Assembly: GCF_011758745.1 (NCBI RefSeq)
Contig: NZ_JAANOV010000001.1
Location: forward strand, 744,001 to 808,000
DNA: 64,000 nt
Source: Amycolatopsis granulosa
Lineage (GTDB): Bacteria > Actinomycetota > Actinomycetes > Mycobacteriales > Pseudonocardiaceae
Direction of reading: 5' to 3'
The translations under genes were made by a program, and so were the position numbers. Shown here piece after piece: positions 1 through 64,000 of the stretch; position 1 is the first letter of the stretch; each line of letters opens with the position of its first letter. The notes below the pieces were generated by a model that was not told where the DNA came from, made no database searches, and saw only the letters and a program-made list of their open reading frames with translations.

Positions 1-783
1 CTCCAGCTCCGCTCCGTGCGCGACCACCGGACCGCAGTGCGCACGGGCGGTGGCGAGGTGGTCGACGACCACGGCGTGGCTTTTGTCGAGCACGTCGGCA
101 CCGACTTCGCGGCGGTGCTCCTCGAACGACCCGATGCTCAGCACGGTCGCGCCCGGCGCCAGGAGTTCCGCCCCGAACAGCGGCTCGGTGGCCAGCGTCG
201 CGCACACCACGACGTCGGCGCCGTCGAGTGCTTCCCCGGCCGTCGGCACGGCCCGCACCGGGTTCCCCAGTTCCGCCGCGCTCGCCTCGCGTTCCGCGGC
301 AAGCGGGGACCACATCCGGACGTCGGTGAGGGCGAGGACCCGGCTCAGCGCGCGCACATGCGCGCGGCCCTGCGTGCCGGCGCCGAGGACGGCGAGTGTC
401 CGGGCACCCGGCCGGGCCAGATGCTCGGCGGCGACCGCGCTGGCCGCGGAGGTGCGCAACGTGGTGATCGCGGCGCCGTCCATCAGCGCGACCGGGCGCC
501 CGGTGTCCGGGTCCAGCGCGGTCAGCACCGCGTGGATCGTCGGCAGCCCCCGGGAAGCGTTGCCGGGGTTGACACTGCCGAACTTCGACACCGGTCCGGT
601 CGCGGAGTCCAGCCGGGCGGCGTAGCAGAACACCGTGGATGGTTCGGTTGCCGGCCCGCCGCCGATCTTGTCCGGCTGCCAGGCGGTTCCGGTGCCCAGT
701 GCGGTGAACGCCTCGCGCTGGGTGGCGATCGCGGTGTCGATGTCGAGGAGCGCCTCGATGTCGGTCCGGGTCAGCAGCCTCAT
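1..783 (-). CDS. Ornithine cyclodeaminase / mu-crystallin family protein (3' end outside window)
   Basis: Reading the minus strand from the ATG at 783 gives 261 open codons that run off the left edge, so the C-terminus is missing. The family signature is clear: VSKFGSVNPGN at residues 65-75 carries the substrate-binding Lys and Asn. TTLRTSAASAVAAEHL begins near residue 108. The Rossmann motif GAGTQG lies at residues 134-139 and is followed by AHVRAL. Relatives include ornithine cyclodeaminase, alanine dehydrogenase and ketimine reductases, all NAD(P)-dependent. The exact substrate cannot be read from the sequence. The ATG overlaps the stop of the upstream thioesterase gene (ATGA), so it is the last visible gene of the carnitine-type operon. 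In that setting a role on an amino or quaternary-amine metabolite is possible but unproven. Confidence 0.85.
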   Translation of the reverse strand, partial: MRLLTRTDIEALLDIDTAIATQREAFTALGTGTAWQPDKIGGGPATEPSTVFCYAARLDSATGPVSKFGSVNPGNASRGLPTIHAVLTALDPDTGRPVALMDGAAITTLRTSAASAVAAEHLARPGARTLAVLGAGTQGRAHVRALSRVLALTDVRMWSPLAAEREASAAELGNPVRAVPTAGEALDGADVVVCATLATEPLFGAELLAPGATVLSIGSFEEHRREVGADVLDKSHAVVVDHLATARAHCGPVVAHGAELE

Positions 784-1223
784 CGCCGGCCCACCCGTCC
801 GGCCTCCTTCGGCGCGTCGGCGAGCAGTGCTTCCGCTGCCGCGCGGACGTCCCCGGGCAGCGGCGTCGACCGCGCGGCGACGAGATCGACGTGCACGCCC
901 AGGATCTCCGCCGTCGCCCGCAGCCGCCCGGCGGCGGTCATCTCGTGCCAGAACACCAGCCGCTTGCCGTCGACCTCGGTGACCTGCGTGGTCACGGTGA
1001 CCTCCTCGCCGGGCAGCACCTGCTCCAGGTAACGGATGTGCGCCTCCACGGTGAACAGCGAGCACTTCGCCCGCTCCCGGTACGCCGGCGGCATCCCGAT
1101 GTGCGCCATGGCGTGCTCGGTCGCGTCGCCGAACAACAGGACGTAGTAGGCCTCGCTGAGGTGCTGGTTGTCGTCTATCCATTCCGGACGGAGACCGCGC
1201 CGCAGCGGCGGGATGGGGGTCAC
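780..1223 (-). CDS. Hotdog-fold thioesterase, probable betainyl-CoA thioesterase
   Basis: This 147-residue protein starts at the GTG at 1223, which overlaps the TGA of the carnitine dehydrogenase gene (GTGA). It has the hotdog pattern of the 4-hydroxybenzoyl-CoA thioesterase type, with DDNQHL near residues 17-22 and the conserved stretch HIRYLEQVLPGEEVTV in the middle. In rhizobial L-carnitine dehydrogenases a thioesterase domain of this kind is fused to the C-terminus of the dehydrogenase. Here the two are separate but translationally coupled. The established pathway oxidises carnitine to 3-dehydrocarnitine, cleaves it with acetyl-CoA to betainyl-CoA and acetoacetate, and hydrolyses betainyl-CoA to glycine betaine. 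This gene fits the last step. The cleavage enzyme (BKACE) is not in the window. Confidence 0.8.
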   Translation of the reverse strand: MTPIPPLRRGLRPEWIDDNQHLSEAYYVLLFGDATEHAMAHIGMPPAYRERAKCSLFTVEAHIRYLEQVLPGEEVTVTTQVTEVDGKRLVFWHEMTAAGRLRATAEILGVHVDLVAARSTPLPGDVRAAAEALLADAPKEAGRVGRR

Positions 1224-2164
1224 GACTCGCCCCGCACCGCGCGCAGCACGGCGATCACCTTGCGGTCGCGTTCGGTGACCAGTTCCGTCGTCGAGCGGTG
1301 GCCGGTGGTCTCGCCGATGCCCTCGATCAGGGTGGTGCGCAGGTCGTCGGTCAGCTCCGGAGCGTCCAGCCGGGTCCACGGGTAGTCCACCCCGAAGTGG
1401 TCCAGCGCGTGCGCCATGCCGCCCTCGCCGCCGGCGAGGTGGAACGTGGTGCAGGGGCCCTGGAACGGCCAGCGCAGCCCGGGTCCGGCGATCACCGCGG
1501 TCTCGATCTGGTCCACGGTGGCCTCGCCCGCGTCGATCATGTGCAACGCCTCGCGCCACAACGCTTCCTGCAGCCGGTTCGCGATGAACCCGGGCACCTC
1601 GCGGTCCATCACGATCACGGTTTTCCCGGCGCGGGTGTAGAACTCGCCCGCCCACCGCACCGCCCCGGCGGCGGTCCGTTCCCCGCCGACGACCTCCACC
1701 AGCGGCAGCAGGTACGGCGGGTTGAACGGATGCCCCACCACGAGGCGTTCCGGGTGCGCCGCGGCCGCCTGCATGTCGGTCATCCGGTAGCCCGAGGTCG
1801 ACGAGCCCACCACGACCCCCACCGGGGCGGCGGCGTCGATCCGGGCGAGCAGGTCCGCTTTCAGCGCCAGGTCCTCCGGAGCGCTTTCCTGCACGAAGTG
1901 CGCGTCGGCCACCGCTTCGGCCAGCGTCGCGGTCACGGTGAGCCGGTCGCGCGACGCGCCGGCCGCGAGGCCCAGCTCGGTGAGCGTCGGCCAGGCGGTG
2001 TCGACGAGGCGGCGCAGCCGGGCTTCGGCGTCCGGAGCCGGATCCCAGGCGCTCACCTCGAACCCGCGGGCCAGGAAGTGCGCGACCCAGCCGCCGCCGA
2101 TCACCCCGGCCCCGACGCACGCGACGCGCCGCACCGCACCCGGCTCGACAGACGATTCCCACAT
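1220..2164 (-). CDS. lcdH: L-carnitine dehydrogenase (3-hydroxyacyl-CoA dehydrogenase family)
   Basis: The 314-residue protein has an N-terminal Rossmann domain with GAGVIGGGW at residues 18-26. Further conserved segments are VQESAPEDLALK, the catalytic-His region VVGHPFNPPYLLPLVEVVGG, and a C-terminal helical domain with EVPGFIANRLQEALWREALH. This combination, including GLRWPF and the TFHLAGG segment, matches L-carnitine 3-dehydrogenases better than fatty-acid 3-hydroxyacyl-CoA dehydrogenases. It should oxidise L-carnitine to 3-dehydrocarnitine with NAD in the cytoplasm. The ATG overlaps the stop of the permease gene by one base, and the stop overlaps the thioesterase start, so the genes form one tight operon. 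A related 3-hydroxy substrate cannot be excluded. Confidence 0.85.
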   Translation of the reverse strand: MWESSVEPGAVRRVACVGAGVIGGGWVAHFLARGFEVSAWDPAPDAEARLRRLVDTAWPTLTELGLAAGASRDRLTVTATLAEAVADAHFVQESAPEDLALKADLLARIDAAAPVGVVVGSSTSGYRMTDMQAAAAHPERLVVGHPFNPPYLLPLVEVVGGERTAAGAVRWAGEFYTRAGKTVIVMDREVPGFIANRLQEALWREALHMIDAGEATVDQIETAVIAGPGLRWPFQGPCTTFHLAGGEGGMAHALDHFGVDYPWTRLDAPELTDDLRTTLIEGIGETTGHRSTTELVTERDRKVIAVLRAVRGES

Positions 2165-3591
2165 CAGGCAGAACTCCTTGCGTTGGTCTCGCTGCGCCGC
2201 CGGTCGGTGACCCGGCGCAGCACGTAGAGCGCGAAGGCGAGGGCGAGCACGCCGACGCCGATGAGCTCGTCGCGCCAGCTCCCGTAGCCGGTCAGCTCCG
2301 GGTGCAGCGCGGCGACGACGAGGAACACGAGGTTGACCACCGCGAACGCCGCGGCCAGCGGGATCCCGAGCCGCCCGACGCGGAACGCCCGGTCGGGCGC
2401 CACGTTGTCACGCCGGAGCAGGACGTAGCCGGCGAGCGCGATGACGACCGCGATCAGGTACCCCAGGTTGGAGGCGAAGACGATGCCGAGCACGTTGCCG
2501 ATGAAGATCACCAGCGCGACGTTGAGCAGCAGCCCGGCGGTCATCGCACGGGACGGCATCGCCTTGCGGTTGAGGCCACCGAGGGATTTCACGGTGAGCC
2601 CGTCCACCGCCATCCCGTGCAGGGCCCGCCCGCTGTCGGCGGTGGACACCGACATCAGGTTGAGCATGGCCAGGCACAGCACCACGACAGCGAGCCAGCC
2701 CGCGCCGCCGAAGAGGTTCTCGAACATCACCACCACGAACCCGAGTGGTTCGGCGGCGATCAGGCTCTCGTCCGTCGTGCCCGCCGCCAGTACCGGCAGC
2801 AGCACGAACACCGCGAGTGCGGCGGCACCGGAGGAAATCAGCGCGCGGGGCGCGTCGGTGCGCGGATTGCGGTACTCCGGTGTGAAGGTCGCGGCGATTT
2901 CGGTGCCGTAGACCGTCCAGCCCATGAGGAACAACCACACGCAGGCGACCACGAACCCGGACTGGCCGCCCGTGCCGAGACCCCAGCCGAGCCGGTCGAA
3001 CCGCAGGTGCCCGCCCACGACCGCGGTCACCGCGGCGACCACCAGCACGATCAGGACGAGGCCGTTCGCCGCGGTGCTGAACCCGACGGCCAGCCGGATG
3101 CCGAGGGTGTTGATCAGCCACACGAACAGCAGCGCCAGCACGGCCACGACGTGCTCGACGCCGAGGTGCATCCAGCCCAGGTGCAGCGACGGCGCCCCGG
3201 CGAACCACTGCGCGCCGATGAGCCCGCCGATCACCAGCGCGTTGCCCGCGAGCCCGAACGACCAGCCGATCCAGTACCCGGCCGAGGCCACCGCACCCGC
3301 CGGCCGGCTGCGCGAACGCCACGCTTCGGAGGCGTACAGCGCGATCCCGCCGGCCTTGCTGGGAAACATCGACGCCATCTCGGCGTAGAGGAAATTCTGC
3401 CCGATGGCGAGCAGGCCGGACACGGCGAGCAACGCGATCGCCGCCCACGCGCCGAGCCCGCCGATCCAGTAGCCGAGCACCGCGAGTGCACCGGCCGGCA
3501 ACGCGACGGCGAGCGAGAACGCGTCCCGCCAGCTCATCGTGCGGCGGAATTCCTCCCCGGCCGCCTCCGGACGAGCTTCTTCGACAGCCAT
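2164..3591 (-). CDS. APC superfamily permease
   Basis: The 475-residue protein is an amino acid-polyamine-organocation transporter with about 12 hydrophobic segments. It begins SWRDAFSLAVALPAGALAVL, which corresponds to TM1 of the family, and has YAEMASMFPSKAGGIALYAS, the conserved loop after TM2. It is the first gene of the minus-strand operon that continues into carnitine dehydrogenase, thioesterase and the cyclodeaminase-family gene. Import of carnitine, a betaine or a related amine is therefore the simplest inference, although APC substrates cannot be read from sequence alone. A LysR gene is transcribed divergently from the 158-bp upstream gap and is the likely regulator. Confidence 0.82.
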   Translation of the reverse strand: MAVEEARPEAAGEEFRRTMSWRDAFSLAVALPAGALAVLGYWIGGLGAWAAIALLAVSGLLAIGQNFLYAEMASMFPSKAGGIALYASEAWRSRSRPAGAVASAGYWIGWSFGLAGNALVIGGLIGAQWFAGAPSLHLGWMHLGVEHVVAVLALLFVWLINTLGIRLAVGFSTAANGLVLIVLVVAAVTAVVGGHLRFDRLGWGLGTGGQSGFVVACVWLFLMGWTVYGTEIAATFTPEYRNPRTDAPRALISSGAAALAVFVLLPVLAAGTTDESLIAAEPLGFVVVMFENLFGGAGWLAVVVLCLAMLNLMSVSTADSGRALHGMAVDGLTVKSLGGLNRKAMPSRAMTAGLLLNVALVIFIGNVLGIVFASNLGYLIAVVIALAGYVLLRRDNVAPDRAFRVGRLGIPLAAAFAVVNLVFLVVAALHPELTGYGSWRDELIGVGVLALAFALYVLRRVTDRRRSETNARSSA

Positions 3592-3749
3592 TGTCGTCCG
3601 CTCCTCACCCCGCCGGTGTTCGTGGCGTCGTGGTCCCCCGGCAGTGAGCCGGGCGCCGCGGCGGGTTCTGCCGGAAATCGTCGCCAGCGGGGCGGCTATA
3701 AGTCAACGCTCCACTTTTCTTGGGTATCCATAAGTGTTAGCTTTGATCA
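3592..3749. promoter_or_regulatory. Divergent promoter region between APC permease and LysR genes
   Basis: This 158-bp gap separates divergent start codons. It contains two direct copies of ATAAGT (near 3698 and 3730) in its right half, close to the LysR gene, in a stretch that is much more AT-rich than the surroundings. That arrangement is typical of a LysR-controlled divergent promoter. The repeats are seen in the sequence. Binding by the adjacent LysR protein is an inference. Confidence 0.4.
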
Positions 3750-4631
3750 GTGACCCTGGACGACCTGCGGGTGTTTCTCGACGTGTGCGAGCGCGGCAGT
3801 TTCACCGCCGTGGCGAAGACGTTGTCGTGCAGCCAGTCGGCGGTGAGCCAGCACGTCCGCCGGCTCGAGCGGGAACTGGGGTTGCCGCTGCTGGAGCGGC
3901 TGCCGCGCGGGGTGCTGCCCACCCCGGCCGGGCGCCTGTTGCGCGACGCGGCGGCAGTGGGCGTCGGGCGGATCGACGCGGCGGCCGAGCGGCTGCGCGC
4001 GATGGCCCGCAGCGGCGGGGTCGACGAGGTGCGGATCAGCACCGGATCGGCCACCGTGCGGGCCTTCATGCGTGACGCGATCACCACGTTGCAGACGCGG
4101 TATCCCGACGTGAAGCTCACCTTCCGCACCCAGCCGACCACGCGGGACTGCCTGGCCGACATCGAGGCGGACCGGTCCGACATCGCGCTGGTCTCGATCG
4201 TCGGCCCGATCGCCGGGGTGGAGATCCGCCCGATCGTCGCGTTGCAGTGGACCCTGACCGTCCACCGCGACGACCCGCTTGCCGCGCGGGACTCCATCAC
4301 GGTGGACGAGCTGGCGACGCTGCCGAACCTGGTGCTGCCGGTGTCGTCCAGCTCGCTGAGCGCACTGCATCCGATGCTGGGCGCGGCGAACTTCCGCGAC
4401 GCCGGGGTCGCGGAATGGGACACGGCCATGCTGCTCGCGGAAACCGGGGTGAACCGCGCACTCGTCGCGACCATCCCGCGCTACGCGCCCGCGGAACTGC
4501 CGCACCTGCGGTTCGTCCCGATCGACGACCTCAAGGCGCCGACCGCCGGCTGGGCCGCCCGCAGCTGGGCGGAGCTGCCGAAACCGATCCTGGAATTCGC
4601 GGAGACCGTCGAGGCGGAGATGCGGAAGTAG
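3750..4631 (+). CDS. LysR-family transcriptional regulator
   Basis: The 293-residue protein starts at the GTG at 3750. Its N-terminal winged helix-turn-helix is typical of the family, with LRVFLDVCERGSFTAVAKTL followed by SCSQSAVSQHVRRLERELG and LLERLPRGVLPTPAGRLL. The remainder is a LysR effector-binding domain in which about two lobes of alternating beta-alpha elements can be seen. It is divergent from the permease-carnitine dehydrogenase operon, which it probably controls in response to a substrate of that pathway. In Pseudomonas the carnitine catabolic regulator is an AraC-type protein, so a LysR here would be a different regulatory solution. That comparison rests on recalled family knowledge. 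Confidence 0.88.
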   Translation: MTLDDLRVFLDVCERGSFTAVAKTLSCSQSAVSQHVRRLERELGLPLLERLPRGVLPTPAGRLLRDAAAVGVGRIDAAAERLRAMARSGGVDEVRISTGSATVRAFMRDAITTLQTRYPDVKLTFRTQPTTRDCLADIEADRSDIALVSIVGPIAGVEIRPIVALQWTLTVHRDDPLAARDSITVDELATLPNLVLPVSSSSLSALHPMLGAANFRDAGVAEWDTAMLLAETGVNRALVATIPRYAPAELPHLRFVPIDDLKAPTAGWAARSWAELPKPILEFAETVEAEMRK

Positions 4632-4641
4632 AACCGGGACA

Positions 4642-6078
4642 CTAGCGGGCATCGCCCGCGTCGCGCGGCGACGTGGCGGCCGGGCGCATCCGGGACGCGA
4701 CAACCACCGCGAGGACAGCAACCACGGCCATGGCCAGGAAGGCGTCGGAGTAGGCCGCGCCTTCATGGCCGGAGTGCAGCGGGTTGATGGCGCCGCTGCC
4801 GCTGTGCTGCCGCGCGGTGATCAGCACGCCGAACAGCGCGGGGCCGGTGCCGGCGCCGAGGAACTGCGCTCCCTGGAGGATGCCGAGGCCGACGCCGACC
4901 TGGTCGGCCGGCAGCGCGCTCGCCGCGGCGCTGATGATCGGGGTGATGACGATGATGAAGCCCACGCTGAGCCCGAGAATCCCGATGCCCGCGGGGAGCA
5001 CCGAGGCGCCCGCGGCGAAGGTCGAGAGGAACAGGGCGAACAGCGCCATCGCCACGAGGCCCACCAGTACCAGGGGCCGGGTGCCGATGCGGTCGGCGAG
5101 GCGACCGATCACCGGCGAGAGGACGGCGACGGCGGCCCCGGCGGGGATCATGACCAGGGCGCCGGTCCCGGGGGTGAGACCGTTGACGTCCACGACCAGC
5201 TGCGGAACGAACACCAGCCCGCCGAGGTTGACGAGCATGGACAGGAACAGCGCGACGACCGCCGCCCGGTAGACGCGGTTGGTGAACAGTGCGGGCGGGA
5301 CGAACGGCTGTGCGGCGCGGACGGTGCGCCACCCGAAGAGCGCGAGTGCCACGACCGCGACGACGAGGGTGGCCCAGGAGGAGAATGCGGCGAAGCCGGT
5401 GACCTGCGCCTGGGTCATCCCGAACAGAACCAGCCCGGCGCCGAGGCCCAGGAAGATGCCGCCGGGAAGGTCGAACCGGCCCGCGCCCGCCGGGGACTCG
5501 CCCGGGAGCGCGCGCAACGCCGCGGGCAGCAGGACCAGCGCGACCACGAGCATGAACCAGAACAGCGCGGGCCAGCCGAGGAACTGGCCGATCCCACCGC
5601 CGAGCGCCGGCCCGGCGGCAGTGCCGATACCCGCGGCCGAGGAGACGACACCGATCCCCATCCCCCGCTTGTCCGCAGGCAGCAAGCGGGTGACCGCGAT
5701 GATCGAGAGCACCGGTAGCCCGGCCGCGCCCATCCCCATCACGACTCGCCCGAGCACGAGCACGAGCAGCTCCGGGGCAAGAGCGCAGATCACGCTCCCG
5801 ATGGCGTAGGTCAGCAGGGCGAAGCCGAACAGCCGCCGCAGGCTCACCCGGTCCGAGATGCGGCCGTAGACGGGGATTCCGACGGAGAACATCAGCAGGA
5901 AGCCGGTGACGACCCAGGCGAGCTCGGCCTCGGAAGCCCCGAACTGCTCCCCGATCGACGGGAGCATGAGATTGACCATGTCGCTCGCGATGACCGTGAC
6001 GAGCACCGCCGGCAGGAGCACGGCCAACAGGGCCGGCGTCGAGCCGGTTCGTTCGGTTGTGGCCGGCGTGCGTGTCAT
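4642..6078 (-). CDS. MFS multidrug/metabolite exporter (DHA family)
   Basis: The 478-residue protein has about 12-14 membrane segments. It contains GRISDRVSLRRLFGFALLTY, the motif A loop between TM2 and TM3, and GVVSSAAGIGTAAGPALGGG, a motif C-like antiporter stretch in TM5. The ATG at 6078 is preferred over the one at 6087 because an AAGGG ribosome-binding site lies about 9 bases before 6078 but directly abuts 6087. A 5-bp inverted repeat (ACTGT-N7-ACAGT) sits just upstream at 6109-6125. It resembles the element in front of the Rrf2 gene, so this exporter is probably controlled by that Rrf2 protein. The substrate is unknown. Confidence 0.85.
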   Translation of the reverse strand: MTRTPATTERTGSTPALLAVLLPAVLVTVIASDMVNLMLPSIGEQFGASEAELAWVVTGFLLMFSVGIPVYGRISDRVSLRRLFGFALLTYAIGSVICALAPELLVLVLGRVVMGMGAAGLPVLSIIAVTRLLPADKRGMGIGVVSSAAGIGTAAGPALGGGIGQFLGWPALFWFMLVVALVLLPAALRALPGESPAGAGRFDLPGGIFLGLGAGLVLFGMTQAQVTGFAAFSSWATLVVAVVALALFGWRTVRAAQPFVPPALFTNRVYRAAVVALFLSMLVNLGGLVFVPQLVVDVNGLTPGTGALVMIPAGAAVAVLSPVIGRLADRIGTRPLVLVGLVAMALFALFLSTFAAGASVLPAGIGILGLSVGFIIVITPIISAAASALPADQVGVGLGILQGAQFLGAGTGPALFGVLITARQHSGSGAINPLHSGHEGAAYSDAFLAMAVVAVLAVVVASRMRPAATSPRDAGDAR

Positions 6079-6108
6079 TCGAGGCATCCCTTCGCGGCAT
6101 AAACTGCC

Positions 6109-6125
6109 ACTGTCATGGTTACAGT
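6109..6125. promoter_or_regulatory. Candidate Rrf2 operator in front of the MFS gene
   Basis: The perfect inverted repeat ACTGT-CATGGTT-ACAGT lies 31 bases upstream of the MFS start codon. On the minus strand it reads CTGTAAC inside the left half, the same heptamer found in the inverted repeat upstream of the Rrf2 gene at 6653-6673. Confidence 0.5.
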
Positions 6126-6133
6126 TAGGGTGG

Positions 6134-6163
6134 GAAAAATGGCGGAGGACGTCCCTCCGCCAT
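6134..6163 (-). terminator. Intrinsic terminator downstream of the Rrf2 gene
   Basis: On the minus strand a 10-bp perfect stem (ATGGCGGAGG paired with CCTCCGCCAT at 6139-6148 and 6154-6163, 5-base loop) is followed directly by TTTTT at 6138-6134. A stem plus U-tract is unusual in such a GC-rich genome. It separates the Rrf2 transcript from the MFS gene. Confidence 0.75.
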
Positions 6164-6170
6164 GGCTGGG

Positions 6171-6617
6171 TCAGCGATTCGCTGACGCGAGTTCGTGCTC
6201 GATGGCCAGCATCCGCCGCAGCAGGTCGGCGATCGTCGTACGGCCGAGCCGTTCTTCCATGGCCCGTTCCGCGTCCCGGAACTCCACCTCGAGCACAGCG
6301 CTGATGTTGCGCCCGACCTCGCACGCGTCGCTCGGTGGATGAGCGTGCCGCGACAGGATCCGGCCCTCCTCCACCGCGGCGTAGGCGTCGTGGAGCGTGA
6401 TCTCCCGTGGGGCACGGGCCAGGGACCAGCCACCGCCGCGGCCCTCGGTGGACCACACCAGGCCGGCGTCGCGAAGGCTGCCGAGAATGCGCCGCACGAG
6501 AACCGGGTTGCTCGCCAGGCTGTCCGCGATCTCCGCGGACGTCAGTGAGCGATCGTCCCAGCGCGCCAACATGGTGAGCGCGTGAATCGCGACCGCGCTT
6601 CTGCTGCTGAGAGCCAC
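6171..6617 (-). CDS. Rrf2-family transcriptional regulator
   Basis: The 148-residue protein begins MALSSRSAVAIHALTMLARW and continues through LTSAEIADSLASNPVLVRRI and LGSLRDAGLVWSTEGRGGGW, the standard Rrf2 winged-helix layout with a glycine-rich wing. Iron-sulfur members such as IscR and NsrR carry three cysteines in the middle region. Here only one cysteine (DACEVG) is visible, so an Fe-S cluster of the usual kind is unlikely and the protein may sense redox or a small ligand differently. It lies upstream of the MFS gene on the same strand, separated by an intrinsic terminator. Similar inverted repeats precede both genes. Confidence 0.88.
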   Translation of the reverse strand: MALSSRSAVAIHALTMLARWDDRSLTSAEIADSLASNPVLVRRILGSLRDAGLVWSTEGRGGGWSLARAPREITLHDAYAAVEEGRILSRHAHPPSDACEVGRNISAVLEVEFRDAERAMEERLGRTTIADLLRRMLAIEHELASANR

Positions 6618-6652
6618 CGTCGTCCCTTCGCGACCGGCCGGTGCCGATCTAG

Positions 6653-6673
6653 CTGTAACGAGCTTAGTTGCAG
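6653..6673. promoter_or_regulatory. Candidate Rrf2 autoregulatory operator
   Basis: CTGTAAC-GAGCTTA-GTTGCAG is a 7-bp inverted repeat with one mismatch and a 7-base spacer, 36 bases upstream of the Rrf2 ATG. It shares CTGTAAC and the 7-base spacing with the element upstream of the MFS gene. Confidence 0.45.
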
Positions 6674-6784
6674 TTCAGATCGACTGTCAATCCGGCCCCT
6701 CTCGGCCGCGGCCGATCCGTGGTTACCGCACTGACCTGCGGTTATAACTGTGAGGGCGGTTCGTTCCGGACCGCCGGGCGAAGG

Positions 6785-6799
6785 TGTCATATTCTGACA
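6785..6799. promoter_or_regulatory. Inverted repeat upstream of TetR gene
   Basis: TGTCA-TATTC-TGACA is a perfect 5-bp inverted repeat in the gap between the divergent Rrf2 and TetR genes, 113 bases before the TetR start. It could be an autoregulatory operator or part of a promoter. No second copy was seen near the neighbouring steroid genes. Confidence 0.35.
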
Positions 6800-6911
6800 G
6801 GTGTGGTGGCCGGGTCAGTGCCGCGACCGACGGTCCGGACAGTGGTCAGTGGGCAGCACCCACGCACCCGTCCCGGCTACCTTGACCGAACGACTGCAGG
6901 ACGGAGCCCTG

Positions 6912-7532
6912 GTGACGAACTCGAAGCGGCCCACCCTCACCGAGCGCCGGGCTGAGGAGCTGCGGATGAGCATCGCACTCACCGCGCGGGATCTGTTCGT
7001 CGCGGAAGGCGACACCTCGGCGACGGTGGAACGGATCTGCGAGATCGTCGGAATCGCACCGCGGACCTTCCACCGCCACTTCCCGGTCAAGGAAGACGTC
7101 CTGATGCCGCTCCTGCGCCGCAGCGAGCGGGTCATCGTGCAAGCGCTCGAAGAAGCCCCGGACGACGCGGACCCGGCGGAGGTGCTCACCTCGGCGCTCA
7201 CCACGGAGCTCGCCCGCAGGCAGGTGCCCGAGTACGACCACCAGATCATGACGTTGATCATCACCACTCCGCAGTACCGCCTCCGCTTCGTGGAGTGGTG
7301 CGAGTCGCTCGGTGAGCCGATCACCCGGTTCCTGGCGCGCTACTACGAACTCGACGCGGACCCGTTCCTCCGGGAACTGCCCGCGCGGCTGGTGATACAG
7401 ACCCTGCGGCAGGCGCTGATCCACTGGGTCGAGAGCGGTCGTTCCGGGGACTTCGACGAGCTCGCGAAGTGGGAGTCGCGCGGTCTGCGTCTGGCGCTGA
7501 GCGGATTGACCCCGCGGACGGCGGGCGAGTGA
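6912..7532 (+). CDS. TetR-family transcriptional regulator
   Basis: The 206-residue protein has an N-terminal TetR helix-turn-helix, with RICEIVGIAPRTFHRHFPVK at about residues 40-59. It lacks the usual tyrosine-phenylalanine pair and has FHRHF instead. The C-terminal ligand domain is unrelated to a recognisable subgroup, though MTNSKRPTLTERRAEELRMS resembles actinobacterial regulators of the MftR/AcrR_C type. The GTG at 6912 was chosen because a GGACGGAG ribosome-binding site precedes it and the helix-turn-helix starts at the usual distance. It is convergent with kstD across a strong terminator, so a link to steroid genes is not supported by layout. Confidence 0.82.
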   Translation: MTNSKRPTLTERRAEELRMSIALTARDLFVAEGDTSATVERICEIVGIAPRTFHRHFPVKEDVLMPLLRRSERVIVQALEEAPDDADPAEVLTSALTTELARRQVPEYDHQIMTLIITTPQYRLRFVEWCESLGEPITRFLARYYELDADPFLRELPARLVIQTLRQALIHWVESGRSGDFDELAKWESRGLRLALSGLTPRTAGE

Positions 7533-7544
7533 CGTGATCCCACG

Positions 7545-7577
7545 GCGGGGGGCCCGGCCGGCGGCCGGGCCCCCCGC
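7545..7577. terminator. Strong bidirectional hairpin between TetR and kstD
   Basis: A 15-bp perfect GC stem (arms 7545-7559 and 7563-7577) closes a 3-base loop between convergent gene ends. No U-tract follows, as is common for actinobacterial terminators. Confidence 0.75.
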
Positions 7578-7589
7578 GCGTGCGCCGGT

Positions 7590-9278
7590 CTAGGAAGCGG
7601 CCGCGTGGCGGGCCGCGATGTAGCCGTACACGATGCCCTGGCCGATCGTCGCCCCCGCACCGGGATAGGACGTGCCGAAGGCGTTGGCCGCCGTGTTCCC
7701 GATCGCATAGAGGCCCTCGATGGCCGTCCCGTCCTCGCGCAGGACGCGTGCGTGCTCGTCGGCGACCACACCGCCGCACGTGCCGAGGTCGCTCAGAACC
7801 ATCTTCACCGCGTAGTACGGCGCCTTGCGCAGCGGCGCGAGGTTGGGGTTCGGCGCGACCGTGGGATCGCCGTAGTAGCGGTCGTAGGCGCTTTCCCCGC
7901 GGCCGAAGTCCGGATCGTGTCCCGACCCGGCGTGGGCGTTGAAGCGCTCGAAGGTGTCGCGGAAGGCCGCCGCCGGCACGCCCATCGCTCCCGCGAGCAC
8001 GTCCAGGTCGTCGGACCGGTGCGCGACACCTGCCCGGTACCACGCTTCGGGGATCGGCTGTCGCGGGAACACGCTGCCCGCCAGGATGTAGTTGTTCCGG
8101 TAGCGCTGGTCGAAGACCATCCACATCTGCCCGACCGGCGTGCCGGCACGTTCCCGCGCGAGCACGGCCTGCCCGAACGACATGTAGTCGATGGACTCGT
8201 TGATGAACCGCTTCCCGGTCTGGTCCACGATGAACGCGCCGGGCAGCGACCGCTCGGCGAGCATGATCGCCGGTGCCGAGCCGGGCAGCGGCGCGAACGC
8301 CGGGAACCACCAGGCCTGGTCCATCAGCGCGAGGCCGGCACCGGCCTCCTGCGCGGCGCGGATGCCGTCGCCGGTGTTCCCGTCCGCGCCCAGGCTGGCG
8401 TGCTCGCCCAGGCGCGTCGACTGGAACTCGTGCCGGGCCACCATGTCGTGGTCGAACCCGCCCGCCGCGAGGACGACACCGTGGCGCGCCGTCACGGTGA
8501 CCTCAGCGCCCGCCTGGCGGAGCACGGCACCCGACACCCGGCCACCGCTGCGGATCAGGCGGACGAGGCTCGTTTCCGTCCACACCGGAATACCCGCGCG
8601 CAGCACACCCGCGTACATGCCCGCCGCGAGCGCCTGCCCGCCGGCCACGTACTCGCGGCCGATCAGCTTGCCGCCGACGCCGAGGACGAGCCGCTGGATG
8701 ATCCGCGGGATCGCCTTGCCCGGTTTGCGCGCCACCAGGTTCATCCACTTGTAGTCCGCGCCGGTCACCGGCATGGGCACCGGTGCCGCCATCACGCCCG
8801 GGCGGAGCCTCGGGCGCTCGTCACGCAGGACGGCGGCGTCGAACGGGCGGCATTCGCAGGTCCGTCCCGCCGGACGGCCCCCCGGTTGCTCCGGGTGGTA
8901 GTCGGAGTAGCCCTCGGCCCAGAAGAACCGCATCGGCGTGGTCCGCGCGAGCATGTCGACGGCGGCCGCACCGTGCTCGAGGTACGCGCGGCTGCGCTCG
9001 GCGGGTGCCGACTCGCCGACGACCGCCCGCAGGTACTTCTCGGCGTCCGGAACGGCCTGCGAACCCTTCTCGGGCAGGAGGGAGTTGCCGGGGATCCAGA
9101 ACGCGCCGCCGGAGCGCGCGGTCGATCCGCCGACGTAGGCCGTCTTCTCGGCGACCAGGGTGGACAGTCCGAGCTCGTGCGCGGCCAGTGCCGCGGCCAG
9201 CCCGGTTCCCGATCCGATCACGAGCAGGTCGACGGTCGTGTCGCGGGCAGGCACGAGCGGAGGCAGTTTCTTCGTCAT
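7590..9278 (-). CDS. kstD: 3-ketosteroid delta1-dehydrogenase
   Basis: The 562-residue flavoprotein has the FAD-binding motif VIGSGTGLAAALAAHELG near residues 20-37. The family segment YVGGSTARSGGAFWIPGN follows, and the C-terminal motif TSYPGAGATIGQGIVYGY carries the catalytic Tyr and Gly region of KstD enzymes. Its length matches actinobacterial KstD proteins (about 510-565). It should introduce the C1-C2 double bond in 3-keto-4-ene steroids, which together with 9alpha-hydroxylation opens ring B. The ATG at 9278 is preceded by GGAG; an upstream in-frame ATG at 9323 lacks a good site. It is the last gene of the kshB-hsa operon on the minus strand, 78 bases after hsaD. Confidence 0.9.
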   Translation of the reverse strand: MTKKLPPLVPARDTTVDLLVIGSGTGLAAALAAHELGLSTLVAEKTAYVGGSTARSGGAFWIPGNSLLPEKGSQAVPDAEKYLRAVVGESAPAERSRAYLEHGAAAVDMLARTTPMRFFWAEGYSDYHPEQPGGRPAGRTCECRPFDAAVLRDERPRLRPGVMAAPVPMPVTGADYKWMNLVARKPGKAIPRIIQRLVLGVGGKLIGREYVAGGQALAAGMYAGVLRAGIPVWTETSLVRLIRSGGRVSGAVLRQAGAEVTVTARHGVVLAAGGFDHDMVARHEFQSTRLGEHASLGADGNTGDGIRAAQEAGAGLALMDQAWWFPAFAPLPGSAPAIMLAERSLPGAFIVDQTGKRFINESIDYMSFGQAVLARERAGTPVGQMWMVFDQRYRNNYILAGSVFPRQPIPEAWYRAGVAHRSDDLDVLAGAMGVPAAAFRDTFERFNAHAGSGHDPDFGRGESAYDRYYGDPTVAPNPNLAPLRKAPYYAVKMVLSDLGTCGGVVADEHARVLREDGTAIEGLYAIGNTAANAFGTSYPGAGATIGQGIVYGYIAARHAAAS

Positions 9279-9356
9279 GGGTCTCCAGCTCCACTTCGTT
9301 CTCGCAGTAACAGTTCGGCTCACGGTTCGTCCCCCGACTTGCCCGCCAGGCGGTGG

Positions 9357-10223
9357 TCAGCGCCGCAGGAACGCCAGCACCACGGCTTCCCACGCGTCCT
9401 TCTGCTCGATCATCACCCAGTGCCCGCAATCCGGGAAGATGTGCACCTCGCCGCGCGGCAGGACGCGCATCGGCAGCAAGGCCATGTCCACCGGGCTGAC
9501 GCGGTCGTCCCGCCCCCACGTGACGAGCGTCGGGACGTCCAGCCGTCCCAGAGCGGCCCAGCTCGGCGTGACGGTGGCGTCGCGAGCTCCTGCGGCCATG
9601 CGCGCCAGCGCCGCCGCGCTGTACATGCGGCGCGAGTTCTCCAGCGTCGCCGGGTCGGTGGCCTGGCGCCAGCGGTCCTCGATCAGTTCCTCCGTGACCA
9701 GCTTCTGGTCGAACACCATCGACCGCAACCAGGCGATCAGGGCAGCACGCGTCGGGTTCTCGACGAACTCGCTGAGCCGGACGATGCCCTCCCCCGGCTG
9801 CGTGCTGAACAACGGGGTGCCGATGCCACCAACGGTCACCAGGCGTTCGACTCGCTCGGGGGCCGCGAGTGCGAACTCCGTGGCGACGAAGCCACCCATG
9901 GAGTTCCCCACCAGGCGCACCCGCCCGAGCCCGAGGCCGTCCAGCAGCGCACGCACCGCCGTCACGGCGGACAGCATGGGGTGCACGGCGCCGAAATCGT
10001 CGCTGACCCCGAAACCCGGGAACTCCAGGACGATCGTCCGGTAGTCACCGGCGAACGCCGGCACGTTGGCGCCGAAGTTGCGCCATCCGGTCACCCCCGG
10101 TCCGGACCCGTGCAGCATCACCAGTGGCAGACCGTCCCCGCTCTCCCGGTAACGCAGCACACCGTGCTCAGTGGACAGTTCGCGAAGTTCGGGCACGGCA
10201 CGGGAATCGGCGGAAGCGCTCAT
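9357..10223 (-). CDS. hsaD: 4,5:9,10-diseco steroid hydrolase (meta-cleavage product hydrolase)
   Basis: The 288-residue alpha/beta hydrolase has the oxyanion-hole segment LHGSGPGVTGWRNF, the nucleophile elbow GNSMGG, the acid in TWGRDDRVS and the catalytic His in FPDCGHWVMIEQ. This is the arrangement of C-C bond hydrolases such as HsaD and BphD. In the steroid pathway HsaD cleaves DSHA into HIP and 2-hydroxyhexa-2,4-dienoate. The genes for HsaA, HsaB and HsaC lie in the same operon, which supports this over a biphenyl-type function. The start at 10223 is an ATG with 73 bases separating it from the hsaB stop. Confidence 0.88.
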   Translation of the reverse strand: MSASADSRAVPELRELSTEHGVLRYRESGDGLPLVMLHGSGPGVTGWRNFGANVPAFAGDYRTIVLEFPGFGVSDDFGAVHPMLSAVTAVRALLDGLGLGRVRLVGNSMGGFVATEFALAAPERVERLVTVGGIGTPLFSTQPGEGIVRLSEFVENPTRAALIAWLRSMVFDQKLVTEELIEDRWRQATDPATLENSRRMYSAAALARMAAGARDATVTPSWAALGRLDVPTLVTWGRDDRVSPVDMALLPMRVLPRGEVHIFPDCGHWVMIEQKDAWEAVVLAFLRR

Positions 10224-10296
10224 GTTCCTGACCTTGCCACCGTCGGGGCACCGGCGCCGTGCGGGCTCCCGGTGAGCGGACACCCCAACCGGCCGG

Positions 10297-10836
10297 TCAC
10301 GACGCCACGCTGAGGCGGCCGTAGCGACCCCGGAAGAACACCAGCGGTGCCAGGTCCGAGGACGACAGGTGGCGCACCCGCGACACCACGATGGTGTGGT
10401 CACCGGCGACGTGCTCGGCCTGGGGCTCGGCCTCGATCCACGCCAGGCAACCGGTGACCACGGGCGCCCCGGACGGGGACGGCGTCCAGCCGATCCCGTC
10501 GAACTTGTCGGCACCCGGCCGCGCCAGCTGACGGCACACCGCCTCCTGTGCATCGGACAGGATGCTGACCGCGTAGCGGCCCGCCGACCGGACCCGCGGC
10601 CACGACGTGCTGGCCGCACCCACGCAGAACGCGACCAACGGCGGATCCAGTGAGACCGAGGTGAAGGAATTGGCGGCCAGCCCGACCGGCTTGCCGGTTT
10701 CGCGGTCGATTCCCGTGATCGCCACGACGCCGGTGGCGAAATGCCCCAGCACGGTGCGCATCCGAACCGGGTCCAGCTCAGGAGAGCTCCGGCTGGACAG
10801 CTCCCCCACCGTGACGTCAGAGCCGTCGCGTGTCAT
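10297..10836 (-). CDS. hsaB: Flavin reductase component of 3-HSA monooxygenase
   Basis: The 179-residue protein belongs to the flavin reductase-like (FMN-binding split barrel) family. Typical segments are MRTVLGHFATGVVAITG, PVGLAANSFTSVSLDPPLVA and FCVGAASTSWPRVRSAGRYA. It should supply reduced flavin to HsaA for ortho-hydroxylation of 3-HSA to the catechol 3,4-DHSA. It sits in the operon between the KstD-like flavoprotein (16 bases upstream) and hsaD. A reductase for another monooxygenase is formally possible, but the presence of hsaA in the same operon makes HsaB the simplest call. Confidence 0.85.
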   Translation of the reverse strand: MTRDGSDVTVGELSSRSSPELDPVRMRTVLGHFATGVVAITGIDRETGKPVGLAANSFTSVSLDPPLVAFCVGAASTSWPRVRSAGRYAVSILSDAQEAVCRQLARPGADKFDGIGWTPSPSGAPVVTGCLAWIEAEPQAEHVAGDHTIVVSRVRHLSSSDLAPLVFFRGRYGRLSVAS

Positions 10837-10852
10837 CGGGTGTTCCTCTCGC

Positions 10853-12325
10853 TCAGTTCGCCGCGGCAGCCCGGCCGGCTCGGCGGCCGTAGAAGCTGCC
10901 GTCTCCCAGGGATGCGCCACTGACGTAGCCGCCGGTGCAAATGCCCGATGTGCAGCGGCCCGCCGCGAACAGACCAGGGATCGCCGTTCCGGATACGTGC
11001 AGCACCCGGCCGTCGAGATCGGTGCGCAGGCCCCCCAGCGGAAACCCGGCGGTGCGGTGGCGCAGGTCGAACCCGGCCACAGCACCGGTGATCGGGCGCA
11101 ACCACCGGGGTCGCTTGCCCCACAGCGGGTCACGGTGCTGCGCCGCGTAGTCGTTGTAGATCCGCACCGTGGACTGGAGTGTCCACTCGGGAAGCCTCAT
11201 GTCGGCCTCCAGCTCGGCCACGGTGTCCGCCGCCCACGTCGGTGGTATGCGCAGGGCGGGCGTGGCGGTCTCGGTGGCGAGGGCCTCCTCGTACGCGCGT
11301 TCGTCCATCACCAGGAACGCCTGGTCCTGCTGGTGGAACAGGGTCATCTGGCCGATCCGGCCCGGGTAGGTGTCCTCGGGGACGTAGCGCTGGCCCTGGG
11401 CGTTGACCAGGATACCGCGCGCCATCAGCTGCGGGTCGCAGAAGAAGGCGACCTCGGTCGCGTCCATGTGCGCGGTGGCCGCCCCGAGTGCCGTGGCCAG
11501 CAGGATGCCGGTGCCGTCGTGCTCCTCGATCGCGGCGCCGGGACGGCCGATCAGCTGCGGCGCGTGGTCGGCGACCATGCGCTCGGCGTAGGCGAAGCCG
11601 CCGGTTGCCAGCACGACCCCGCGGTCGGCGCGGATCGCGACGCGCTCGCCGTAACGTTGCGCCAGCACCCCGGCCACCCGGTCGCCGTCGACGACGAGCC
11701 CCGTCAGCCGGACGTCGTACCGGACCCGCACGCCGAGGGCCTCGGCGGTCTCGGCCAGCGGCTTCATCAGCATGTAGCCGCCGCCTCGTTCCCCGCTGCG
11801 CTTGTTCTGCATCCGCGGTACGTGGCCGCGGGGAGCGGGCGTGGCGATCGCGTGGAACGGCGCGGCGTTCTCCCCGCCGGAGTAGGCGAGACCTTCGTCG
11901 TGCGGTGGTTCCCAGCCGGGTTCGTCCCACAGCGCCTCGCGGAACGGCACACCGTTGCCGACGAGCCAGTCGTAGTGCTCGAGGCTGCCCGCGCAGTAGT
12001 CGGTGATCTTCGCCTCGTCGGCGCCCGGACCGACCGCGGCGAGCAGGAACTCCGTCATGTTCTCCGGCGTGTCCGCGAAACCGAGGGCGCGTTGCAGCGG
12101 GGTACCACCACCGAGGTACACGAAGCCGCCGGCCAGGGCCGCCGCGCCGCCCCAGCCGCTCGTGCGTTCCAGGATCAGCACGTCCGCACCGGCCCGCGCG
12201 GCCTCGATGGCGGCGCACACGCCGGCGATGCCGTACCCGGCGATGACCACATCGGCCGAGTCGGTCCAGTCGCCGATCGACGCCGCGGAAACCGGGCTGA
12301 TCGCGTTCTCCGGATCGGTTCGCAT
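10853..12325 (-). CDS. KstD-like FAD-dependent ketosteroid dehydrogenase/reductase
   Basis: The 490-residue protein is a second member of the fumarate-reductase/KstD flavoprotein superfamily. It has VVIAGYGIAGVCAAIEAARA near residues 26-45, TSGWGGAAALAGGFVYLGGG and the C-terminal segment CTSGICTGGYVSGASLGDGS. It differs clearly from the KstD at 7590: the C-terminal Tyr-Pro-Gly motif of true delta1-dehydrogenases is replaced. Related proteins include 3-ketosteroid delta4-(5alpha)-dehydrogenases and uncharacterised steroid-cluster flavoproteins, so it may act on 5alpha-steroids or another steroid double bond. It is co-transcribed between hsaC and hsaB, 16 bases before hsaB. The precise reaction is not established by the sequence. 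Confidence 0.78.
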   Translation of the reverse strand: MRTDPENAISPVSAASIGDWTDSADVVIAGYGIAGVCAAIEAARAGADVLILERTSGWGGAAALAGGFVYLGGGTPLQRALGFADTPENMTEFLLAAVGPGADEAKITDYCAGSLEHYDWLVGNGVPFREALWDEPGWEPPHDEGLAYSGGENAAPFHAIATPAPRGHVPRMQNKRSGERGGGYMLMKPLAETAEALGVRVRYDVRLTGLVVDGDRVAGVLAQRYGERVAIRADRGVVLATGGFAYAERMVADHAPQLIGRPGAAIEEHDGTGILLATALGAATAHMDATEVAFFCDPQLMARGILVNAQGQRYVPEDTYPGRIGQMTLFHQQDQAFLVMDERAYEEALATETATPALRIPPTWAADTVAELEADMRLPEWTLQSTVRIYNDYAAQHRDPLWGKRPRWLRPITGAVAGFDLRHRTAGFPLGGLRTDLDGRVLHVSGTAIPGLFAAGRCTSGICTGGYVSGASLGDGSFYGRRAGRAAAAN

Positions 12326-12445
12326 GGTGGGTCTCCGTCCTTCCTGGGTGATGTCGCGGAACTGGGACCCGGTGCACCGCGTGAGCCGGAGTCACGCGGT
12401 GCCCGGATCAGGGGTGGCGATGGTTCGCGCAGCCCTGGCGAAACT

Positions 12446-13399
12446 TCAGGAGCCGGCCGGTGCCGCCGGAGCGGCTTCCCGCTCCGCGGCTTCCCGCGCT
12501 TCCTTCATCTCACGCATCCACAACCATTCGTGACCCCAGTAGCTGTCCGCCGTGATCTCCTCGGCCGTGTAGTAGCTTTCGTCGACGAGCTGGCCACCGG
12601 TGCCGTACTCGATGTCCCAGCCACCCGGGACCCGCACGTAGAAGGAGATCATCTTGTCGTTGGTGTGCCGCCCCAGCGTCGAGGAGACCGGGAAGTCCCG
12701 CGCCATCACCTCGTCGTAGGCCCGCCCGACGGCGTCGAGGGAATCGACCTCGACCATCACGTGGATCAGCCCGGGGTCCCGGCCCTCCAGGCTGGGCATG
12801 ATCGCCAGGCTGTGATGCCGCTGGTTGACGCCCAGGAACCGGATGCGCAGCGGACCGGCCTCGGGCGGCCCCGGCATCCGGAACGCGCCGCGGGAGAGGA
12901 AGCCGAGGGTCTCGGTGTAGAAGGCGAAGGACTCGTCGAAGCTGGTGGTCGGCATGACCACGTGCCCGAGCCCCTGCCCTCCGGTGACGAACTTGTGCGC
13001 GTACTTCGTCAGCACCGGGCTGTGCTCCAGGACCGGGCCGTGGAAGAACTCGAGCGGGGTGCCGCCGGGGTCCTTGAGGCAGATGCCGGCTTCCACCTTC
13101 CGCCGGTCCGCGAGCTCCTGCGTCATGGGGGTGTAGGCCACGCCCGCCGCATCGAGGGTCGCGGCGAGCCGGCGCAGCGCCGGCGCATCCCTGACCTCCC
13201 AGCCGACGGCCGTCACCCGGTCCGCGGCGCCGCGCTCGACGGTGATGCGGGACGGGCGCTCGTCCATGCGGAAGTGCAGCGCGTCGTCCTCGTCTCCGAA
13301 GCCGGGTGCGAAACCCAGCACGTCGAAGCCGAGTTCCCGCCAGCGCTCCAGGTCGGTGGCGATGACCCGGACGTATCCGAGTCCCTTGATCTCGGTCAT
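12446..13399 (-). CDS. hsaC: 3,4-DHSA extradiol dioxygenase
   Basis: The 317-residue protein is a two-domain type I extradiol dioxygenase of the vicinal oxygen chelate fold. The iron ligands can be placed at His146 (GLGHVVM), His213 (LIHVMVEVDS) and Glu264 (WDIEYG), and the acid/base region RFLGVNQRHHSLAI is present. It should perform meta-cleavage of the steroid catechol 3,4-DHSA. The sequence around GHKFVTGGQGLGH-like (here AHKFVTGGQGLGH) and TLGRHTNDKMISFYV resembles HsaC more than biphenyl enzymes. A basic/acidic low-complexity tail follows residue 295. It lies 25 bases after hsaA in the operon. Confidence 0.9.
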   Translation of the reverse strand: MTEIKGLGYVRVIATDLERWRELGFDVLGFAPGFGDEDDALHFRMDERPSRITVERGAADRVTAVGWEVRDAPALRRLAATLDAAGVAYTPMTQELADRRKVEAGICLKDPGGTPLEFFHGPVLEHSPVLTKYAHKFVTGGQGLGHVVMPTTSFDESFAFYTETLGFLSRGAFRMPGPPEAGPLRIRFLGVNQRHHSLAIMPSLEGRDPGLIHVMVEVDSLDAVGRAYDEVMARDFPVSSTLGRHTNDKMISFYVRVPGGWDIEYGTGGQLVDESYYTAEEITADSYWGHEWLWMREMKEAREAAEREAAPAAPAGS

Positions 13400-13424
13400 G
13401 GTTGATTCCTTTCCGGACGGACGA

Positions 13425-14609
13425 TCAGATCATCACGCGCAGTGGCCCCTGCGGTACCTCGACATCCAGCGAGGCCATGGCCGAGGCGTGGTAGGTGGTG
13501 CTCGAGACGTGAATCGCGTGGTGCAGGCCGGCGTGCGCGTCGCGCCAGAAGCGCTGCAGCGGGTTGTCCATGCGCAGCGCATTACCCCCGGCGCGGTCGA
13601 AGATCTCGTCCGCCGCGCGCACGGCACGCCACGCCGCGCGAACCTGGTCGCGGCGAACACGGGCGCGGGTGGCGAAGTCGATGTCCCGTCCACGGTCGAC
13701 CAGGTCCCACACGCGGTCCACATTGGCCAGCAGCTGCTGGCGGGCGGCGTCGATCTCCGACGCCGATTCGCCGAGCGCGTGCAGCACGTAGGGGTCGTCC
13801 TTGATGACGTTACCGCTGGCGCCGACCCGGTTGCGCTGGTAGTCGATACCCGCGGCCAGGACACCCTCGCAGATGCCGATCGTGGCCGCCGTGATCCCCA
13901 GGGGGAAGATGGTGGACCACGGCATCTTGTAGAGCGTCTCGGTGACCCCGTACTCCTTCGCCGCGGTTCCGTCGATGACCTTGTCCGCCTCCATCACCCG
14001 GTAGTCCGGGACGAAGGCGTTCTGCACCACGATGTCCTTGCTCCCGGTACCCCGGAGACCGACGACGTCCCACGAGCCGTCGATGATCCGGTAGTCCGAC
14101 CGGGGCAGGATGACGTGCAGGCTCCGCGGCGGCATCAGCGGTTTCCCGTCGGCACCGCCGACCATCGCGCCGAGGAAGATCCAGTCACAGTGGTCGGTTC
14201 CGGAGGAGAACTGCCAGCGGCCGTTGAGCACGTAGCCGCCGTCGCCCGGGACGGCGATGCCCGCCGGCATGTAGGGCGAGGCCTGCCAGGTGTCGCTGTC
14301 CGCAGCCAGGATCTCGTCCTGCACCTTGGGATCGGCGAACGCCAGCTGCCAGGGGTGCACCCCGACGATGCCGCCCACCCAGCCCGCCGACCCGTAGATG
14401 CTCGCGGTCTTCATCACCGCTTCGGCGAACTCCCGCGGGTGGGCTTCGTAGCCGTGGTACTTCGTGCGCTGCAACAGGCGGATGAGGCCCGCCTGGCGGA
14501 GGCGTTTGGCCATGTCGTCGGGCAGCCGGCCCAACGTCTCGCCGTCGTCCGCGCCCGCGCGGAGCTCGTCGGCCATCGCCACGATGTTGTCGAGTACTGG
14601 ATTGGACAT
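13425..14609 (-). CDS. hsaA: 3-HSA hydroxylase, oxygenase component
   Basis: The 394-residue protein has the acyl-CoA dehydrogenase fold used by group D flavin monooxygenases. It contains ASIYGSAGWVGGIVGVHPWQ, the strand WQFSSGTDHCDWIFLGAMVG and the segment VVGLRGTGSKDIVVQNAFVP. HsaA uses reduced flavin supplied by HsaB to hydroxylate 3-HSA next to its phenol group. The length equals known HsaA proteins (about 394). The ATG at 14609 follows a good AGGAGC site. It is the second gene of the operon, 89 bases after kshB and directly before hsaC. Confidence 0.92.
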   Translation of the reverse strand: MSNPVLDNIVAMADELRAGADDGETLGRLPDDMAKRLRQAGLIRLLQRTKYHGYEAHPREFAEAVMKTASIYGSAGWVGGIVGVHPWQLAFADPKVQDEILAADSDTWQASPYMPAGIAVPGDGGYVLNGRWQFSSGTDHCDWIFLGAMVGGADGKPLMPPRSLHVILPRSDYRIIDGSWDVVGLRGTGSKDIVVQNAFVPDYRVMEADKVIDGTAAKEYGVTETLYKMPWSTIFPLGITAATIGICEGVLAAGIDYQRNRVGASGNVIKDDPYVLHALGESASEIDAARQQLLANVDRVWDLVDRGRDIDFATRARVRRDQVRAAWRAVRAADEIFDRAGGNALRMDNPLQRFWRDAHAGLHHAIHVSSTTYHASAMASLDVEVPQGPLRVMI

Positions 14610-14698
14610 GGATAGCTCCTGGTCGGTGTCACTGGACGGTGTCACTGGATGTGGGATCGGGTGGCGCGCGCGGCGCCGACGGGAGCGGGTGGCACGGA

Positions 14699-15790
14699 TC
14701 AGTACGCGATCGACACCTCGTCGCTGACCGGTTCGGCCTGGCAGGCGAGGATGTATCCCTCGGCCAGGTCGGCCTCGGCGAGGATCGCGTTGCGCGCCAG
14801 GTTCACCTTCCCCGACGTCAGCGAGCAGACGCAGGCACTGCATGCGCCTTCCCGGCACGAGTACGGTGCGTCGATGCCGGCCGCCAGCAAGGCGTCGAGG
14901 AGTTTCCGCCCCGCCGTCCACGGCACGACGTGGTCGGCTCCGTCGATCGACACCCGCACGGTGCAGGCGACCTCCGCGGTGCCGGGTTCCGTTGCGTCGA
15001 GGGGGGTTCCGGCGGCGAACGGATCCTGCTGGAGCGACCGGAAGCGTTCCGCGTGCACGCGGTCGCCGGGAATTCCGGCGTCGGCGCACGCGGCGGTGGC
15101 GAGGTCCATCAAGGGCGCCGGCCCGCAGAGGTAGACGTCCCGGTCGGCGAGCGGGCGCAACAGCAGAGCCAGCGTGCGGCGCGTGGGACGGCCTTGCAGG
15201 GACTCGAGGTGGTGGATCACGGTGAAGCGCTCGGGGAAGCGGTGTTCGAGCGCCCGGAGCTCGCCGGGAAAGATCACCGACTCCTCGTTCCGGTTCGCGT
15301 AAATCAGGACGACGTCCCCGGTGCCGCCGAACAGGATCGACTTCGCGATCGCGATCACCGGTGTGATCCCGCTGCCGCCCGCGATCAGCCCGACCGGGCG
15401 GTCGAGCGCCGCCGGGGTGAACGTCCCGGCGGGCGGCAGCACCTCGATCTCGTGACCGGCCTCGACGGTGTCACACAACCAGTTCGAGCCGTGCCCGCCG
15501 GAAACGCGCTTCACGGTGAACTTCAGGGCCGGGTCGCAGTGCGGGGAGCTGGACAGGGAATAGCACCGCGCGGATCCGGACCCCGCATCCGGGACCCGGA
15601 CGGTCAGGAACTGCCCCGGCCGGTAGTCGAAGAGGTGCGCGGCCTCCGCCGCGGGCTCCACGACGAACGAACGTGCGTCGGCGGTCTCGTCGATCACGGC
15701 CCGCACCCGGACGATCGTCCCGCGCGAGGCCGGCGCCGTGGCGCCGGCGTCGCCGCGGAGCTCGTGGCCGGCACTCGTCTCGGTGAACAT
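14699..15790 (-). CDS. kshB: 3-ketosteroid 9alpha-hydroxylase, ferredoxin reductase component
   Basis: The 363-residue protein has three domains in order: an FAD-binding barrel with ARCYSLSSSPHCDPALKFTV, an NAD-binding domain with GLIAGGSGITPVIAIAKSIL and YLCGPAPLM, and a C-terminal plant-type 2Fe-2S domain with CREGACSACVC and a fourth Cys in ILACQAEP. This is the KshB layout. It should pass electrons from NADH to KshA, which is encoded divergently 805 bases away. It is the first gene of the minus-strand hsa operon. Related reductases serve other Rieske oxygenases (PaaE, HmpX), but the local partner is KshA. Confidence 0.9.
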   Translation of the reverse strand: MFTETSAGHELRGDAGATAPASRGTIVRVRAVIDETADARSFVVEPAAEAAHLFDYRPGQFLTVRVPDAGSGSARCYSLSSSPHCDPALKFTVKRVSGGHGSNWLCDTVEAGHEIEVLPPAGTFTPAALDRPVGLIAGGSGITPVIAIAKSILFGGTGDVVLIYANRNEESVIFPGELRALEHRFPERFTVIHHLESLQGRPTRRTLALLLRPLADRDVYLCGPAPLMDLATAACADAGIPGDRVHAERFRSLQQDPFAAGTPLDATEPGTAEVACTVRVSIDGADHVVPWTAGRKLLDALLAAGIDAPYSCREGACSACVCSLTSGKVNLARNAILAEADLAEGYILACQAEPVSDEVSIAY

Positions 15791-16050
15791 CCACCCTCCT
15801 GGTTGCTCGTCGCCGCCCGCGTTTCCCGGTGCGGTAGCGGGACTCGGGGAACCGTAGAGCCGCGGCCGGCGGCGCGGTCCGGATCGTCTCGCTCACTGGG
15901 AGACCGATCGCGGGCCGCCCGACGCGGCGGAGTAACCGGACCTGGCTTCCCACTGGGCGGGTCACCGGCCGTTCGCAGGCGCTCTGCTGTGCTGGCATCG
16001 ACCCCGACCCGGCGCGGACCCGCGCCACCATCGCCGTGAAAGGAAAACCG
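15791..16050. promoter_or_regulatory. Divergent promoter region kshB / ksi
   Basis: This 260-bp gap separates the two divergent ring A/B operons. I could not find a KstR-type TnnAACnnGTTnnA palindrome or a CAAGnnCTTG box in it. Control may instead involve the IclR protein encoded at the end of the ksi-kshA operon, but no copy of its candidate operator was seen here. Confidence 0.4.
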
Positions 16051-16437
16051 ATGCTGACCGTGGACCAGCTCACCGACGCCGTGGCGGAGTACGTTCGCCG
16101 ACTTAACGCCGGCACGGCGTCCGACATCGCCGCGCTCTACGCCGACAACGCCACGCTGGAGGACCCGGCCGGCAGCGAGGTGCGAACGGGACGAGCGACC
16201 ATCGCGGCGTTCTACCACGAACTCGACGGCCTCGACCTCACCGCCGAGCTGCTCACCGTCCGGGCGTCCGGGGACACGGCGGCGTTCCACATGCGAGTCG
16301 TCACCACCGCGGGCGGGTTCGTCACCTCGATCGAACCGATCGACGTGATGACCTTCGACGCGGACGGTCTCATCACCAGCATGCGGGCGATCTGGAGCCC
16401 GGGCGACATCGTCCACCGCCGGACCACCCCGGCCTGA
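16051..16437 (+). CDS. ksi: Ketosteroid delta5-isomerase (NTF2-like fold)
   Basis: The 128-residue protein carries all catalytic residues of delta5-3-ketosteroid isomerases at nearly the same numbers as the Comamonas enzyme: Tyr14 (AEYV), Asp38 (ATLEDP) and Asp98 (IDVM). The ATG at 16051 is preferred over the GTG at 16036 because AAAGGA lies 6 bases upstream and the residue numbering then fits the family exactly. It moves the C5-C6 double bond into conjugation, giving the 3-keto-4-ene substrates of KstD and KshA. It is the first gene of the plus-strand operon, 158 bases before kshA. Confidence 0.88.
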   Translation: MLTVDQLTDAVAEYVRRLNAGTASDIAALYADNATLEDPAGSEVRTGRATIAAFYHELDGLDLTAELLTVRASGDTAAFHMRVVTTAGGFVTSIEPIDVMTFDADGLITSMRAIWSPGDIVHRRTTPA

Positions 16438-16595
16438 TGCGCGGTCCCGGCGCCGCGCGACGTTCCCGCTCAGTGAGCTGTACCCGGCCGCACGGCGCCG
16501 GGCCTTGTTAGAACCGGTGGGTCGCCTTCGCGACGCAGCGGCGGCCGACCGGCCCGGCGCCGCCCCCACCGGCACCACTTTCCAGGAGAGTGCAC

Positions 16596-17744
16596 ATGAC
16601 CTCACCGCAGCAGGACCAGGAAATCCGCCGGATCGAGGCGGACGCGGCACCGGCCCGCTTCGCCCGCGGCTGGCACTGCCTCGGCTTGATCCGCGATTTC
16701 GCGGACGGCAAACCACACACCGTCCACGCCTTCGGCACGAAGCTCGTCGTGTTCCGCGGCGCCAGCGGCTCGATCAACATCCTCGATTCCTACTGCCGTC
16801 ACCTCGGCGGCGACCTCTCCCAGGGGCAGGTCAAGGGCGACGAGATCGCCTGCCCGTTCCACGACTGGCGGTGGGGCGGCGACGGCCGGTGCAAGCAGAT
16901 CCCGTACAGCCGCCGTGTCCCGCGGCTCGCCCGCACCCGGGCGTGGACCACGCTGGAACAGGACGGGATGCTGTTCGTCTGGCACGACCCGGAGGGCAAT
17001 GGGCCCACCGACGAGGTCGCCATCCCCCGCATCGAGGGCGCGGGGAGCGACGAGTGGACGGACTGGCACTGGTACACGACGGTCGTGAACACCAACTGCC
17101 GGGAGATCATCGACAACGTCGTCGACATGGCGCACTTCTTCTACGTGCACGGGTCGTTGCCGACCTACTTCAAGAACGTCTTCGAAGGCCACGTCGCCAC
17201 CCAGTACATGAACGGGGAGGCCCGCGACGACTACCCGGCGCCCGAAGGGCAGCCGAAGATGCTCGGGACCACGTCGGTCGCCTCCTACTACGGCCCGTCC
17301 TTCATGATCGACGACCTGACGTACCACTACGAGCACGGTGACCACCACACGGTGCTGCTGAACTGCCACTACCCGGTCACGGCCGACTCCTTCGTCCTCC
17401 AGTACGGCATCATCGTCAAGAAGTCGGCCACGCTCGGCGAAGAGGCGGCGATGCGGTCCGCCATCGCGCTCGGCGACTACATCAAGCTCGGCTTCGAGCA
17501 GGATGTGGAGATCTGGAAGAACAAGGCACGCATCGACAACCCGCTGCTGTGCGAGGAAGACGGCCCGGTGTACCAGCTGCGCCGCTGGTACGAGCAGTTC
17601 TACGTCGACGTCGCCGACATCCGCCCCGAGATGGTGGACCGGTTCGAGTACGAACTGGACACCACCCGGCCGCAGCAAGCCTGGCACGCGGAGGTCGCCG
17701 CCAACATCGCGGGCCGGGCCGAACCGACGGGAACCCCGGCGTGA
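16596..17744 (+). CDS. kshA: 3-ketosteroid 9alpha-hydroxylase, Rieske oxygenase component
   Basis: The 382-residue protein has a Rieske 2Fe-2S centre with Cys67-x-His69 (CRHLGG) and Cys86-x2-His89 (CPFHDW). The catalytic domain follows, with the mononuclear iron ligands in DNVVDMAHFFYVHG. These positions coincide with characterised KshA enzymes. With KshB it hydroxylates C9 of 3-ketosteroids; combined with delta1-dehydrogenation this leads to spontaneous ring-B opening. The ATG at 16596 is preceded by AGGAG at a 7-base distance, better than the GTG at 16590. Its stop overlaps the start of a small Cys-containing gene (GTGA), so the two are translationally coupled. Confidence 0.93.
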   Translation: MTSPQQDQEIRRIEADAAPARFARGWHCLGLIRDFADGKPHTVHAFGTKLVVFRGASGSINILDSYCRHLGGDLSQGQVKGDEIACPFHDWRWGGDGRCKQIPYSRRVPRLARTRAWTTLEQDGMLFVWHDPEGNGPTDEVAIPRIEGAGSDEWTDWHWYTTVVNTNCREIIDNVVDMAHFFYVHGSLPTYFKNVFEGHVATQYMNGEARDDYPAPEGQPKMLGTTSVASYYGPSFMIDDLTYHYEHGDHHTVLLNCHYPVTADSFVLQYGIIVKKSATLGEEAAMRSAIALGDYIKLGFEQDVEIWKNKARIDNPLLCEEDGPVYQLRRWYEQFYVDVADIRPEMVDRFEYELDTTRPQQAWHAEVAANIAGRAEPTGTPA

Positions 17745-18010
17745 GCGAACCCAGAACCGACGCCCGGCTCGACGAGGTGCCCATGCAGCCGCTGCGGTGC
17801 CACCACTGCGCGGCCCGGCTGCTGGTGCGCAAGAGCAGCGTCGAGCAAACCACCCTGCAGTGGAACGCCGAAGCACGCTCGGCCTGTCCGGAACTCCGGT
17901 CCGCACCGGCTGCCGGACCGGCGATCGCGGGCTGCTCGCGGCTCAGGGGATCCATCGATGCGGAAGTAGCCGCCGGACGACTCCGGGTCGTCGAGGCACG
18001 GACCGCGTGA
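17741..18010 (+). CDS. Small four-cysteine protein coupled to kshA
   Basis: This 89-residue protein starts at a GTG that overlaps the kshA stop codon. It has CHHC at residues 20-23, single cysteines at 49 (ACPEL) and 65 (GCSRL), and the segment LLVRKSSVEQTTLQWNAEAR between them. The four cysteines could hold zinc or an iron-sulfur cluster, but the spacing does not match a standard ferredoxin. I recall similar short proteins beside kshA in other actinobacteria without a function assigned. Its coupling suggests a role with KshA, for example in electron transfer, assembly or stability. That role is an inference. Confidence 0.7.
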   Translation: MSEPRTDARLDEVPMQPLRCHHCAARLLVRKSSVEQTTLQWNAEARSACPELRSAPAAGPAIAGCSRLRGSIDAEVAAGRLRVVEARTA

Positions 18011-18119
18011 TCGCGGGCTCGTCCCCCGGGGCGAGCCCGCATCGCGGTGCATTCCACCGAAAGACACGGCACGTGGTTTACAAGGCCGCCGGGATCTGCC
18101 TACACTCACCCCTGTCAGT

Positions 18120-18138
18120 TTCTGACATTTGGTCAGAA
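18120..18138. promoter_or_regulatory. Candidate IclR operator (perfect 7-bp palindrome)
   Basis: TTCTGAC-ATTTG-GTCAGAA is a perfect 7-bp inverted repeat with a 5-base spacer, 33 bases upstream of the IclR start codon. Partial copies (GTCAG before it, GTGACAC after it) flank it. Autoregulation by the IclR protein is the simplest reading. Confidence 0.55.
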
Positions 18139-18170
18139 CGTGACACTCTGACGATGTCCCCGGAGGTGGT

Positions 18171-19031
18171 GTGGCAATGGCGCACATCCAGGAAGCCCCG
18201 GCCGCGATGATCGACCGCGTCGCTTCGCTGCTGGAGTCCTTCGCGGGCGAGCGGCCACTGACACTGGCCGAACTCGCGCGCCGCTCGCACGTCCCGCGGT
18301 CCTCGGCGCATCGCATCCTGCAGCGCCTGGTCGAGCTGGGCTGGGTGGAGCGCAAGGAATTCCGGTACGCGCTGGGTATGCGCATGTTCGAACTCGGCGC
18401 CCAGTTCACCCAGCGGCAGGCCGTGCCCCGGACCGCCGTGCCGGTGATGGCCGAGCTGCACCGGCGCAGCGGCCTGACCGTACATCTGAGCATGCTGGCC
18501 GGCGCCGACATCGTGCACCTCGAGCGGGTGGGGTCGTGGCCGTACACGACCGGGCCGTGGAGCGTCGGCGCCCGGCAGCCGGTGACGATCAGTGCCGCCG
18601 GCCGGGCCTTGCTCGCGGCCCTGTCCCCCGCCCGCTGGCCCGAGCTGCGGTTCGAGAAGGCCCCGACCCGGTATTCCATTCAGTCGCACACGCAGCTCCT
18701 GCGCGACATCGACCGCATCCACGACCGGGGCGGCGTCGCGGTGGACACCCAGGGGGCGCACTGGGGTGTGACGGCCGTGGCCGCCCCGATCACGACCGGC
18801 GACGACGAAGCGCAGTTCGCGCTGTCGATCTGCGGCCCGAGCCGGACGCTGGATCTCGGGCCGGCGATCGCCGAGGTGCGCCACGCCGCCGCAACCGTCC
18901 GGCGCGCCGCCAGTGGGCTGCCCCCGCTGCGGTCCCGCCCGGCTCCGGCCAACCACGCCACCCGGGCACGGGCCCGGGTGCAGCCGTCCTCCGGCGCCCC
19001 GCTCCAGCTGGTCGACATCGATCCCGCCTGA
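18171..19031 (+). CDS. IclR-family transcriptional regulator
   Basis: The 286-residue protein has an N-terminal winged helix with LTLAELARRSHVPRSSAHRI at about residues 26-45. A C-terminal IclR effector domain follows, with RRSGLTVHLSMLAGADIVHL and GVAVDTQGAHWGVTAVAAPI. The start is either the GTG at 18171 (GGAGG 4 bases upstream) or the ATG at 18177 (10 bases). It follows ksi, kshA and the small Cys gene on the same strand but has its own 160-bp upstream gap containing a clean palindrome. IclR proteins often control aromatic or steroid catabolic genes, so it may regulate the ring A/B operons. Confidence 0.88.
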   Translation: MAMAHIQEAPAAMIDRVASLLESFAGERPLTLAELARRSHVPRSSAHRILQRLVELGWVERKEFRYALGMRMFELGAQFTQRQAVPRTAVPVMAELHRRSGLTVHLSMLAGADIVHLERVGSWPYTTGPWSVGARQPVTISAAGRALLAALSPARWPELRFEKAPTRYSIQSHTQLLRDIDRIHDRGGVAVDTQGAHWGVTAVAAPITTGDDEAQFALSICGPSRTLDLGPAIAEVRHAAATVRRAASGLPPLRSRPAPANHATRARARVQPSSGAPLQLVDIDPA

Positions 19032-19058
19032 CCCGGGCGGGTGAGCCCGCTCGGGTCA
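19030..19058. terminator. Hairpin between IclR gene and fadE33
   Basis: An imperfect GC stem (GACCCG-G-GCGGG paired with CCCGC-T-CGGGTC) spans the convergent gene ends. It likely terminates transcription from both sides and separates the ring A/B block from the HIP block. Confidence 0.6.
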
Positions 19059-20114
19059 GAGTTTCGCCGCCAGCGTTGCGCGCAGCTGCGCGTTCCGTCC
19101 CGCCAGCACCTGGTTGGCCTTGCCGCGCTTCAAGTACAGGTGCACATCGTGCTCGAAGGTGAACCCGACACCGCCGTGCAGCTGGAGGCAATCGGCCGCG
19201 ACGCTCATCAGCGTGTCCGTGCACACCGTCTTCGCGATGGCCGCCACCGTCGCCACGTCGTCGCCCGAACTGTCGGTCGCCGCACCGCTCGCCGCGCAGC
19301 GCACCGCGTACCGCGCCGTCGCCAGCGCACCGTGCACCGCCACCGCCAGGTCCGCGCACCGGTGCTTGAGCGCCTGGAACGAACCGATCGGCCGGCCGAA
19401 CTGCTCACGCACCTTCAGGTAGGCGACCGTCGCCTCGAGGCAGGCACTCGCCGCCGCCGCCGATTCCACCGCGATCGCGATCCGCACCAGATCCACCAGC
19501 CGGCGCGCGAGGTCGTCGCCCGGCGCGAGCCGCTTCGCCGGCACGTGCGAAAACTCCACGTCCGCCAGGCGCCGCGTGTGGTCCAGGGCCCAGTGGGCGG
19601 TCCGGGTCACTCCCGGCTCCGCCGGCGAGACCAGGTACACCCCGCCGTCCTCGCCCAGCACCAGCACCAGGTCGGCACGCGCGCCGTGGGGCACCGCCCG
19701 TGCCGTGCCGTGCAACCGGCCGCCGTCCACCCCCACCGGACCCGCGAGACCCGCCACCGCGATCGCCACCGGATCGGTCGCGAGCCGGCGCAGCACGGCC
19801 TGCGCCGGCTCGCCCGCCTCCGCGAGCACCGTCGCGGCGACCAGCGTGTCCGGCACCGGCGAGGGCACCACCGCCCGGCCGAACTCCTCGATCACGACGG
19901 CCGCCTCGGCGAAGCCCAGCCCGAGCCCGCCGCAGGCTTCCGGCACGGTCAGCCCGCCCAGCCCCAGCTCGGTCACACCGCGCTCGAACAGGGACCGGTC
20001 GTAGCCGTCGTCGCTGTCCATCGCCGTCCGCCGGCGCGCCGGATCCGCCTCCGCGCGCAGGAAGTCCGCGACCGCCTTGCGCATCTCCTCGCGCAGGCCT
20101 TCGTCCTCGTTCAC
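19056..20114 (-). CDS. fadE33: Acyl-CoA dehydrogenase, FadE33-like
   Basis: The 352-residue protein is a short acyl-CoA dehydrogenase. AMDSDDGYDRSLFERGVTEL is at the N-terminus, VPEACGGLGLGFAEAAVVIE follows, and the C-terminal helical domain contains EQFGRPIGSFQALKHRCADL and QLHGGVGFTFEHDVHLYLKR. Short, divergent FadE proteins of steroid clusters form heteromers with a second FadE and contribute only half of the FAD sites. FadE33 of the KstR2 regulon is the best match by context and sequence character. It is the last gene of the SDR-fadE30-fadE33 operon, 13 bases after fadE30. The number 33 rather than another short FadE is less certain than the family. Confidence 0.72.
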   Translation of the reverse strand: MNEDEGLREEMRKAVADFLRAEADPARRRTAMDSDDGYDRSLFERGVTELGLGGLTVPEACGGLGLGFAEAAVVIEEFGRAVVPSPVPDTLVAATVLAEAGEPAQAVLRRLATDPVAIAVAGLAGPVGVDGGRLHGTARAVPHGARADLVLVLGEDGGVYLVSPAEPGVTRTAHWALDHTRRLADVEFSHVPAKRLAPGDDLARRLVDLVRIAIAVESAAAASACLEATVAYLKVREQFGRPIGSFQALKHRCADLAVAVHGALATARYAVRCAASGAATDSSGDDVATVAAIAKTVCTDTLMSVAADCLQLHGGVGFTFEHDVHLYLKRGKANQVLAGRNAQLRATLAAKL

Positions 20115-20127
20115 CGGGTACTCCGTT

Positions 20128-21285
20128 TCATCCCCGCGGGAGCCCGAGCAAGCGCTCGGCCACGATGTTGCGCTGCACCTCGTTCGACCCGCCGTAGATC
20201 GTGTCCGCCCTGCTGAACAGGAACAACGTCTGCTCCGGTGACAGGCCGTAGGATTCGCCGACGGTCAGCGCGTCCTCGCCCAGCACGTCCACGGCCAGCT
20301 CACCCAGGTCCCGGCGCCAGGTCGCCCATTGCAGCTTCGACAGCGACGCCTCCAGGCCCGACACCGAACTGCCGGCCGAGCGCAGCGTCGACACCGCCGT
20401 GTACCGCAGGACGCGCAGGCCGATCCACGCGCGCACGAGCCGGTCACGCAGCTCCGGCTCGTCGAACGCGCCGTTGCGCCGCGCCAGCGCGACGACGTGG
20501 TCGAGCTCGCGGCGGAACCCGATCTGCTGCCCCAGGGTGGCGACGCCGCGCTCGAACCCGAGCGTCCCCATCGCGACCCGCCAGCCGTCGCCCTCGGCGC
20601 CCACCCGGTTGGCGACCGGGGTGCGGGCGCCGTCGAAGAACACCTCGTTGAACTCGCTGGTGCCGGTGATCTGCTTGATCGGCCGTACCTCGATCCCGGG
20701 CTGGTCCAGTGGCACGAGCAGGTACGACAGCCCGGTGTGCCGGGCCGACGCCGGGTCCGTGCGCGCCAGCACGAAACACCAGTCGGCGACGTGCGCCAGC
20801 GAGGTCCACACCTTCTGGCCGGTCAGGACGTACTCGTCACCCTCCCGCACGGCGCGGGTGCGCACCCCGGCAAGGTCCGAGCCCGCCCCGGGCTCGGAAT
20901 ACCCCTGGCACCACAACGTCTCCCCGGCGGTGATGCCGGGCAGGAAGCGCCGCTTCTGCTCCGCCGAGCCGAACGCCAGGATCGTCGGGCCGACCAGCTG
21001 CTCGCTCATGTGCAGCAGCCGTCCCGGCCCGTTCGCGCGGGCGTACTCCTCGTGGAAGATCACCTGCTGCGCCAGCGACGCGCCGCGGCCACCGTGCTCG
21101 ACCGGCCAGCCGAGGCCGATCCAGCCGCCCGCACCGAGCCGCCGTTCCCACTCGCGCCTGCGGTCGAGCGCCTCGTCCTCGCGGCCCTCCCCGCCGAGCC
21201 CGGCCACGTCGGCGAACTCCCCGGTGAGCTGCTCGGTGAGCCACGCCCGGACTTCCGCCCGGAATTCCGCGTCATCGGCCGTCAT
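20128..21285 (-). CDS. fadE30: Acyl-CoA dehydrogenase FadE30 (HIP-CoA side chain)
   Basis: The 385-residue protein is a full-length acyl-CoA dehydrogenase. GLGWPVEHGGRGASLAQQVI, the flavin-binding region WCQGYSEPGAGSDLAGVRTR, QKVWTSLAHVADWCFVLART and the C-terminal ADTIYGGSNEVQRNIVAERL are all present. These match FadE30 of the mycobacterial KstR2 regulon closely. FadE30 introduces the double bond into the propionyl side chain of 5-hydroxy-HIP-CoA. The ATG at 21285 begins 2 bases after the stop of the upstream SDR gene. The operon is preceded by a KstR2-type box at 22209-22222. Confidence 0.88.
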   Translation of the reverse strand: MTADDAEFRAEVRAWLTEQLTGEFADVAGLGGEGREDEALDRRREWERRLGAGGWIGLGWPVEHGGRGASLAQQVIFHEEYARANGPGRLLHMSEQLVGPTILAFGSAEQKRRFLPGITAGETLWCQGYSEPGAGSDLAGVRTRAVREGDEYVLTGQKVWTSLAHVADWCFVLARTDPASARHTGLSYLLVPLDQPGIEVRPIKQITGTSEFNEVFFDGARTPVANRVGAEGDGWRVAMGTLGFERGVATLGQQIGFRRELDHVVALARRNGAFDEPELRDRLVRAWIGLRVLRYTAVSTLRSAGSSVSGLEASLSKLQWATWRRDLGELAVDVLGEDALTVGESYGLSPEQTLFLFSRADTIYGGSNEVQRNIVAERLLGLPRG

Positions 21286-21287
21286 CG

Positions 21288-22178
21288 TCAGGCCCCGTAC
21301 ACCGGTGCGGGCGGCTCGGCCTTCGCGACGAGGTCCGCGACGACGGCGCCGAGCTGTTCCGGTTCCCACCGGCGGTCCTGGACCGCCGGTGGTCCGTGCC
21401 GCCAGCCGTCGGCGAGCGACACCTCCCCGCCGGCGATCTCGAACACCCGCCCGGTCACGTTCGCGGCGTCGCTGCCCAGCCAGGCGACCAGGCCGGACAC
21501 GTTGGCCGGGTCCATCGCGTCGAACCCCGCGGCGGGTTTGGTCATCTTCTCCGCGAAGACGGCCTCCGTCATCGGTGTGCGGGCCGAGGGTGCGATCGCG
21601 TTCACGAGCACGCCGTAACGGGCGAACTCCACGGCCGCGACCTGGGTCAGCGCGGCGATCCCGGCCTTGCTCGCCGCGTAGTTGCCCTGCCCGACGCTGC
21701 CCAGGAGCCCGGCGCCGGACGAGGTGTTGACAACCCGCGCGGCCACCGGTTCGCCGGCCTTGGCCCGGTCGCGCCACCACGCCGCGGCGTGCCGCAGGGG
21801 GACGAAGTGGCCCTTGAGGTTGACGGCCATCACCAGGTCCCACTCGGCCTCGCTCATGTTGACGAGCATCCGGTCCCGGTTGACCCCGGCGTTGTTCACC
21901 AGGGTGTCGAGCCGCCCGAAGGTGTGCACGGCGAGTTCGACGACGTGCCGTCCCGCCTCCCAGTCGGCGATGTCGGCCACCACCGCGACCGCCTCGCCGC
22001 CCGCGGCACGCACCTCGGCGGCGACCGCCTCGACCGAGGCGGACATGTCGTTGAGGACGACCTTGGCACCCTGGCGCGCGAACTCCAGGGCGTGCGCGCG
22101 GCCGAGACCCTGGCCCGCGCCGGTGATGATGGCGACCCGCCCCGCGCAGAAGCCGGTCGTCCGCGTGTGCTCCGTCAT
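21288..22178 (-). CDS. Short-chain dehydrogenase, ChsB1/HSD17B4-like 3-hydroxyacyl-CoA dehydrogenase
   Basis: The 296-residue SDR has GAGQGLGRAHALEFARQG at the cofactor site, NNAGVNRDRMLVNMSEAEWD in the middle and the catalytic Ser-Tyr-Lys set in VNTSSGAGLLGSVGQGNYAA and SKAGIAAL. The long GVNRDRML and TSSGAGLLGSVGQ segments are those of the hydroxyacyl-CoA dehydrogenase part of peroxisomal multifunctional enzyme 2 and of steroid ChsB1. It probably oxidises the 3-hydroxyacyl-CoA made during beta-oxidation of the HIP-CoA propionyl chain. The ATG at 22178 lies 31 bases downstream of a KstR2-type box. It is the first gene of the operon with fadE30 and fadE33. Confidence 0.82.
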   Translation of the reverse strand: MTEHTRTTGFCAGRVAIITGAGQGLGRAHALEFARQGAKVVLNDMSASVEAVAAEVRAAGGEAVAVVADIADWEAGRHVVELAVHTFGRLDTLVNNAGVNRDRMLVNMSEAEWDLVMAVNLKGHFVPLRHAAAWWRDRAKAGEPVAARVVNTSSGAGLLGSVGQGNYAASKAGIAALTQVAAVEFARYGVLVNAIAPSARTPMTEAVFAEKMTKPAAGFDAMDPANVSGLVAWLGSDAANVTGRVFEIAGGEVSLADGWRHGPPAVQDRRWEPEQLGAVVADLVAKAEPPAPVYGA

Positions 22179-22208
22179 GCGCCCAGGAAACCACACCTCG
22201 CGCGCACG

Positions 22209-22222
22209 AGCAAGCGCTTGGT
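22209..22222. promoter_or_regulatory. KstR2-type box (14 bp) between SDR and echA20
   Basis: AGCAAGCGCTTGGT matches the published KstR2 consensus AnCAAGnnCTTGnT at every fixed position. It lies 31 bases upstream of the SDR-fadE30-fadE33 operon. Confidence 0.8.
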
Positions 22223-22262
22223 AGAAACACCGCTGACGGGCGCCAGGATCCTCCGCAACCAA

Positions 22263-22278
22263 CCAAGCAAATGCTAGG
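22263..22278. promoter_or_regulatory. Long-form (16 bp) box upstream of echA20
   Basis: CCAAGCAAATGCTAGG is an imperfect palindrome with the same outer half-sites as the 14-bp boxes but a centre 2 bp longer. It lies 37 bases before echA20. Confidence 0.6.
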
Positions 22279-22314
22279 CTAGCCGCCGACCGTCACCCCC
22301 AGCGAAGGAGCCCC

Positions 22315-23061
22315 ATGCCCATCATCCCGGCGACCCGGGACGACGGCATCCGCGTCGTCACCGTGGACTACCCGCCCGTCAACGCACTGCCCGTGGCCGC
22401 GTGGCACGACCTCGCCGAGGCGATCACGGAGGCCGGCCGCGACGAGCGCACCCACGTCGTCGTGCTGCGCGCCGAAGGACGCGGTTTCAACGCCGGCGTG
22501 GACATCAAGGAGATGCAGGAAACCTCCGGGTTCCACGCGCTGCTCGGCGCCAACCGCGGCTGCTACCGGGCCTTCAAGGCGGTCTACGAGTGCCCGGTCC
22601 CGGTCGTCGCCGCCGTGCAGGGGTTCTGCCTCGGCGGCGGGGTCGGGCTGGTCGGCAACGCGGACACGATCATCGCCAGTGACGACGCCTACTTCGGGGT
22701 GCCCGAGGTCGACCGCGGCGCGCTCGGTGCGGCCACCCACCTCGCGCGCCTCGTGCCGCCGCACCTCATGCGCACGCTCTACTACACGAGCCGCACGATC
22801 ACGGCCGAGCAGCTGCTCACCCACGGTTCGGTGCTCGAGGTCGTGCCGCGAGCGGAACTGGACGAGGCCGCGCTGCGCGTCGCCGCGGAGATCGCGGCGA
22901 AGGACCCCCGCGTGATCCGCGCGGCGAAGGAGGCGCTGAACGGCATCGACCCGGTCGACGTCAACCACAGCTACCGCTTCGAGCAGGGCTTCACGTTCGA
23001 GCTGAACCTCGCCGGCGTGGCCGACGAGCACCGCGACCGGTTCGTGGAGCAGGGTGGGTGA
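22315..23061 (+). CDS. echA20: EchA20, ring-D opening crotonase (HIEC-CoA hydrolase)
   Basis: The 248-residue crotonase-fold protein is strikingly like mycobacterial EchA20. It has VDYPPVNALPVAAWHDLAEA, the CoA-oxyanion segment LRAEGRGFNAGVDIKEMQ, GFCLGGGVGLVGNADTIIAS, GVPEVDRGALGAATHLARLV and a C-terminus ending EQGFTFELNLAGVADEHRDR. EchA20 hydrolyses the CoA ester HIEC-CoA by retro-Claisen cleavage, opening ring D to give COCHEA-CoA, the IpdAB substrate. Two operator-type palindromes separate it from the divergent SDR-fadE30 operon. It is convergent with fadA6 across a terminator hairpin. Confidence 0.9.
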   Translation: MPIIPATRDDGIRVVTVDYPPVNALPVAAWHDLAEAITEAGRDERTHVVVLRAEGRGFNAGVDIKEMQETSGFHALLGANRGCYRAFKAVYECPVPVVAAVQGFCLGGGVGLVGNADTIIASDDAYFGVPEVDRGALGAATHLARLVPPHLMRTLYYTSRTITAEQLLTHGSVLEVVPRAELDEAALRVAAEIAAKDPRVIRAAKEALNGIDPVDVNHSYRFEQGFTFELNLAGVADEHRDRFVEQGG

Positions 23062-23067
23062 CCCGGC

Positions 23068-23099
23068 GGTGCCGGGCCACCCGCGAGCGGCCCGGCACC
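23068..23099. terminator. Hairpin between echA20 and fadA6
   Basis: GGTGCCGGGCC (23068-23078) pairs perfectly with GGCCCGGCACC (23089-23099) around a 10-base loop, between convergent gene ends. Confidence 0.7.
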
Positions 23100-23106
23100 A
23101 GGGTGG

Positions 23107-24258
23107 TCAGAGGCGTTCGACGATGGTGACGTTGGCCTGACCGCCGCCCTCGCACATCACCTGCAGGCCATACCGGCCACCACGGCGTTCCAGTTCGGCG
23201 ATCATCGTGGTCATCAGCCGCGCGCCGGTGGCGCCGATCGGGTGGCCGAGCGCGATCCCGCCGCCGTTGACGTTGGTCCGCTCCAAGTCGGCACCGGTCT
23301 CCTTGGCCCACGCCAGCACCACCGACGCGAACGCCTCGTTGACCTCGAACAGGTCGATGTCGTCGACCGACAGGCCGGTGCGCGCCAGCGCGTGCCGGGT
23401 CGCCGGGATGGGGCCGGTCAGCATCCACACCGGGTCCGCGCCCCGCACCGAGAGGTGGTGGATGCGGGCGCGCGGCGTGAGACCGTGCTGCTCGACGGCC
23501 CGCGGCGACGCGATGAGCAGTGCGGCGGCCGCGTCGCTGATCTGCGAGGCCACCGCCGCGGTGATGCGCTTGCCGCCGGCGACCGGCGGCAGCGCGGCCA
23601 TCTTCGCCAGGCTGGTGTCACGCCGTGGCCCCTCGTCGGTGTCGAACCCGTCGACCGGGGCGATCTCGCCGGTGAACCGGCCGCCGTCGATCGCCGCGAT
23701 CGCCCGCCGGTGGCTCTCCAGCGCGTAGACCTCCATGTCCTCGCGGGAGATGTCCCAGTGCTCGGCGATCATCTCGGCGGCGCGGAACTGGGAGACCTCC
23801 TGGTCGCCGTAGCGCTTCAGCCAGCCCGGCGATTCGGCGAACGGCGTGCTGAACCCGTACTGCTGCCCGACGAGCATCGCCGCCGAGATGGGGATCGCGG
23901 ACATGTTCTGCACACCACCCGCCACGATCAGGTCGGCGGTGCCGGACAGCACCCCCTGCGCGGCGAAGTGCACGGCCTGCTGACCGGACCCGCACTGCCG
24001 GTCGACGGTCACGCCCGGCACGTGGTCGGGCAGCCCGGCCACCAGCCACGCGGTCCGCGCCACGTCCCCGGCCTGCGGGCCGATCGTGTCGCAGCAGCCG
24101 AAGATGACGTCGTCGACCGCTCCCGGGTCGATCCCGGTGCGGTCGACGAGCGCGCGGATCGCGTGCCCGCCCAGGTCGGCGGAGTGCTTCCCGGCCAGCG
24201 CGCCACCGCGCCGCCCGACGGGCGTGCGGACGGCGTCGACGATGTAGGCCTCGGACAC
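23107..24258 (-). CDS. fadA6: Thiolase FadA6 (ring C/D acyl-CoA thiolysis)
   Basis: The 383-residue thiolase has the nucleophilic Cys in GVTVDRQCGSGQQAVHFAAQ, the His in NGGGIALGHPIGATGARLMT and the second Cys in QVMCEGGGQANVTIVERL. The whole sequence closely parallels mycobacterial FadA6, including AGGVQNMSAIPISAAMLVGQ and RYGDQEVSQFRAAEMIAEHW. FadA6 acts on the CoA ester formed after IpdAB opens ring C. It starts at a GTG (24258) with a GAGGAG site and follows ipdF by 27 bases in the same operon, whose promoter carries a long-form box at 25168-25183. Confidence 0.9.
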   Translation of the reverse strand: MSEAYIVDAVRTPVGRRGGALAGKHSADLGGHAIRALVDRTGIDPGAVDDVIFGCCDTIGPQAGDVARTAWLVAGLPDHVPGVTVDRQCGSGQQAVHFAAQGVLSGTADLIVAGGVQNMSAIPISAAMLVGQQYGFSTPFAESPGWLKRYGDQEVSQFRAAEMIAEHWDISREDMEVYALESHRRAIAAIDGGRFTGEIAPVDGFDTDEGPRRDTSLAKMAALPPVAGGKRITAAVASQISDAAAALLIASPRAVEQHGLTPRARIHHLSVRGADPVWMLTGPIPATRHALARTGLSVDDIDLFEVNEAFASVVLAWAKETGADLERTNVNGGGIALGHPIGATGARLMTTMIAELERRGGRYGLQVMCEGGGQANVTIVERL

Positions 24259-24285
24259 GGTGTTCTCCTCAGGGGGACGATGGGA

Positions 24286-25089
24286 TCACGGGTGCTGACT
24301 GCTGGCGGAGAGGACCTCGCCGGTCAGGTAGGAGGCGTAGTCGCTGGCGAGGAAGACCATCAGGTTCGCGATCTCCCACGGTTCGGCCGCGCGGCCGAAC
24401 GCCTCACGGCTCGTGAGCTCGGCGAGCAGTTCCTCGCTGGTGACCTTGGCGAGGAACGGATGCATCGCGAGGCTGGGTGAGACCGCGTTGACGCGGATGC
24501 CGTGCGGCGCCAGGTCCATCGCGGCGCAGCGGGTCAGCGCCATCACACCGGCCTTGGCCGCGGCGTAGTGCGCCTGCCCCTCCTGTGCGCGCCAGCCCGC
24601 GATGGAAGCGTTGTTGACGATGGCGCCCCCGCGGCCCGCGGCCACCATGCGCCGGCCCGCGGCCCGCACGCAGCGGAACGTGCCGGTGAGGGTCACGTCG
24701 AGGACCTGGTGCCACTGCTGGTCGGTCATCTCCAGGACGGAGGCGGTGCCGCCGAGGCCGGCGTTGTTGATGACGACGTCCGCGCCGCCGAACCGCTCCG
24801 CCACGTCGAAGAGCGCCTCGACCTGCTCCTCGTCGGTCACGTCGCACCGGATCGAGGCCACCCGGTCACCGCCGAACTCCCCGGCCAGCGCCTGATGCGC
24901 CTCGGCGAGGCGGCGTTCGTGCGTGTCACTGACGACCACGGCCGCCGCCCCCTCCTCCAGGCAACGGCGAGCCGCGGCCGCGCCGATGCCCGCCCCCGCG
25001 GCCGCGGTGATCACGACCGTGCGGCCCTCGAGCAGACGGTGCGCGGGCGGGTAGTCCGGCGCGCGCTGTTCCTTCTCCGTAGTCGTCAC
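24286..25089 (-). CDS. ipdF: 5-OH-HIC-CoA dehydrogenase (SDR)
   Basis: The 267-residue SDR has VVITAAAGAGIGAAAARRCL at the cofactor site, NNAGLGGTASVLEMTDQQWH, and the catalytic set in NNASIAGWRAQEGQAHYAAA plus KAGVMALTRC. It ends FLASDYASYLTGEVLSASSQ followed by HP. These features track mycobacterial IpdF (Rv3559c) closely. IpdF oxidises the 5-hydroxyl of 5-OH-HIC-CoA to give HIC-CoA. The GTG at 25089 has GGGAG upstream and gives an N-terminus like its homologues; an upstream ATG at 25233 would run through the operator region and is rejected. It is the first gene of the ipdF-fadA6 operon. Confidence 0.88.
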   Translation of the reverse strand: MTTTEKEQRAPDYPPAHRLLEGRTVVITAAAGAGIGAAAARRCLEEGAAAVVVSDTHERRLAEAHQALAGEFGGDRVASIRCDVTDEEQVEALFDVAERFGGADVVINNAGLGGTASVLEMTDQQWHQVLDVTLTGTFRCVRAAGRRMVAAGRGGAIVNNASIAGWRAQEGQAHYAAAKAGVMALTRCAAMDLAPHGIRVNAVSPSLAMHPFLAKVTSEELLAELTSREAFGRAAEPWEIANLMVFLASDYASYLTGEVLSASSQHP

Positions 25090-25167
25090 GGCAACTCCCT
25101 CGGGCTCCTCGGGCCGGCCGGCCGCGGGATCTGGCCAAGCATCGGCGGGCTCCCGTACAGTACCAAA

Positions 25168-25183
25168 CCAAGCATTTGTTAGG
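25168..25183. promoter_or_regulatory. Long-form (16 bp) box in the ipdF / echA divergent promoter
   Basis: CCAAGCATTTGTTAGG resembles the element upstream of echA20 read from the other strand. It abuts the ribosome-binding site of the plus-strand crotonase gene and lies 79 bases upstream of ipdF. Confidence 0.6.
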
Positions 25184-25189
25184 GAGAGG

Positions 25190-26071
25190 ATGTGGAGAGG
25201 CATGCCGAGCACACCGGATGAGCCGGTGGTCACCTACGAGCGCCGGGATGCGGTCGCCCTCGTGACCCTCAACCGCCCGGAGTACCGCAACGCGCAGAAC
25301 TCGAAGATGACCTACGCGCTCGACGCGGCGTTCACCCGAGCGGTCGACGACGACGAGGTCAAGGTGATCGTGCTGGCCGGCAGCGGACGGCACTTCTGCG
25401 CCGGGCACGACATCGGTACCCCGGACCGGGACGCCGACGAAAGCTTCGAGCGCAAGGCCGTGATCTGGTGGGACCACACCGGCCGGGCGGGCGTGGACCG
25501 GCGGTTCGCCCGCGAGTCCGAGGTCTACCTCGGCATGTGCCGCCGGTGGCGGGAGATCCCGAAGCCGATGATCGCCATGGTGCAGGGCGCGTGCATCGCC
25601 GGCGGGCTCATGCTCGCGTGGTCGTGCGATTTCATCGTGGCCTCCGACGACGCGTTCTTCGCCGACCCCGTGGTGCGGATGGGCATCCCGGGCGTGGAGT
25701 ACTTCGCGCACCCGTGGGTGCTGAACCCCCGCGCGGCCAAGGAATTCCTCTACACCGGCGACCGGATGCCGGCCCGCCGGGCGTACGAGCTGGGCATGGT
25801 CAACCACGTCGTGGAACGCGCCGAGCTGGAATCGCACACCCTGGCCCTGGCGGCGCGCATCAGCGCGATGCCCGCCTTCGGGCTCGCGCTGACCAAGCGA
25901 GCGGTCAACCAGGCCGAGGACCTGCAGGGCATGCGCGCCGGCATGGACTCGGTGTTCGGGTTGCACCACGCCGCCCACGCGCACAACGCGGAGGTCGGCG
26001 GCGACTCGCTGGCCGGCATGGACGCCCGCGCGATGCGCTCGGGTGCCCGGCCCGGAGGCGGGGCGGCGTGA
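25190..26071 (+). CDS. Enoyl-CoA hydratase/isomerase (crotonase) of the fadE31-fadE32 operon
   Basis: The 293-residue crotonase has LVTLNRPEYRNAQNSKMTYA, the oxyanion segments SGRHFCAGHDIGTPD and VQGACIAGGLMLAWSCDFIV, and a family-typical C-terminal helix region. It is longer than most crotonases because of an insert around FERKAVIWWDHTGRAGVDRR. It probably hydrates an enoyl-CoA formed by FadE30 or FadE31/FadE32 during HIP degradation. Two in-frame ATGs (25190 and 25202) both have GGAG nearby, so the start is uncertain by four codons. Its stop overlaps the fadE31 start (GTGA). Confidence 0.85.
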   Translation: MWRGMPSTPDEPVVTYERRDAVALVTLNRPEYRNAQNSKMTYALDAAFTRAVDDDEVKVIVLAGSGRHFCAGHDIGTPDRDADESFERKAVIWWDHTGRAGVDRRFARESEVYLGMCRRWREIPKPMIAMVQGACIAGGLMLAWSCDFIVASDDAFFADPVVRMGIPGVEYFAHPWVLNPRAAKEFLYTGDRMPARRAYELGMVNHVVERAELESHTLALAARISAMPAFGLALTKRAVNQAEDLQGMRAGMDSVFGLHHAAHAHNAEVGGDSLAGMDARAMRSGARPGGGAA

Positions 26072-27219
26072 ACCTCGACTTCACCGAAGGCGAACTGGCG
26101 TTTCGCGACGAGGCACGGGAATGGCTCCGCGAGCACGTCCCGGCCGGGCCGATGCCACCGCTGGACACCGCCGAGGGGTTCGCCGCCCGCCGCGAGTGGG
26201 AGGCCACCCTCGCCGCGGCACGCTGGTCGGTCGTGGCCTGGCCGGAGAAGTACCACGGCCGGGACGCCTCGATGGTCGAGTGGGTGCTGTTCGAGGAGGA
26301 GTACTACCGCAGTGGCGCGCCCGTGCGGGCCGCCCAGAACGGCATCTCGCTGCTCGCGCCCATCATCTTCGAACACGGCACACCCGAGCAGCAGGACCGG
26401 TACCTGCCCGCGATGGCGGACGGCACCGAGATCTGGGCGCAGGCGTGGTCGGAGCCGGAGGCGGGCAGCGACCTCGCGTCGATCCGCAGCACCGCCACCC
26501 GGGACGAGGCCCGCGGCGGCTGGCTGCTCAACGGGCAGAAGACGTGGAGCTCGCGCGCCGCGTTCGCCGACCGGGCGTTCGGGCTGTTCCGGTCCGATCC
26601 CACGGCCGAACGGCACCGCGGCCTGACGTACTTCCTGTTCCCGCTCGACGCCGAGGGCCTGAGCATCCGGCCCATTGCCCAGCTCGACGGGCACCCCGGG
26701 TTCGCTGAGCTGTTCTTCGACGACGTGTTCGTGCCCGACGCGGACGTGCTCGGCGCGCCCGGAGACGGCTGGCGGGTCGCGATGAGCACCGCGGGCAACG
26801 AACGCGGTCTGTCGCTGCGCTCGCCCGGCCGGTTCTGCGCCGCCGCCGACCGGTTGCTGGCGCTGTGGCGGGAGCGGGGTGCCGGGCACCCGCACCTGCG
26901 CGACCGCGTGGTCGATGCCTGGCTCGCGGCGCAGGCCTACCGGCTGTACACGTGGGGCACCGTGACCCGGCTGGCGGCCGGAGGGGACGTCGGCGCGCAC
27001 GGCAGCGTCAACAAGCTGTTCTGGTCGCAGCTCGACGTGGGGTTGCACGAGGTGGCGCTCGACCTGCTCGGCCCCGAGTCGGAGTTGCGGGACGAGCCGT
27101 GGCTGGACGGGTACCTGTTCTCGCTGTCCGGCCCGATCTACGCGGGCACCAACGAGATCCAGCGCAACATCGTGGCCGAGCGCCTGCTCGGCCTGCCGAA
27201 GGGAGGCCGGGGCCGGTGA
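26068..27219 (+). CDS. fadE31: Acyl-CoA dehydrogenase FadE31
   Basis: The 383-residue acyl-CoA dehydrogenase begins NLDFTEGELAFRDEAREWL. It has VVAWPEKYHGRDASMVEWVL, the flavin-contact segment WAQAWSEPEAGSDLASIRST and SGPIYAGTNEIQRNIVAERL at the C-terminus. It closely follows FadE31 of the mycobacterial KstR2 regulon. FadE31 pairs with a short FadE (FadE32 or FadE33) into a heteromeric dehydrogenase acting on a ring C/D breakdown intermediate. The GTG at 26068 overlaps the crotonase stop, and the fadE31 stop overlaps the fadE32 start, so the three are translated as a coupled unit. Confidence 0.88.
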   Translation: MNLDFTEGELAFRDEAREWLREHVPAGPMPPLDTAEGFAARREWEATLAAARWSVVAWPEKYHGRDASMVEWVLFEEEYYRSGAPVRAAQNGISLLAPIIFEHGTPEQQDRYLPAMADGTEIWAQAWSEPEAGSDLASIRSTATRDEARGGWLLNGQKTWSSRAAFADRAFGLFRSDPTAERHRGLTYFLFPLDAEGLSIRPIAQLDGHPGFAELFFDDVFVPDADVLGAPGDGWRVAMSTAGNERGLSLRSPGRFCAAADRLLALWRERGAGHPHLRDRVVDAWLAAQAYRLYTWGTVTRLAAGGDVGAHGSVNKLFWSQLDVGLHEVALDLLGPESELRDEPWLDGYLFSLSGPIYAGTNEIQRNIVAERLLGLPKGGRGR

Positions 27220-28187
27220 AGTTCGCCCTGAACGACGAGCAGCGCGACTTCGCGAAGTCGCTGGACGACCTCCTCGGCGCGGCCGACGTGCCCGCGGCGG
27301 CCCGCGCGTGGGGCGAGGGCGACCACGCGGCCGGCCGGAAGCTGTGGACGCGGCTCGCGGACCTGGGGGTGCACGGGCTGTGCGTGCCGGAGGACGCGGG
27401 CGGGCTCGGCGCGACCCCGGTGGACGTGGTGGTGGCGTTCGAGCAGCTGGGCCGCCACCTCGTGCCCGGCCCGCACGTCGAGTCGATCGTCGTGGCCCCC
27501 GTGGTGCTGGCCGCGGTCGACCCGGGCGCGCTCGAGCGGCTGGCTTCGGGCGAGCTGGTCGTGACGCTCGCCGCGCCGCCGCACACGCCCTACGCCCTGG
27601 ACGCCGACATCGCCGATCTCGTGCTCCTCCTCGACGGGGGCACGCTGTGCACCGCGACCGCCGGGGCACTGCACCGCTCGGTCGACACGGCACGCCGCCT
27701 GTTCCCCGTCACCGCCGCCGAGCACCTGGCGACCCTGCCGGAGGACACCGTGGCCGCCGCGTTCGACGCGGCGGCGCTCGCGTGCTCCGCGCAACTGCTG
27801 GGCGCGGGGGAACGCCTGCTGGCCGAGGCGGTGGAGTACGCGAAGACGCGCCGGCAGTTCGGCCGGGCGATCGGCGAGTTCCAGGCACTCAAGCACGCAC
27901 TGGCCGACGTCCGCGTCGGCCTCGACTTCGCGCGGCCGCTGCTGTACGGCGCCGCGCTGTCGCTGGGCTCGGCCGATTCCGCGCGGGACACCTCGGCGGC
28001 GAAGGTCGCCGCGGCGGATGCCGCCTACCGCGCGGCGCGCACCGCCCTCCAGGTCCACGGCGCGATCGGCTACACACTCGAACACGACCTCGGCCTGTGG
28101 ATCACGAAGGTCCGCGCGCTCGTCTCCGCGTGGGGTACGCCGTCCGTGCACCGGACGCGGGTGCTGGCGGCGCTGGGCACGGCCTGA
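27216..28187 (+). CDS. fadE32: Acyl-CoA dehydrogenase FadE32 (short partner subunit)
   Basis: The 323-residue protein is a short FadE. It begins KFALNDEQRDFAKSLDDLLG, has GVHGLCVPEDAGGLGATPVD, and carries the C-terminal motifs RRQFGRAIGEFQALKHALAD and QVHGAIGYTLEHDLGLWITK. Like FadE32 of the KstR2 regulon it lacks part of the middle beta domain and is expected to work with FadE31. In Mycobacterium FadE32 is needed for a dehydrogenation after ring opening by IpdAB. It starts at the GTG overlapping the fadE31 stop and ends before a strong hairpin shared with the convergent tetR operon. Confidence 0.85.
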   Translation: MKFALNDEQRDFAKSLDDLLGAADVPAAARAWGEGDHAAGRKLWTRLADLGVHGLCVPEDAGGLGATPVDVVVAFEQLGRHLVPGPHVESIVVAPVVLAAVDPGALERLASGELVVTLAAPPHTPYALDADIADLVLLLDGGTLCTATAGALHRSVDTARRLFPVTAAEHLATLPEDTVAAAFDAAALACSAQLLGAGERLLAEAVEYAKTRRQFGRAIGEFQALKHALADVRVGLDFARPLLYGAALSLGSADSARDTSAAKVAAADAAYRAARTALQVHGAIGYTLEHDLGLWITKVRALVSAWGTPSVHRTRVLAALGTA

Positions 28188-28196
28188 CACCGGCGG

Positions 28197-28227
28197 ACCG
28201 GCGCCCGCCCGCGCGGCGGGCGCCGGT
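28197..28227. terminator. Hairpin between fadE32 and the tetR gene
   Basis: ACCGGCGCCCGCC (28197-28209) pairs perfectly with GGCGGGCGCCGGT (28215-28227) around a 5-base loop, between convergent gene ends. Confidence 0.75.
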
Positions 28228-28240
28228 CACGGGCCGGGCG

Positions 28241-28822
28241 TCAGGGCGCGGTGAACCCGTCCAGGAACACGCGCGCGGTGTCGGCGGCGAGCTGTTCGAT
28301 CCCGTACGCCTCCGACGGGTGGAACCAGCGGGGCGCGAGGAACACGGCGTCGCGGAGGAACCGGTGGAAGACGCGCGGGTTCACGTCCCGCCGGAACGCG
28401 CCCTCCTCGACCCCGAGCGTGATGGCCTGCTGCCACGTCTCGAAGATCCGCGTCGCGAGTTCCCGGGTCGGTGAGCACTGCTCGTGCGCGGCGAAATATC
28501 CGCGGTTGCCCTGGTAGATCTCGCTCGCGTGGGGATGGTCCCGCGACGCCTCGAGCGAGTCCAGGATCAGCGCGTGCAACCGCGCCCGGCCGTCCACGGC
28601 GGAAGCCATCGTGACCTCGTACCGCTCGAGGAGCGACCGCAGGTACGCGGACACGATCTCGGACACCATCGTGTCCTTGGAATCGAAGTAGTGGTACAGG
28701 CTCCCCGACAGGATCCCGGCGACCTCCGCGATGTCGCGCACGGTGCAGCCGCTGATCCCCTTCTGCGCGAACAGCGGCGCCGCCCGCCGGAGGATCTCGG
28801 TCCGGCGCTCCTGCCCGGCCAC
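28241..28822 (-). CDS. KstR2-like TetR regulator (second copy)
   Basis: The 193-residue TetR protein has TVRDIAEVAGILSGSLYHYF in its DNA-binding domain, which is nearly the recognition helix of the KstR2 at 36295 (TVRDIADEAGILSGSLYHHF). The C-terminal domain also shares the pattern RFLRDAVFLAPRWFHP with YRFIRDTVWSTVRWYRP of KstR2. It is therefore a KstR2 paralogue that may bind related palindromes. The GTG at 28822 has GAGGGG 7 bases upstream; a GTG at 28837 overlaps the preceding stop but lacks a site. It is the last gene of the ipdA-ipdB-ipdC-MaoC-MaoC operon, which suggests feedback control. Confidence 0.82.
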   Translation of the reverse strand: MAGQERRTEILRRAAPLFAQKGISGCTVRDIAEVAGILSGSLYHYFDSKDTMVSEIVSAYLRSLLERYEVTMASAVDGRARLHALILDSLEASRDHPHASEIYQGNRGYFAAHEQCSPTRELATRIFETWQQAITLGVEEGAFRRDVNPRVFHRFLRDAVFLAPRWFHPSEAYGIEQLAADTARVFLDGFTAP

Positions 28823-28833
28823 CGTCGGGCCCC

Positions 28834-29238
28834 TCACCGCGGCAGGACGAACGTCGCCCACGCCTGGACCGCGACGCCCCCGGTCTGCCGGGTGCACACC
28901 AGGTCCAGGTCGACGTGCCACACGCCGTCCACCTCGTAGGTGCGGGCCACGCTGCCCGAGCAGGTGAGCGTGTCCCCGGCCCACACCTGTTCCCGGAAGC
29001 GGACCCGGTAGCGGCGCACGTTCTCCGCGCCGAGCCAGTCGGTCGCCCAGGTGGCGAGCAGCCCGGCCGGGAACATGCCGACCGCGAACGGCTCGGTGAA
29101 CCCGGCCGCGCGGGCGAAGCCCTCGTCGTGGTGGATCGGGTTCATGTCACCGGAAGCGCCCTGGTAACGCACGATGTCGGTGCGGGTCAGCGGTCCGCGG
29201 ACCAGCGGTTCCGGCACCGTGAGGACGGGCTGGGTCAC
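28834..29238 (-). CDS. MaoC-like (R)-enoyl-CoA hydratase, catalytic half
   Basis: The 134-residue protein has the hydratase-2 motif in YQGASGDMNPIHHDEGFARA, with the catalytic Asp and His in GDxNPIH. It is the single-hotdog catalytic unit. The preceding gene encodes a similar-sized hotdog protein without the Asp/His motif, so the two probably form a heteromer equivalent to one double-hotdog hydratase. It starts at a GTG overlapping the stop of that gene. Its place in the ipd operon points to hydration or dehydration of a ring C/D CoA intermediate. This pair is not part of the core HIP set I know from Mycobacterium. Confidence 0.8.
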   Translation of the reverse strand: MTQPVLTVPEPLVRGPLTRTDIVRYQGASGDMNPIHHDEGFARAAGFTEPFAVGMFPAGLLATWATDWLGAENVRRYRVRFREQVWAGDTLTCSGSVARTYEVDGVWHVDLDLVCTRQTGGVAVQAWATFVLPR

Positions 29239-29684
29239 GACGTCTCCCCCGGGGTGCGGCCGGTCTCGACGCCGGTCATCTTCGCCTCCGCGACGAGCCG
29301 CCCGGTCTCGTCGCGGAACTCGGTGACCATGACGACGAACGTCATCACGCCGCCGCGCCTGCCCCGCTTCTCGTACATTTCGGTGATCTTCGACCGGCAC
29401 CGCAACGACGTGCCGGCCACGGGCGGCTGCCCGTGGAACACGTACTCCTGCTCGGCGTGCATGCCGCGCTGCTGGTTGAGCTCGACCCGCTGCCACGCAT
29501 CGGCCCCGCCGTCCTGCCAGAAGAACTGCGTGGTGAGGAACGTCGGCGGGACCGGTGGCCGCTCGGCGTCGAGGTAGGCCGGGTTCGAGCTCCCGGTGGC
29601 GCGAGCGAACTCGCGGATCTTGCCGCGTTCGACGTCGAGCCGGAAGGGCTCGCCCTCGTGTCCCACGGCTGCTGGATTGGCCAT
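29235..29684 (-). CDS. MaoC N-terminal-like hotdog protein, non-catalytic half
   Basis: The 149-residue protein resembles the FAS1-type dehydratase N-terminal hotdog domain. It has KIREFARATGSSNPAYLDAE where catalytic relatives have an Asp, and PPVPPTFLTTQFFWQDGGAD and LNQQRGMHAEQEYVFHGQPP downstream. The active-site Asp and His are absent, so it should serve as the structural and substrate-binding partner of the downstream catalytic MaoC protein. The ATG has a GAGGAG site 5 bases upstream. It follows ipdC by 8 bases in the operon. Confidence 0.78.
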   Translation of the reverse strand: MANPAAVGHEGEPFRLDVERGKIREFARATGSSNPAYLDAERPPVPPTFLTTQFFWQDGGADAWQRVELNQQRGMHAEQEYVFHGQPPVAGTSLRCRSKITEMYEKRGRRGGVMTFVVMVTEFRDETGRLVAEAKMTGVETGRTPGETS

Positions 29685-29692
29685 GTTTCTCC

Positions 29693-30766
29693 TCACGCCT
29701 CGCCGGGGTGCGTGCCCGGCAGGTTCCGCAGCACCTCGCCGGCCTGCGTCATGATCCGGTCGATCAGTTCGGCGGTGCTGGGCAGATCGTCGATCAGGCC
29801 GACAACCTGGCCGGTGGCCATCACGCCGACGTCGTGCCTGCCCTCCAGCAGCGCGGTCCGGTAGAGCATCGGCGCGTTGGCCGCCATCACCACCTGGCTC
29901 CAGGACAGTCCGTGCGCCTTCCGCATCGCCAGGCCCTCGCGGACCATGTCGAGGTAGGGCGTGCCGGACATCTTCCGGAACGCGACGGCGTTGCGGGCCG
30001 CGCGCAGCAGCCGGCCGGGCCCGCTGGTGCGTTCGAGCGCCTCGATGGTCCGCCCGCGCAGAACCCGTTGCGGCACGCCGTCGATCTGGGTGGTGAGCAC
30101 CGTGTCGTCGACGGTCTTGCCGAGGTAGACCTCCTTGACCGCCTGCGCGACCGGCGAGTCCTTCGTCAGCAGGAAGCGCGTGCCCATGGCGATGCCGTCC
30201 GCGCCGTAGGCCAGCGCCGACACCAGTCCGCGGCCGTCGAAGAAGCCGCCCGCCCCGATCACCACGATGTCCACCGCGTCGCACACCTGCGGCAGCAGCA
30301 GGCTCGTCGGCACCCCACCGGTGTGCCCGCCGCCCTCGCCGCCCTGCACGATCACCGCGTCGGCGCCCCACGCGGCAACCTTTTCGGCGTGCCGCCGCGC
30401 CCCGATCGACGGGACCACGACCAGCCCGGCGTCCTTGCACCGGGCGATCAGCTCCGGTTTCGGCGCGAGTGCGAACGAGGCGACCTTGACGCCCTTGCGT
30501 GCCATCAGGTCGATGCGCTGCACGACGTCCGGCTGGTCGGCCCGGACGTTGACCCCGAAGGGCCGATCGGTGCGTTCCCGCACGGCGTCGATCGCGGCGG
30601 AGAGCTCCGCGTAGGACAGCAGCCCGGCCGACAGGATGCCGAGCCCGCCCGCGGCCGCGGTGGCGGCCGTCAGGCCCGCGTCGGAGACGTACCCCATGCC
30701 GGTCTGCACGATCGGGTGCTCGACGCCGAACAGCTCGGTCGCGCGGGTGCGCAGCTTCGGGGTCAC
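29693..30766 (-). CDS. ipdC: IpdC, FMN-dependent HIC-CoA dehydrogenase
   Basis: The 357-residue protein belongs to the nitronate monooxygenase/2-nitropropane dioxygenase fold. PIVQTGMGYVSDAGLTAATA is at the N-terminus, VIVQGGEGGGHTGGVPTSLL carries the FMN phosphate-binding region, and VIGAGGFFDGRGLVSALAYG with ADGIAMGTRFLLT follows. Within steroid clusters this family member is IpdC, which introduces a ring double bond to give HIEC-CoA, the EchA20 substrate. The GTG at 30766 overlaps the ipdB stop, which makes ipdA-ipdB-ipdC a coupled unit as in other actinobacteria. Confidence 0.9.
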   Translation of the reverse strand: MTPKLRTRATELFGVEHPIVQTGMGYVSDAGLTAATAAAGGLGILSAGLLSYAELSAAIDAVRERTDRPFGVNVRADQPDVVQRIDLMARKGVKVASFALAPKPELIARCKDAGLVVVPSIGARRHAEKVAAWGADAVIVQGGEGGGHTGGVPTSLLLPQVCDAVDIVVIGAGGFFDGRGLVSALAYGADGIAMGTRFLLTKDSPVAQAVKEVYLGKTVDDTVLTTQIDGVPQRVLRGRTIEALERTSGPGRLLRAARNAVAFRKMSGTPYLDMVREGLAMRKAHGLSWSQVVMAANAPMLYRTALLEGRHDVGVMATGQVVGLIDDLPSTAELIDRIMTQAGEVLRNLPGTHPGEA

Positions 30767-31521
30767 GCCGGCACCTCCTCGTCGCGCCGGCCGCGGGGGT
30801 CGAGCACGTCACGGATCAGCCGCAGTTCCTCCTCGGTGGGCAACCGCGTCTCGGGCACCTCGCCCTCGATCACGAGCGGGAACCCGGTCGCGGCGCGCAC
30901 CTCGTCCACCGTGACGCCGGGGTGGACCGACCGCAGCCGCATCGCCCCGCCCTCGGGCGCGAAGTCGAACACCGCGAGGTTCGTCACCACCCGCCGCAGG
31001 TCGTGGTACCGGCGCGCGCCGGTCCCGGCGGCCGCGGCCGAGTCGTGCCCGACGCCCGACACGAGGTCGACCCGGGGCACGAACGCGCGCGGGGCGTGCT
31101 TGGGGACCCAGTAGCTCACCGGGTGCGTGACGGTGTTGCCCGGAGCGCCGCGCACCCCGATGAGCTGCACCTTCGGCCGCGCGTGGTCGCCGAGGGCGGA
31201 GATGTTCGTGTTGCCGTACCGGTCGATCTGGACGGGGATCATCATCGCGTGCCGTTTCCCGTGCCACACCAGGTCGAAGATCCGCCGGAACGGCGACCAG
31301 CCCTCGACGACGCCATCGGCCGGGGCGTCGACCGCCCACGTGCCGCGCATGAGCTGCGCTTCGCCGTCGGTGAGCAGCAGGTCCGGCGCGAAGGTGGCGC
31401 GCGCGAGCCGCACCCCGATCGCCGGGATCGTGCCGAAGGCGCTCGCCAGGATCTCCCCGTCGCCCCGGAACGCCTCCGCGCACGCGATGACGCACACCTC
31501 GGCTCTCGTCGCGTCCGTCAT
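30763..31521 (-). CDS. ipdB: COCHEA-CoA hydrolase subunit IpdB
   Basis: The 252-residue protein is a class I CoA-transferase beta-type subunit. It has ACAEAFRGDGEILASAFGTI at the N-terminus, VQIDRYGNTNISALGDHARP and VTHPVSYWVPKHAPRAFVPR in the middle, and RRVVTNLAVFDFAPEGGAMR near the C-terminus. IpdA and IpdB form a heterotetramer that hydrolyses ring C of COCHEA-CoA and is not a real CoA transferase. The gene overlaps ipdA by a TCAT junction (ATGA on the coding strand). A decayed second copy of this subunit lies at about 36030-36291. Confidence 0.9.
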   Translation of the reverse strand: MTDATRAEVCVIACAEAFRGDGEILASAFGTIPAIGVRLARATFAPDLLLTDGEAQLMRGTWAVDAPADGVVEGWSPFRRIFDLVWHGKRHAMMIPVQIDRYGNTNISALGDHARPKVQLIGVRGAPGNTVTHPVSYWVPKHAPRAFVPRVDLVSGVGHDSAAAAGTGARRYHDLRRVVTNLAVFDFAPEGGAMRLRSVHPGVTVDEVRAATGFPLVIEGEVPETRLPTEEELRLIRDVLDPRGRRDEEVPA

Positions 31522-32369
31522 GCCGTCCTCGCTTCCGCGTCGCGGGCGTGCTCTGCGCCGCCCGAGAGGTACTCCCGCCGGAACTCCGCCCAGGCCTCGG
31601 GTGAGGCGGCGGAGGCGGCGTAGTCGTGCAGTGCCTGCGTGTCCACGTCGTAGTCGGGGACGCACGAGGTGAAGTGCGCGCCGCCCGGCGCCTCGACCAC
31701 GCCGTCCACCACGAGCCGCTTGAGCACGAGCGTCGCCGGGTGGGCCTGCGCGGTCAGCTCCGCGGTGGGCACGATCCGCTCGCAGGAGACGAACGCCTGC
31801 TCGGCGGCAAGGCAGAACAGGTCGTCGAAGTACGGGTCGGGACCGAGGAACTGCGCGTTGCCGTGGACGTCGGCGCGGTTCATGTGGACGAGCGCGGCGT
31901 CGAGCGGGATCGCCGGCATCGCGATCAGCTCGTCCCCGCTGCCGTAGGGGTCGGCGACCGTGCGCAGCTCGGGGTTGCCCGACGACACCGACGACCCGAG
32001 GCCCGCGCGGGTGGGCAGGAACGGCAGCCGGAGGCCGGCGGCGTAGAGGCCCCACTGGAGCATGCCCTCGTCGTACTCGGCGACCTCGATCTCGCCACGC
32101 TGCCGCGCGGCGCGGAAATGCGGGTCGAGCGGGACCGAGTCCAGCGTCACGAACCCGAAGACCAGCTTGCGGACCTTGCCCGCGGCACACAGCAACCCCA
32201 CGTCGGGCCCGCCGTAGGACACGATCGTGAGATCGGTGAGGTCGGACCGGAGGATCTCCCGCACCAGTGCCATCGGCTTGCGCCGGACGGCCCAGCCGCC
32301 AATTCCGATGGTCATGCCGGACCGAAGCCGGCCGACCACCTCGCGCGCAGACATCTGTTTACCCGTCAT
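31518..32369 (-). CDS. ipdA: COCHEA-CoA hydrolase subunit IpdA
   Basis: The 283-residue protein is a class I CoA-transferase alpha-type subunit. It begins with SGMTIGIGGWAVRRKPMALV, continues with VSYGGPDVGLLCAAGKVRKL, and has EVAEYDEGMLQWGLYAAGLR, where Glu101 plausibly corresponds to the catalytic Glu of characterised IpdA. LPFLPTRAGLGSSV and VHMNRADVHGNAQFLGPDPY are also typical. With IpdB it opens ring C. It is the first gene of a six-gene overlapping operon (ipdA-ipdB-ipdC-MaoC-MaoC-tetR), with two operator palindromes in its promoter. Confidence 0.9.
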   Translation of the reverse strand: MTGKQMSAREVVGRLRSGMTIGIGGWAVRRKPMALVREILRSDLTDLTIVSYGGPDVGLLCAAGKVRKLVFGFVTLDSVPLDPHFRAARQRGEIEVAEYDEGMLQWGLYAAGLRLPFLPTRAGLGSSVSSGNPELRTVADPYGSGDELIAMPAIPLDAALVHMNRADVHGNAQFLGPDPYFDDLFCLAAEQAFVSCERIVPTAELTAQAHPATLVLKRLVVDGVVEAPGGAHFTSCVPDYDVDTQALHDYAASAASPEAWAEFRREYLSGGAEHARDAEARTA

Positions 32370-32407
32370 CCACGAACTCCTGATTCCTCGGCCACCATGC
32401 GAATTGC

Positions 32408-32421
32408 ACCAAGCGCTTGCT
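32408..32421. promoter_or_regulatory. KstR2-type box (14 bp) at ipdA
   Basis: ACCAAGCGCTTGCT fits AnCAAGnnCTTGnT exactly and lies 38 bases upstream of the ipdA start codon. Confidence 0.8.
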
Positions 32422-32459
32422 TGATTCTAGACATCGGGTGACGGCCGTCAACACTTGAT

Positions 32460-32475
32460 CCAAGCGAGCGCTTGG
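32460..32475. promoter_or_regulatory. Long-form (16 bp) box upstream of ipdA
   Basis: CCAAGCGAGCGCTTGG has perfect 7-bp arms with a 2-base centre, giving the longer spacing seen at echA20. It lies 90 bases upstream of ipdA, so this promoter carries one box of each spacing. Confidence 0.65.
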
Positions 32476-32509
32476 TCTGGACAGCGGAACCGCCGGGGCG
32501 CACCCGGCG

Positions 32510-34123
32510 TCAGCGGGTGGTGAACACGAACCCCTCGTAGCCGTCCTCGCGGACCTCCTCGCACCGCTGCCGGTAGGCACCCAGCCCGGCGACGTAGGGC
32601 ATGAACCGGCGCGGTTTGCCGGGGATGTTCGCACCGAGGTACCAGGAGTTCGCGCGCGGGAACAGCGTGGCGTCCGCGGCCTGCTGCACGTGGTCGGTCC
32701 ACTTCACGGCGGCGTCGTCACGCACCTCGACCTGGGTCGCGCCGGTGCCGTCGGCGTGCCGGACCAGGTCGACCAGCCAGTCGACCTGCTGCTCGGCCGT
32801 GAGCACCATGTTCGACAGCACCGACGGCGCACCCGGGCCGTTGACCGTGAACAGGTTCGGGAACCCGGGGATCTGCACGCCGAGGTAGGTGACCGGGCCG
32901 TCCGCCCACGCCTCGGTGATGCTCCTCCCGCGCGCACCGCTGATGTCGATCCGGGTCAGCGCACCGGTCATCGCGTCGAACCCGGTGGCGTAGACGAGCA
33001 CGTCGAGCTCGTACAGCGCGGCCGTCGTCTCCACGCCCCGCGGGGTGATCCGGGTGATCGGCTCACGCCGCAGGTTGACCAGCGCGACCGTGTCCTTGTT
33101 GAACGTCTCGAAGTACCCGGAGTCGGTGCAGATCCGCTTGGTGCCGATCGGGTGGTCGGTCGGGATGAGATCCCGCGCGGTCACCGGGTCCCGCACGATC
33201 TCCCGGATCTTGCGCTCGGCGAACTCGCGCGCGTAGTCGTTGGCGGTGATGTCGGTGAACTGGTCGGGGAACGTCTTGCCGAACAGCACACCGCCGTTGC
33301 GCCAGCCGGCCTCCAGCGCGGCTTCCCGTTCCTCCGGGGTGCATTCCACGGCCCGCTTCGGGTAGGACTCGTGCGGCGACCCGCCGCCGCTCGCGCGCGC
33401 CTTGGCGCGACGAGCCGGGTACTCGGCGCGGATGCGCCGCTGATCCGCCTCGGTGAGCGGCCGGTTCAGCGCGGGCACGCTGTAGTTCGCGGTGCGCTGG
33501 AACACCGTCAGCGAGTCCGCCTCACGCGCGAGGATCGGCACCGACTGGATCGCCGACGAGCCGGTGCCGATGACGCCGACCCGCTTGCCGGCCAGCGACG
33601 GGCCGGGCTCCGGCCAGCGTGCGGTGAAGTAGGTTTCACCGGCGAATTCGTCCGCACCGGGGATGTCGGGCCGGTTGGGCGCCGACAGCGAACCGGTCGC
33701 GAAGAGCAGGTACCGCGCGCGGTGCTCCTCCCCGCCCGCCGTGCGCACCGTCCACCGCGATGCGTGCTCGTCGAAGCGGGCGGCGGTGACCCGGCGCTCC
33801 AGCAGGACGTGCCGGCGCAGGTCGAACCGGTCGGCGACGTGGTGGATGTAGGCGAGGATCTCGGGCTGGGTCGCGTACCGCTCGCTCCACACCCACTCGT
33901 TCTGGAGGTCCTCGTCGAAGGAGTACGAGTAGTCGATGCTCTCCACGTCGCAGCGGGCACCCGGGTAACGGTTGAAGTACCAGGTGCCGCCGACGTCGGA
34001 ACCGGCTTCGAGGCACACGACGTCGAGCCCGGCGCGGCGGAAGGCGTGCACCGCGTAGAGGCCGGCGAACCCGGCGCCGACGATCAGGACGTCGCGCACC
34101 GGATGGGGGGTGTTGCTGGTCAA
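32510..34123 (-). CDS. Flavin-dependent Baeyer-Villiger-type monooxygenase
   Basis: The 537-residue protein has two dinucleotide sites, GAGFAG at residues 16-21 and GVIGTGSSAIQ near 183-193, plus GGTWYFNRYPGARCDVES, all typical of cyclohexanone/steroid monooxygenases. The Baeyer-Villiger fingerprint FxGxxxHxxxWP is present at 160-171 as FAGETYFTARWP, with Phe166 where His is expected. The start is a TTG at 34123: AAGGAG sits 7 bases upstream and the TTG overlaps the esterase stop. Together with the esterase and SDR of the same operon it could oxidise a C17 side chain or ring ketone to an ester or lactone. The His replacement leaves the reaction type open. Confidence 0.85.
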   Translation of the reverse strand: MTSNTPHPVRDVLIVGAGFAGLYAVHAFRRAGLDVVCLEAGSDVGGTWYFNRYPGARCDVESIDYSYSFDEDLQNEWVWSERYATQPEILAYIHHVADRFDLRRHVLLERRVTAARFDEHASRWTVRTAGGEEHRARYLLFATGSLSAPNRPDIPGADEFAGETYFTARWPEPGPSLAGKRVGVIGTGSSAIQSVPILAREADSLTVFQRTANYSVPALNRPLTEADQRRIRAEYPARRAKARASGGGSPHESYPKRAVECTPEEREAALEAGWRNGGVLFGKTFPDQFTDITANDYAREFAERKIREIVRDPVTARDLIPTDHPIGTKRICTDSGYFETFNKDTVALVNLRREPITRITPRGVETTAALYELDVLVYATGFDAMTGALTRIDISGARGRSITEAWADGPVTYLGVQIPGFPNLFTVNGPGAPSVLSNMVLTAEQQVDWLVDLVRHADGTGATQVEVRDDAAVKWTDHVQQAADATLFPRANSWYLGANIPGKPRRFMPYVAGLGAYRQRCEEVREDGYEGFVFTTR

Positions 34124-35076
34124 GACACTGCTCCTTGTGCTGTGGGGGCGTGCATCCGGTCCCGCAGGTCGTGCCACAGCAGGGCACGGGCCGACCGGGC
34201 GGCCTGGAGGGTCGCGATGGTGAGGAAGCCGTGGAACAGGCCCGGGTAGTGCCGGTGGGTCACCGGCACACCGTCGCGCGCGAGCGCGCCCGCGTACGCC
34301 CGGCCCTCGCTGGCGAGCGGGTCGAGGCCCGCGGTGACCACGATCGCGGGCGGGAGGCCGCGCAGGGTGTCCGCGGCGGAGGGCACGATCCGGTGCCTCG
34401 GCTCGGGGATGCCGTCGCCGGGCAGGTACTGCCGCCAGTACCACTCCATGTGGGCCTTGGTGTTGCCGAAGCCGGTGGCGTAGCGGTGGTAGCTCTCGGT
34501 GTCGCAGGACGGGTCGAGCACCGGGTAGATCAGCACCTGCCCGGCCACCGCGGGACCGCCCTCGTCGCGGGCGGTGAGGCACGCGACCGCGGCGAGGTTG
34601 CCGCCCGCGCTGTCCCCGGCGACGAACACCCGCGCCGGATCACCGCCCAGCTCGGCGGCGTGCGCGGCGGCCCAGCGAAACGCCGCGCACGCGTCGTCCG
34701 CGGCCGCCGGCGCCTTGTGCTCCGGCGCCAGCCGGTAGTCCACCGACACCACCACGGCCCCGGTGCCGGCGGACATCTCCCGGCAGAACCCGTCGTGCGA
34801 CTCGATGTCGCAGAACACGAACCCGCCGCCGTGGCAGAACACGACGACCGGCCGGGGCTCGTCACCGGCGTGGTGCGGGAAGTACACGCGCACCGGCAGG
34901 TCACCACCCGGCCCGGCGAGCACGCGGTCCTCGGTGCGGGCCACGTCGTCGAGGTTGCGCACCGGCTGGCGCCGCGCGGCGATCGCAGCGCGTGCCTGCG
35001 CGCCGGTCATCTCCTCGATGGGCGGGAACCCGGTGTCGAGGGCCTGGATGACCGCGGAGACCTCCGCATCGAACAC
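34120..35076 (-). CDS. Alpha/beta hydrolase, hormone-sensitive-lipase-type esterase
   Basis: The 318-residue protein has the HSL-family oxyanion motif CHGGGFVF (residues 81-88), the nucleophile elbow GDSAGGN with Ser156, the acid in VVTAGLDPLASEG and the His in YPGLFHGF. Such esterases often hydrolyse esters made by Baeyer-Villiger monooxygenases. Here the gene is translationally coupled to one, since the stop of this gene overlaps the TTG start of the monooxygenase. The start is a GTG at 35076 with a GAGGGAG site. A steroid 17-ester or a lactone is a reasonable substrate guess, not a demonstrated one. Confidence 0.85.
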   Translation of the reverse strand: MFDAEVSAVIQALDTGFPPIEEMTGAQARAAIAARRQPVRNLDDVARTEDRVLAGPGGDLPVRVYFPHHAGDEPRPVVVFCHGGGFVFCDIESHDGFCREMSAGTGAVVVSVDYRLAPEHKAPAAADDACAAFRWAAAHAAELGGDPARVFVAGDSAGGNLAAVACLTARDEGGPAVAGQVLIYPVLDPSCDTESYHRYATGFGNTKAHMEWYWRQYLPGDGIPEPRHRIVPSAADTLRGLPPAIVVTAGLDPLASEGRAYAGALARDGVPVTHRHYPGLFHGFLTIATLQAARSARALLWHDLRDRMHAPTAQGAVS

Positions 35077-35088
35077 GTTGCTCCTCCC

Positions 35089-35829
35089 TCAGGCGGTTTG
35101 GCCGCCGTCGATCACGAACTCCTGGCCGGTGCAGTAGCTCGACGCGTCGCTGGCGAGGAACGCGACGAGCGCGGCGACCTCCGCGGGCGTGCCGACGCGC
35201 GGGATCGGCTGGCCGGCGACGGCACCGAGACCGGAGCGGGTGCGCTCGGAGATCATCGCCGTGTCGATCGCGCCGGGGCACACGCAGTTGACGCGGATGC
35301 CGAACTCGCCGAGCTCCTTGGCGGCCGACCGGCTGGCGCCGCGCAGTCCCCATTTCGAGGCGCTGTACCCGAGCCCGCCGCCGAAGCCCATGACGGCCGC
35401 GGTGGAGGCGATGTTGACGATCGACCCACCGCGCTCGCGCATGAGCGGCAGCACCGCCTGCATGCCGAGGATCGGGCCGACGAGGTTGACGCCAAGAGTC
35501 CGGGTTAGATATGCCTCCTCCATCGTCGCAAGCGGCGCCTTGCGGTAATAGCCCGCGTTGTTGACGAGCACGTCGAGGCGGCCGAACTCGGCCCCGGTGC
35601 GGCGCACGGCCTCGGCCCACGCGGACCTGCTGCTCACGTCGAGCGCCAGTGCGAGCGTCTGCGCGCCGAGTTCGGCCGCGACGGCCGCGACCGCGTTCTC
35701 GTCCAGGTCGGCCAGGACGACGTGCGCACCCAGGCGAGCCATGGTCCTGGCGTGCTCGGCGCCCTGTCCCTGGGCGGCCCCGGTGACGAGCACGACCTTG
35801 TCCCGCAAATCCACCAGCTGCTCCGTCAC
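35089..35829 (-). CDS. Short-chain dehydrogenase, hydroxysteroid dehydrogenase-like
   Basis: The 246-residue classical SDR has VVLVTGAAQGQGAEHARTMA at the cofactor site, NNAGYYRKAPLATM, and the catalytic set in VNIASTAAVMGFGGGLGYSA plus SKWGLRGASR. It ends SSYCTGQEFVIDGGQTA. The GAAQGQGAEHAR motif and overall length resemble 3alpha(20beta)-hydroxysteroid dehydrogenase-type SDRs. It is the first gene of the SDR-esterase-monooxygenase operon, with a KstR2-type box 32 bases upstream. A GTG at 35829 (GAGG 9 bases upstream) is preferred over the ATG at 35838, which abuts the GAGG. Confidence 0.82.
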   Translation of the reverse strand: MTEQLVDLRDKVVLVTGAAQGQGAEHARTMARLGAHVVLADLDENAVAAVAAELGAQTLALALDVSSRSAWAEAVRRTGAEFGRLDVLVNNAGYYRKAPLATMEEAYLTRTLGVNLVGPILGMQAVLPLMRERGGSIVNIASTAAVMGFGGGLGYSASKWGLRGASRSAAKELGEFGIRVNCVCPGAIDTAMISERTRSGLGAVAGQPIPRVGTPAEVAALVAFLASDASSYCTGQEFVIDGGQTA

Positions 35830-35860
35830 GTTCCACATCCTCGGGTCGTACCGAATGTCG

Positions 35861-35874
35861 AGCAAGCGCTTGGT
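35861..35874. promoter_or_regulatory. KstR2-type box (14 bp) for the SDR-esterase-monooxygenase operon
   Basis: AGCAAGCGCTTGGT matches the KstR2 consensus at every fixed base and lies 32 bases before the SDR start. Confidence 0.8.
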
Positions 35875-35927
35875 GTGGAGACGATACACGGTCGCGGGCC
35901 GCGGAGCGAGGGCCCGCGACCGGTCTA

Positions 35928-35943
35928 CCTAGCAATTGCTTGC
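35928..35943. promoter_or_regulatory. Long-form box in front of the ipdB-like remnant
   Basis: CCTAGCAATTGCTTGC has the perfect core AGCAATTGCT and the 16-bp spacing. It faces the decayed ipdB-like gene, so it may be a relic of that gene's promoter. Confidence 0.5.
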
Positions 35944-36029
35944 TCAGTTCGATACGATCTGCGGCATGGCCGGCAGGGGCTGAAGTGCGGGCGGATCTTC
36001 GCCGTCGTCGTGAGCGGCCGCCGGCACGG

Positions 36030-36291
36030 CACGATGGGGGGCGCAGGCTCGACCGGTTCGGCTGCCGGCACATCTCGCCCATGGGCGGCTGGCGACGGCC
36101 GGAGCGCCGGCTGATCGGCGCGCCCGGCAAACACGGTGAAGCGTCGCGCGGACTACTGGGTGCCGCGGCCCCCGGTGAAGCTCTTGCACGACCGCGCAGT
36201 GGTGAACACCGACCTGGCGGTGCTGGACCACGACGCGGAGGGACGATCTACGAGACTCTGCATCCCGCAGGAAGCCGGGACCAGGAGGTCG
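36030..36291 (+). pseudogene. Decayed ipdB-like CoA-transferase beta subunit remnant
   Basis: Frame 3 around 36051-36137 reads DRFGCRHISPMGGWRRPERR then LIGAPGKHG, which aligns with DRYGNTNISALGDHARPKVQ then LIGVRGAPGN of the intact IpdB encoded at 30763. A frameshift near 36130 moves the match to frame 1, where ADYWVPR aligns with VSYWVPK. About 30 residues are then missing before VVNTDLAVLDHDAEGRSTRL, which aligns with VVTNLAVFDFAPEGGAMRLR. The similarity stops where the convergent kstR2 gene ends. No start codon, no intact frame and no partner alpha subunit are present, so this is a broken remnant of a second IpdB-type gene. Confidence 0.75.
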
Positions 36292-36294
36292 CGG

Positions 36295-36933
36295 CTAACT
36301 CGTGAGCAGACCGCCGTAGAGGACGTCGAGGTACTGCTTGGCCACCGCCTCCGGCTTGTACTTGCCCCGGGGGCGGTACCAGCGCACCGTGGACCACACG
36401 GTGTCGCGGATGAACCGGTACATCAGGTTCATGTCGACGTCCTCGCGGAACACCCCGGCCTTCTGGCCGGCGAGCAGCACGCGCAGCCACGCCTTTTCGA
36501 CCTGGCGGCTGCACTCGCCGACGTACTCGAAGCCCGGCTGCCGCAACAGCGTGTCCACTTGGTTCTGGTAGAGCGCGACGGCATGCGGGGTGGTCGAGAT
36601 CGACTGGAACGAGGCCGCGATCAGCTCGTCGAGGGCCTGGCGGGGGTCCTCGAACTCCCGCTCGATCCGGTTGAACCGGTCGAGCAGGTCGGTGAGGAAC
36701 CCGCGCAGGATCTCGTCGAGCATCGCCTCCTTGGAGCTGAAGTGGTGGTAGAGGCTGCCGGAGAGAATGCCGGCCTCGTCCGCGATGTCGCGGACCGTGG
36801 TCTCGGCGTACCCGCGCGTGGCGAACAGCGCCGCGGCGATGCCGAGCAGTTCGTCCCGGCGGTCCGAGCCGCTGCTGCCGCCGGCCGGGCCCGCCGCACG
36901 TTTGACGCTGCCCCGACGGGTCCTCGTCGCCAT
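36295..36933 (-). CDS. kstR2: KstR2, TetR-family repressor of HIP catabolism
   Basis: The 212-residue TetR protein has TTVRDIADEAGILSGSLYHH as its DNA-binding helix-turn-helix and a C-terminal domain with YRFIRDTVWSTVRWYRPRGK, both very like mycobacterial KstR2. KstR2 represses HIP genes and is released by HIP-CoA. It is divergent from fadD3, the enzyme that makes the inducer, as in Mycobacterium. Its own promoter carries a box at 36965-36978. The ATG at 36933 (GGAGG upstream) is preferred over one at 36969, which lies inside the operator. Confidence 0.93.
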   Translation of the reverse strand: MATRTRRGSVKRAAGPAGGSSGSDRRDELLGIAAALFATRGYAETTVRDIADEAGILSGSLYHHFSSKEAMLDEILRGFLTDLLDRFNRIEREFEDPRQALDELIAASFQSISTTPHAVALYQNQVDTLLRQPGFEYVGECSRQVEKAWLRVLLAGQKAGVFREDVDMNLMYRFIRDTVWSTVRWYRPRGKYKPEAVAKQYLDVLYGGLLTS

Positions 36934-36964
36934 CTCGCTTCCCTCCCGCAGTCGCGAACTCCAC

Positions 36965-36978
36965 ACCAAGCGATTGGT
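36965..36978. promoter_or_regulatory. KstR2-type box at kstR2
   Basis: ACCAAGCGATTGGT matches the consensus with one change in the right half-site (ATTG for CTTG). It lies 32 bases before the kstR2 start and indicates autoregulation. Confidence 0.75.
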
Positions 36979-37088
36979 TTTCCGAAGTTTGCCACAGTCG
37001 GGCCCGCACGGCTGGCCCGACCTGCCCCGCGGGACCGCCCCGGCGGTTTTGGGTCTGGCCCCGCCGCACCCCCGCCGTTAGTATACCT

Positions 37089-37102
37089 AGCAAGCACTTG
37101 GT
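37089..37102. promoter_or_regulatory. KstR2-type box at fadD3
   Basis: AGCAAGCACTTGGT fits AnCAAGnnCTTGnT exactly and lies 18 bases before the fadD3 start, between its ribosome-binding site and the upstream CCTAG half-site. Confidence 0.8.
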
Positions 37103-37119
37103 CGTTTTGGAGGAGAGCT

Positions 37120-38736
37120 GTGGGTACGGTGGACGTCCCGATGACCATCCCCCGCCTCGTCGCCGAGGTGGCGCGCAGGCATCCCGATCAGCCGGCGGTC
37201 GTCGACGGAAATGTCCGGATCACCTACGCGCAGCTGGCCGAGCAGGTGACCGACACGGCTCGCGCGTACGCGGTTCGCGGGCTGCGCCGGGGCGACCGGG
37301 CCGCGGTCTGGGCCCCGAACCGGCTGGAATTCGTGCTGGCCGTCCTCGGCGCGCAGACCATCGGCGCCGCGGTCGTGCCCTTGAACAGCCGGTACCGGGG
37401 TCACGAGGCCGCGACGATCCTCGCCCGCTCGCGCGCCGCCACACTCGTGCTCGCCGGCGGCTTCCTCGGCACCGACTTCCTGGGCATGCTCCGCGCGGCC
37501 GCCGCCGAGCTGCCGGGGCCCGCCGGACGGGGCCCGGTGCCCGGCCTGCCGCACCTGCACACCGTGGTCGACCTGGGCGCCGGGACCTCCGACGGGGACG
37601 TGCTGTCCTGGGCCGGTTTCACCGAGGGCGGACGGGGCGTCGACCAGGACCGGTTCGCGGCCATGGTGGCGGCCGTCACACCGGACGACATCTGCGACAT
37701 CATGTTCACCTCGGGCACCACCGGGGTGCCGAAGGGGGTGCTGAGCGCGCACCGGCAGACGATCGACGTCGCCCGGATCTGGGCCGAGCGCGCCGGACTG
37801 GGCACCGGCGACCGCTACGCCGTCGTCAACCCGCTCTTCCACGGCTTCGGCTACAAGGCGGGCATGGTCGCCTCGCTCACCGCGGGCACCACGATCTACC
37901 CGGTCCCCGCGTTCGACGCCGACGCACTGCTGGAGCTCATCCAGGCCGAGCGGATCTCCGTGCTCCCGGGCCCGCCGACACTGTTCACGTCGCTGCTCAA
38001 CCACCCGCGGCTGCACCGGTACGACACCTCGTCGCTGCGGTACTCGGTCGCCGGCGCGGCGACCGTACCGCGATCGCTGTTCCGGCGGATGCGCGAGGAG
38101 CTGGGGTTCGACTCGGTGAGCCAGGCGTACGGCCTGACCGAGGCCGTCGTCGTCACGCAGTCCCGGCCGGACGAGGACCCGGAGCACCTCGCCGAGACCA
38201 CCGGCCCACCGGTCGAGGGCATGGAGGTGCGCATCGCCGGCCCCGACGGCCGCGAGGTGCCGGCCGGCGAGGAGGGCGAGATCCTCATCCGTGGTCGCAA
38301 CGTCATGCTGGGCTACTTCGAGGACGAGCGCGCCACGGCCGCGGCGATCGACGCCGGCGGCTGGTTCCACAGCGGCGACGTCGGCAGGGTCGACGAGCAC
38401 GGATGCCTCCAGATCACCGACCGGATCAAGGACATGTTCACCGTCGGCGGGTTCAACGTCTACCCGGCGGAGGTGGAGAACGTGCTCGCGTCTCACCCGG
38501 ACGTGTCGGAATCGGCCGTCGTCGCGAAACCCGACCCGCGGATGGGGTCGGTGGCGCTCGCGTTCGTCGTGCCGCGCCGGGACGCCACACCGAGCGTGGC
38601 GGAGCTGATCGAGTACTGCCGCGCCCGGCTGGCGAACTTCAAGGTGCCGCGCGAGATCGTGGTGCGCGCGGAGCTGCCGAAGAACGCCAGCGGCAAGATC
38701 CTCAAGACCGAACTGCGCGCCATCTCCCGGGCGTGA
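37120..38736 (+). CDS. fadD3: HIP-CoA ligase FadD3
   Basis: The 538-residue acyl-CoA synthetase has the AMP-binding P-loop IMFTSGTTGVPKGVLSAHRQ, the motif VSQAYGLTEAVVVTQ, GGWFHSGDVGRVDEHGCLQI, and the C-terminal Lys region in LPKNASGKILKTELR. FadD3 ligates CoA to HIP and starts ring C/D degradation. The divergent kstR2 and the operator at 37089 support this member of the large FadD family. It starts at the GTG at 37120 after GGAGGAG. The same frame stays open upstream into the pseudogene, but that region is operator DNA and is not coding. Confidence 0.92.
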   Translation: MGTVDVPMTIPRLVAEVARRHPDQPAVVDGNVRITYAQLAEQVTDTARAYAVRGLRRGDRAAVWAPNRLEFVLAVLGAQTIGAAVVPLNSRYRGHEAATILARSRAATLVLAGGFLGTDFLGMLRAAAAELPGPAGRGPVPGLPHLHTVVDLGAGTSDGDVLSWAGFTEGGRGVDQDRFAAMVAAVTPDDICDIMFTSGTTGVPKGVLSAHRQTIDVARIWAERAGLGTGDRYAVVNPLFHGFGYKAGMVASLTAGTTIYPVPAFDADALLELIQAERISVLPGPPTLFTSLLNHPRLHRYDTSSLRYSVAGAATVPRSLFRRMREELGFDSVSQAYGLTEAVVVTQSRPDEDPEHLAETTGPPVEGMEVRIAGPDGREVPAGEEGEILIRGRNVMLGYFEDERATAAAIDAGGWFHSGDVGRVDEHGCLQITDRIKDMFTVGGFNVYPAEVENVLASHPDVSESAVVAKPDPRMGSVALAFVVPRRDATPSVAELIEYCRARLANFKVPREIVVRAELPKNASGKILKTELRAISRA

Positions 38737-38757
38737 GGCGGTCGCGGGCCGGCGACG

Positions 38758-39282
38758 TCAGGCGCCGCCGGCCCAGAACTCCTGCCACGACCGCCACTTC
38801 TCCGGCAGCGTGGCGGAGTCGACCAGCGGGTTCCCCGGGAAGTGGAACCGGCCCCCGGCGTCCTTCGGTCCGTGCCGCACGTCGGCCGCGTAGAAGGGCT
38901 GCACCGTGCGACTGCGGAACCGCCATCCCTCCGGCGTGCGCTCGTAGCGGTCCCAGTACTGCATCGGCATGACGATCCACTCGTCGCCCACCTCGTGCTC
39001 CGGACGGCAGTACACCACACCCGTGGCGTGGTCGGCGCCGGTGAACTCGATGACGTGGTTGCCGATCAGGTGGAACGTGATCCCGTACGGGCGCAGCACC
39101 GGGCCGAACCAGGCGGCGAGCGCCTCCCGGCCGGTGCCCCCGCCGGCGACGCGCACGTCGGGGACGAACAGCGACACGAGGCGATCGACGTCGCGGGAGT
39201 CCAGCGCGAGCGCGTAGGTGCTCACGAGCCGGCGGATCTCCTCGATCGATTCCAGGCGGTCGAGCCGGTCGGCGACGGACAC
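38758..39282 (-). CDS. SnoaL/NTF2-like protein, possible steroid dehydratase or isomerase
   Basis: The 174-residue protein has the SnoaL-like fold in the style of the bile-acid dehydratase BaiE. It carries Tyr23-x4-Asp28 (YALALD) in the first helix and His71/His76 in FHLIGNHVIEF, the positions of the BaiE Tyr, Asp and His. A C-terminal extension with FYAADVRHGPKDAGGRFHFP follows. The start is a GTG at 39282 with GAGGGGAG upstream. It is the second gene of an SDR-SnoaL operon whose promoter carries a long-form box at 40115-40130. A hydroxysteroid dehydratase is an attractive but untested guess. Confidence 0.72.
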   Translation of the reverse strand: MSVADRLDRLESIEEIRRLVSTYALALDSRDVDRLVSLFVPDVRVAGGGTGREALAAWFGPVLRPYGITFHLIGNHVIEFTGADHATGVVYCRPEHEVGDEWIVMPMQYWDRYERTPEGWRFRSRTVQPFYAADVRHGPKDAGGRFHFPGNPLVDSATLPEKWRSWQEFWAGGA

Positions 39283-39308
39283 GCGCGCTCTCCCCTCATC
39301 CCGGTCCC

Positions 39309-40058
39309 TCATCTCGGTGCGTGCTGCAGGAAGGCGGGCCACTCGCCCCCGCCGTCGACGTTGAGCACCGCACCGGTGATGTGCGCGGCGAGGTCGGTGG
39401 CGAGCAGGAGGCACGCCTGCCCGACGTCGGCGGGCGTGGCGAAGACTCCGCGCGGGATGGTGGCGGCGATGCGCGCGGCCTGCTCGGCGTCGCCGTAGTG
39501 ATCGGTCGCACCGGGGGTCGCGACGAGCCCGGCGCTGACCGCGTTGACCCGCACGCGCGGCGCCCACTCGACGGCGAGGCTGCGCGTGAGGCTCTCCAGG
39601 GCCGCCTTCGCCGCACCGTACACGGCGGTGCCGGGACTCGCGCGGCGCGCGCTGATCGAGGTGATGTTGAGGACGACCCCGCCCTCGTCCTGCTCGCACA
39701 TCACCGGGTGCACGGCGTGCGCGACGTAGGCCGCGCTGAGGAAGTTCAGCTCGACGATCCGGCGGTGGAACCGCGTGGAGGCGCCGGCGAACTCGCTGAA
39801 CGGGGCGCCACCGGCGTTGTTGACGACGATGTCGATGTGCCCGTGCCGCTCCGCGACCTCCTCGACCCAGCGGGCGATCTGCTGTTCGTCCCGGACGTCG
39901 ACCCGGGTGTAGCCGGGCACCCCGTCCCGGTCGCTGCGGCCACACGTCTCGACGGCCGCGCCCGCGGCGCGGAAGGTCTCGACGATGCCGGCGCCCACGC
40001 CGCGCGCACCCCCCGTCACCAGGGCGACCTTGCCCGACAGGCCCAGTTCGATCGTCAC
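39309..40058 (-). CDS. Short-chain dehydrogenase of the KstR2-type regulon (Rv3549c-like)
   Basis: The 249-residue SDR has VALVTGGARGVGAGIVETFR at the cofactor site, NNAGGAPFSEFAGASTRFHR, and the catalytic set in NITSISARRASPGTAVYGAA and KAALESLTRSLAVEW. It resembles an SDR that accompanies echA20 in mycobacterial KstR2 regulons. It starts at a GTG (40058) in front of the SnoaL-like gene, with the shared long-form box 57 bases upstream. It probably oxidises or reduces a hydroxyl group on a steroid or HIP derivative. Confidence 0.82.
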   Translation of the reverse strand: MTIELGLSGKVALVTGGARGVGAGIVETFRAAGAAVETCGRSDRDGVPGYTRVDVRDEQQIARWVEEVAERHGHIDIVVNNAGGAPFSEFAGASTRFHRRIVELNFLSAAYVAHAVHPVMCEQDEGGVVLNITSISARRASPGTAVYGAAKAALESLTRSLAVEWAPRVRVNAVSAGLVATPGATDHYGDAEQAARIAATIPRGVFATPADVGQACLLLATDLAAHITGAVLNVDGGGEWPAFLQHAPR

Positions 40059-40114
40059 TTCCCCGTCCCCCTTGCCGCTCGATTCGTCACCAACCTCCAT
40101 CCTAGCGTGGAAAA

Positions 40115-40130
40115 CCAAACAAATGCTAGG
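40115..40130. promoter_or_regulatory. Long-form (16 bp) box in the SDR / LLM divergent promoter
   Basis: CCAAACAAATGCTAGG resembles the echA20 element. A partial half-site CCTAGCG lies just upstream at 40101-40107. It can serve both divergent operons. Confidence 0.55.
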
Positions 40131-40166
40131 TTCGGTCAGGAGTCGATGACCTGGGAGGTCTTTCTG

Positions 40167-41051
40167 ATGGAGTACGCCGTGATGGCGCCGGTGGCGGCGG
40201 GGGTGACCGCGCGTCCGGAGTGGATGGCGGGGTTCGCCCGGCACGTCGAGGAATGCGGCTTCGATTCGATCGTCGCGGTCGAGCACACCGTGGTGGTGAA
40301 CCGGTATTCCAGCGTCTACCCCTACGACAGCTCGGGGAAGATGGAGCTGGCCGACGACTGCGACATCCCCGATCCGCTGGACCTGCTGATGTTCCTCGCC
40401 GCGCACACCAGCCGGGTCGAGCTCGCGACCGGCGTCCTCGTGCTCCCCAACCACCATCCCGTCGTGCTCGCCAAACGCGCCGCGACGATCGATGCGCTCT
40501 CCGGCGGGCGCCTGCGGCTGTCCGTGGGTGTCGGCTGGATGCGCGAGGAGATCGAGGCCTGCGGTGCGGAGTTCGGCGCCCGCGGGCGGCGCGCCGACGA
40601 GCAGATCGACGTGCTGCGCCTGTTGTGGACGGACCGCTCCCCCACCGGAGCCGACCACGACGGGGAGTTCTTCACGTTCCGCGGTGCGATGACCTACCCG
40701 AAACCGGCGCGCCCCGGTGGCGTCCCGATCCACATCGGCGGGCACAGCCGGGCCGCCGCGCGGCGCGCCGGACGGCGCGGCGACGGGCTGCAGCCGATCG
40801 GGGTCGACGGCGAGCGGCTGCGGGAACTCCTCGACCTCATGCGCCGCGAGGCCGAGCTGGCCGGCCGCGATCCGGACGCCCTGGAGGTGACGCTCGGCCA
40901 CTCGGTGCGGGCCGTCACCCCGGAGAAGGCCGGGGCGCTGGCAGCGCAGGGGGCGGACCGGCTGGTGCTGCAACCGGCCCCCAGCGACGACCTCGCCGCC
41001 GTGCGGGACGAGCTGTCCGCGTGCGCGCAACGGCTCGGGCTCGCGTCATGA
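40167..41051 (+). CDS. LLM-class (luciferase-like, probably F420-dependent) oxidoreductase
   Basis: The 294-residue protein has the luciferase-like barrel. FARHVEECGFDSIVAVEHTV is near the N-terminus, followed by LATGVLVLPNHHPVVLAKRA, SGGRLRLSVGVGWMREEIEA and the family segment PIHIGGHSRAAARRAGRRGD. These match the actinobacterial F420-dependent group. The ATG at 40167 (GGGAGG 8 bases upstream) is chosen over one at 40146. A redox step on a steroid ketone or enoyl group is possible. The gene is coupled to the next one by an ATGA overlap. Confidence 0.82.
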   Translation: MEYAVMAPVAAGVTARPEWMAGFARHVEECGFDSIVAVEHTVVVNRYSSVYPYDSSGKMELADDCDIPDPLDLLMFLAAHTSRVELATGVLVLPNHHPVVLAKRAATIDALSGGRLRLSVGVGWMREEIEACGAEFGARGRRADEQIDVLRLLWTDRSPTGADHDGEFFTFRGAMTYPKPARPGGVPIHIGGHSRAAARRAGRRGDGLQPIGVDGERLRELLDLMRREAELAGRDPDALEVTLGHSVRAVTPEKAGALAAQGADRLVLQPAPSDDLAAVRDELSACAQRLGLAS

Positions 41052-41524
41052 CGCTCACCACCGAGGACCGGATCGAACTCGCCGATCTCGTCGCGCGGTA
41101 CGCCGCGGCCGTGGACGACCGGGACTTCCCCGCGGCCGCCGCGCTGTTCACCGAGGACGGCGTGCTCGCGATCCCGTCCCCGCCGGACGACCTGCGGCCC
41201 GTCGTCGTCCGCGACGGACGGGCGGCGATCGCGGAGGCGTTGCACGCCGTCGAGGCGTTCGCCCGCACCCAGCACGCGCTGGTAGGAGAGGTCTTCGACG
41301 GCGGCCCCGACGAGGCGGCCGGGCGGGTGGCCGCGGTCGCCCACCACCTCGGCCCGGACCCCGCGGGCGATCAGGTGGTCGTCACGTGGTACTTGCGCTA
41401 CCTCGACCGCTACCGCCGGACCGGCGACGGCTGGCGCTTCACCCGCCGGGAACTGCACCTGGACTGGGTCCAGACCTACACCCCGGACCGGTGGCAGGAA
41501 CGAGCGCGGAGGGACCATGCCTGA
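41048..41524 (+). CDS. SnoaL/NTF2-like protein
   Basis: The 158-residue protein has the SnoaL-like pattern with Tyr18-x4-Asp23 (YAAAVD) and His76 (TQHALVGEV). The second His of the BaiE-type pair is a Glu at position 82. A C-terminal strand DGWRFTRRELHLDWVQTYTP completes the fold. It is translationally coupled to the LLM oxidoreductase upstream and overlaps the SDR start downstream by 8 bases. The three genes form one operon controlled by the box at 40115. The reaction is unknown; a dehydratase or isomerase is the usual role of this fold. Confidence 0.72.
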   Translation: MTLTTEDRIELADLVARYAAAVDDRDFPAAAALFTEDGVLAIPSPPDDLRPVVVRDGRAAIAEALHAVEAFARTQHALVGEVFDGGPDEAAGRVAAVAHHLGPDPAGDQVVVTWYLRYLDRYRRTGDGWRFTRRELHLDWVQTYTPDRWQERARRDHA

Positions 41525-42335
41525 CCGGCCACGGGTCTGCGTCGTCACGGGCGGTGCGCTGGGCATCGGCGGTGCCGTCAGCCGCCGGTTCGCCGCGGCC
41601 GGTGACCTCGTCGTGCTCAACGACATCGACGCCGGCGCCGCGCGGGCCACGTGCCGCGACATCGAGGCCGCGGGCGGGCGGTGCGTGGTCGTCCCCGGCG
41701 ACATCACCGAGGACGCGGTCGTGGCCGCCACGGCGCAGACCGCGCTCGACGCGGCGGACGGCCGGGTCGACGTGCTGGTCAACAACGTCGGTGATTTCCG
41801 CCCGGTGGCGTGGACCTTCGACCGGTCCACCCCTGACCAGTGGCGGCGCCTGTACGAGCTGAACCTCCACCACGTGTTCACGATGACCCATGCGCTGCTT
41901 CCGGCGATGATCGGCCAGGGGCACGGCGCGATCGTGAACAACGCGACCGTGGAGGCGTTCCGGGGCATCCCGGGCAAGGCCGTGTACTCGGCGTTCAACG
42001 CCGGCGTCGTGGCGTTCACCCGCAGCCTCGCCGTCGAGGCCGGGCGGCACGGTGTGCGGGTCAACGCCATCGCCCCCGACCTCGCCGACACGCCGCAGAC
42101 CCCCGCCGCGGCCATGCTGCGCGGCCGCGACCCGGACCTGATCCGGTCGTGGGTGCCGATGGGCCGGTTCGGCGATCCCGCCGACTACGCCGCGGCGGTG
42201 TGGTTCCTCGCCTCCGACGAGGCGCGCTTCATCACCGGCCACACGCTGCCCGTCGACGGCGGCACGCTGGCCGCGTCCGGCTGGTACGGGCGCGCGGATG
42301 GCAAGGGGTGGACGAACCTGCCCGGCAAGCCGTGA
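41517..42335 (+). CDS. SDR-fold protein with altered active site
   Basis: The 272-residue protein has the SDR cofactor motif VVTGGALGIGGAVSRRFAAA and NNVGDFRPVAWTF. The catalytic YxxxK is YSAFN: Tyr is kept, but Lys is replaced by Asn. The preceding NNATVEAFRGIPGKAV also lacks the usual catalytic Ser position. The nucleotide sequence is unambiguous here (TAC TCG GCG TTC AAC). The enzyme may use another proton relay, act as a different kind of enzyme, or be regulatory. It is the last gene of the LLM-SnoaL-SDR operon and ends before a long hairpin. Confidence 0.78.
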   Translation: MPDRPRVCVVTGGALGIGGAVSRRFAAAGDLVVLNDIDAGAARATCRDIEAAGGRCVVVPGDITEDAVVAATAQTALDAADGRVDVLVNNVGDFRPVAWTFDRSTPDQWRRLYELNLHHVFTMTHALLPAMIGQGHGAIVNNATVEAFRGIPGKAVYSAFNAGVVAFTRSLAVEAGRHGVRVNAIAPDLADTPQTPAAAMLRGRDPDLIRSWVPMGRFGDPADYAAAVWFLASDEARFITGHTLPVDGGTLAASGWYGRADGKGWTNLPGKP

Positions 42336-42337
42336 CC

Positions 42338-42374
42338 GGAGGTGGCGTCCCGGGGTCCCCGGGACACCACCTCC
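42338..42374. terminator. Long hairpin between the SDR operon and livF
   Basis: GGAGGTGG pairs with CCACCTCC and GTCCCGGGG with CCCCGGGAC, separated by single mismatches and a one-base loop. It lies between convergent gene ends. Confidence 0.75.
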
Positions 42375-42380
42375 TGCCGG

Positions 42381-43118
42381 CTATTCCGCCGGGACCCGTC
42401 CGAAGTAGGCGTTGCGCAAGCGGTCGAGGTCGGTCAGCTCCGCCGCGGGCGAGGACAGGACCAGCCGGCCCATGTCGAGCACCGCCACGTGGTCGGCCAC
42501 CCGGACCGACGCCTCGACCGCCTGCTCCACCAGCACGATCGCGAGCCCGGTCTCCTTGAGCTCGGCGACCCGCGCCATGACCTCGTTGACGATCACCGGC
42601 GCGAGACCGCCCGAGGGCTCGTCGAGCAGGAGCAGCGACGGGTTCGCCATGAGCGCCTGGCCGATCGCCAGCATCTGCTGCTGCCCGCCCGACATGCTGC
42701 CGGCCGGCAGACCGCGCTTCTGCCCGAGCACGGGAAACAGCTCGTAGATCCGCCCGGCCTCCCGCACCAGGGCGGACCGGCTCATCCGGCGGGTGTAGCC
42801 GCCCATCACGAGGTTCTGCTCGACCGTCAGGGCGTGGAAGACCCGCTTGCCTTCCTGCACGTACGCCATGCCGCCTCGCACGCGCTGGTGCGGCGCGGCC
42901 TTCGTGACATCCTCCCCGGTCAGCGTGACCGTTCCACCGGAGACCTTGTTCAGGCCGGACACCGCCCGCAGCGTGGTGGTCTTGCCCGCCCCGTTGCGGC
43001 CGAGCAGCACGGTCAGCTGCCCGGGGTAGACGTCGAACGACACGTCCCACACGACCCGCAGGTCGCCGTACCCGGTGGCGAGGTTGCGCACCCGCAGCAC
43101 CGGCTCCGCCGTCGTCAT
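42381..43118 (-). CDS. livF: Branched-chain-type ABC transporter ATPase LivF
   Basis: The 245-residue ATPase has the Walker A motif LLGRNGAGKTTTLRAVSG, the signature MSGGQQQMLAIGQALM and Walker B LLLLDEPSGGLAPVIVNEVM. The length and the GGLAP segment are typical of LivF of the hydrophobic amino acid uptake (HAAT) family. It overlaps livMG (ATGA), which follows livH and livK in the same operon. Two KstR2-type boxes lie upstream of livK, so the transporter is likely dedicated to a steroid-derived acid and not to amino acids. Confidence 0.88.
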   Translation of the reverse strand: MTTAEPVLRVRNLATGYGDLRVVWDVSFDVYPGQLTVLLGRNGAGKTTTLRAVSGLNKVSGGTVTLTGEDVTKAAPHQRVRGGMAYVQEGKRVFHALTVEQNLVMGGYTRRMSRSALVREAGRIYELFPVLGQKRGLPAGSMSGGQQQMLAIGQALMANPSLLLLDEPSGGLAPVIVNEVMARVAELKETGLAIVLVEQAVEASVRVADHVAVLDMGRLVLSSPAAELTDLDRLRNAYFGRVPAE

Positions 43119-44929
43119 GCCTGCTCTCCCTGCGCTCCGGCGAGGTCGGCCTCGCCCTCGATCCCGAGGTACTCGCTCGCGACCCGGGGGTCGTTCTCGA
43201 TGACCTCGGGCGGACCGGAAGCCATCACCTGCCCGTGGGCGAGCACGACGATGTCGTCGGCGAGGTCCAGCACGAGGCGGAAGTTGTGCTCGACGAGCAC
43301 CACCGTGCCGCCCGCGTCCCGGATGCGCCGGACCAGCCCGGCGAGCCGCTCGATCTCGTCCTCGTCCAATCCGGACGCCGCCTCGTCGAGCAGCAGCACG
43401 CCACCGCCGCCGATGAGCGCCCGCACGACCTCCAGCAGCCGCCGCATGCCCAGCGGCAGGGACGCGGCCTCCACGTCGCGCAGCCCGGTCATGCCCGCGA
43501 GTGCGAGCAGGCGCTCCGCTTCCAGCCGGTCCTCGCGCCGCACCCGCCGGAAGCGGGGGCCGCGGAACACCGCGGACAGGATCGACGCGCGGTGCGCGGT
43601 GTACCGGCCGGAGATGACCGCTTCCAGCACGGTGATGCCCTCGGGGATGTTCGGCGTCTGGAACGTCCGGGCCACCCCGGCGCGGGCCACCTCGTGCGGC
43701 GCCAGGCCGTGGGTCTGCCTGCGCCCCACCGAGATCGTGCCGGCGTCGGTGCGGTAGAAGCCGCACACCATGTTGAGCAGGGTGGTCTTGCCCGAGCCGT
43801 TGGGACCGATGAGCGCGGTGACCCGGCCCGGGCGCGCGTGCAGGGTGACGCCCTTGAGCGCCTGGTTGCCGCCGAACGCCTTCGACACGTCCTCGACGGC
43901 GAGCGTGGCGCCGCTGAGCGGGGGCAGGCCGGCATCCGCCGGCGCGGCGGGTCCGGAGCGGACGTTCGCCACCCGGTCCAGCCACCTGACCAGCCGCTTG
44001 CCGAGGTTCGCGAGCCCGCCCTTGAGCAGCACCCCGCCGACGATCAGGAACACACCCGTGAACACGAGGGCGTACTGCTGGAACTCGCTGGCCTGGTTGG
44101 GCCCGAACTGCATGATCGCCGCGCCGACGACCGCGCCGTACACGCTCGCCGACCCGCCGAGGATCGACGCCGCCAGCACGGTCGTGGCGAGCACGAACCC
44201 GAACCCCTCCGGCGAGATGTACAGGTCGACGTTCGCGAACAGCGCACCGGCCAGGCCGGCGGGGAGCGCACCGAGCGCGTAGGCGAGCAGCTTCATCCGG
44301 AACACCGAAATGCCCATCGACGACGCCAGCACCGGGCTCTGCTTGAGCACCCGGAACGCCACGCCGTGCCGCGACACGACGATGTTGCGCAGCACGCCGA
44401 ACCACAGGATCGTCACCACGACGATCACCAGGTACAGGTCGTCGGTGGTGAGCGGGGTACCGAGCAGCGTGGCCGGTTCGATGCCGCTGAGCCCGTTGCG
44501 GCCACCGGTGGCGTCGGCGAAGATCGTCAGCAGGTCCGGGACGAGCAGCACGAGGAAGAACGACGTCATGGCCAGCGACCAGCTGCCCAGCCGGAGCCCC
44601 GGGACACCGGTGATCAGACCGACCAGCAACGCGACGGCGCCACCCGCCAGGAGCTGCACGAGGATGTCCGTGACGCCGGCCTTGGACACGAGTCCCGCGG
44701 TGTAGGCGCCGGCCGCGTACATCGCGGCCTGTCCCACCGCCAGTTCGCCCGCGAATCCCAGGCTCAGGTTCAGCCCGCTCACGAGCAACGCGAGGATGCA
44801 CGCGAGGGTGATCTGCCGCGAGAACGAGAAGCCGAGCCCGCCGAGCGGCAGCAGCGCGACGACGACACCGAGCGCGAGGGGCAGGACCCAGCTGGGCACC
44901 GCCCGCAGCGCTCGCCACACAGTCAGCAT
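43115..44929 (-). CDS. Fused permease-ATPase LivM-LivG of a HAAT-type ABC importer
   Basis: The 604-residue protein joins a LivM-type membrane domain (about residues 1-310, with LALLVSGLNLSLGFAGELAV and about eight to ten hydrophobic segments) to a LivG-type ATPase. The ATPase has the Walker A motif LIGPNGSGKTTLLNMVCGFY, the signature-like LPLGMRRLLEVVRALIGGGG and LLLDEAASGLDEDEIERLAG. The canonical LSGGQ is degenerate (LPLGMRR), which is common in such fusions. A LivM-LivG fusion is known in actinobacteria. It begins one base after the livH stop codon. Confidence 0.88.
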   Translation of the reverse strand: MLTVWRALRAVPSWVLPLALGVVVALLPLGGLGFSFSRQITLACILALLVSGLNLSLGFAGELAVGQAAMYAAGAYTAGLVSKAGVTDILVQLLAGGAVALLVGLITGVPGLRLGSWSLAMTSFFLVLLVPDLLTIFADATGGRNGLSGIEPATLLGTPLTTDDLYLVIVVVTILWFGVLRNIVVSRHGVAFRVLKQSPVLASSMGISVFRMKLLAYALGALPAGLAGALFANVDLYISPEGFGFVLATTVLAASILGGSASVYGAVVGAAIMQFGPNQASEFQQYALVFTGVFLIVGGVLLKGGLANLGKRLVRWLDRVANVRSGPAAPADAGLPPLSGATLAVEDVSKAFGGNQALKGVTLHARPGRVTALIGPNGSGKTTLLNMVCGFYRTDAGTISVGRRQTHGLAPHEVARAGVARTFQTPNIPEGITVLEAVISGRYTAHRASILSAVFRGPRFRRVRREDRLEAERLLALAGMTGLRDVEAASLPLGMRRLLEVVRALIGGGGVLLLDEAASGLDEDEIERLAGLVRRIRDAGGTVVLVEHNFRLVLDLADDIVVLAHGQVMASGPPEVIENDPRVASEYLGIEGEADLAGAQGEQA

Positions 44930-44930
44930 G

Positions 44931-45788
44931 TCAGACAGCCCTTTCCCGGGTACGGACGAACAGCCCGGCCGGACGGGCCATCAGGATCGTGATGAACACG
45001 GCGAACACGGCGATCGTCGCGAACTCGCCGCCGAGGTAGCGGCTCGCCAGCGCCTCCACGAGGCCGACGATCAGGCCGCCGACGAGGGTGCCCGGAATCG
45101 AGCCGAACCCGCCGATCGCCAGCACCACGAACCCCTTGAGCGCCAGGGCGGTGCCGAGGGTCGCCACGGCGTAGGTCTCCGGTCCGACGAACAGGCCGAG
45201 CACCCCGGCGAGCGCACCCGCGCAGGCGAACGAGCCGAACACCAGCCGTCGCACGTTCACCCCGCGCAGCATCGCGGCCTCGCGGTCCTCGGACATCGCG
45301 AGCAGCGCGAGACCGAGCACGAAGCGCTTGCTCGCCCAGGTCAGCAGCAGGACCAGCAGCACCGCGACCGCGACGAGCGCGAGCTCGACCGGGTAGGCCC
45401 GGCCGCCGAGGATCGTGAGCACCCCGTCGCCACCGAAGAACGGGACGGGCAGCGGCTGGGTGCCCCAGATGAGCTGGGCGGCACCGTCGAGCAGCACCGA
45501 CGCGCCGAGGGTGGTGACCAGCACCGCATGCGGGTCCTTCAGCGGCCGGATGGCGACCCGCTCCTCGATCGCCGCGACGGTGAACACGACCGCGAGCGCC
45601 AGCAGCGCCACGACGGGCGCCGGGAGGTGCAGCGTCACCAGCCCGGTGTAGGCGACGAAGCTGCCGATCATGATCAGCTGCGCCTGCGCGAAGTTGAAGG
45701 TCTTCGACGAGATGAAGACGATGTTGTAGCCGATGGCGACGAACGCGTAGACCGCGCCCAGCGCGAGTCCACCGAAGATCAGGGTCAT
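44931..45788 (-). CDS. livH: ABC transporter permease LivH
   Basis: The 285-residue protein is an integral membrane permease with eight or so hydrophobic segments. It begins MTLIFGGLALGAVYAFVAIG and has FNFAQAQLIMIGSFVAYTG and a C-terminal segment with LVGGLIVGLVEALASRYLGG, typical of LivH. It lies between livK and livMG. The 85-bp livK-livH gap contains a hairpin that may set the high expression of the binding protein relative to the membrane parts. Confidence 0.88.
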   Translation of the reverse strand: MTLIFGGLALGAVYAFVAIGYNIVFISSKTFNFAQAQLIMIGSFVAYTGLVTLHLPAPVVALLALAVVFTVAAIEERVAIRPLKDPHAVLVTTLGASVLLDGAAQLIWGTQPLPVPFFGGDGVLTILGGRAYPVELALVAVAVLLVLLLTWASKRFVLGLALLAMSEDREAAMLRGVNVRRLVFGSFACAGALAGVLGLFVGPETYAVATLGTALALKGFVVLAIGGFGSIPGTLVGGLIVGLVEALASRYLGGEFATIAVFAVFITILMARPAGLFVRTRERAV

Positions 45789-45820
45789 CGGAGCTGGAAC
45801 CTTCCGCGTGGGAAAGGGAA

Positions 45821-45857
45821 CTTCGCCCGCCCGTCCCGGCGGGACCGGCGGGCGAAG
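45821..45857 (-). terminator. Intercistronic hairpin between livK and livH
   Basis: CTTCGCCCGCC (45821-45831) pairs perfectly with GGCGGGCGAAG (45847-45857), and a smaller stem (GTCCCG with CGGGAC) forms inside the loop. Such hairpins after a binding-protein gene often stabilise its mRNA or attenuate downstream transcription. Confidence 0.6.
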
Positions 45858-45873
45858 CCAACGGACGTGCCGG

Positions 45874-47085
45874 TCACGGCCGGAACTGGCCGCTGTCGAG
45901 CCGGCTGGGTTTGATGAAGACGAACGCGTCCGCCGTGGCGTTCGGCGAGTGCGACGTGGCGCTGTAGTGGTAGTCGTGCAGGATGGCGGTTTTCGCCCTG
46001 GCCAGGACCTCCGGCTTCTCGATCGCCTTCGCGATCGCGCTGGGGTCGTCGGCCTTGCCCACGTCGGCGGCTGCCGCGGCCACCAGGGCAAGGGCGTCGT
46101 AGTTGTAGGCGTTGATCAGGGTGGACGGGATGACCCCGCCCTCGGCCTTGGCCTTCATCGCCGCCACGGCGGTGTTCACCGAGGTGTCGGCCGGGTCGTA
46201 GACGGTGCTGTCGAAGACCTCCATCATGAGGTTCGCGACCTGGTCCGTGCCGAGCACGCCGTCCGGCGGAGGGGTCGACACCAGGCTGGTGGCGGACACC
46301 GCGGTGTCGCCGAGCACCGGCACGGTCCAGCCGATCTTGGCGAGGCTCTTCAGCACGTAGCCGACCGGCGCACCGTACGCGGTCATGGCGATCGCGTCCG
46401 GCGAGGAGCCGCGCAGGTTCTGCAACTGGGGCGTCATGTCGAGCGCCTTCGCGTCGAACTGCTGCTCCCCGACCACCTGCAGGCCGGCCGCGGTGAGGGC
46501 CTGGTGCATCTCCCGCACGAAACTGGCGCCGTAGCTCGTGCTGCCGTAGAGGATGCCGATCTTCTGGTAGCCCTTCTCCTTCGCGTGGGCGATGAAGCCC
46601 TTCGCGTAGTCGGTGGGCGACGGCGAGAGGTCGAAGTTCAGCGGGAACTTCCCCGGATCCGCGGACTCGTTGGTCGGGCCGATGTTGAACGAGAGGATCT
46701 TGTTCTGTTGCAGGATCGGCAGCGTCGCCGAGGCGATGACGGACGGGCCGGAGTTCAGGTAGAGGTCCGGCTTGCGCTTCGCGATCGCCTCCCGCAGTTT
46801 GGTCACCGCGGTCGTGGGATCGCCGCCGTCGTCCACCACGGTCACCTCGATGCGGCGGCCCGCGATGCCGCCCGTCTTGTTGATCTCGTCCGCGCTCGCC
46901 TGCGCGGAGATCACCGAGGTCTTGGAGTTCGTCGCGAGCACACCCTGGGCGCTCAACCCACCGGTGACGAGCACCCGGTACGGATCACCGGCGCCGCCAC
47001 CCGAGGACGCGGCGCCACCGCAGCCTGCGAGGACCAGCGCAGCGCTGGAGACGACCGCGCCCAGTACGAGAACATGTCTGTTCAT
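45874..47085 (-). CDS. livK: ABC transporter substrate-binding lipoprotein LivK-type
   Basis: The 403-residue protein has a lipoprotein signal with LVLAGC as the lipobox near residue 22, followed by a Gly/Ser linker. The periplasmic-binding fold of the Leu/Ile/Val family follows, with TVVDDGGDPTTAVTKLREAI and YQKIGILYGSTSYGASFVRE. It is anchored outside the membrane and delivers its ligand to LivH/LivM. Ligand identity cannot be read, but the promoter carries KstR2-type boxes at 47114 and 47189. A steroid catabolite or steroid acid is therefore likely. Confidence 0.85.
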   Translation of the reverse strand: MNRHVLVLGAVVSSAALVLAGCGGAASSGGGAGDPYRVLVTGGLSAQGVLATNSKTSVISAQASADEINKTGGIAGRRIEVTVVDDGGDPTTAVTKLREAIAKRKPDLYLNSGPSVIASATLPILQQNKILSFNIGPTNESADPGKFPLNFDLSPSPTDYAKGFIAHAKEKGYQKIGILYGSTSYGASFVREMHQALTAAGLQVVGEQQFDAKALDMTPQLQNLRGSSPDAIAMTAYGAPVGYVLKSLAKIGWTVPVLGDTAVSATSLVSTPPPDGVLGTDQVANLMMEVFDSTVYDPADTSVNTAVAAMKAKAEGGVIPSTLINAYNYDALALVAAAAADVGKADDPSAIAKAIEKPEVLARAKTAILHDYHYSATSHSPNATADAFVFIKPSRLDSGQFRP

Positions 47086-47113
47086 GACCCAACTTTCGAC
47101 ATTGAAAGGGACA

Positions 47114-47127
47114 ACCAAGCGCTTGCT
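47114..47127. promoter_or_regulatory. KstR2-type box proximal to livK
   Basis: ACCAAGCGCTTGCT matches the consensus exactly and lies 28 bases before the livK start codon. Confidence 0.8.
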
Positions 47128-47188
47128 ACTTGGCAGGAGAGCGTAGATGAGCCACACCACCCCGTCAAGCAAACCCGGTAACCAAACG

Positions 47189-47202
47189 AGCAAGCGCTTG
47201 GC
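47189..47202. promoter_or_regulatory. KstR2-type box distal to livK
   Basis: AGCAAGCGCTTGGC matches the CAAGnnCTTG core exactly, with a change only in the last flanking base. It lies 103 bases before livK. Confidence 0.72.
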
Positions 47203-47398
47203 AGACACAAAATCGCAGGTCACGAGCACTTCCGGTGCGGGATCTACCGGCAGACCGTCACACCACGGAACCAGCCGGACACCCACGGCTGAACCGCTTC
47301 CCGGCGGGCAACGGACCCCGCGTTCGCCGGACGCTCCCGCCCGATCCCCCCGGCCGCGCGCAGGAGCGTTGACCGGCGGCGGCGCACCACCTATTCTC

Positions 47399-47412
47399 AC
47401 CAAGCGCTTGCT
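47399..47412. promoter_or_regulatory. KstR2-type box at the SDR-SDR-SnoaL operon
   Basis: ACCAAGCGCTTGCT is identical to the livK-proximal box and to the ipdA box. It lies 24 bases before the SDR start. Confidence 0.8.
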
Positions 47413-47436
47413 TGTCTCGATGGTCACGGAAGGCGG

Positions 47437-48210
47437 ATGATGAAGGACTTCGACGGCAGGCCCGGTGCCGCGGTGGTGACCGGCGGGACGGGCGGGCTCG
47501 GCGCGGCGATCTGCCGCACCCTCGCGTCCCGCGGAAGCCGGATCGCGCTGACGTATCACGGGAACCAGGAGCGCGCCGACGCCCTCGCGGCCGAACTCAC
47601 CGCCGAGGGGCGCACGGCGGTCGCCGACCGGCTCGACCTCACCGACGCCGCCGCGACGCGCGCCTACGTCGACAGCGTCACCGAGCGCTTCGGCGCCGTG
47701 CACACCGTCGTGCACGCCGCCGGACCCCACATTCCCCAGATCCACCTGTCGCTGGTCGACCCGGACCGGTTCGCCCGCCACCTGGCCGGTGAGGCCGCGG
47801 CGTTCTTCAACCTCGCCCACGCCGCGCTGCCCGCCCTGCGGGCGAGCAAGGGCTCGATCGTCGCCGTCACCACCGCGGCCACCCGCCGCTACCCCGTGCG
47901 GGACGGGCTGTCCGCCGGCCCCAAAGGCGCCGTGGAAGCGACCGCGCGGGCGCTCGCCGCCGAGGAGGGCCGGTTCGGGGTGCGCGTCAACTGCGTCGGT
48001 CCCGGGATGCTCACCGACGGCATGGCCGCCGAACTGATGGCCGGCGGCGACCTCGACGAGCGGGCACTGGAGGTCACCCGCCGCAACATCCCGTTGCGCA
48101 CCTTCGGCGGGGCGCAGGACATCGCGGAGGCCGTGTGCTTCCTCGCCTCCGACCGAGCCCGGTTCATCAGCGGGCAGAAGCTCGACGTCGACGGCGGGTA
48201 CGGCGTCTGA
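47437..48210 (+). CDS. SDR-fold protein lacking the usual catalytic Tyr
   Basis: The 257-residue protein has the SDR cofactor motif VVTGGTGGLGAAICRTLASR and ends ARFISGQKLDVDGGYGV. In the active-site region TTAATRRYPVRDGLSAGPKG the Lys is present (GPKGAVEAT), but the residue four before it is Ser. The only nearby Tyr lies eight positions earlier (YPVRDGLS). The family also contains NADPH-dependent reductases with unusual active sites, so activity is possible. Start choice between ATGs at 47437 and 47440 changes one residue. It is the first gene of a three-gene operon with a KstR2-type box directly upstream. Confidence 0.78.
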   Translation: MMKDFDGRPGAAVVTGGTGGLGAAICRTLASRGSRIALTYHGNQERADALAAELTAEGRTAVADRLDLTDAAATRAYVDSVTERFGAVHTVVHAAGPHIPQIHLSLVDPDRFARHLAGEAAAFFNLAHAALPALRASKGSIVAVTTAATRRYPVRDGLSAGPKGAVEATARALAAEEGRFGVRVNCVGPGMLTDGMAAELMAGGDLDERALEVTRRNIPLRTFGGAQDIAEAVCFLASDRARFISGQKLDVDGGYGV

Positions 48211-48241
48211 CCACCATCCACCCGTGACCGGAGGAGCATTC

Positions 48242-48988
48242 GTGCCGAACAACCCCATCCACTTCGGATTCGCCCCGGGCGAGGTCCTGGTCGTCACCGG
48301 CGCCGGCAGCGGCATCGGCCGGGCCATCGCACTCCGCGCGGCGGAACTGGGCCTCGCCGTCGCCGCGTGGGACCTCGACAGCGCGGCCGTCACCGCGACC
48401 GCCGAGCGGATCGTGCACGCCGGCGGCACGGCACTCGCCGTCACCGCCGACGTCTGCGTCCCCGCGGATGTCGAGCGCGGCTTCGCCGGGAGCCGCGCGC
48501 TGGGCGCCATCCGGTACCTCGTCAACAACGCCGGCCCGTCGTCGGCGAGCGACCTGGGCTTCGACGAGGGTGTGCGGATGGCCGTGGGCAGCGTCCGGCT
48601 GGTGACCGAGACGTGGTTGTCCGGCGGCGTGCCGGAGGGCGCCGCGCTGGTGAACGTCTCGTCGGTCGCCGGCAACCTCATGGGCACCGACTCGGCGTGG
48701 TACTGCGCGGCGAAGGCGGGGATCGCCGGCTACACCCGGCACCTCGCGACCTACCGCGCGGGCGAGGTGCGCAGCAACGCGATCGCCCCCGGGATGACGG
48801 ACACGCCGCGGCTGCGGGGGTTCGCGGCCAGCGAGGTCGGGCAGCGCTCGCTCGCGAAGAACCCGCTGGGCCGCATGGCCACCGCGGACGACATCGCGTG
48901 GGCCACCCTGTTCCTGCTGAGCCCGCTCGCCTCGTACGTCAACGGCGTCTACCTGCCCGTCGACGGCGGGTGGGCGGTGACCCAGTGA
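48242..48988 (+). CDS. Short-chain dehydrogenase
   Basis: The 248-residue classical SDR has VLVVTGAGSGIGRAIALRAA at the cofactor site, VNNAGPSSASDLGFDEGV, the catalytic set in VNVSSVAGNLMGTDSAWYCA and AKAGIAGYTRHLA, and the C-terminal YVNGVYLPVDGG. It starts at the GTG at 48242 after GGAGGAG. It is the second gene of the SDR-SDR-SnoaL operon. A hydroxysteroid dehydrogenase role is suggested by the regulon, and the substrate position is unknown. The stop overlaps the start of the SnoaL-like gene (GTGA). Confidence 0.83.
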   Translation: MPNNPIHFGFAPGEVLVVTGAGSGIGRAIALRAAELGLAVAAWDLDSAAVTATAERIVHAGGTALAVTADVCVPADVERGFAGSRALGAIRYLVNNAGPSSASDLGFDEGVRMAVGSVRLVTETWLSGGVPEGAALVNVSSVAGNLMGTDSAWYCAAKAGIAGYTRHLATYRAGEVRSNAIAPGMTDTPRLRGFAASEVGQRSLAKNPLGRMATADDIAWATLFLLSPLASYVNGVYLPVDGGWAVTQ

Positions 48989-49551
48989 GCGATGACCCGG
49001 TGAGCGATGACCCGGTGACCGGTGCCGCCGCGGACCGGTGGGCGATCCACGACGTGGTGCTGCGCTACTGCCGCGGCGTCGACCGGCTCGACTTCGACCT
49101 CGTGCGCTCGGCCTACCACCCGGGCGCGATCGACCATCACACCGGCTTCGACGGACCGGTGGACGACTACGTCGAGTGGGTGCGGCCGCTGCTCGCCACC
49201 TACACCGGCACGATGCACCTCGTCGGCAACCACCTCGCCGAGGTGTACGGGACGCACGCGGTCGCCGAAACCTACGGGACGGCCGTGCACTGGGGTGAGC
49301 CCGCCGCCGATCCGCGGCGGAACTTCGTCAGCGGCTTCCGCTACGTCGACCACCTGGAGAAGCGGGACGGCCGCTGGGCGATCGTCGAGCGGTTCGCCGT
49401 GCGGGAGTGGACCCGTTCGACGGTGGGCACGCAGCTCGCCCCCGAGGGCGAGGGCCCGCGCGGCAGGCGGGATGCCGGAGATCCGGTGTACCTGCTGACC
49501 CACCGGGCCGCGACCGCCGGAAGCGCTCGGCCCCCGGTGGGGGAACGGTAG
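48985..49551 (+). CDS. SnoaL/NTF2-like protein with duplicated start region
   Basis: The 188-residue protein has the BaiE-like positions Tyr28-x4-Asp33 (YCRGVD) and His78/His83 (MHLVGNHLAEV). A C-terminal arm rich in Arg and Gly follows the fold. A 15-bp unit (GTGAGCGATGACCCG) is repeated exactly at 48985 and 49000, so two in-frame GTG starts give VSDDP-VSDDP at the N-terminus; the first overlaps the SDR stop. It is the third SnoaL-like protein of this regulon and may dehydrate or isomerise a hydroxysteroid. Confidence 0.72.
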   Translation: MSDDPVSDDPVTGAAADRWAIHDVVLRYCRGVDRLDFDLVRSAYHPGAIDHHTGFDGPVDDYVEWVRPLLATYTGTMHLVGNHLAEVYGTHAVAETYGTAVHWGEPAADPRRNFVSGFRYVDHLEKRDGRWAIVERFAVREWTRSTVGTQLAPEGEGPRGRRDAGDPVYLLTHRAATAGSARPPVGER

Positions 49552-49614
49552 CCGCCGGACTTACCGGCGCTCCCGTGGTGTGGTGGGCCGGGCCGCGCGC
49601 GGGCGGTGCCGTGC

Positions 49615-49653
49615 GGCCGGCCTGCCCGCCCGGAGGGGTCGGGCAGGCCGGCC
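49615..49653. terminator. Hairpin between the SnoaL gene and the thiolase gene
   Basis: GGCCGGCCTGCCCG (49615-49628) pairs perfectly with CGGGCAGGCCGGCC (49640-49653) around an 11-base loop, between convergent gene ends. Confidence 0.75.
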
Positions 49654-49658
49654 CGGGC

Positions 49659-50879
49659 TCACGACAGGCGGTCGATCACGAGCGCCATCCCCTGGCCACC
49701 GGCCGCGCACATGGTGACCACACCGGTCTGCGCGTCGACCGCGCGCAGGCCGTTGATGAGTGTGGTGGTCATCCGCGCACCGGTCATGCCGAACGGATGG
49801 CCGAGCGCGATCGCGCCACCGTGGACGTTCACGCGGTCCAGATCGATCCCCAGGTCGTCGCACGACGGCAGGACCTGTGCGGCGAACGCCTCGTTGATCT
49901 CCACGAGGTCGAGGTCGGCGACGGTCATCCCGGCGTGCGCGAGCGCCCGGCGCACCGCCTCCACCGGCCCGAGGCCCATGATCTCGGGCGAGAGCGCCGA
50001 CACCCCGGTCGACACGATCCGGGCGAGTGGCGTGATGCCCAGATCGCGCGCCCGGTCGGCGGACATGACGATCAGCGCCGCGGCGCCGTCGTTGAGCGGG
50101 CAGCAGTTGGCGGCGGTGACCGTGCCGTCCGGGCGGAACACCGGGTCGAGCGCGGCGACCGACTCCAGGGTGACGCCCGCACGCGGCCCGTCGTCCGCCG
50201 CGACGGTGGTGCCGTCCGGGGTCACGACGGGCGTGATGTCGGTCGCGAAGAACCCGGCGGCGATGGCGCGCTGGGCGTTGTGCTGGCTGCGCACGGCGAA
50301 CTCGTCCTGCCGCTGCCGGGACACGCCGCGCAGCTGCGCGACGTTCTCCGCGGTCTGTCCCATCGCGACGTAGGGGTCGGGCAGCAGGCCCAGCGCACGC
50401 GGATCCTGCCACGGCGGTGCGCCGGCCGCCGACCGTCCGGCCGTGCGCGCCTCCGCCTCGGCGTAGCGGGGGTTGTGCGTGCCGGGCATGCCGTCGGCCT
50501 TGCCGCTGCCGTAGCGCGACACGGTCTCCACACCCGCCGAGACGAACACCTGCCCTTCCCCGGCGCGAATCGCGTGCAGCGCCATGCGGGTGGTCTGGAC
50601 GCTGGACGCGCAGTAGCGGTGCACGACCGTGCCGGGTACGGTGTCGAGCCCCGCGGCGACGGCGAGCTGGCGGCCGAGGTTGTAACCCTGTTCCCCGGCG
50701 GGCTGGCCGCAGCCGACCATGATGTCGTCGATGGTCGCCGGGTCGAGCTCGGGCACCTGTTTCAGCGCGGCCTCGAAGACCTGGACGAGCAGGTCGTCGG
50801 CGCGCAGGTCACGCAGCGAACCCTTGCCGGCGCGGCCGATGGGTGACCGCGTGGCGGCGACGATCACGGCTTCAGGCAT
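49659..50879 (-). CDS. Thiolase (acetyl-CoA acyltransferase)
   Basis: The 406-residue thiolase has the nucleophilic Cys in VVHRYCASSVQTTRMALHAI, the His in HGGAIALGHPFGMTGARMTT and the second Cys in VVTMCAAGGQGMALVIDRLS. It is distinct from FadA6 at 23107. The first Cys motif CASS rather than CGSG groups it with general fatty-acid thiolases. A box of the KstR2 type (one mismatch) lies 21 bases upstream of the ATG at 50879. It may complete beta-oxidation of the HIP propionyl chain or of a steroid side chain. Confidence 0.86.
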   Translation of the reverse strand: MPEAVIVAATRSPIGRAGKGSLRDLRADDLLVQVFEAALKQVPELDPATIDDIMVGCGQPAGEQGYNLGRQLAVAAGLDTVPGTVVHRYCASSVQTTRMALHAIRAGEGQVFVSAGVETVSRYGSGKADGMPGTHNPRYAEAEARTAGRSAAGAPPWQDPRALGLLPDPYVAMGQTAENVAQLRGVSRQRQDEFAVRSQHNAQRAIAAGFFATDITPVVTPDGTTVAADDGPRAGVTLESVAALDPVFRPDGTVTAANCCPLNDGAAALIVMSADRARDLGITPLARIVSTGVSALSPEIMGLGPVEAVRRALAHAGMTVADLDLVEINEAFAAQVLPSCDDLGIDLDRVNVHGGAIALGHPFGMTGARMTTTLINGLRAVDAQTGVVTMCAAGGQGMALVIDRLS

Positions 50880-50899
50880 GGACCCTCCCAAATTGAACA

Positions 50900-50913
50900 A
50901 GCAAGCGATTGGT
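50900..50913. promoter_or_regulatory. KstR2-type box at the thiolase gene
   Basis: AGCAAGCGATTGGT has the same single change in the right half-site as the kstR2 autoregulatory box. It is the rightmost box seen and marks the likely edge of the regulon. Confidence 0.7.
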
Positions 50914-51033
50914 CAAGTTAATTCGGGTACGGGCCGTTCGTCAAGGCGTGCACGGCAGGCCGCCACCAGGAAGACCTTGCGCATGCCGCTGAGGAACGTC
51001 TCGTGCGCTGCCGACGACCCACCGCACCCGGCC

Positions 51034-51396
51034 TCACCCGGGCTCCTGCGCACGGCGCCGTTTCTGCCACGGCCAGCGCCCCTCGAGTTCGACTTCCAGG
51101 GAGAAACTGAGGAAGGTGCGCACGGCGACGATCACCGCCAGCACCCCGACGCTGGTGTAGGTCGGGGAGATCGCGACGGTCCGGATGATGTCCCCGGCGA
51201 CCAGGAACTCCAGCCCGAGCAGGATCGCCCGTCCCAGGCCCTGCCGGTACCGGCGGTAACTCCCGGTCAGTTCCTCCCGCGCGGCCAGCCGGCGCAGAAA
51301 GCCGGCCGAACCGATGACCGCACCCACGACCATGACCGCGACACCACAGGCGTCGACCGCGGTGCCGACGGTCTCCATTACTCCGGTGAACTCCAT
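51034..51396 (-). CDS. DUF1622 membrane protein
   Basis: The 120-residue protein has two to three hydrophobic segments and the DUF1622 pattern YRRYRQGLGRAILLGLEFLV followed by AGDIIRTVAI. The charged tail ends QKRRRAQEPG. Its function is unknown; the family is widespread in bacterial membranes. It lies outside the steroid regulon and 78 bases downstream of the DUF421 gene on the same strand. Confidence 0.8.
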   Translation of the reverse strand: MEFTGVMETVGTAVDACGVAVMVVGAVIGSAGFLRRLAAREELTGSYRRYRQGLGRAILLGLEFLVAGDIIRTVAISPTYTSVGVLAVIVAVRTFLSFSLEVELEGRWPWQKRRRAQEPG

Positions 51397-51473
51397 GGTG
51401 GTCCTCGATCAGGTGCGCGGCGCGGCGCCGGGCCCGCAGGCCCGGCGCCGGTGTCCTTGGTGGAGGTGTTCGC

Positions 51474-51992
51474 TCACAGGTCCGGAAGCGTGGTGCGCGA
51501 TGCGTGCGGCGGCTCGTCGTCGTTCACGACGGTCAACCCGCCCTTCGACTCGTAGATCACGTAGCGGATCCCGGCGAGGCTGTGCACACCCCGTTCGCGC
51601 AGTACCTCGTACAGGTCGCCCTCGGTCAGCTGCGCTGTCTTCAGCTGCCGGTGGTCCACGGCGCCGTCCACGACGAGGACCCGCACCGGGTGGTCGAGCA
51701 CGCGCGCCACCCGCGGGACGAACCGCAGCCGGGAAATGATGATGTGCACCACCAGCAGGGTCACCAGGGCGACAGCACCGATCAGGAACGACGTGTCGGC
51801 GGCGGTCGCGCTCCGCCCGACGATGGCGCCCGTCGCGATGATCACGACGAGGTCGAAGATGCGCAGCTCGGCGAGGGCCCGGCGCGGGGCGAGCCGCAGA
51901 CCGGCCAGCGCCGTCAACGACAGCGTGAGGGTCTTCACGCACACCGCGGGGAGCTCGCCCGCGTCTCCGATCAGCCAGTCCGCGCCACTCAT
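51474..51992 (-). CDS. DUF421 (YetF-like) membrane protein
   Basis: The 172-residue protein has three N-terminal hydrophobic segments and a cytoplasmic domain with HPVRVLVVDGAVDHRQLKTA followed by QLTEGDLYEVLRERG, the DUF421 signature. YetF-type proteins in spore formers relate to germination or envelope functions. In actinobacteria the role is unknown. The ATG at 51992 is preferred over the GTG at 52001 by position of the first hydrophobic segment. It is probably co-transcribed with the DUF1622 gene. Confidence 0.82.
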   Translation of the reverse strand: MSGADWLIGDAGELPAVCVKTLTLSLTALAGLRLAPRRALAELRIFDLVVIIATGAIVGRSATAADTSFLIGAVALVTLLVVHIIISRLRFVPRVARVLDHPVRVLVVDGAVDHRQLKTAQLTEGDLYEVLRERGVHSLAGIRYVIYESKGGLTVVNDDEPPHASRTTLPDL

Positions 51993-52140
51993 CGCCACCA
52001 CCCCGTTCCCCTTCCCCGGCCGCCGGAGCCCCCACCGGCTACCCGCACGGACCGCCCTTACGCACCCTCCCTACGGGGCGCTCGAGCACCGTCGTGCTGG
52101 GGAATGTGGCGCGCGGACGCTGCCGGCCGCGATGAGCCCG

Positions 52141-52596
52141 TCACTGCCGGGCGGCCGCGATGCTGAGGATGTCCTTGTTGCCGTCGGCCCAGGTCGCGGT
52201 CATCACCACCTCGTTGATGAGCCAGTGGCCATGCACCCGGGCCAGCCCGAAGCGGTAGGTGCCGCCGAGGGTCCAGCGAGGTGAGCCGAACGTGGTCGCC
52301 AGCAGGTGGGTGGCCTGGAACGCGGCGGTGAGCACCGCGGTGTCCCCGTCCACGGTCGCCAGGTGGTTGCCGAGCAGGTGCTGGGTCGCGTCGAAGGCGC
52401 CGATCAGAGCCGACCACTGGGCTTTGATCTCGTCCGGGGTCTGCGTCCAGGGCTCGCCGCCGTAGATGCTGGTGTAGTCGAGGGTGACCCGATCGGCGAA
52501 CACCCCGGTGAACCTGTCCCAGTCACGCATGTCGACCAGCCACATCATCCGGGTGCAGGTGTCGATGACGTCGGCGCGGTCCTGGGCGGTGCTCAT
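52141..52596 (-). CDS. SnoaL/NTF2-like protein
   Basis: The 151-residue protein has the SnoaL-like fold with Asp22 (WLVDMRDWD) and His73/His78 (TQHLLGNHLATV). Met occupies the position where the steroid-block paralogues have Tyr. The ATG at 52596 follows GGAGGAG. It is co-transcribed with the carboxymuconolactone decarboxylase-like gene 17 bases upstream and divergent from an XRE regulator. It shows no KstR2-type box, so it is probably not part of the steroid regulon. Confidence 0.75.
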   Translation of the reverse strand: MSTAQDRADVIDTCTRMMWLVDMRDWDRFTGVFADRVTLDYTSIYGGEPWTQTPDEIKAQWSALIGAFDATQHLLGNHLATVDGDTAVLTAAFQATHLLATTFGSPRWTLGGTYRFGLARVHGHWLINEVVMTATWADGNKDILSIAAARQ

Positions 52597-52613
52597 AGTC
52601 TCTCCTCCACTGA

Positions 52614-52955
52614 TCATTGCAGGGGCAACAGGTTGCGGTCGTCGAAGACGCGGCGGGCGATAGCCATGGCGGCGAACACGCGCGGGAACCCGGCGTACGG
52701 GATCACCTGCATGATCGCTTCGACCACGGCCCGTGGTGCGAGGCCGGCGGCGAGCGCGGTGCCGACGTGGGCCTCCAGCTGGGGTTCGACACCCCCGGTC
52801 GTGATCAGCGCGCCCAGGATGACCAGCTCGAATTCGACCGCGAGCCGGCTCAGGTCCGGGGCCACGTCAGCGAGCGCGTCGTAGGCCTGTCGCCGCGGGC
52901 CGGCTCCACCGATCTCCTGCTGGCGAGCCAGCCCGCGCCGGAAGCGTTCGGTCAT
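52614..52955 (-). CDS. Carboxymuconolactone decarboxylase-family protein
   Basis: The 113-residue protein has the CMD-family helices with VILGALITTGGVEPQLEAHV and ALAAGLAPRAVVEAIMQVIP followed by YAGFPRVFAAM. AhpD-like members carry a CxxC redox motif, which is absent here, so a decarboxylase-like or unknown role is more likely. It is the first gene of a two-gene operon with the SnoaL-like gene and faces the XRE regulator. Confidence 0.85.
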   Translation of the reverse strand: MTERFRRGLARQQEIGGAGPRRQAYDALADVAPDLSRLAVEFELVILGALITTGGVEPQLEAHVGTALAAGLAPRAVVEAIMQVIPYAGFPRVFAAMAIARRVFDDRNLLPLQ

Positions 52956-53073
52956 GAGCTCTCCCCTGTTGTTCGTTCGTGCAGGTCACAGCGTGCCGGT
53001 TGGACACGACGCGACCCAGATCCCTGGTTGTACGGGTACTGGCAGGGCCAGGCTGGGCAGGCATACTGGTGGC

Positions 53074-53880
53074 GTGGCAGACGTCGGGTTGGGTGGGTTC
53101 CTCCAGTCGCGCCGCGCGCGGGTCACGCCGGAGAGCGTGGGGCTGCGCCCCGGGGGCCGGCGGCGCGTGCCTGGCCTGCGCCGGGAGGAGCTGGCACAGC
53201 TCGCCGGGATCAGCGTGGAGTACTACCAGCGGCTGGAGCAGGGGCGGGCCGGCCGTCCCTCGGACGAGGTGCTCAACGCTCTCGCCGACACGCTCCGCCT
53301 GGACGCGGTGGAGCGCGAGCACCTGCGCGCCCTGGCCCGCCCGCCCCGGCGTGGCGCCCGCTCCCCCGAGTCGGTGCGGCCCGAACTGCGGCGCATGCTC
53401 GATCTGATCGACCTGGTGCCGGCGCTGGTGATCAACGACCGGTTCGACGTGCTGGCCGTCAACGGGCCGGCGGGCCGGCTGTTCGGCGAGAAGCAGAACC
53501 TCGCGCGCGAGCTGTTCCTGGACCCGGCCGCCCGGGACTTCTACGTGGAGTGGGACGAGGTGGCTGCGGCGACCGCGGCCCAGCTGCGACTGGTCGCCGG
53601 CCGGCATCCCGGCGATGCGGATCTCGCCCGGCTGGTGGCCGAGTTGTCCGAGCGGAGCACGGAGTTCCGGCGGCTCTGGAGCACCGGGGATGTGGAGCTG
53701 CGGGCGTTCGGGGCCAAGAGCTTCTTGCATCCCGATGCCGGGGTGCTGACCTTCCACTACGAGAACTTCGAGCTGCCCGGCGACGCCCGGCAGCGGCTGA
53801 TCACCTTCACCCCGGCGAAGGGCAGCACCACCGAGGCCGCGCTGCAGCTGTTGGTGACCGGCGCTGCCGCCACCCGCTGA
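53074..53880 (+). CDS. XRE-family regulator of the MmyB-like group
   Basis: The 268-residue protein has an N-terminal helix-turn-helix with LRREELAQLAGISVEYYQRL followed by EQGRAGRPSDEVLNAL. A C-terminal MmyB-like ligand domain follows, with PALVINDRFDVLAVNGPAGR and LRAFGAKSFLHPDAGVLTFH. This layout is frequent in Streptomyces-type actinobacteria, where the regulator sits next to the SDR or CMD gene it controls. The GTG at 53074 gives the standard N-terminus. It probably represses the divergent CMD-SnoaL operon. Confidence 0.87.
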   Translation: MADVGLGGFLQSRRARVTPESVGLRPGGRRRVPGLRREELAQLAGISVEYYQRLEQGRAGRPSDEVLNALADTLRLDAVEREHLRALARPPRRGARSPESVRPELRRMLDLIDLVPALVINDRFDVLAVNGPAGRLFGEKQNLARELFLDPAARDFYVEWDEVAAATAAQLRLVAGRHPGDADLARLVAELSERSTEFRRLWSTGDVELRAFGAKSFLHPDAGVLTFHYENFELPGDARQRLITFTPAKGSTTEAALQLLVTGAAATR

Positions 53881-53938
53881 GGTCCTGGTTCGGGCCGGGC
53901 CGGCGGTGGTCGCGCACCGGAAGGCTGCGTGCCGTCGG

Positions 53939-54553
53939 TCAGGACCCGGCGCTCGGCCGGTGCGCGGACAGCAGCGCCTCGGCCGCTGCCCGCGCATCGG
54001 CACCCGCAGCGGTGGTTGCGTCGATGGTGACGACCACACTCGCCCCCTCGATGAGGAGCAGAAGCTGCCTGGCGAGCCGGGCCGCGTCGGCGAGGCCGGC
54101 CTGCTCGATGCGGTCTTCGAGCAGGCGCCGGTACCGGACCAGGTGCCGTCGGGCGATCGCGGCGACGGCGGGATCGGCACGCATGTCGGTGACGGTGTTC
54201 ACCACCGTGCAGCCGTGGTAGCCGGGACGGGCGAACCAGTCGATCAACAGGTCGAACACCGACAGGACCCGCTCGACGCCGGCCGGTGCACCCGCGGTCT
54301 TGCGGACGAGCCAGGCGTGGATCCGGTCGCTGTGTTCGGCGAGCATCGCTTCGACGAGCGCGTTCTTGGACGGGAAATAGCGGTACAGGCTCAGCTTGGA
54401 CGCCTTCGCCTCCGCCGCGATCTCGTTGACGCCCACCGCGTGCACGCCCTGTTCGTAGAAGAGCCGGGCGGCTGCGTCGAGGATCTTCGCCCGAGTGGCC
54501 CGCTGCGACGGGCTGAGCTCTTCGAGCGCCACGTCCGTCCGTAGCTTCTCCAT
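53939..54553 (-). CDS. TetR-family transcriptional regulator
   Basis: The 204-residue protein has the TetR DNA-binding helices in VGVNEIAAEAKASKLSLYRY followed by FPSKNALVEAMLAEH, and a C-terminal domain with WFARPGYHGCTVVNTVTDMR. It is divergent from an MFS gene, and the 53-bp gap contains a 9-bp inverted repeat. It is therefore the likely local repressor of that transporter. The effector is probably the transported compound. Confidence 0.88.
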   Translation of the reverse strand: MEKLRTDVALEELSPSQRATRAKILDAAARLFYEQGVHAVGVNEIAAEAKASKLSLYRYFPSKNALVEAMLAEHSDRIHAWLVRKTAGAPAGVERVLSVFDLLIDWFARPGYHGCTVVNTVTDMRADPAVAAIARRHLVRYRRLLEDRIEQAGLADAARLARQLLLLIEGASVVVTIDATTAAGADARAAAEALLSAHRPSAGS

Positions 54554-54558
54554 GACCA

Positions 54559-54601
54559 GACAGTACCAACCTGTACTACAAGAAAACAGATCGGTACTGT
54601 C
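54559..54601. promoter_or_regulatory. Operator region between divergent TetR and MFS genes
   Basis: GACAGTACC (54559-54567) and GGTACTGTC (54593-54601) form a perfect 9-bp inverted repeat flanking the gap. An internal repeat AGTAC-N6-GTACT (54562-54577) is visible as well, so two TetR dimers may bind. Confidence 0.55.
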
Positions 54602-54606
54602 GCGGC

Positions 54607-55770
54607 ATGGCGAACGATCATCAGGTACCCGTCACGCGGCTGTGGCTGGCCGTCCTCTGCGGCTACCTCGCACTCGGTGCCACCCTCCAGGAACTGCCCG
54701 GTTACGTGTCGGGCCACTTCCACCAGCGCCCGTTCGCCGTCGGGGTGGCCGTGGGCCTCGCGTTCGCCGGAACGGCCGCCGCCCGGCCGTTCGCCGGGCG
54801 TGCGGGCGACGCCGGCCGGGCTCGTCCGGTCGCCATGACCGGGGGCGTACTGACCGCAGTGGCCGGCGTGGGCCACCTGCTCGCCCCGGACATCGGGACC
54901 CTGCTCGCCGCACGCCTGGTGATGGGGGTCGGCGAGGCGGCGCTGTTCTCCGGATGCCTGCCGTGGGTGCTGTCCGGGATCGCCCCGTCGCGCCGCGGGC
55001 GGGTGACCGGCTGGTTCGGACTGTCCATGTGGGGCGGCCTGTCGGCCGGTCCGTTGCTGGCGGTCGCGGTGGGCTCGGCCGGCGGGGCGAGCGCCGTGTG
55101 GTCGGCCGTGCTGACGTTGCCGGCCCTCTCCACCGTGTTGATCGCCTCGACCCGCCGACCTGCGCGACCGGCGACATCCGTCTCCGTGCGCGGCTGGCGC
55201 GACCTCGTGCCGGCCGGGGTCGGCATACCGGGGATGGTGCTCGGGCTCGCAGCCTACGGATACGGCAGCCTCACGGCGCTGCTCGTGCTGTTCCTGGCGA
55301 CTCCCGGCATCGGCGGGACGGGCACCGGCCTGGCGGTCTTCTCCGTGGCGTTCCTGGCGACGCGTGCGGCAGGGAGCCCGCTGGTGGACCGGTACGGGGG
55401 CCTGGCGACAGCGCGCGTCGTCCTTCCCATCGAGGCGGCCGGGCTGGCCCTGCTCGCCATGGCCACCTCGCCGGTTGCCGCACTGATCGCGGTCGCCGTC
55501 ACCGGCGCGGGTCTTGGCATGATCTATCCCGCGACGACGAAGCTGACCTTGCGCAATGCCGGAGGGCTGACGACGGGAACCGCGGTCGGTGCCATGACGT
55601 CGTTCTGGGACCTCGGCATCCTCGTCGCCGGGCCGGTCAGCGGTCTGATCGCGGCAACCGCGGGATTTCCCGCGGCGTTCGCGACGGGATCGGGTGCCGC
55701 GGTGCTCGCCGTCGTCCTCACCGCGGTGGACAGGGCGCCACGTGATTCCGGCGAGGGTTCGCTCGTCTGA
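54607..55770 (+). CDS. MFS transporter
   Basis: The 387-residue protein has about 12 hydrophobic segments and motif A-like RPFAGRAGDAGRARPVAMTG after TM2. TM11-12 are at AMTSFWDLGILVAGPVSGLI. It is a drug or metabolite exporter or importer of the MFS superfamily. The divergent TetR regulator suggests an inducible efflux function. The start at 54607 immediately follows the operator. Confidence 0.85.
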   Translation: MANDHQVPVTRLWLAVLCGYLALGATLQELPGYVSGHFHQRPFAVGVAVGLAFAGTAAARPFAGRAGDAGRARPVAMTGGVLTAVAGVGHLLAPDIGTLLAARLVMGVGEAALFSGCLPWVLSGIAPSRRGRVTGWFGLSMWGGLSAGPLLAVAVGSAGGASAVWSAVLTLPALSTVLIASTRRPARPATSVSVRGWRDLVPAGVGIPGMVLGLAAYGYGSLTALLVLFLATPGIGGTGTGLAVFSVAFLATRAAGSPLVDRYGGLATARVVLPIEAAGLALLAMATSPVAALIAVAVTGAGLGMIYPATTKLTLRNAGGLTTGTAVGAMTSFWDLGILVAGPVSGLIAATAGFPAAFATGSGAAVLAVVLTAVDRAPRDSGEGSLV

Positions 55771-55784
55771 GGCGCCTTCGGCCG

Positions 55785-56606
55785 CTACGCCTCGAGCTCG
55801 TCGAGTAGTTCCCGAGCGTCCACGTCGCCCCACACGGCGCCCCGTTCGAGCACCGCTCGCGCCTCGTCGACGCGATTCCGGCTCAGCAGAAAGCGTCCCA
55901 GGGCGTGACTCCAGCCGACTTCGTCGTCGTCGAACGCGGCCCAGAATTCCCTCTCCGCGGCCTCGAGGTCGCCACGATGCTTCCACAGGAACCACCCGTA
56001 CTTCTGATGGACCCGTGGAGCACCGAGTCGAACGCCGTCCCGGAACAACGCATCGGCCTCGGCGAGCTTGCCCAGGTTGGCGTACACGTCGCCAAGCGCC
56101 GGATAGACGCCCGGGTACCGCGGAGACAGATACCGCTCGCCCACATCCCTCGCCGCCGCCAGATCGTTCAGATCCTCGACGTACAAGGCGATCAGGTTTC
56201 CGGGGGCCAGCCGGTCACCGAACTCCGCCGCCCGCCGGAAAATCGCGATGGCCTCGTCCAGATTTCCCTCGTCGCACAGCAGGAGCCCGTAATCGTTGAG
56301 TGCTGACAGATCGCCGTGGTCCATCGCTCTTCGATAGGCTTCATGCGCGGTTCGGTAATCGCCCAGCTCGGTGGCCAGGGAGCCCAGAACCGTGCACAGG
56401 TCCACACGCCCCTGGCCGATGGCCGCCTTCAGCACGGCCAGCGCGTCGCGAGGCCGGCTACCACCGAGCAAGGCATACGCGAGCTCGCGGGGCGCCGAAG
56501 GCTCTCCGGCGGCGACGGCCTCCCGGAGCACCTCGATCGCTTCCTCATGACGGTCCTCGTCGCGCAGCTCGGTACCGCGTCGCGTCAGCGGCTCACCCTG
56601 GTGCAT
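55785..56606 (-). CDS. Tetratricopeptide-repeat protein
   Basis: The 273-residue protein consists of about seven TPR/Sel1-like helical repeats. Examples are RHEEAIEVLREAVAAGEPSA, DYRTAHEAYRRAMDHGDLSA, NLDEAIAIFRRAAEFGDRLA and KLAEADALFRDGVRLGAPRV. Such proteins act as protein-binding scaffolds. No catalytic domain or signal peptide is visible. Codon use is less GC-biased than in the steroid genes. It overlaps the end of a possible small upstream gene and is convergent with the MFS gene. Confidence 0.85.
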   Translation of the reverse strand: MHQGEPLTRRGTELRDEDRHEEAIEVLREAVAAGEPSAPRELAYALLGGSRPRDALAVLKAAIGQGRVDLCTVLGSLATELGDYRTAHEAYRRAMDHGDLSALNDYGLLLCDEGNLDEAIAIFRRAAEFGDRLAPGNLIALYVEDLNDLAAARDVGERYLSPRYPGVYPALGDVYANLGKLAEADALFRDGVRLGAPRVHQKYGWFLWKHRGDLEAAEREFWAAFDDDEVGWSHALGRFLLSRNRVDEARAVLERGAVWGDVDARELLDELEA

Positions 56607-56799
56607 CGGTTGCGCGATCCGTCACGCGATCAAAGTACCGGTGCCGCACCTGCGCCCCGCGGCAGGCGCACCACTCCAGGAGGTTGCCGCCGTGGTGTAC
56701 AGCCGGAAACCCCTCGGGGCGAGGGAGTCCACGGTGCTGTGCCAACAAACGGTTCGTCGTCGAGCACTTACCCCAGCCGGGCCTCGTCTTCGCGTTCAC
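56593..56799 (-). CDS. Possible small protein upstream of the TPR gene
   Basis: A 68-codon frame from the GTG at 56799 overlaps the TPR start by 14 bases. It reads GWGKCSTTNRLLAQHRGLPR in the first half and GGNLLEWCACRGAQVRHRYF in the second, with three cysteines. The look is more protein-like than most shadow frames, but codon use is not strongly biased and no family is recognised. It could be a degraded gene or a small partner of the TPR protein. Confidence 0.3.
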   Translation of the reverse strand: MNAKTRPGWGKCSTTNRLLAQHRGLPRPEGFPAVHHGGNLLEWCACRGAQVRHRYFDRVTDRATDAPG

Positions 56800-56911
56800 G
56801 AGCCCGTCGTGGCGGCCACCGGCGGTTCGCGGCTTGCTCGCCTCGGCCGTCCGGCCGGTCACCGGCTCTTTTCGTGCTGGAAGAACGCCCCGGGGCGGCT
56901 CCGGCCGGAGG

Positions 56912-57328
56912 TCAGCCGGCGTCGGACCTGACGTAGGCCTCGCACTCGCCCAGCGGTGCCCCGGCGCCGTCCAGCAGGCAGACCGACACGATGGCCGCGC
57001 CGCCGGGGACGTCGGCGGTGAGGTCGATCCGGAAGGGGCCGATCCGGTCCCCGCACTGGGCACTGGTGCTGCCCTCGTCGAGCCGGCCACCGCCGGAGTC
57101 GTAGGCGACGGCGTACGCGCGGCGGCAGCCGCTGCTGCTGAGGGACCGCAGCGTGCCATCCAGCCGCACGGCCCGCGCATACCAGGTCATGGTGCCTTCG
57201 GCGTAGGTAGCTGTGTATGCCACCTTGAAGTGGTTGCTGGGATAGGCCGCAGCGGATGCCTGCGGCACGGCCAGCGCCAGCGCGGTCAGGACGACCGCGC
57301 ACCCGGCGGCCTTCGCACGTTTCGACAT
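56912..57328 (-). CDS. Small secreted protein
   Basis: The 138-residue protein has a signal peptide (AAGCAVVLTALALAVPQASA) with a cleavage site after ASA near residue 27. The mature domain of about 110 residues contains four cysteines, probably forming disulfides (SGCRRAY, AQCGD, VCLLD, ECEAY). The ATG at 57328 follows GGGAGG. No family is recognised with confidence. Length and composition resemble actinobacterial exported proteins of unknown role. Confidence 0.78.
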   Translation of the reverse strand: MSKRAKAAGCAVVLTALALAVPQASAAAYPSNHFKVAYTATYAEGTMTWYARAVRLDGTLRSLSSSGCRRAYAVAYDSGGGRLDEGSTSAQCGDRIGPFRIDLTADVPGGAAIVSVCLLDGAGAPLGECEAYVRSDAG

Positions 57329-57587
57329 GTGGTTCCTCCCCAGTCGGCCGGGCCCGTCCGCGCGGACCGGTTTTGCAGCTTCCCACGCCAATCAAGGTCA
57401 AGAACGAGAACCGGTCATTTTCACCCGGCCGGGCGCCGGGGACGGCAAGGTCATTTCCGAGCCGGACGGGCACATCGCGGTATTGATCGACAATGGCGTC
57501 ACAGTGAACCGGCTCACCGCGGATACGGACGACAGATCGTCATTTCCGGCGGCTATCCTGGGCGAGCAGCACTGAAGGAGATCACGG

Positions 57588-57938
57588 GTGAAGCTGAGCG
57601 ACGACGAAGAGCGGAAGCTGAGGGAGCTGGAACGCGCATTGCAGGCGGAGGACCCGGGACTCGATCGGCGTCTCGCCCGGTTGCAGCCGGACGGTCCCCC
57701 GGCAGTGCTGGCAGTCCTCGTGCTCGCAGCCGGCGTCGCGCTCGCGGTGGTGCTGGTGACGCTCGGCGACCTGCTCGCTGTCCCGGCGTGCCTGGTGGCC
57801 GGCCTGATACTCACCGGCACGGTTCCGGCACTGGCCGTCGTGTGGTGGGCCCGGCGCTACTACTGCCGGTACTGCGCGGGCAAATGGCCCGCACCCGCCC
57901 GTTCGTGCCCGCGATGCGCCCGTCCTACGCCCGCATGA
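57588..57938 (+). CDS. DUF3040 protein with zinc-ribbon-like tail
   Basis: The 116-residue protein begins with the DUF3040 pattern KLSDDEERKLRELERALQAE, has two hydrophobic segments (about residues 40-85) and ends with CRYC and CPRC. The two CxxC pairs could bind zinc. DUF3040 proteins are typical of actinobacteria and of unknown function. A second DUF3040 gene lies beyond the acetate-transporter gene. Confidence 0.78.
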   Translation: MKLSDDEERKLRELERALQAEDPGLDRRLARLQPDGPPAVLAVLVLAAGVALAVVLVTLGDLLAVPACLVAGLILTGTVPALAVVWWARRYYCRYCAGKWPAPARSCPRCARPTPA

Positions 57939-58045
57939 GCGACGGCATTGGCCGGGTGCGTTTCGCCGTACCGGACTAATCTGAGGTGTACGTCACACAA
58001 GGATGGCGTCGGCGTGTAGCCGGTTATCCGCGAAAAGGAGTTGTG

Positions 58046-58684
58046 ATGGTACATACGGAGAAGGGTTCGGTGGAAGCGCCGGTCACACCGCAGGTGGATC
58101 CCGGTGCGCACATCGCCGATCCGGCCCCGCTGGGCCTTGCCGCATTCGCGATGACGACCTTCGTGCTCAGTGTCTTCAACGCCAAATTGATCAGCAACAC
58201 CGCACTGGAAGCCGTGGTGCTGCCGCTCGCCCTCTTCTACGGCGGGCTGGGCCAGTTCATGGCCGGCATGTGGGAGTTCCGCAAAGGCAACACCTTCGGC
58301 GCGTTGGCGTTCACCTCGTTCGGGGCGTTCTGGCTCTCTTTCGCCGCATATGTGAAGTTCGTCGAGCCCGGACTCGGGGCGAGCGCGGCGACCGCGACCG
58401 GGCTCTACCTGCTGGCGTGGACGATCTTCACCGCCTACATGACGGTGGCCGCGGCCCGGGTCAGCGGCGCGGTGCTGGCCGTCTTCGTGTTCCTGACGCT
58501 GACGTTCTTGTTCCTCACCATCGGGACGTGGGCAGCCTCGCCGAGCATGGGCAAGGTGGGCGGCTGGCTCGGCCTGGTCACGGCCGTACTGGCGTGGTAC
58601 GCGTCCTTCGCCGCGGTCACGAACTTCACCTGGAAGCGGAGCGTGCTGCCGCTGTTCCCGCTGTCCTCGGCGCCGCACCGCTGA
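58046..58684 (+). CDS. satP: Acetate/succinate transporter of the GPR1/FUN34/SatP family
   Basis: The 212-residue membrane protein has six hydrophobic segments and the family motif as DPAPLGLAAFAMTTFVLSVF (normally NPAPLGL), followed by LPLALFYGGLGQFMAGMWEF and GNTFGALAFTSFGAFWLSFA. Members carry acetate or succinate with protons or as channels. The ATG at 58046 follows AAAAGGAG with a 7-base spacing. A link to steroid catabolism, which yields acetyl-CoA, is not indicated by position. Confidence 0.88.
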   Translation: MVHTEKGSVEAPVTPQVDPGAHIADPAPLGLAAFAMTTFVLSVFNAKLISNTALEAVVLPLALFYGGLGQFMAGMWEFRKGNTFGALAFTSFGAFWLSFAAYVKFVEPGLGASAATATGLYLLAWTIFTAYMTVAAARVSGAVLAVFVFLTLTFLFLTIGTWAASPSMGKVGGWLGLVTAVLAWYASFAAVTNFTWKRSVLPLFPLSSAPHR

Positions 58685-58753
58685 CCCCACGACGAAGTCC
58701 CGGCGCGCACCGTCCGCGCCGGCGTGCCCTTGCGCAGCGGTTGTGGAGCACTC

Positions 58754-59122
58754 ATGACCCTGTCGGATGAACAACGCCGGGAACTCGCCGAGATCGAGCG
58801 GGATCTGTGCACTGAGCCGACGTTGCCCACCTTGACCGAGCTCTTCGCCGGCTCACCGCACCACGTCTCGTCCTGGGCCGCCCAGCCTCGAACCCGTACC
58901 GTCCGGGCCGGACGGCGGACCCGGCTCGTCACACCGGCCGCCGCGGCAGCAGCCGTACTGGGAATCGCCGACGCGATCGTGGCGGGCCTGGCCGGCCTGA
59001 CCACGCCAGTCTCGATCGGTGTCGTCGTGGCGGTCAGCGCGGTCGCGGTGCTCGTCGCGGATCTGCTGTGCCCGGACCGGTCCGCGGGCACACACCTGCC
59101 CAACCCGTTCCACCGGGGGTGA
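58754..59122 (+). CDS. DUF3040 membrane protein
   Basis: The 122-residue protein begins TLSDEQRRELAEIERDLCTE, the DUF3040 N-terminus, and has two hydrophobic segments at about residues 61-100. Unlike the DUF3040 protein at 57588 it lacks the Cys-rich tail. Function unknown. It follows the SatP gene by 69 bases and may be co-transcribed with it. Confidence 0.75.
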   Translation: MTLSDEQRRELAEIERDLCTEPTLPTLTELFAGSPHHVSSWAAQPRTRTVRAGRRTRLVTPAAAAAAVLGIADAIVAGLAGLTTPVSIGVVVAVSAVAVLVADLLCPDRSAGTHLPNPFHRG

Positions 59123-59245
59123 ACCGGCTTCAGACCTGTACTGGCACACCGTGTGACCGTTCCTGTGGGCGAACGATTCGCCCCACAGGAACGCGCCGCG
59201 AGCCGGATCGCGCCGCAGACCGGCCCGAGCAGTCCCGCTGAGCCG

Positions 59246-59467
59246 CTACCCGGACCGCTCGGCAGCGGCGAACCCGTGGCGTGAATGAGCGCCGTCGCAG
59301 AAGGGCTTGTTGGCCGACCTCCCGCAGCGGCACAACAGCTTCGTGCGGCCGGGTCCGAGGTCGTAGACGTTGTTGTCGTGGTCGACCAGGCGGATCGGGC
59401 CCTTCACCTGGTACGGGCCGTTGTCCACCGCCTTGATCACGACCTCGGGGACGGGCTGACCGGTCAT
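59246..59467 (-). CDS. CDGSH iron-sulfur domain protein
   Basis: The 73-residue protein contains the 2Fe-2S CDGSH motif as CRCGRSANKPFCDGAH, with three Cys and one His as ligands. Bacterial stand-alone CDGSH proteins are small redox or Fe-S transfer proteins. Its ATG overlaps the stop of the copper chaperone gene by one base, so the pair is translationally coupled. The combination suggests protection or repair of Fe-S centres under copper stress, which is an inference. Confidence 0.9.
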   Translation of the reverse strand: MTGQPVPEVVIKAVDNGPYQVKGPIRLVDHDNNVYDLGPGRTKLLCRCGRSANKPFCDGAHSRHGFAAAERSG

Positions 59468-59673
59468 CAGCCCGCGACCCGGTAGCCGGCGCCGGCGATC
59501 GCCGCGTGGACCTGCTGGTCGTCGATCGGCGCGTCGCTGGTGACGGTGACCTCACCGGTCGCGATGTCGACGTCGACGTCGGTGATGCCGGCCAGGCCGG
59601 TGACCGCGGTGGTCACCTTGTTCATGCAGCCGGAGCAGGTCATGCCCTCGACGGTGTAGACAGCAGTGCTCAT
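59467..59673 (-). CDS. copZ: Copper chaperone (HMA domain)
   Basis: The 68-residue protein has a single heavy-metal-associated domain with the metal site GMTCSGC near residues 10-16. It should bind Cu(I) and pass it to a copper ATPase or to the CsoR repressor. Two CsoR-like palindromes lie upstream, at 59741-59755 and 59785-59804. The CDGSH gene follows with a one-base overlap. No copper-ATPase gene is present in the window. Confidence 0.9.
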   Translation of the reverse strand: MSTAVYTVEGMTCSGCMNKVTTAVTGLAGITDVDVDIATGEVTVTSDAPIDDQQVHAAIAGAGYRVAG

Positions 59674-59740
59674 CCCTTGCCTCCTCATCAGCGCTACCAC
59701 TGGGTGACCGGGAGGCCGAGCCAGACCCGGCCATCTCAAC

Positions 59741-59755
59741 TACCCGCAGGGGGTA
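59741..59755. promoter_or_regulatory. CsoR-like box 1 upstream of copZ
   Basis: TACCCGCAGGGGGTA has the TACCC-N4/5-GGGTA form of actinobacterial CsoR operators. It lies 67 bases upstream of the copZ start. Confidence 0.6.
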
Positions 59756-59784
59756 TGTGGATCACGCTAACACGGACGCTACCC

Positions 59785-59804
59785 GATACACCACGGGGGT
59801 ATAC
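59785..59804. promoter_or_regulatory. CsoR-like box 2 upstream of copZ
   Basis: The palindrome core ATACACC-ACG-GGGGTAT lies here, with the same ATACyCC/GGGGTAT arms as box 1. Two boxes are consistent with cooperative tetramer binding. Confidence 0.55.
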
Positions 59805-59822
59805 GTCCGTCGTCCAGCAACG

Positions 59823-59870
59823 GACAGCGCCCGACAGCGCCCGACGGCGCCCGACAGCGCCCGACAGCGG
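59823..59870. repeat. Tandem 10-bp repeat, about 4.8 copies
   Basis: GACAGCGCCC is repeated four times in tandem (one copy with A to G at position 4) plus a partial fifth copy. The array ends directly at the stop codon of the response regulator gene on the minus strand. Confidence 0.85.
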
Positions 59871-59871
59871 C

Positions 59872-60567
59872 TCACCGCAGCGACGCGCCGCCTGCCCACC
59901 GCTCGGCGGCACCGGCCGGACCGTCCGTGACGGGTGACCCGAGGAGATCGTGCCGCACCGCGAACGACGCCGCTTCCAGCCGGGAGTGGACACCCAGCTT
60001 GGTCATCAGCGCCTGCACGTGGCTGCGCACCGTCGTGACGGACACCCCGAGCCGCCGGGCCATCACGTCCGTGCGGAGCCCGTCGACGAGCAGTTCGAGG
60101 CATTGCCGCTCGCGCACGGTCAGGTACCGGGCGAGCAGCCGCGCCTCGGGATCGGTTCCGGCGCTGTCGCGCCCGTGCCGCCGGATCGGCAGGTCGGTCA
60201 CGAGCTCACCGCGCATGACCTTGCCGATCGCCGTCACGAGGCTCGCGCAGCCGCGCGACTTGTGTACGTAGGCGGCCGCCCCCGCCTCGACGGCCGCGAC
60301 CATCGACTCGATCGTCGCATCCGCGGTGAGCACGACGATCCTCGTCCGCGGGCTCGCCGCCTGGACGGCCGCTACGCCGTCGTGGTGGTCGTGCTCGCCG
60401 AACCGGAGGTCCAGCACGCAGACATCCGGTTCGTAGGCGCGGACGGACGCGACGAGCTGACCGAACTCGTGGGCCGAGACGACCACATCGATCCCGCTCT
60501 TGCGGAGCATCGGGACCATCGCCTCGACGAGGAGAACGTGGTCGTCGCCCACAGCAGCACTGATCAT
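59872..60567 (-). CDS. LuxR/NarL-type response regulator
   Basis: The 231-residue protein has a receiver domain with the acidic pair in GDDHVLLVEAM, the phospho-acceptor Asp in VCVLDLRFGEHDHH, and Lys in AYVHKSRGCASLV. A C-terminal LuxR helix-turn-helix follows, with YLTVRERQCLELLVDGLRTD then VMARRLGVSVTTVRSHVQAL. It is coupled to the kinase gene upstream (ATGA overlap), forming a compact two-component pair. Confidence 0.88.
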   Translation of the reverse strand: MISAAVGDDHVLLVEAMVPMLRKSGIDVVVSAHEFGQLVASVRAYEPDVCVLDLRFGEHDHHDGVAAVQAASPRTRIVVLTADATIESMVAAVEAGAAAYVHKSRGCASLVTAIGKVMRGELVTDLPIRRHGRDSAGTDPEARLLARYLTVRERQCLELLVDGLRTDVMARRLGVSVTTVRSHVQALMTKLGVHSRLEAASFAVRHDLLGSPVTDGPAGAAERWAGGASLR

Positions 60568-61238
60568 CGGACATCCCTCCCGCTGGCGGTGCCGGTGTCG
60601 TCATACCCGCTCGGGGCCAGGGTCACCCGCGCCAGTGTGCCCGCCGGGGCACGTTGTGCGAAGGACACGTGCACGCCGAGCTCCCCGCTCAGTTTCCGCA
60701 CCGCGGCCAGTCCCAGTGTGGCCCATCCGGGCTCGCCCCCGCCGAAACCCGGTCCGTCGTCGGCGATCTCGATCACGACCGGTTCCACGCCGGCGATCCC
60801 GACCGAAACCGTGCCGCCGCGGCCGGCCGCGCGGGCGGCGTTGCCGACCAGGTTGGACAGGATGCGCCACAGCACGCCGCCATCGAGGTCGGTCTCCGGT
60901 TCCGGCCCGTCGAGGAGGGTGACCCGCGCCGGGCCCGTCGCATCCGCCTGCTCGGTCAGCTGCGCCAGCAACGAGCGCACCGGAATGGGCTGGCCACCGG
61001 CCGCCGGGCGGAACGCCTGCTCGATGAGCGAGGTCAGCATCCGGGTCTGCGTGTGCACGAGTTCGAGCTTGCGCCGGGCGGACGCCGCGTCGAGGTCGTC
61101 GGACAACGCGGACTCCACGAGAAAACTGACGGCAGCCACCGCATGCCCGATGTCGTGGATGAGCGCTCGGAGCTCATCGGCATGCCGGTCCCCCCGCCGT
61201 CTGCCCCTGCTCTGCCGCCGGTCCGGAACCGCAGTCAT
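60564..61238 (-). CDS. Sensor-less histidine kinase-like protein
   Basis: The 224-residue protein has a dimerisation/phosphoacceptor helix with ELRALIHDIGHAVAAVSFLV (His in ALIHDIGH), an N box in LSNLVGNAARAAG and a G box in ADDGPGFGGGEPGW. There is no membrane segment or sensor domain, so it should be cytoplasmic and receive its signal from a partner. It is paired with the LuxR-type regulator downstream through a short overlap. Confidence 0.85.
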   Translation of the reverse strand: MTAVPDRRQSRGRRRGDRHADELRALIHDIGHAVAAVSFLVESALSDDLDAASARRKLELVHTQTRMLTSLIEQAFRPAAGGQPIPVRSLLAQLTEQADATGPARVTLLDGPEPETDLDGGVLWRILSNLVGNAARAAGRGGTVSVGIAGVEPVVIEIADDGPGFGGGEPGWATLGLAAVRKLSGELGVHVSFAQRAPAGTLARVTLAPSGYDDTGTASGRDVR

Positions 61239-61337
61239 GGTGCCACCTCAAGAACGGCTGTAGCCCTAGCCGTTAACCCGTTTCGAAATGAGTCGCACGA
61301 CTGGTTGAGCGTGTTACGAGATCCGTGCAGGCCACGA

Positions 61338-62222
61338 TCATGGTTGCGGGAACGGGAAATGCGGATCGGCGTTCAACCGCTGCAGCACCGAGAGCAGGTC
61401 AGGATGGTCGATCAGCCGGCCCCCGCCGTAACTCCAGGCGAACGTGATCTGCCCGCTCCAGTCCGATTTCTGCCATTGGGCGATCATGTGCTCGAGCTCG
61501 GCCGCGGTCGGCCAGCGCCACTTGCCGGCGCCGAAAGCCTGGAGCAGAGCCAGGTACCGGTGCACACCCGCCGCCCGCAGTGCCGCGATGTAGGCGGGGA
61601 TCAGGGACCAGTCACACGCCTGGCCGGTACGGCAGGGGTAGGGATCCGTGGCGATCACGTCGACGGCATCGGCGAACGCGCGGAACTGCGCCGGGTCGTC
61701 GATGTTGGCCAGGGTGAAGTGGCGCGGATCGGGATCGAGTGACCGGACGAGGCGGGCGCGGGCACGCACGTCGGCCGCCGCGGACGGGCAGGTGCCCGCC
61801 GTGTTCGGTTCGTCGGCGAGGAAGTACGCCCGGGTCCGGGGTGAGCCGGCGAGCCGGAACTCGTCGAACAGGGCGGCGATCTGCGCGTCACTCCACGACC
61901 AGGTACAGGTCTGGTTGTCGTATCCGCCCAGCCACACCAGGCCCTGCTGTCCGGGTGGCACCGCGGACAGCTCGGCCGGCGTGACATCGACGAGCCGGAA
62001 TCCGTACTGGGCCGCGGTGTTTTCGATATCGGTGTCCAGAATTGCCGTCAGGAAAGGCGGTTCCGGCGCGGCCGGTGGTGGTGACGCCGGCGGCGGTGAC
62101 GCGGACGGGGTCGTGCACGCGGCGGTGAGGATCAGGGTCACCACGGCAGCCGCGGCCGGCCACCGGCGTGCGTGACCACCCAAGCGGCGGGCCGTGCGGG
62201 TGGTGCCGTGAACTCGTTCCAT
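61338..62222 (-). CDS. Predicted secreted lipoprotein, TIM-barrel-like
   Basis: The 294-residue protein has a signal with a twin-Arg-like RR region, a hydrophobic core and the lipobox LTAAC near residue 36, followed by a Pro-rich linker (SPPPASPPPAAPEPP). The main domain contains FLADEPNTAGTCPSAAADVR and IDDPAQFRAFADAVDVIATD, as in glycoside-hydrolase-like proteins with beta/alpha barrels. A catalytic Glu in ADEPN is plausible but unproven. It is likely anchored outside the membrane. Confidence 0.75.
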   Translation of the reverse strand: MERVHGTTRTARRLGGHARRWPAAAAVVTLILTAACTTPSASPPPASPPPAAPEPPFLTAILDTDIENTAAQYGFRLVDVTPAELSAVPPGQQGLVWLGGYDNQTCTWSWSDAQIAALFDEFRLAGSPRTRAYFLADEPNTAGTCPSAAADVRARARLVRSLDPDPRHFTLANIDDPAQFRAFADAVDVIATDPYPCRTGQACDWSLIPAYIAALRAAGVHRYLALLQAFGAGKWRWPTAAELEHMIAQWQKSDWSGQITFAWSYGGGRLIDHPDLLSVLQRLNADPHFPFPQP

Positions 62223-62332
62223 CGCCCTGCCAGCATCGGCTCCGGCGCGCCCGGTGCCCTCCTGCGTTTGGGGGTGCCGGTCACCTGCAAACGCATGAGG
62301 ACAGGCCCACGGGCGGCGCCCACGATGTGCCG

Positions 62333-63061
62333 ATGGAGCGGACGCGTGTGTTCTTCGTGGACGACCACCAGGTGCTGACGGACGCCCTGGCCACCTTGCT
62401 GGCCGACGATCCAGAGCTGCACGTGGTCGGCCACGGCACCATCCGCGACCCGCAGCTGACCGGGCTGGTCGCCGTGTTGCAGCCCGACGTGATCACGGTC
62501 GACGTCGCCGCCGCGGACATGGAGCCGGGCCGGCTGGTCGAGCGGCTGCTGGCCGCGGCACCCGGCGCCCGCGTCGTCGTGCTGACCGCCGCGCACGATC
62601 CCCGTCAGGCCACCGACGTCGCGCGGGCGGGCGCCGCGGCCTGGGTGAGCAAGCAGTGCTCGGCCCGCTACTTCGTCACGGTGCTGACCGGGGTGTGCCG
62701 CGGCGAGGCGTTCTTCCCGGCCGACCTGCTCGGCACCGTCTTGCACCAGCTCCGCGAGGACATCGGCCGCGCGCGGGCGCACAGCAGGCTGCTGGACGTC
62801 CTGACCGCGCGCGAGTGCGACGTCCTCACCGGCATGACCGCCGGCTGGTCGAGCGCGCGCATCGCGGCGGAGCTGTTCCTGTCGCCGCACACCGTGCGCA
62901 GCCACATCCGCGCGATCCTGTCGAAGCTCGACGTGCACAGCCGCCTGGAAGCGGTCCAGAAGGTGCGCGCGGCCGGCCTGGCTCCGCCCGACGGCGCCGC
63001 CGTGATCGGCCTGCGGGACCACCGGCCCGCATCTGAGGTAACGCATCTACCCCATCGGTAG
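62333..63061 (+). CDS. LuxR/NarL-type response regulator
   Basis: The 242-residue protein has a receiver domain with FFVDDHQVLTDALATLLADD at the N-terminus, an Asp in PDVITVDVAAADM, and Lys in AAWVSKQCSARYF. A LuxR helix-turn-helix follows, with LTARECDVLTGMTAGWSSAR then IAAELFLSPHTVRSHIRAIL. The ATG at 62333 was chosen because the receiver begins right after it. No kinase gene is adjacent on the plus strand. It may control the downstream Wzz-like gene. Confidence 0.88.
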   Translation: MERTRVFFVDDHQVLTDALATLLADDPELHVVGHGTIRDPQLTGLVAVLQPDVITVDVAAADMEPGRLVERLLAAAPGARVVVLTAAHDPRQATDVARAGAAAWVSKQCSARYFVTVLTGVCRGEAFFPADLLGTVLHQLREDIGRARAHSRLLDVLTARECDVLTGMTAGWSSARIAAELFLSPHTVRSHIRAILSKLDVHSRLEAVQKVRAAGLAPPDGAAVIGLRDHRPASEVTHLPHR

Positions 63062-63130
63062 GAGTCGCCGACCACGGCCCGCGCTTAGCGTCGACATCTG
63101 GTCCGCCCGCGTCACTTGTGAGGTGGTCGA

Positions 63131-64000
63131 ATGGAGCTCAACGAGGCCCTGCGCCGCACGTTCGCCGGGCACTGGCGCCTGCTGGTGTGCGCCGTCGCCC
63201 TGCCGTTGCTGGTCGTCGCCGCGCTGCAGGCACTGGCGGTCCCGGCCTACGTCGCCACCAGCCGGATCCAGGCGTCGAGCACCCCGCCCAGCACCGACAC
63301 CGAGGCCGATGCGGTGCTCAACCGCGTCGCCGGGATCGCGACGAGTCCCAGTGTGGTCAACGACGCCCTCCGGCAGGCGGGCATCACCAACCGCAACGCC
63401 GACCAGGTGGCCGGCAACGAGGTCGCGGTGACGCGGCTGGGCAGCTCGGCGGTGTTCAACGTGAGCATCACCGACCCGAGCCCCCAGGTCGCGACCGGTC
63501 TCGCCGGCGCGCTGGGCAACCAGCTGGTCACGTTCCTGAACGGGACGGGGGATCCCCGCGCCGCCGGTCTGATCACCCAGCTGACCAACCAGCAGCGCGA
63601 CCTGCTGGCGCAGCGCCAGCAGGTCGCGGCGCGGCTCGCGGCGGGCGGCAGTGCCCTGGACACCGCGAACCTGTCCGCCCAGCTGAGCACACTGGACCAG
63701 CAGCTCAACGACATCGGTGCGACACTGCGCCAGCTGCAGTCGACCGTGCTCACGAACGGCGGTTCCGCCGCGGCCATTTCCCTGGCGGGCCCCGCCGTGC
63801 GGGCGCCGTCCCGGCTCGCGACCGATCTCGGTCTCGCCGGCATCGCCGGCCTCGTCGCGGGGCTGCTGCTCGCCACCGGGCTCGAGATGCTGCGTCCCCG
63901 GGTGTCCGGCGGACGAGACGTCGCCCGCGAGCTGGGCACGGTGCACCTCGGGCGGCTGGCGCGCCCGCGGGACGGGGACGGCGCACCCCCCGTCGACGAC
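63131..64000 (+). CDS. Polysaccharide chain-length determinant-like (Wzz) protein, truncated by window end
   Basis: The open frame from the ATG at 63131 runs 290 codons to the right edge. It has an N-terminal membrane segment (LLVCAVALPLLVVAALQALA), an extracytoplasmic region with Gln/Leu-rich coiled-coil stretches (QLTNQQRDLLAQRQQVAARL), and a second membrane segment at ASRLATDLGLAG-like positions (LAGIAGLVAGLLLATGLEML). This is the layout of Wzz/CapA-type proteins of capsule or exopolysaccharide export. Tyr-kinase or sugar genes would be expected outside the window. Confidence 0.78.
   Translation, partial: MELNEALRRTFAGHWRLLVCAVALPLLVVAALQALAVPAYVATSRIQASSTPPSTDTEADAVLNRVAGIATSPSVVNDALRQAGITNRNADQVAGNEVAVTRLGSSAVFNVSITDPSPQVATGLAGALGNQLVTFLNGTGDPRAAGLITQLTNQQRDLLAQRQQVAARLAAGGSALDTANLSAQLSTLDQQLNDIGATLRQLQSTVLTNGGSAAAISLAGPAVRAPSRLATDLGLAGIAGLVAGLLLATGLEMLRPRVSGGRDVARELGTVHLGRLARPRDGDGAPPVDD

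Follow-up and report, generated by a model that had tools for sequence, protein, structure and literature searches.

A predicted KstR2-type regulon for HIP catabolism, enlarged by additional modules, in Amycolatopsis granulosa

Core and added genes of the cluster

The window, a 64,000-nucleotide stretch of the Amycolatopsis granulosa genome (NZ_JAANOV010000001.1, positions 744,001 to 808,000; coordinates below count from its first base), carries core HIP genes together with several added modules. An echA20-like gene of the enoyl-CoA hydratase family (22315..23061, +; NF005925 above cut-off), a fadA6-like thiolase with an ipdF-like SDR (23107..25089, −; NF005865 and NF005880 above cut-off) and an enoyl-CoA hydratase with two acyl-CoA dehydrogenases (25202..28187, +) occupy the left part. 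We take the first gene to be echA20 from prior knowledge and its position, and the fadA6 and ipdF names from prior knowledge and homology to the R. jostii neighbours. The ipd names in the operon that follows, a MaoC/FAS1-type dehydratase pair with ipdC, ipdB and ipdA (28834..32369, −), are likewise presumed, from prior knowledge, synteny and one table of PMC5380842. The final gene of the ipdABC operon (P0001, 28241-28822, −) encodes a second KstR2-family TetR protein. kstR2 itself (P0002, 36295-36933, −) encodes a TetR-family repressor, and a fadD3-like HIP-CoA ligase gene (37120..38736, +) scored 642 bits against NF005801, slightly below the 657 cut-off. The genome also encodes KstR and two KshA proteins, on which grounds we rejected a lifestyle limited to scavenging HIP.

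A second ipdAB, open in the sister genome, is fragmentary here: pieces of ipdB remain at 35985..36289 (+; blastn, ~80–90% to the sister genome), and ipdA2 is almost entirely gone, 35911-35975 matching its upstream region and first bases.

The added modules comprise an SDR-esterase-BVMO operon (32510..35838, −; BVMO at 32510-34123), a group with SnoaL and SDR genes (−) and LLM, SnoaL and SDR genes (+; 38758..42335) in which the LLM is of the TIGR03619 type, an SDR-SDR-SnoaL operon (47440..49551, +) and an acetyl-CoA acyltransferase (thiolase; 49659..50879, −; NF005890 above cut-off). The transporter of the initial annotation is borne out and can be specified as a HAAT/Liv-type ABC importer (livF, a livM-G fusion, livH and livK; 42381..47085, −). 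Its set of LivK, LivH, LivM, LivG and LivF is complete, and LivK is a lipoprotein binding protein (LAGC); none of the Liv-type genes reached an NCBIfam equivalog cut-off.

Operators and their conservation

The palindrome ANCAAGNNCTTGNT occurs in six exact copies in the window (22209, 32408, 35861, 37089, 47114 and 47399; 0.01 expected) and eight in the whole 5.62-Mb genome, the others lying at 2686134 and 3011646. Three more short sites (36965, 47189 and 50900) differ from it by one change; such matches number 131 genome-wide against 132 in a backward control, and are therefore uninformative on their own at that scale. Ten short palindromes, most of them exact, had been announced; the list holds nine, and most are indeed exact (six, with three one change away). 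A 24-bp matrix built from seven distinct of the nine KstR2 sites tabulated in PMC3068626 placed exactly these nine short and five long sites (22263, 25168, 32460, 35928 and 40115) at ranks 1–14 in the window, with 30.8 to 15.2 bits. This ranking confirms the repeated palindromes and, as far as the tabulated sites represent it, their identity with the published KstR2 operator. The five longer forms are real, but one matrix scores both shapes, making them members of the same operator class rather than a separate motif. Rank 15 scored 9.4 bits and lay within a gene; 40 first-order Markov shuffles gave a mean best score of 8.9, although one reached 18.8, exceeding the three weakest of the 14 sites.

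All 14 operators lie between called genes, in keeping with the promoter placement claimed initially, 9–98 bp 5′ of a start codon (35926 falls in this range only when measured to the SDR past the neighbouring site), and some of them overlap or bracket predicted promoters. Published-type operators precede the core HIP genes at the promoters of echA20 (long, 22257..22280, 34 bp 5′ of the start at 22315 (+), 26.2 bits, identical in the sister genome), echA13-fadE (long, 25162..25185, between ipdF (−) and the echA13-fadE-fadE operon (+), 25.1 bits), ipdA, kstR2 (short, 36960..36983, 26 bp 5′, 15.2 bits, the weakest of the 14) and fadD3 (37084..37107, fitting both forms, 12 bp 5′, 30.4 bits). At the ipdA operon, with a promoter-like match at 32451-32424, a short site (32403..32426, 23.4 bits) overlaps the end of the predicted −10 and a long one (32458..32481, 19.7 bits) lies directly upstream of the predicted −35. 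Further short operators stand before an SDR gene starting at 22178 (−; 22204..22227, 25 bp 5′, 19.4 bits, identical in the sister genome), the SDR-esterase-BVMO operon (35856..35879, 20.8 bits), livK (47109..47132, 23 bp 5′, 16.8 bits; 47184..47207, 98 bp 5′, 19.6 bits), the SDR-SDR-SnoaL operon (47394..47417, 22 bp 5′, 18.8 bits, overlapping the predicted −10 of a promoter-like match at 47369-47397) and the thiolase (50895..50918, 15 bp 5′, 21.0 bits). A long operator (40113..40136, 21.8 bits) separates an SDR gene (−) from the LLM operon (+). The highest-scoring site (long, 35926..35949, 30.8 bits) is orphaned, its predicted former target, the second ipdAB, being lost and only a remnant faced.

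Every one of the 14 operators is also present in the sister genome, where 282 of 288 operator positions (98%) are identical compared with 663 of 796 (83%) in the surrounding intergenic DNA, a comparison covering 12 of the 14 operators and seven intergenic regions. The published-site matrix found a site above 15 bits in 75 of 80 KstR2-family loci. In named loci of other genera an operator lies 5′ of homologues of livK (4/4), livH (3/4) and LLM (2/2), and such upstream operators recur at thiolase and SDR homologues; in locus L009 one stands 45 bp 5′ of the SDR-esterase-BVMO operon. The low shares for the thiolase (2 of 11 loci) and for the SDR gene that opens the BVMO operon (1 of 8) count against the enlarged regulon. 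The claim that the sites extend well past the core HIP genes is upheld by the recurrences in other genera and by the sister genome, and the monooxygenase operon named in it does bear an operator, its contents now being given as SDR, esterase and BVMO.

A genome scan with an operator model built from other genomes (R1; 150 of 625 first-look candidates scored) gave 11 places, 10 of them in this cluster and one inside an ORF, the best in the whole genome being the fadD3 operator. It omitted four of the 14 sites (22257, 25162, 36960 and 40113). With filters off all four were listed, 36960 at 9.9 bits and 40113 at 9.1 bits, alongside an in-gene place at 20143 that scored 9.9 bits, equal to 36960 and above 40113. 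Almost all predicted steroid C/D-ring switches of the genome lie in one ~29-kb cluster.

Across the 80 loci, half-site pair spacings peak at 0 and 4. The idea that the long sites, with half-sites 4 bp further apart, belong to a second regulator was dropped because the tabulated published sites and KstR2-clade loci share the long spacing; a published dyad merely 2 bp off-centre was dropped because sites selected by their core have outer boxes at either end. The outer boxes fit one extended palindrome, on which perhaps two overlapping dimers sit. Describing the operator by outer and core half-sites recovers 5 of the 14 sites that the 14-bp motif (up to one core change) ranks poorly or misses, and this fuller description should help annotation of steroid-degrading actinobacteria.

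The monooxygenase module and two KstR2-family repressors

The nearest solved enzyme to the BVMO is the steroid monooxygenase 4aos (674 bits, compared with 570 for phenylacetone monooxygenase), and the esterase matches the LipP1 model slightly above cut-off. The R. rhodochrous enzyme converts progesterone to testosterone acetate, according to the part of PMC12239570 available. In place of a role at the C17 side chain, the module might act on HIP or another C/D-ring intermediate, a reading that we doubt but take seriously: the operon adjoins ipdA under the HIP regulator's operator, and a Baeyer-Villiger step in HIP breakdown is an old proposal (mentioned in the accessible portion of PMC5380842). 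Against it, the closest solved relative is a progesterone converter, an esterase adjoins the BVMO in six of seven orthologue loci lacking KstR2-type sites, and the EchA20/IpdAB ring-opening route is encoded as well. Were a steroid-monooxygenase module under a C/D-ring regulator, side-chain and ring control would be wired differently outside mycobacteria.

The presence of kstR2 at 36295 is secure. P0002 matches the solved M. tuberculosis KstR2 at 191.5 bits (4w97/4w1u) and 2ibd, which we take to be a Rhodococcus protein, at 205.7 bits. It groups with R. jostii KstR2 (L051, whose repressor gene is flanked by ipdF and fadA6 homologues) in a 25-row clade with an SH-aLRT of 100 (quick method, 71 rows), and its own promoter carries an operator. 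P0001 scored 118 bits to 4w97, shares 37% identity with P0002 and has the same DNA-reading helix, ILSGSLYH(H/Y)F. In the 71-row tree it fell not inside the KstR2 clade but in a separate 12-row clade (SH-aLRT 99), and by sequence can be called a KstR2-family paralogue only. Among 298 sampled genomes of the order it had 18 matches at E≤1e-40, all but its own at 41–48% identity; an orthologue with 97% identity occurs in the sister genome (G421), which lies outside that sample, and true orthologues look sporadic.

With a second KstR2-family repressor in the cluster, KstR2 is one of two candidate repressors and its sole control is unproven. P0001 could be the chief repressor of the extended set of non-HIP operons, KstR2 retaining the core HIP genes: in the window, L009 and L010, P0001-type genes do adjoin BVMO operons or form part of them, and P0001 shares the recognition helix of KstR2. 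We consider this division unlikely, however, as no operator was found in L010 near its P0001-type genes (its single site is at about 643), and loci whose TetRs fall outside the P0001 clade also carry the liv, LLM and SDR operators. Unlikely as well is an allotment of short (core) operators to KstR2 and long (outer half-site) ones to P0001: two paralogues and two site shapes do share the cluster, and a strict long pattern has all four of its genomic occurrences here (backward control, nine), but long spacing fits the published sites tabulated in PMC3068626, the long form precedes the repressor gene in Nocardia KstR2-clade loci (for example L058, L059 and L071), and a single matrix scores both shapes.

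Proposed regulon and known systems

The genes between about 20.1 and 50.9 kb probably form a KstR2-type regulon for catabolism of HIP, the last two steroid rings, enlarged by extra modules. M. tuberculosis KstR2 binds this motif and responds to HIP-CoA. KstR2 (36295-36933) would bind 14 variants of one 22–24 bp operator, about ACCWAGCAAGNNCTTGGTWGGT, over or near promoters and block transcription; HIP-CoA made by FadD3 would release it and turn the operons on. The transporter, LLM, SDR/SnoaL, thiolase and SDR-esterase-BVMO operons would obey the same signal, and P0001, encoded in the ipd operon, may act on the same operators with a different ligand. The initial annotation is thus partly supported: its motif, its repressor and its reach stand; long and short forms belong to one operator class, and the single-repressor view is unproven. 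A regulon larger than the mycobacterial one is well supported as a prediction.

We suggest, as speculation, a two-signal switch in which two KstR2-family repressors, each with its own ligand, share one operator class; the regulon would also have acquired a module for pregnane side chains (SDR, esterase and steroid monooxygenase) and a Liv-type importer of steroid fragments. Use of HIP-like fragments that other degraders release, and of progesterone-type steroids, could then be controlled by the ring-C/D regulator and not by KstR. KstR2-type operators on the importer in several genera make uptake of HIP-like fragments directly testable.

The regulon of M. smegmatis, M. tuberculosis and R. jostii, as far as the accessible part of Kendall 2010 (PMC3068626) describes it, has the same operator and KstR2, common HIP genes (fadD3, fadA6, ipdA-C, ipdF, echA20 and fadE) and divergent promoters with intervening operators, as here. 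It comprises three sites and 15 genes, compared with 14 sites and about 30 genes in the present cluster, where the transporter, LLM, SnoaL, thiolase and SDR-esterase-BVMO operons and the second KstR2-family TetR are additional. The BVMO resembles the R. rhodochrous steroid (progesterone) monooxygenase 4aos in sequence. Dedicated transporters that take up excreted steroid fragments are known from R. jostii RHA1 (camABCD and camM); they resemble the Liv system in its proposed role and are tied, in the section of PMC8399759 seen, to cholic acid metabolites. Control of a Liv transporter or a steroid monooxygenase by KstR2 was not found in the open literature searched, mostly at the level of titles. 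The pdc progesterone cluster of Caenibius tardaugens is alphaproteobacterial and, judging from the available text of PMC12239570, has LuxR-type and other regulators, unlike the cluster here. Nocardioides simplex VKM Ac-2033D shares an enlarged predicted KstR2 set and a second ipdAB, with its predicted operons in several gene clusters and not one (excerpts of PMC7807495 and PMC7593942). There, phytosterol raised only 10 of the 29 operons for which KstR2 sites had been predicted (PMC7807495), so that motif prediction alone can mislead. An enlarged KstR2 regulon, earlier predicted for N. simplex in those excerpts, is not new in itself, and the present cluster would be a variant of it.

Operators and their reach across the genome

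The initial annotation counted ten short palindromes; its list holds nine (22209, 32408, 35861, 36965, 37089, 47114, 47189, 47399 and 50900), six matching ANCAAGNNCTTGNT exactly and three with one change. Exact matches number 6 in the window versus 0.01 expected, and 8 in the 5,623,989-base single-contig genome versus 1 for the backward control. One-change matches occur genome-wide at background (131 versus 132 in the control), so those three sites need other support. Short and long forms (22263, 25168, 32460, 35928 and 40115) were therefore tested together with a 24-bp symmetric matrix, whose coordinates start a few bp earlier, built without window sequences. It draws on 9 published sites (7 distinct sequences) from M. 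smegmatis, M. tuberculosis and R. jostii. The 9 short and 5 long sites were exactly its top 14 in the window; all are intergenic, with scores of 30.8 to 15.2 bits, whereas rank 15 scored 9.4 bits and lay within a gene. Across 40 first-order Markov shuffles the best score averaged 8.9, reaching 18.8 in one shuffle.

The long sites, previously called relatives of the palindrome, turned out to be variants of that one operator, their outer half-sites being stronger and their core half-sites weaker. In 80 fetched loci, which are non-independent and include many from Nocardia or Rhodococcus, the half-site [CG]C[AT]AGC paired with its inverse at spacing 0 (47) and spacing 4 (66), with 36 pairs at −6 (trivial overlap) and at most 6 at any other spacing. 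These loci plus the window yielded 124 sequences of the core CAAGNNCTTG. One flanking base settled the orientation of 77, and the other 47 were dropped; the 67 distinct oriented forms carry outer boxes CCW and WGG, one per side. Binding by two overlapping dimers is possible on such an operator. The long form precedes the repressor gene in Nocardia KstR2-clade loci (L058, L059, L071 and others).

The matrix had found 88 non-redundant operator sequences near KstR2-family genes of other genomes, and 81 of them went into a sequence-only profile (R1). With E up to 10 and scoring limited to 150 of the 625 first-look candidates, R1 gave at least 20 matches at no fewer than 11 places in the whole genome. 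Ten of the 11 listed places are in the cluster; the eleventh, genome position 1,520,175, falls within a called ORF. Four of the 14 sites (22257, 25162, 36960 and 40113) were absent among the matches listed genome-wide. With filters off, R1 found all 14 in the window plus three other places (20143, 45322 and 7139), and 20143, which is within a gene, scored equal to 36960 and above 40113. All 4 genomic matches of the strict long pattern CCWARCNNNNGYTWGG lie in the cluster; its backward control has 9. As far as these genome scans reach, the regulon would be a single cluster.

Sigma-70-like matches numbered two versus 0.4 expected between 31.5 and 51.0 kb. At the predicted ipdA promoter one operator overlaps the end of the −10 and another lies 6 bp upstream of the −35, and at the predicted SDR 47440 promoter an operator covers the −10, a placement that fits repression by steric block.

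Two KstR2-family repressors and a putative steroid-monooxygenase module

Two KstR2-family genes, KstR2 itself (P0002, 36295-36933, minus strand) and P0001 (28241-28822, minus strand), the last gene of the ipdABC operon, are the sole family matches listed at E<=1e-25 for this genome, where scoring covered 15 of the 111 first-look candidates. They share 37% identity and the same recognition helix, and P0001 matches solved KstR2 with 118 bits. A quick, midpoint-rooted TetR tree with several long branches kept P0001 out of the KstR2 clade (25 rows, SH-aLRT 100); it falls in a clade of 12 rows (SH-aLRT 99). The same-genus genome G442 has five KstR2-family matches, suggesting that one genome may hold several paralogues. 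A further TetR gene (53939-54553) matches KstR and FasR weakly, at 43-45 bits, far under cut-offs.

The cluster also includes, by sequence, a steroid-monooxygenase module. The best solved match of its BVMO (32510-34123) is steroid monooxygenase 4aos, which scores 674 bits compared with 570 for phenylacetone monooxygenase. SDR, esterase and BVMO would together be suited to cleaving an acetyl side chain from C17, the ketone becoming an acetate ester that would be hydrolysed before the alcohol is oxidized. A serious rival is that the module acts on HIP. Streptomyces xiaopingdaonensis (L009) carries both repressor types, and there P0001 ends one operon of SDR, esterase, BVMO, ipdC and a dehydratase pair. 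In Nocardia vermiculata (L010) a P0001-type gene comes after a BVMO, and neither HIP genes nor an operator were found in its vicinity. Together with the window, these loci suggest that P0001 is the partner of the BVMO module. At L010:5862-10579, two P0001-type TetR genes flank genes for a thiamine-diphosphate enzyme and a steroid-monooxygenase-like protein, free of HIP genes and adjoining an oligopeptide-type ABC transporter.

BVMO matched in 53 of 394 searched genomes, its own included. In the best 7 of the 52 others (61-64% identical), the esterase adjoins BVMO in 6 and an SDR homologue (53%) in 1, and none of the 7 loci has a KstR2-type site above 14 bits. The LLM gene (40146-41051) shares the operator set with BVMO. 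A second KshA (3-ketosteroid 9alpha-hydroxylase oxygenase; 16596-17744), beside an IclR-type gene at 18177, has none of the 14 operators nearby; the other KshA is at 5.127 Mb in the genome.

Conservation and an ipdAB remnant

The same-genus sister genome G421 has a syntenic cluster with genes 94-100% identical, a KstR2 99% identical and all 14 operators. Across seven intergenic regions holding 12 of these, 282/288 operator positions are identical versus 663/796 of the rest, adjacent positions being non-independent and two indel-rich regions supplying much of the difference; a deletion led to the exclusion of region 35839-36294, which holds operators 35856 and 35926. In G421, each of the 6 R1 places at E<=0.5 falls within the cluster.

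Between the SDR-esterase-BVMO operon and kstR2, G421 and L009 carry a second ipdA and ipdB, stop-free in G421 over the matched 272 and 244 codons. Window 35911-35975 resembles the G421 region upstream of ipdA2 together with that gene's first bases, and 35985-36289 resembles parts of ipdB2 (each about 80-90%). Here the second ipdAB survives as pieces alone, which leaves operator 35926 (35926-35949) without an intact target. Rhodococcus equi, too, has a second ipdAB (PMC5380842).

Because fetched loci were picked for a nearby KstR2-family gene, neighbourhood alone is no evidence; operator position is. LivK homologues (36-55%) are preceded by an operator at most 350 bp away in 4/4 named loci (Trebonia kvetii, two Nakamurella and Actinokineospora), the only ones counted since L106-L154 repeat some genomes of L009-L088. 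Upstream operators also accompany homologues of livH (3/4; two Nakamurella, Micromonospora yasonensis), LLM (2/2), SDR 47440 (1/1), thiolase (2/11) and the first SDR of the BVMO operon (1/8, L009); none was found for BVMO (0/5), esterase (0/2) or SDR 41517 (0/8) in fetched loci. The livK gene (45874-47085) is prone to short calls, the gene caller having put its start at GTG 46974; from 47085 the protein has a lipoprotein signal ending LAGC.

Relation to known regulons

We consider an enlarged KstR2-type regulon the probable main explanation; the limit on scored R1 candidates and the gene-internal place 20143 count slightly against it. The initial annotation's claim stands in that the cluster appears to be a real regulon, larger by prediction than the mycobacterial one; it had missed P0001 and the ipdAB remnant. 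The best named relative of KstR2 is from Saccharopolyspora shandongensis (79%). Same-genus genomes searched gave G421 (99%) and three at 44-49%, with no match in six at the search cut-off, and L009 cluster genes are 58-82% identical; lateral transfer of the cluster is possible. At E<=0.5 Trebonia kvetii (L024, G798) has 43 R1 matches at 24 places, a single contig holding 21 of them at 28-149 kb, and possibly a far larger KstR2-type regulon than this one.

In Caenibius tardaugens, an LLM and a BVMO are redundant for progesterone (PMC12239570). Earlier predictions of enlarged KstR2 regulons cover 29 operons in Nocardioides simplex, 10 of which rose on phytosterol (PMC7807495), and 8 operons, all upregulated, in Mycobacterium sp. 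VKM Ac-1817D. Regulons of this kind are therefore known, and what is new in Amycolatopsis granulosa is the variant.
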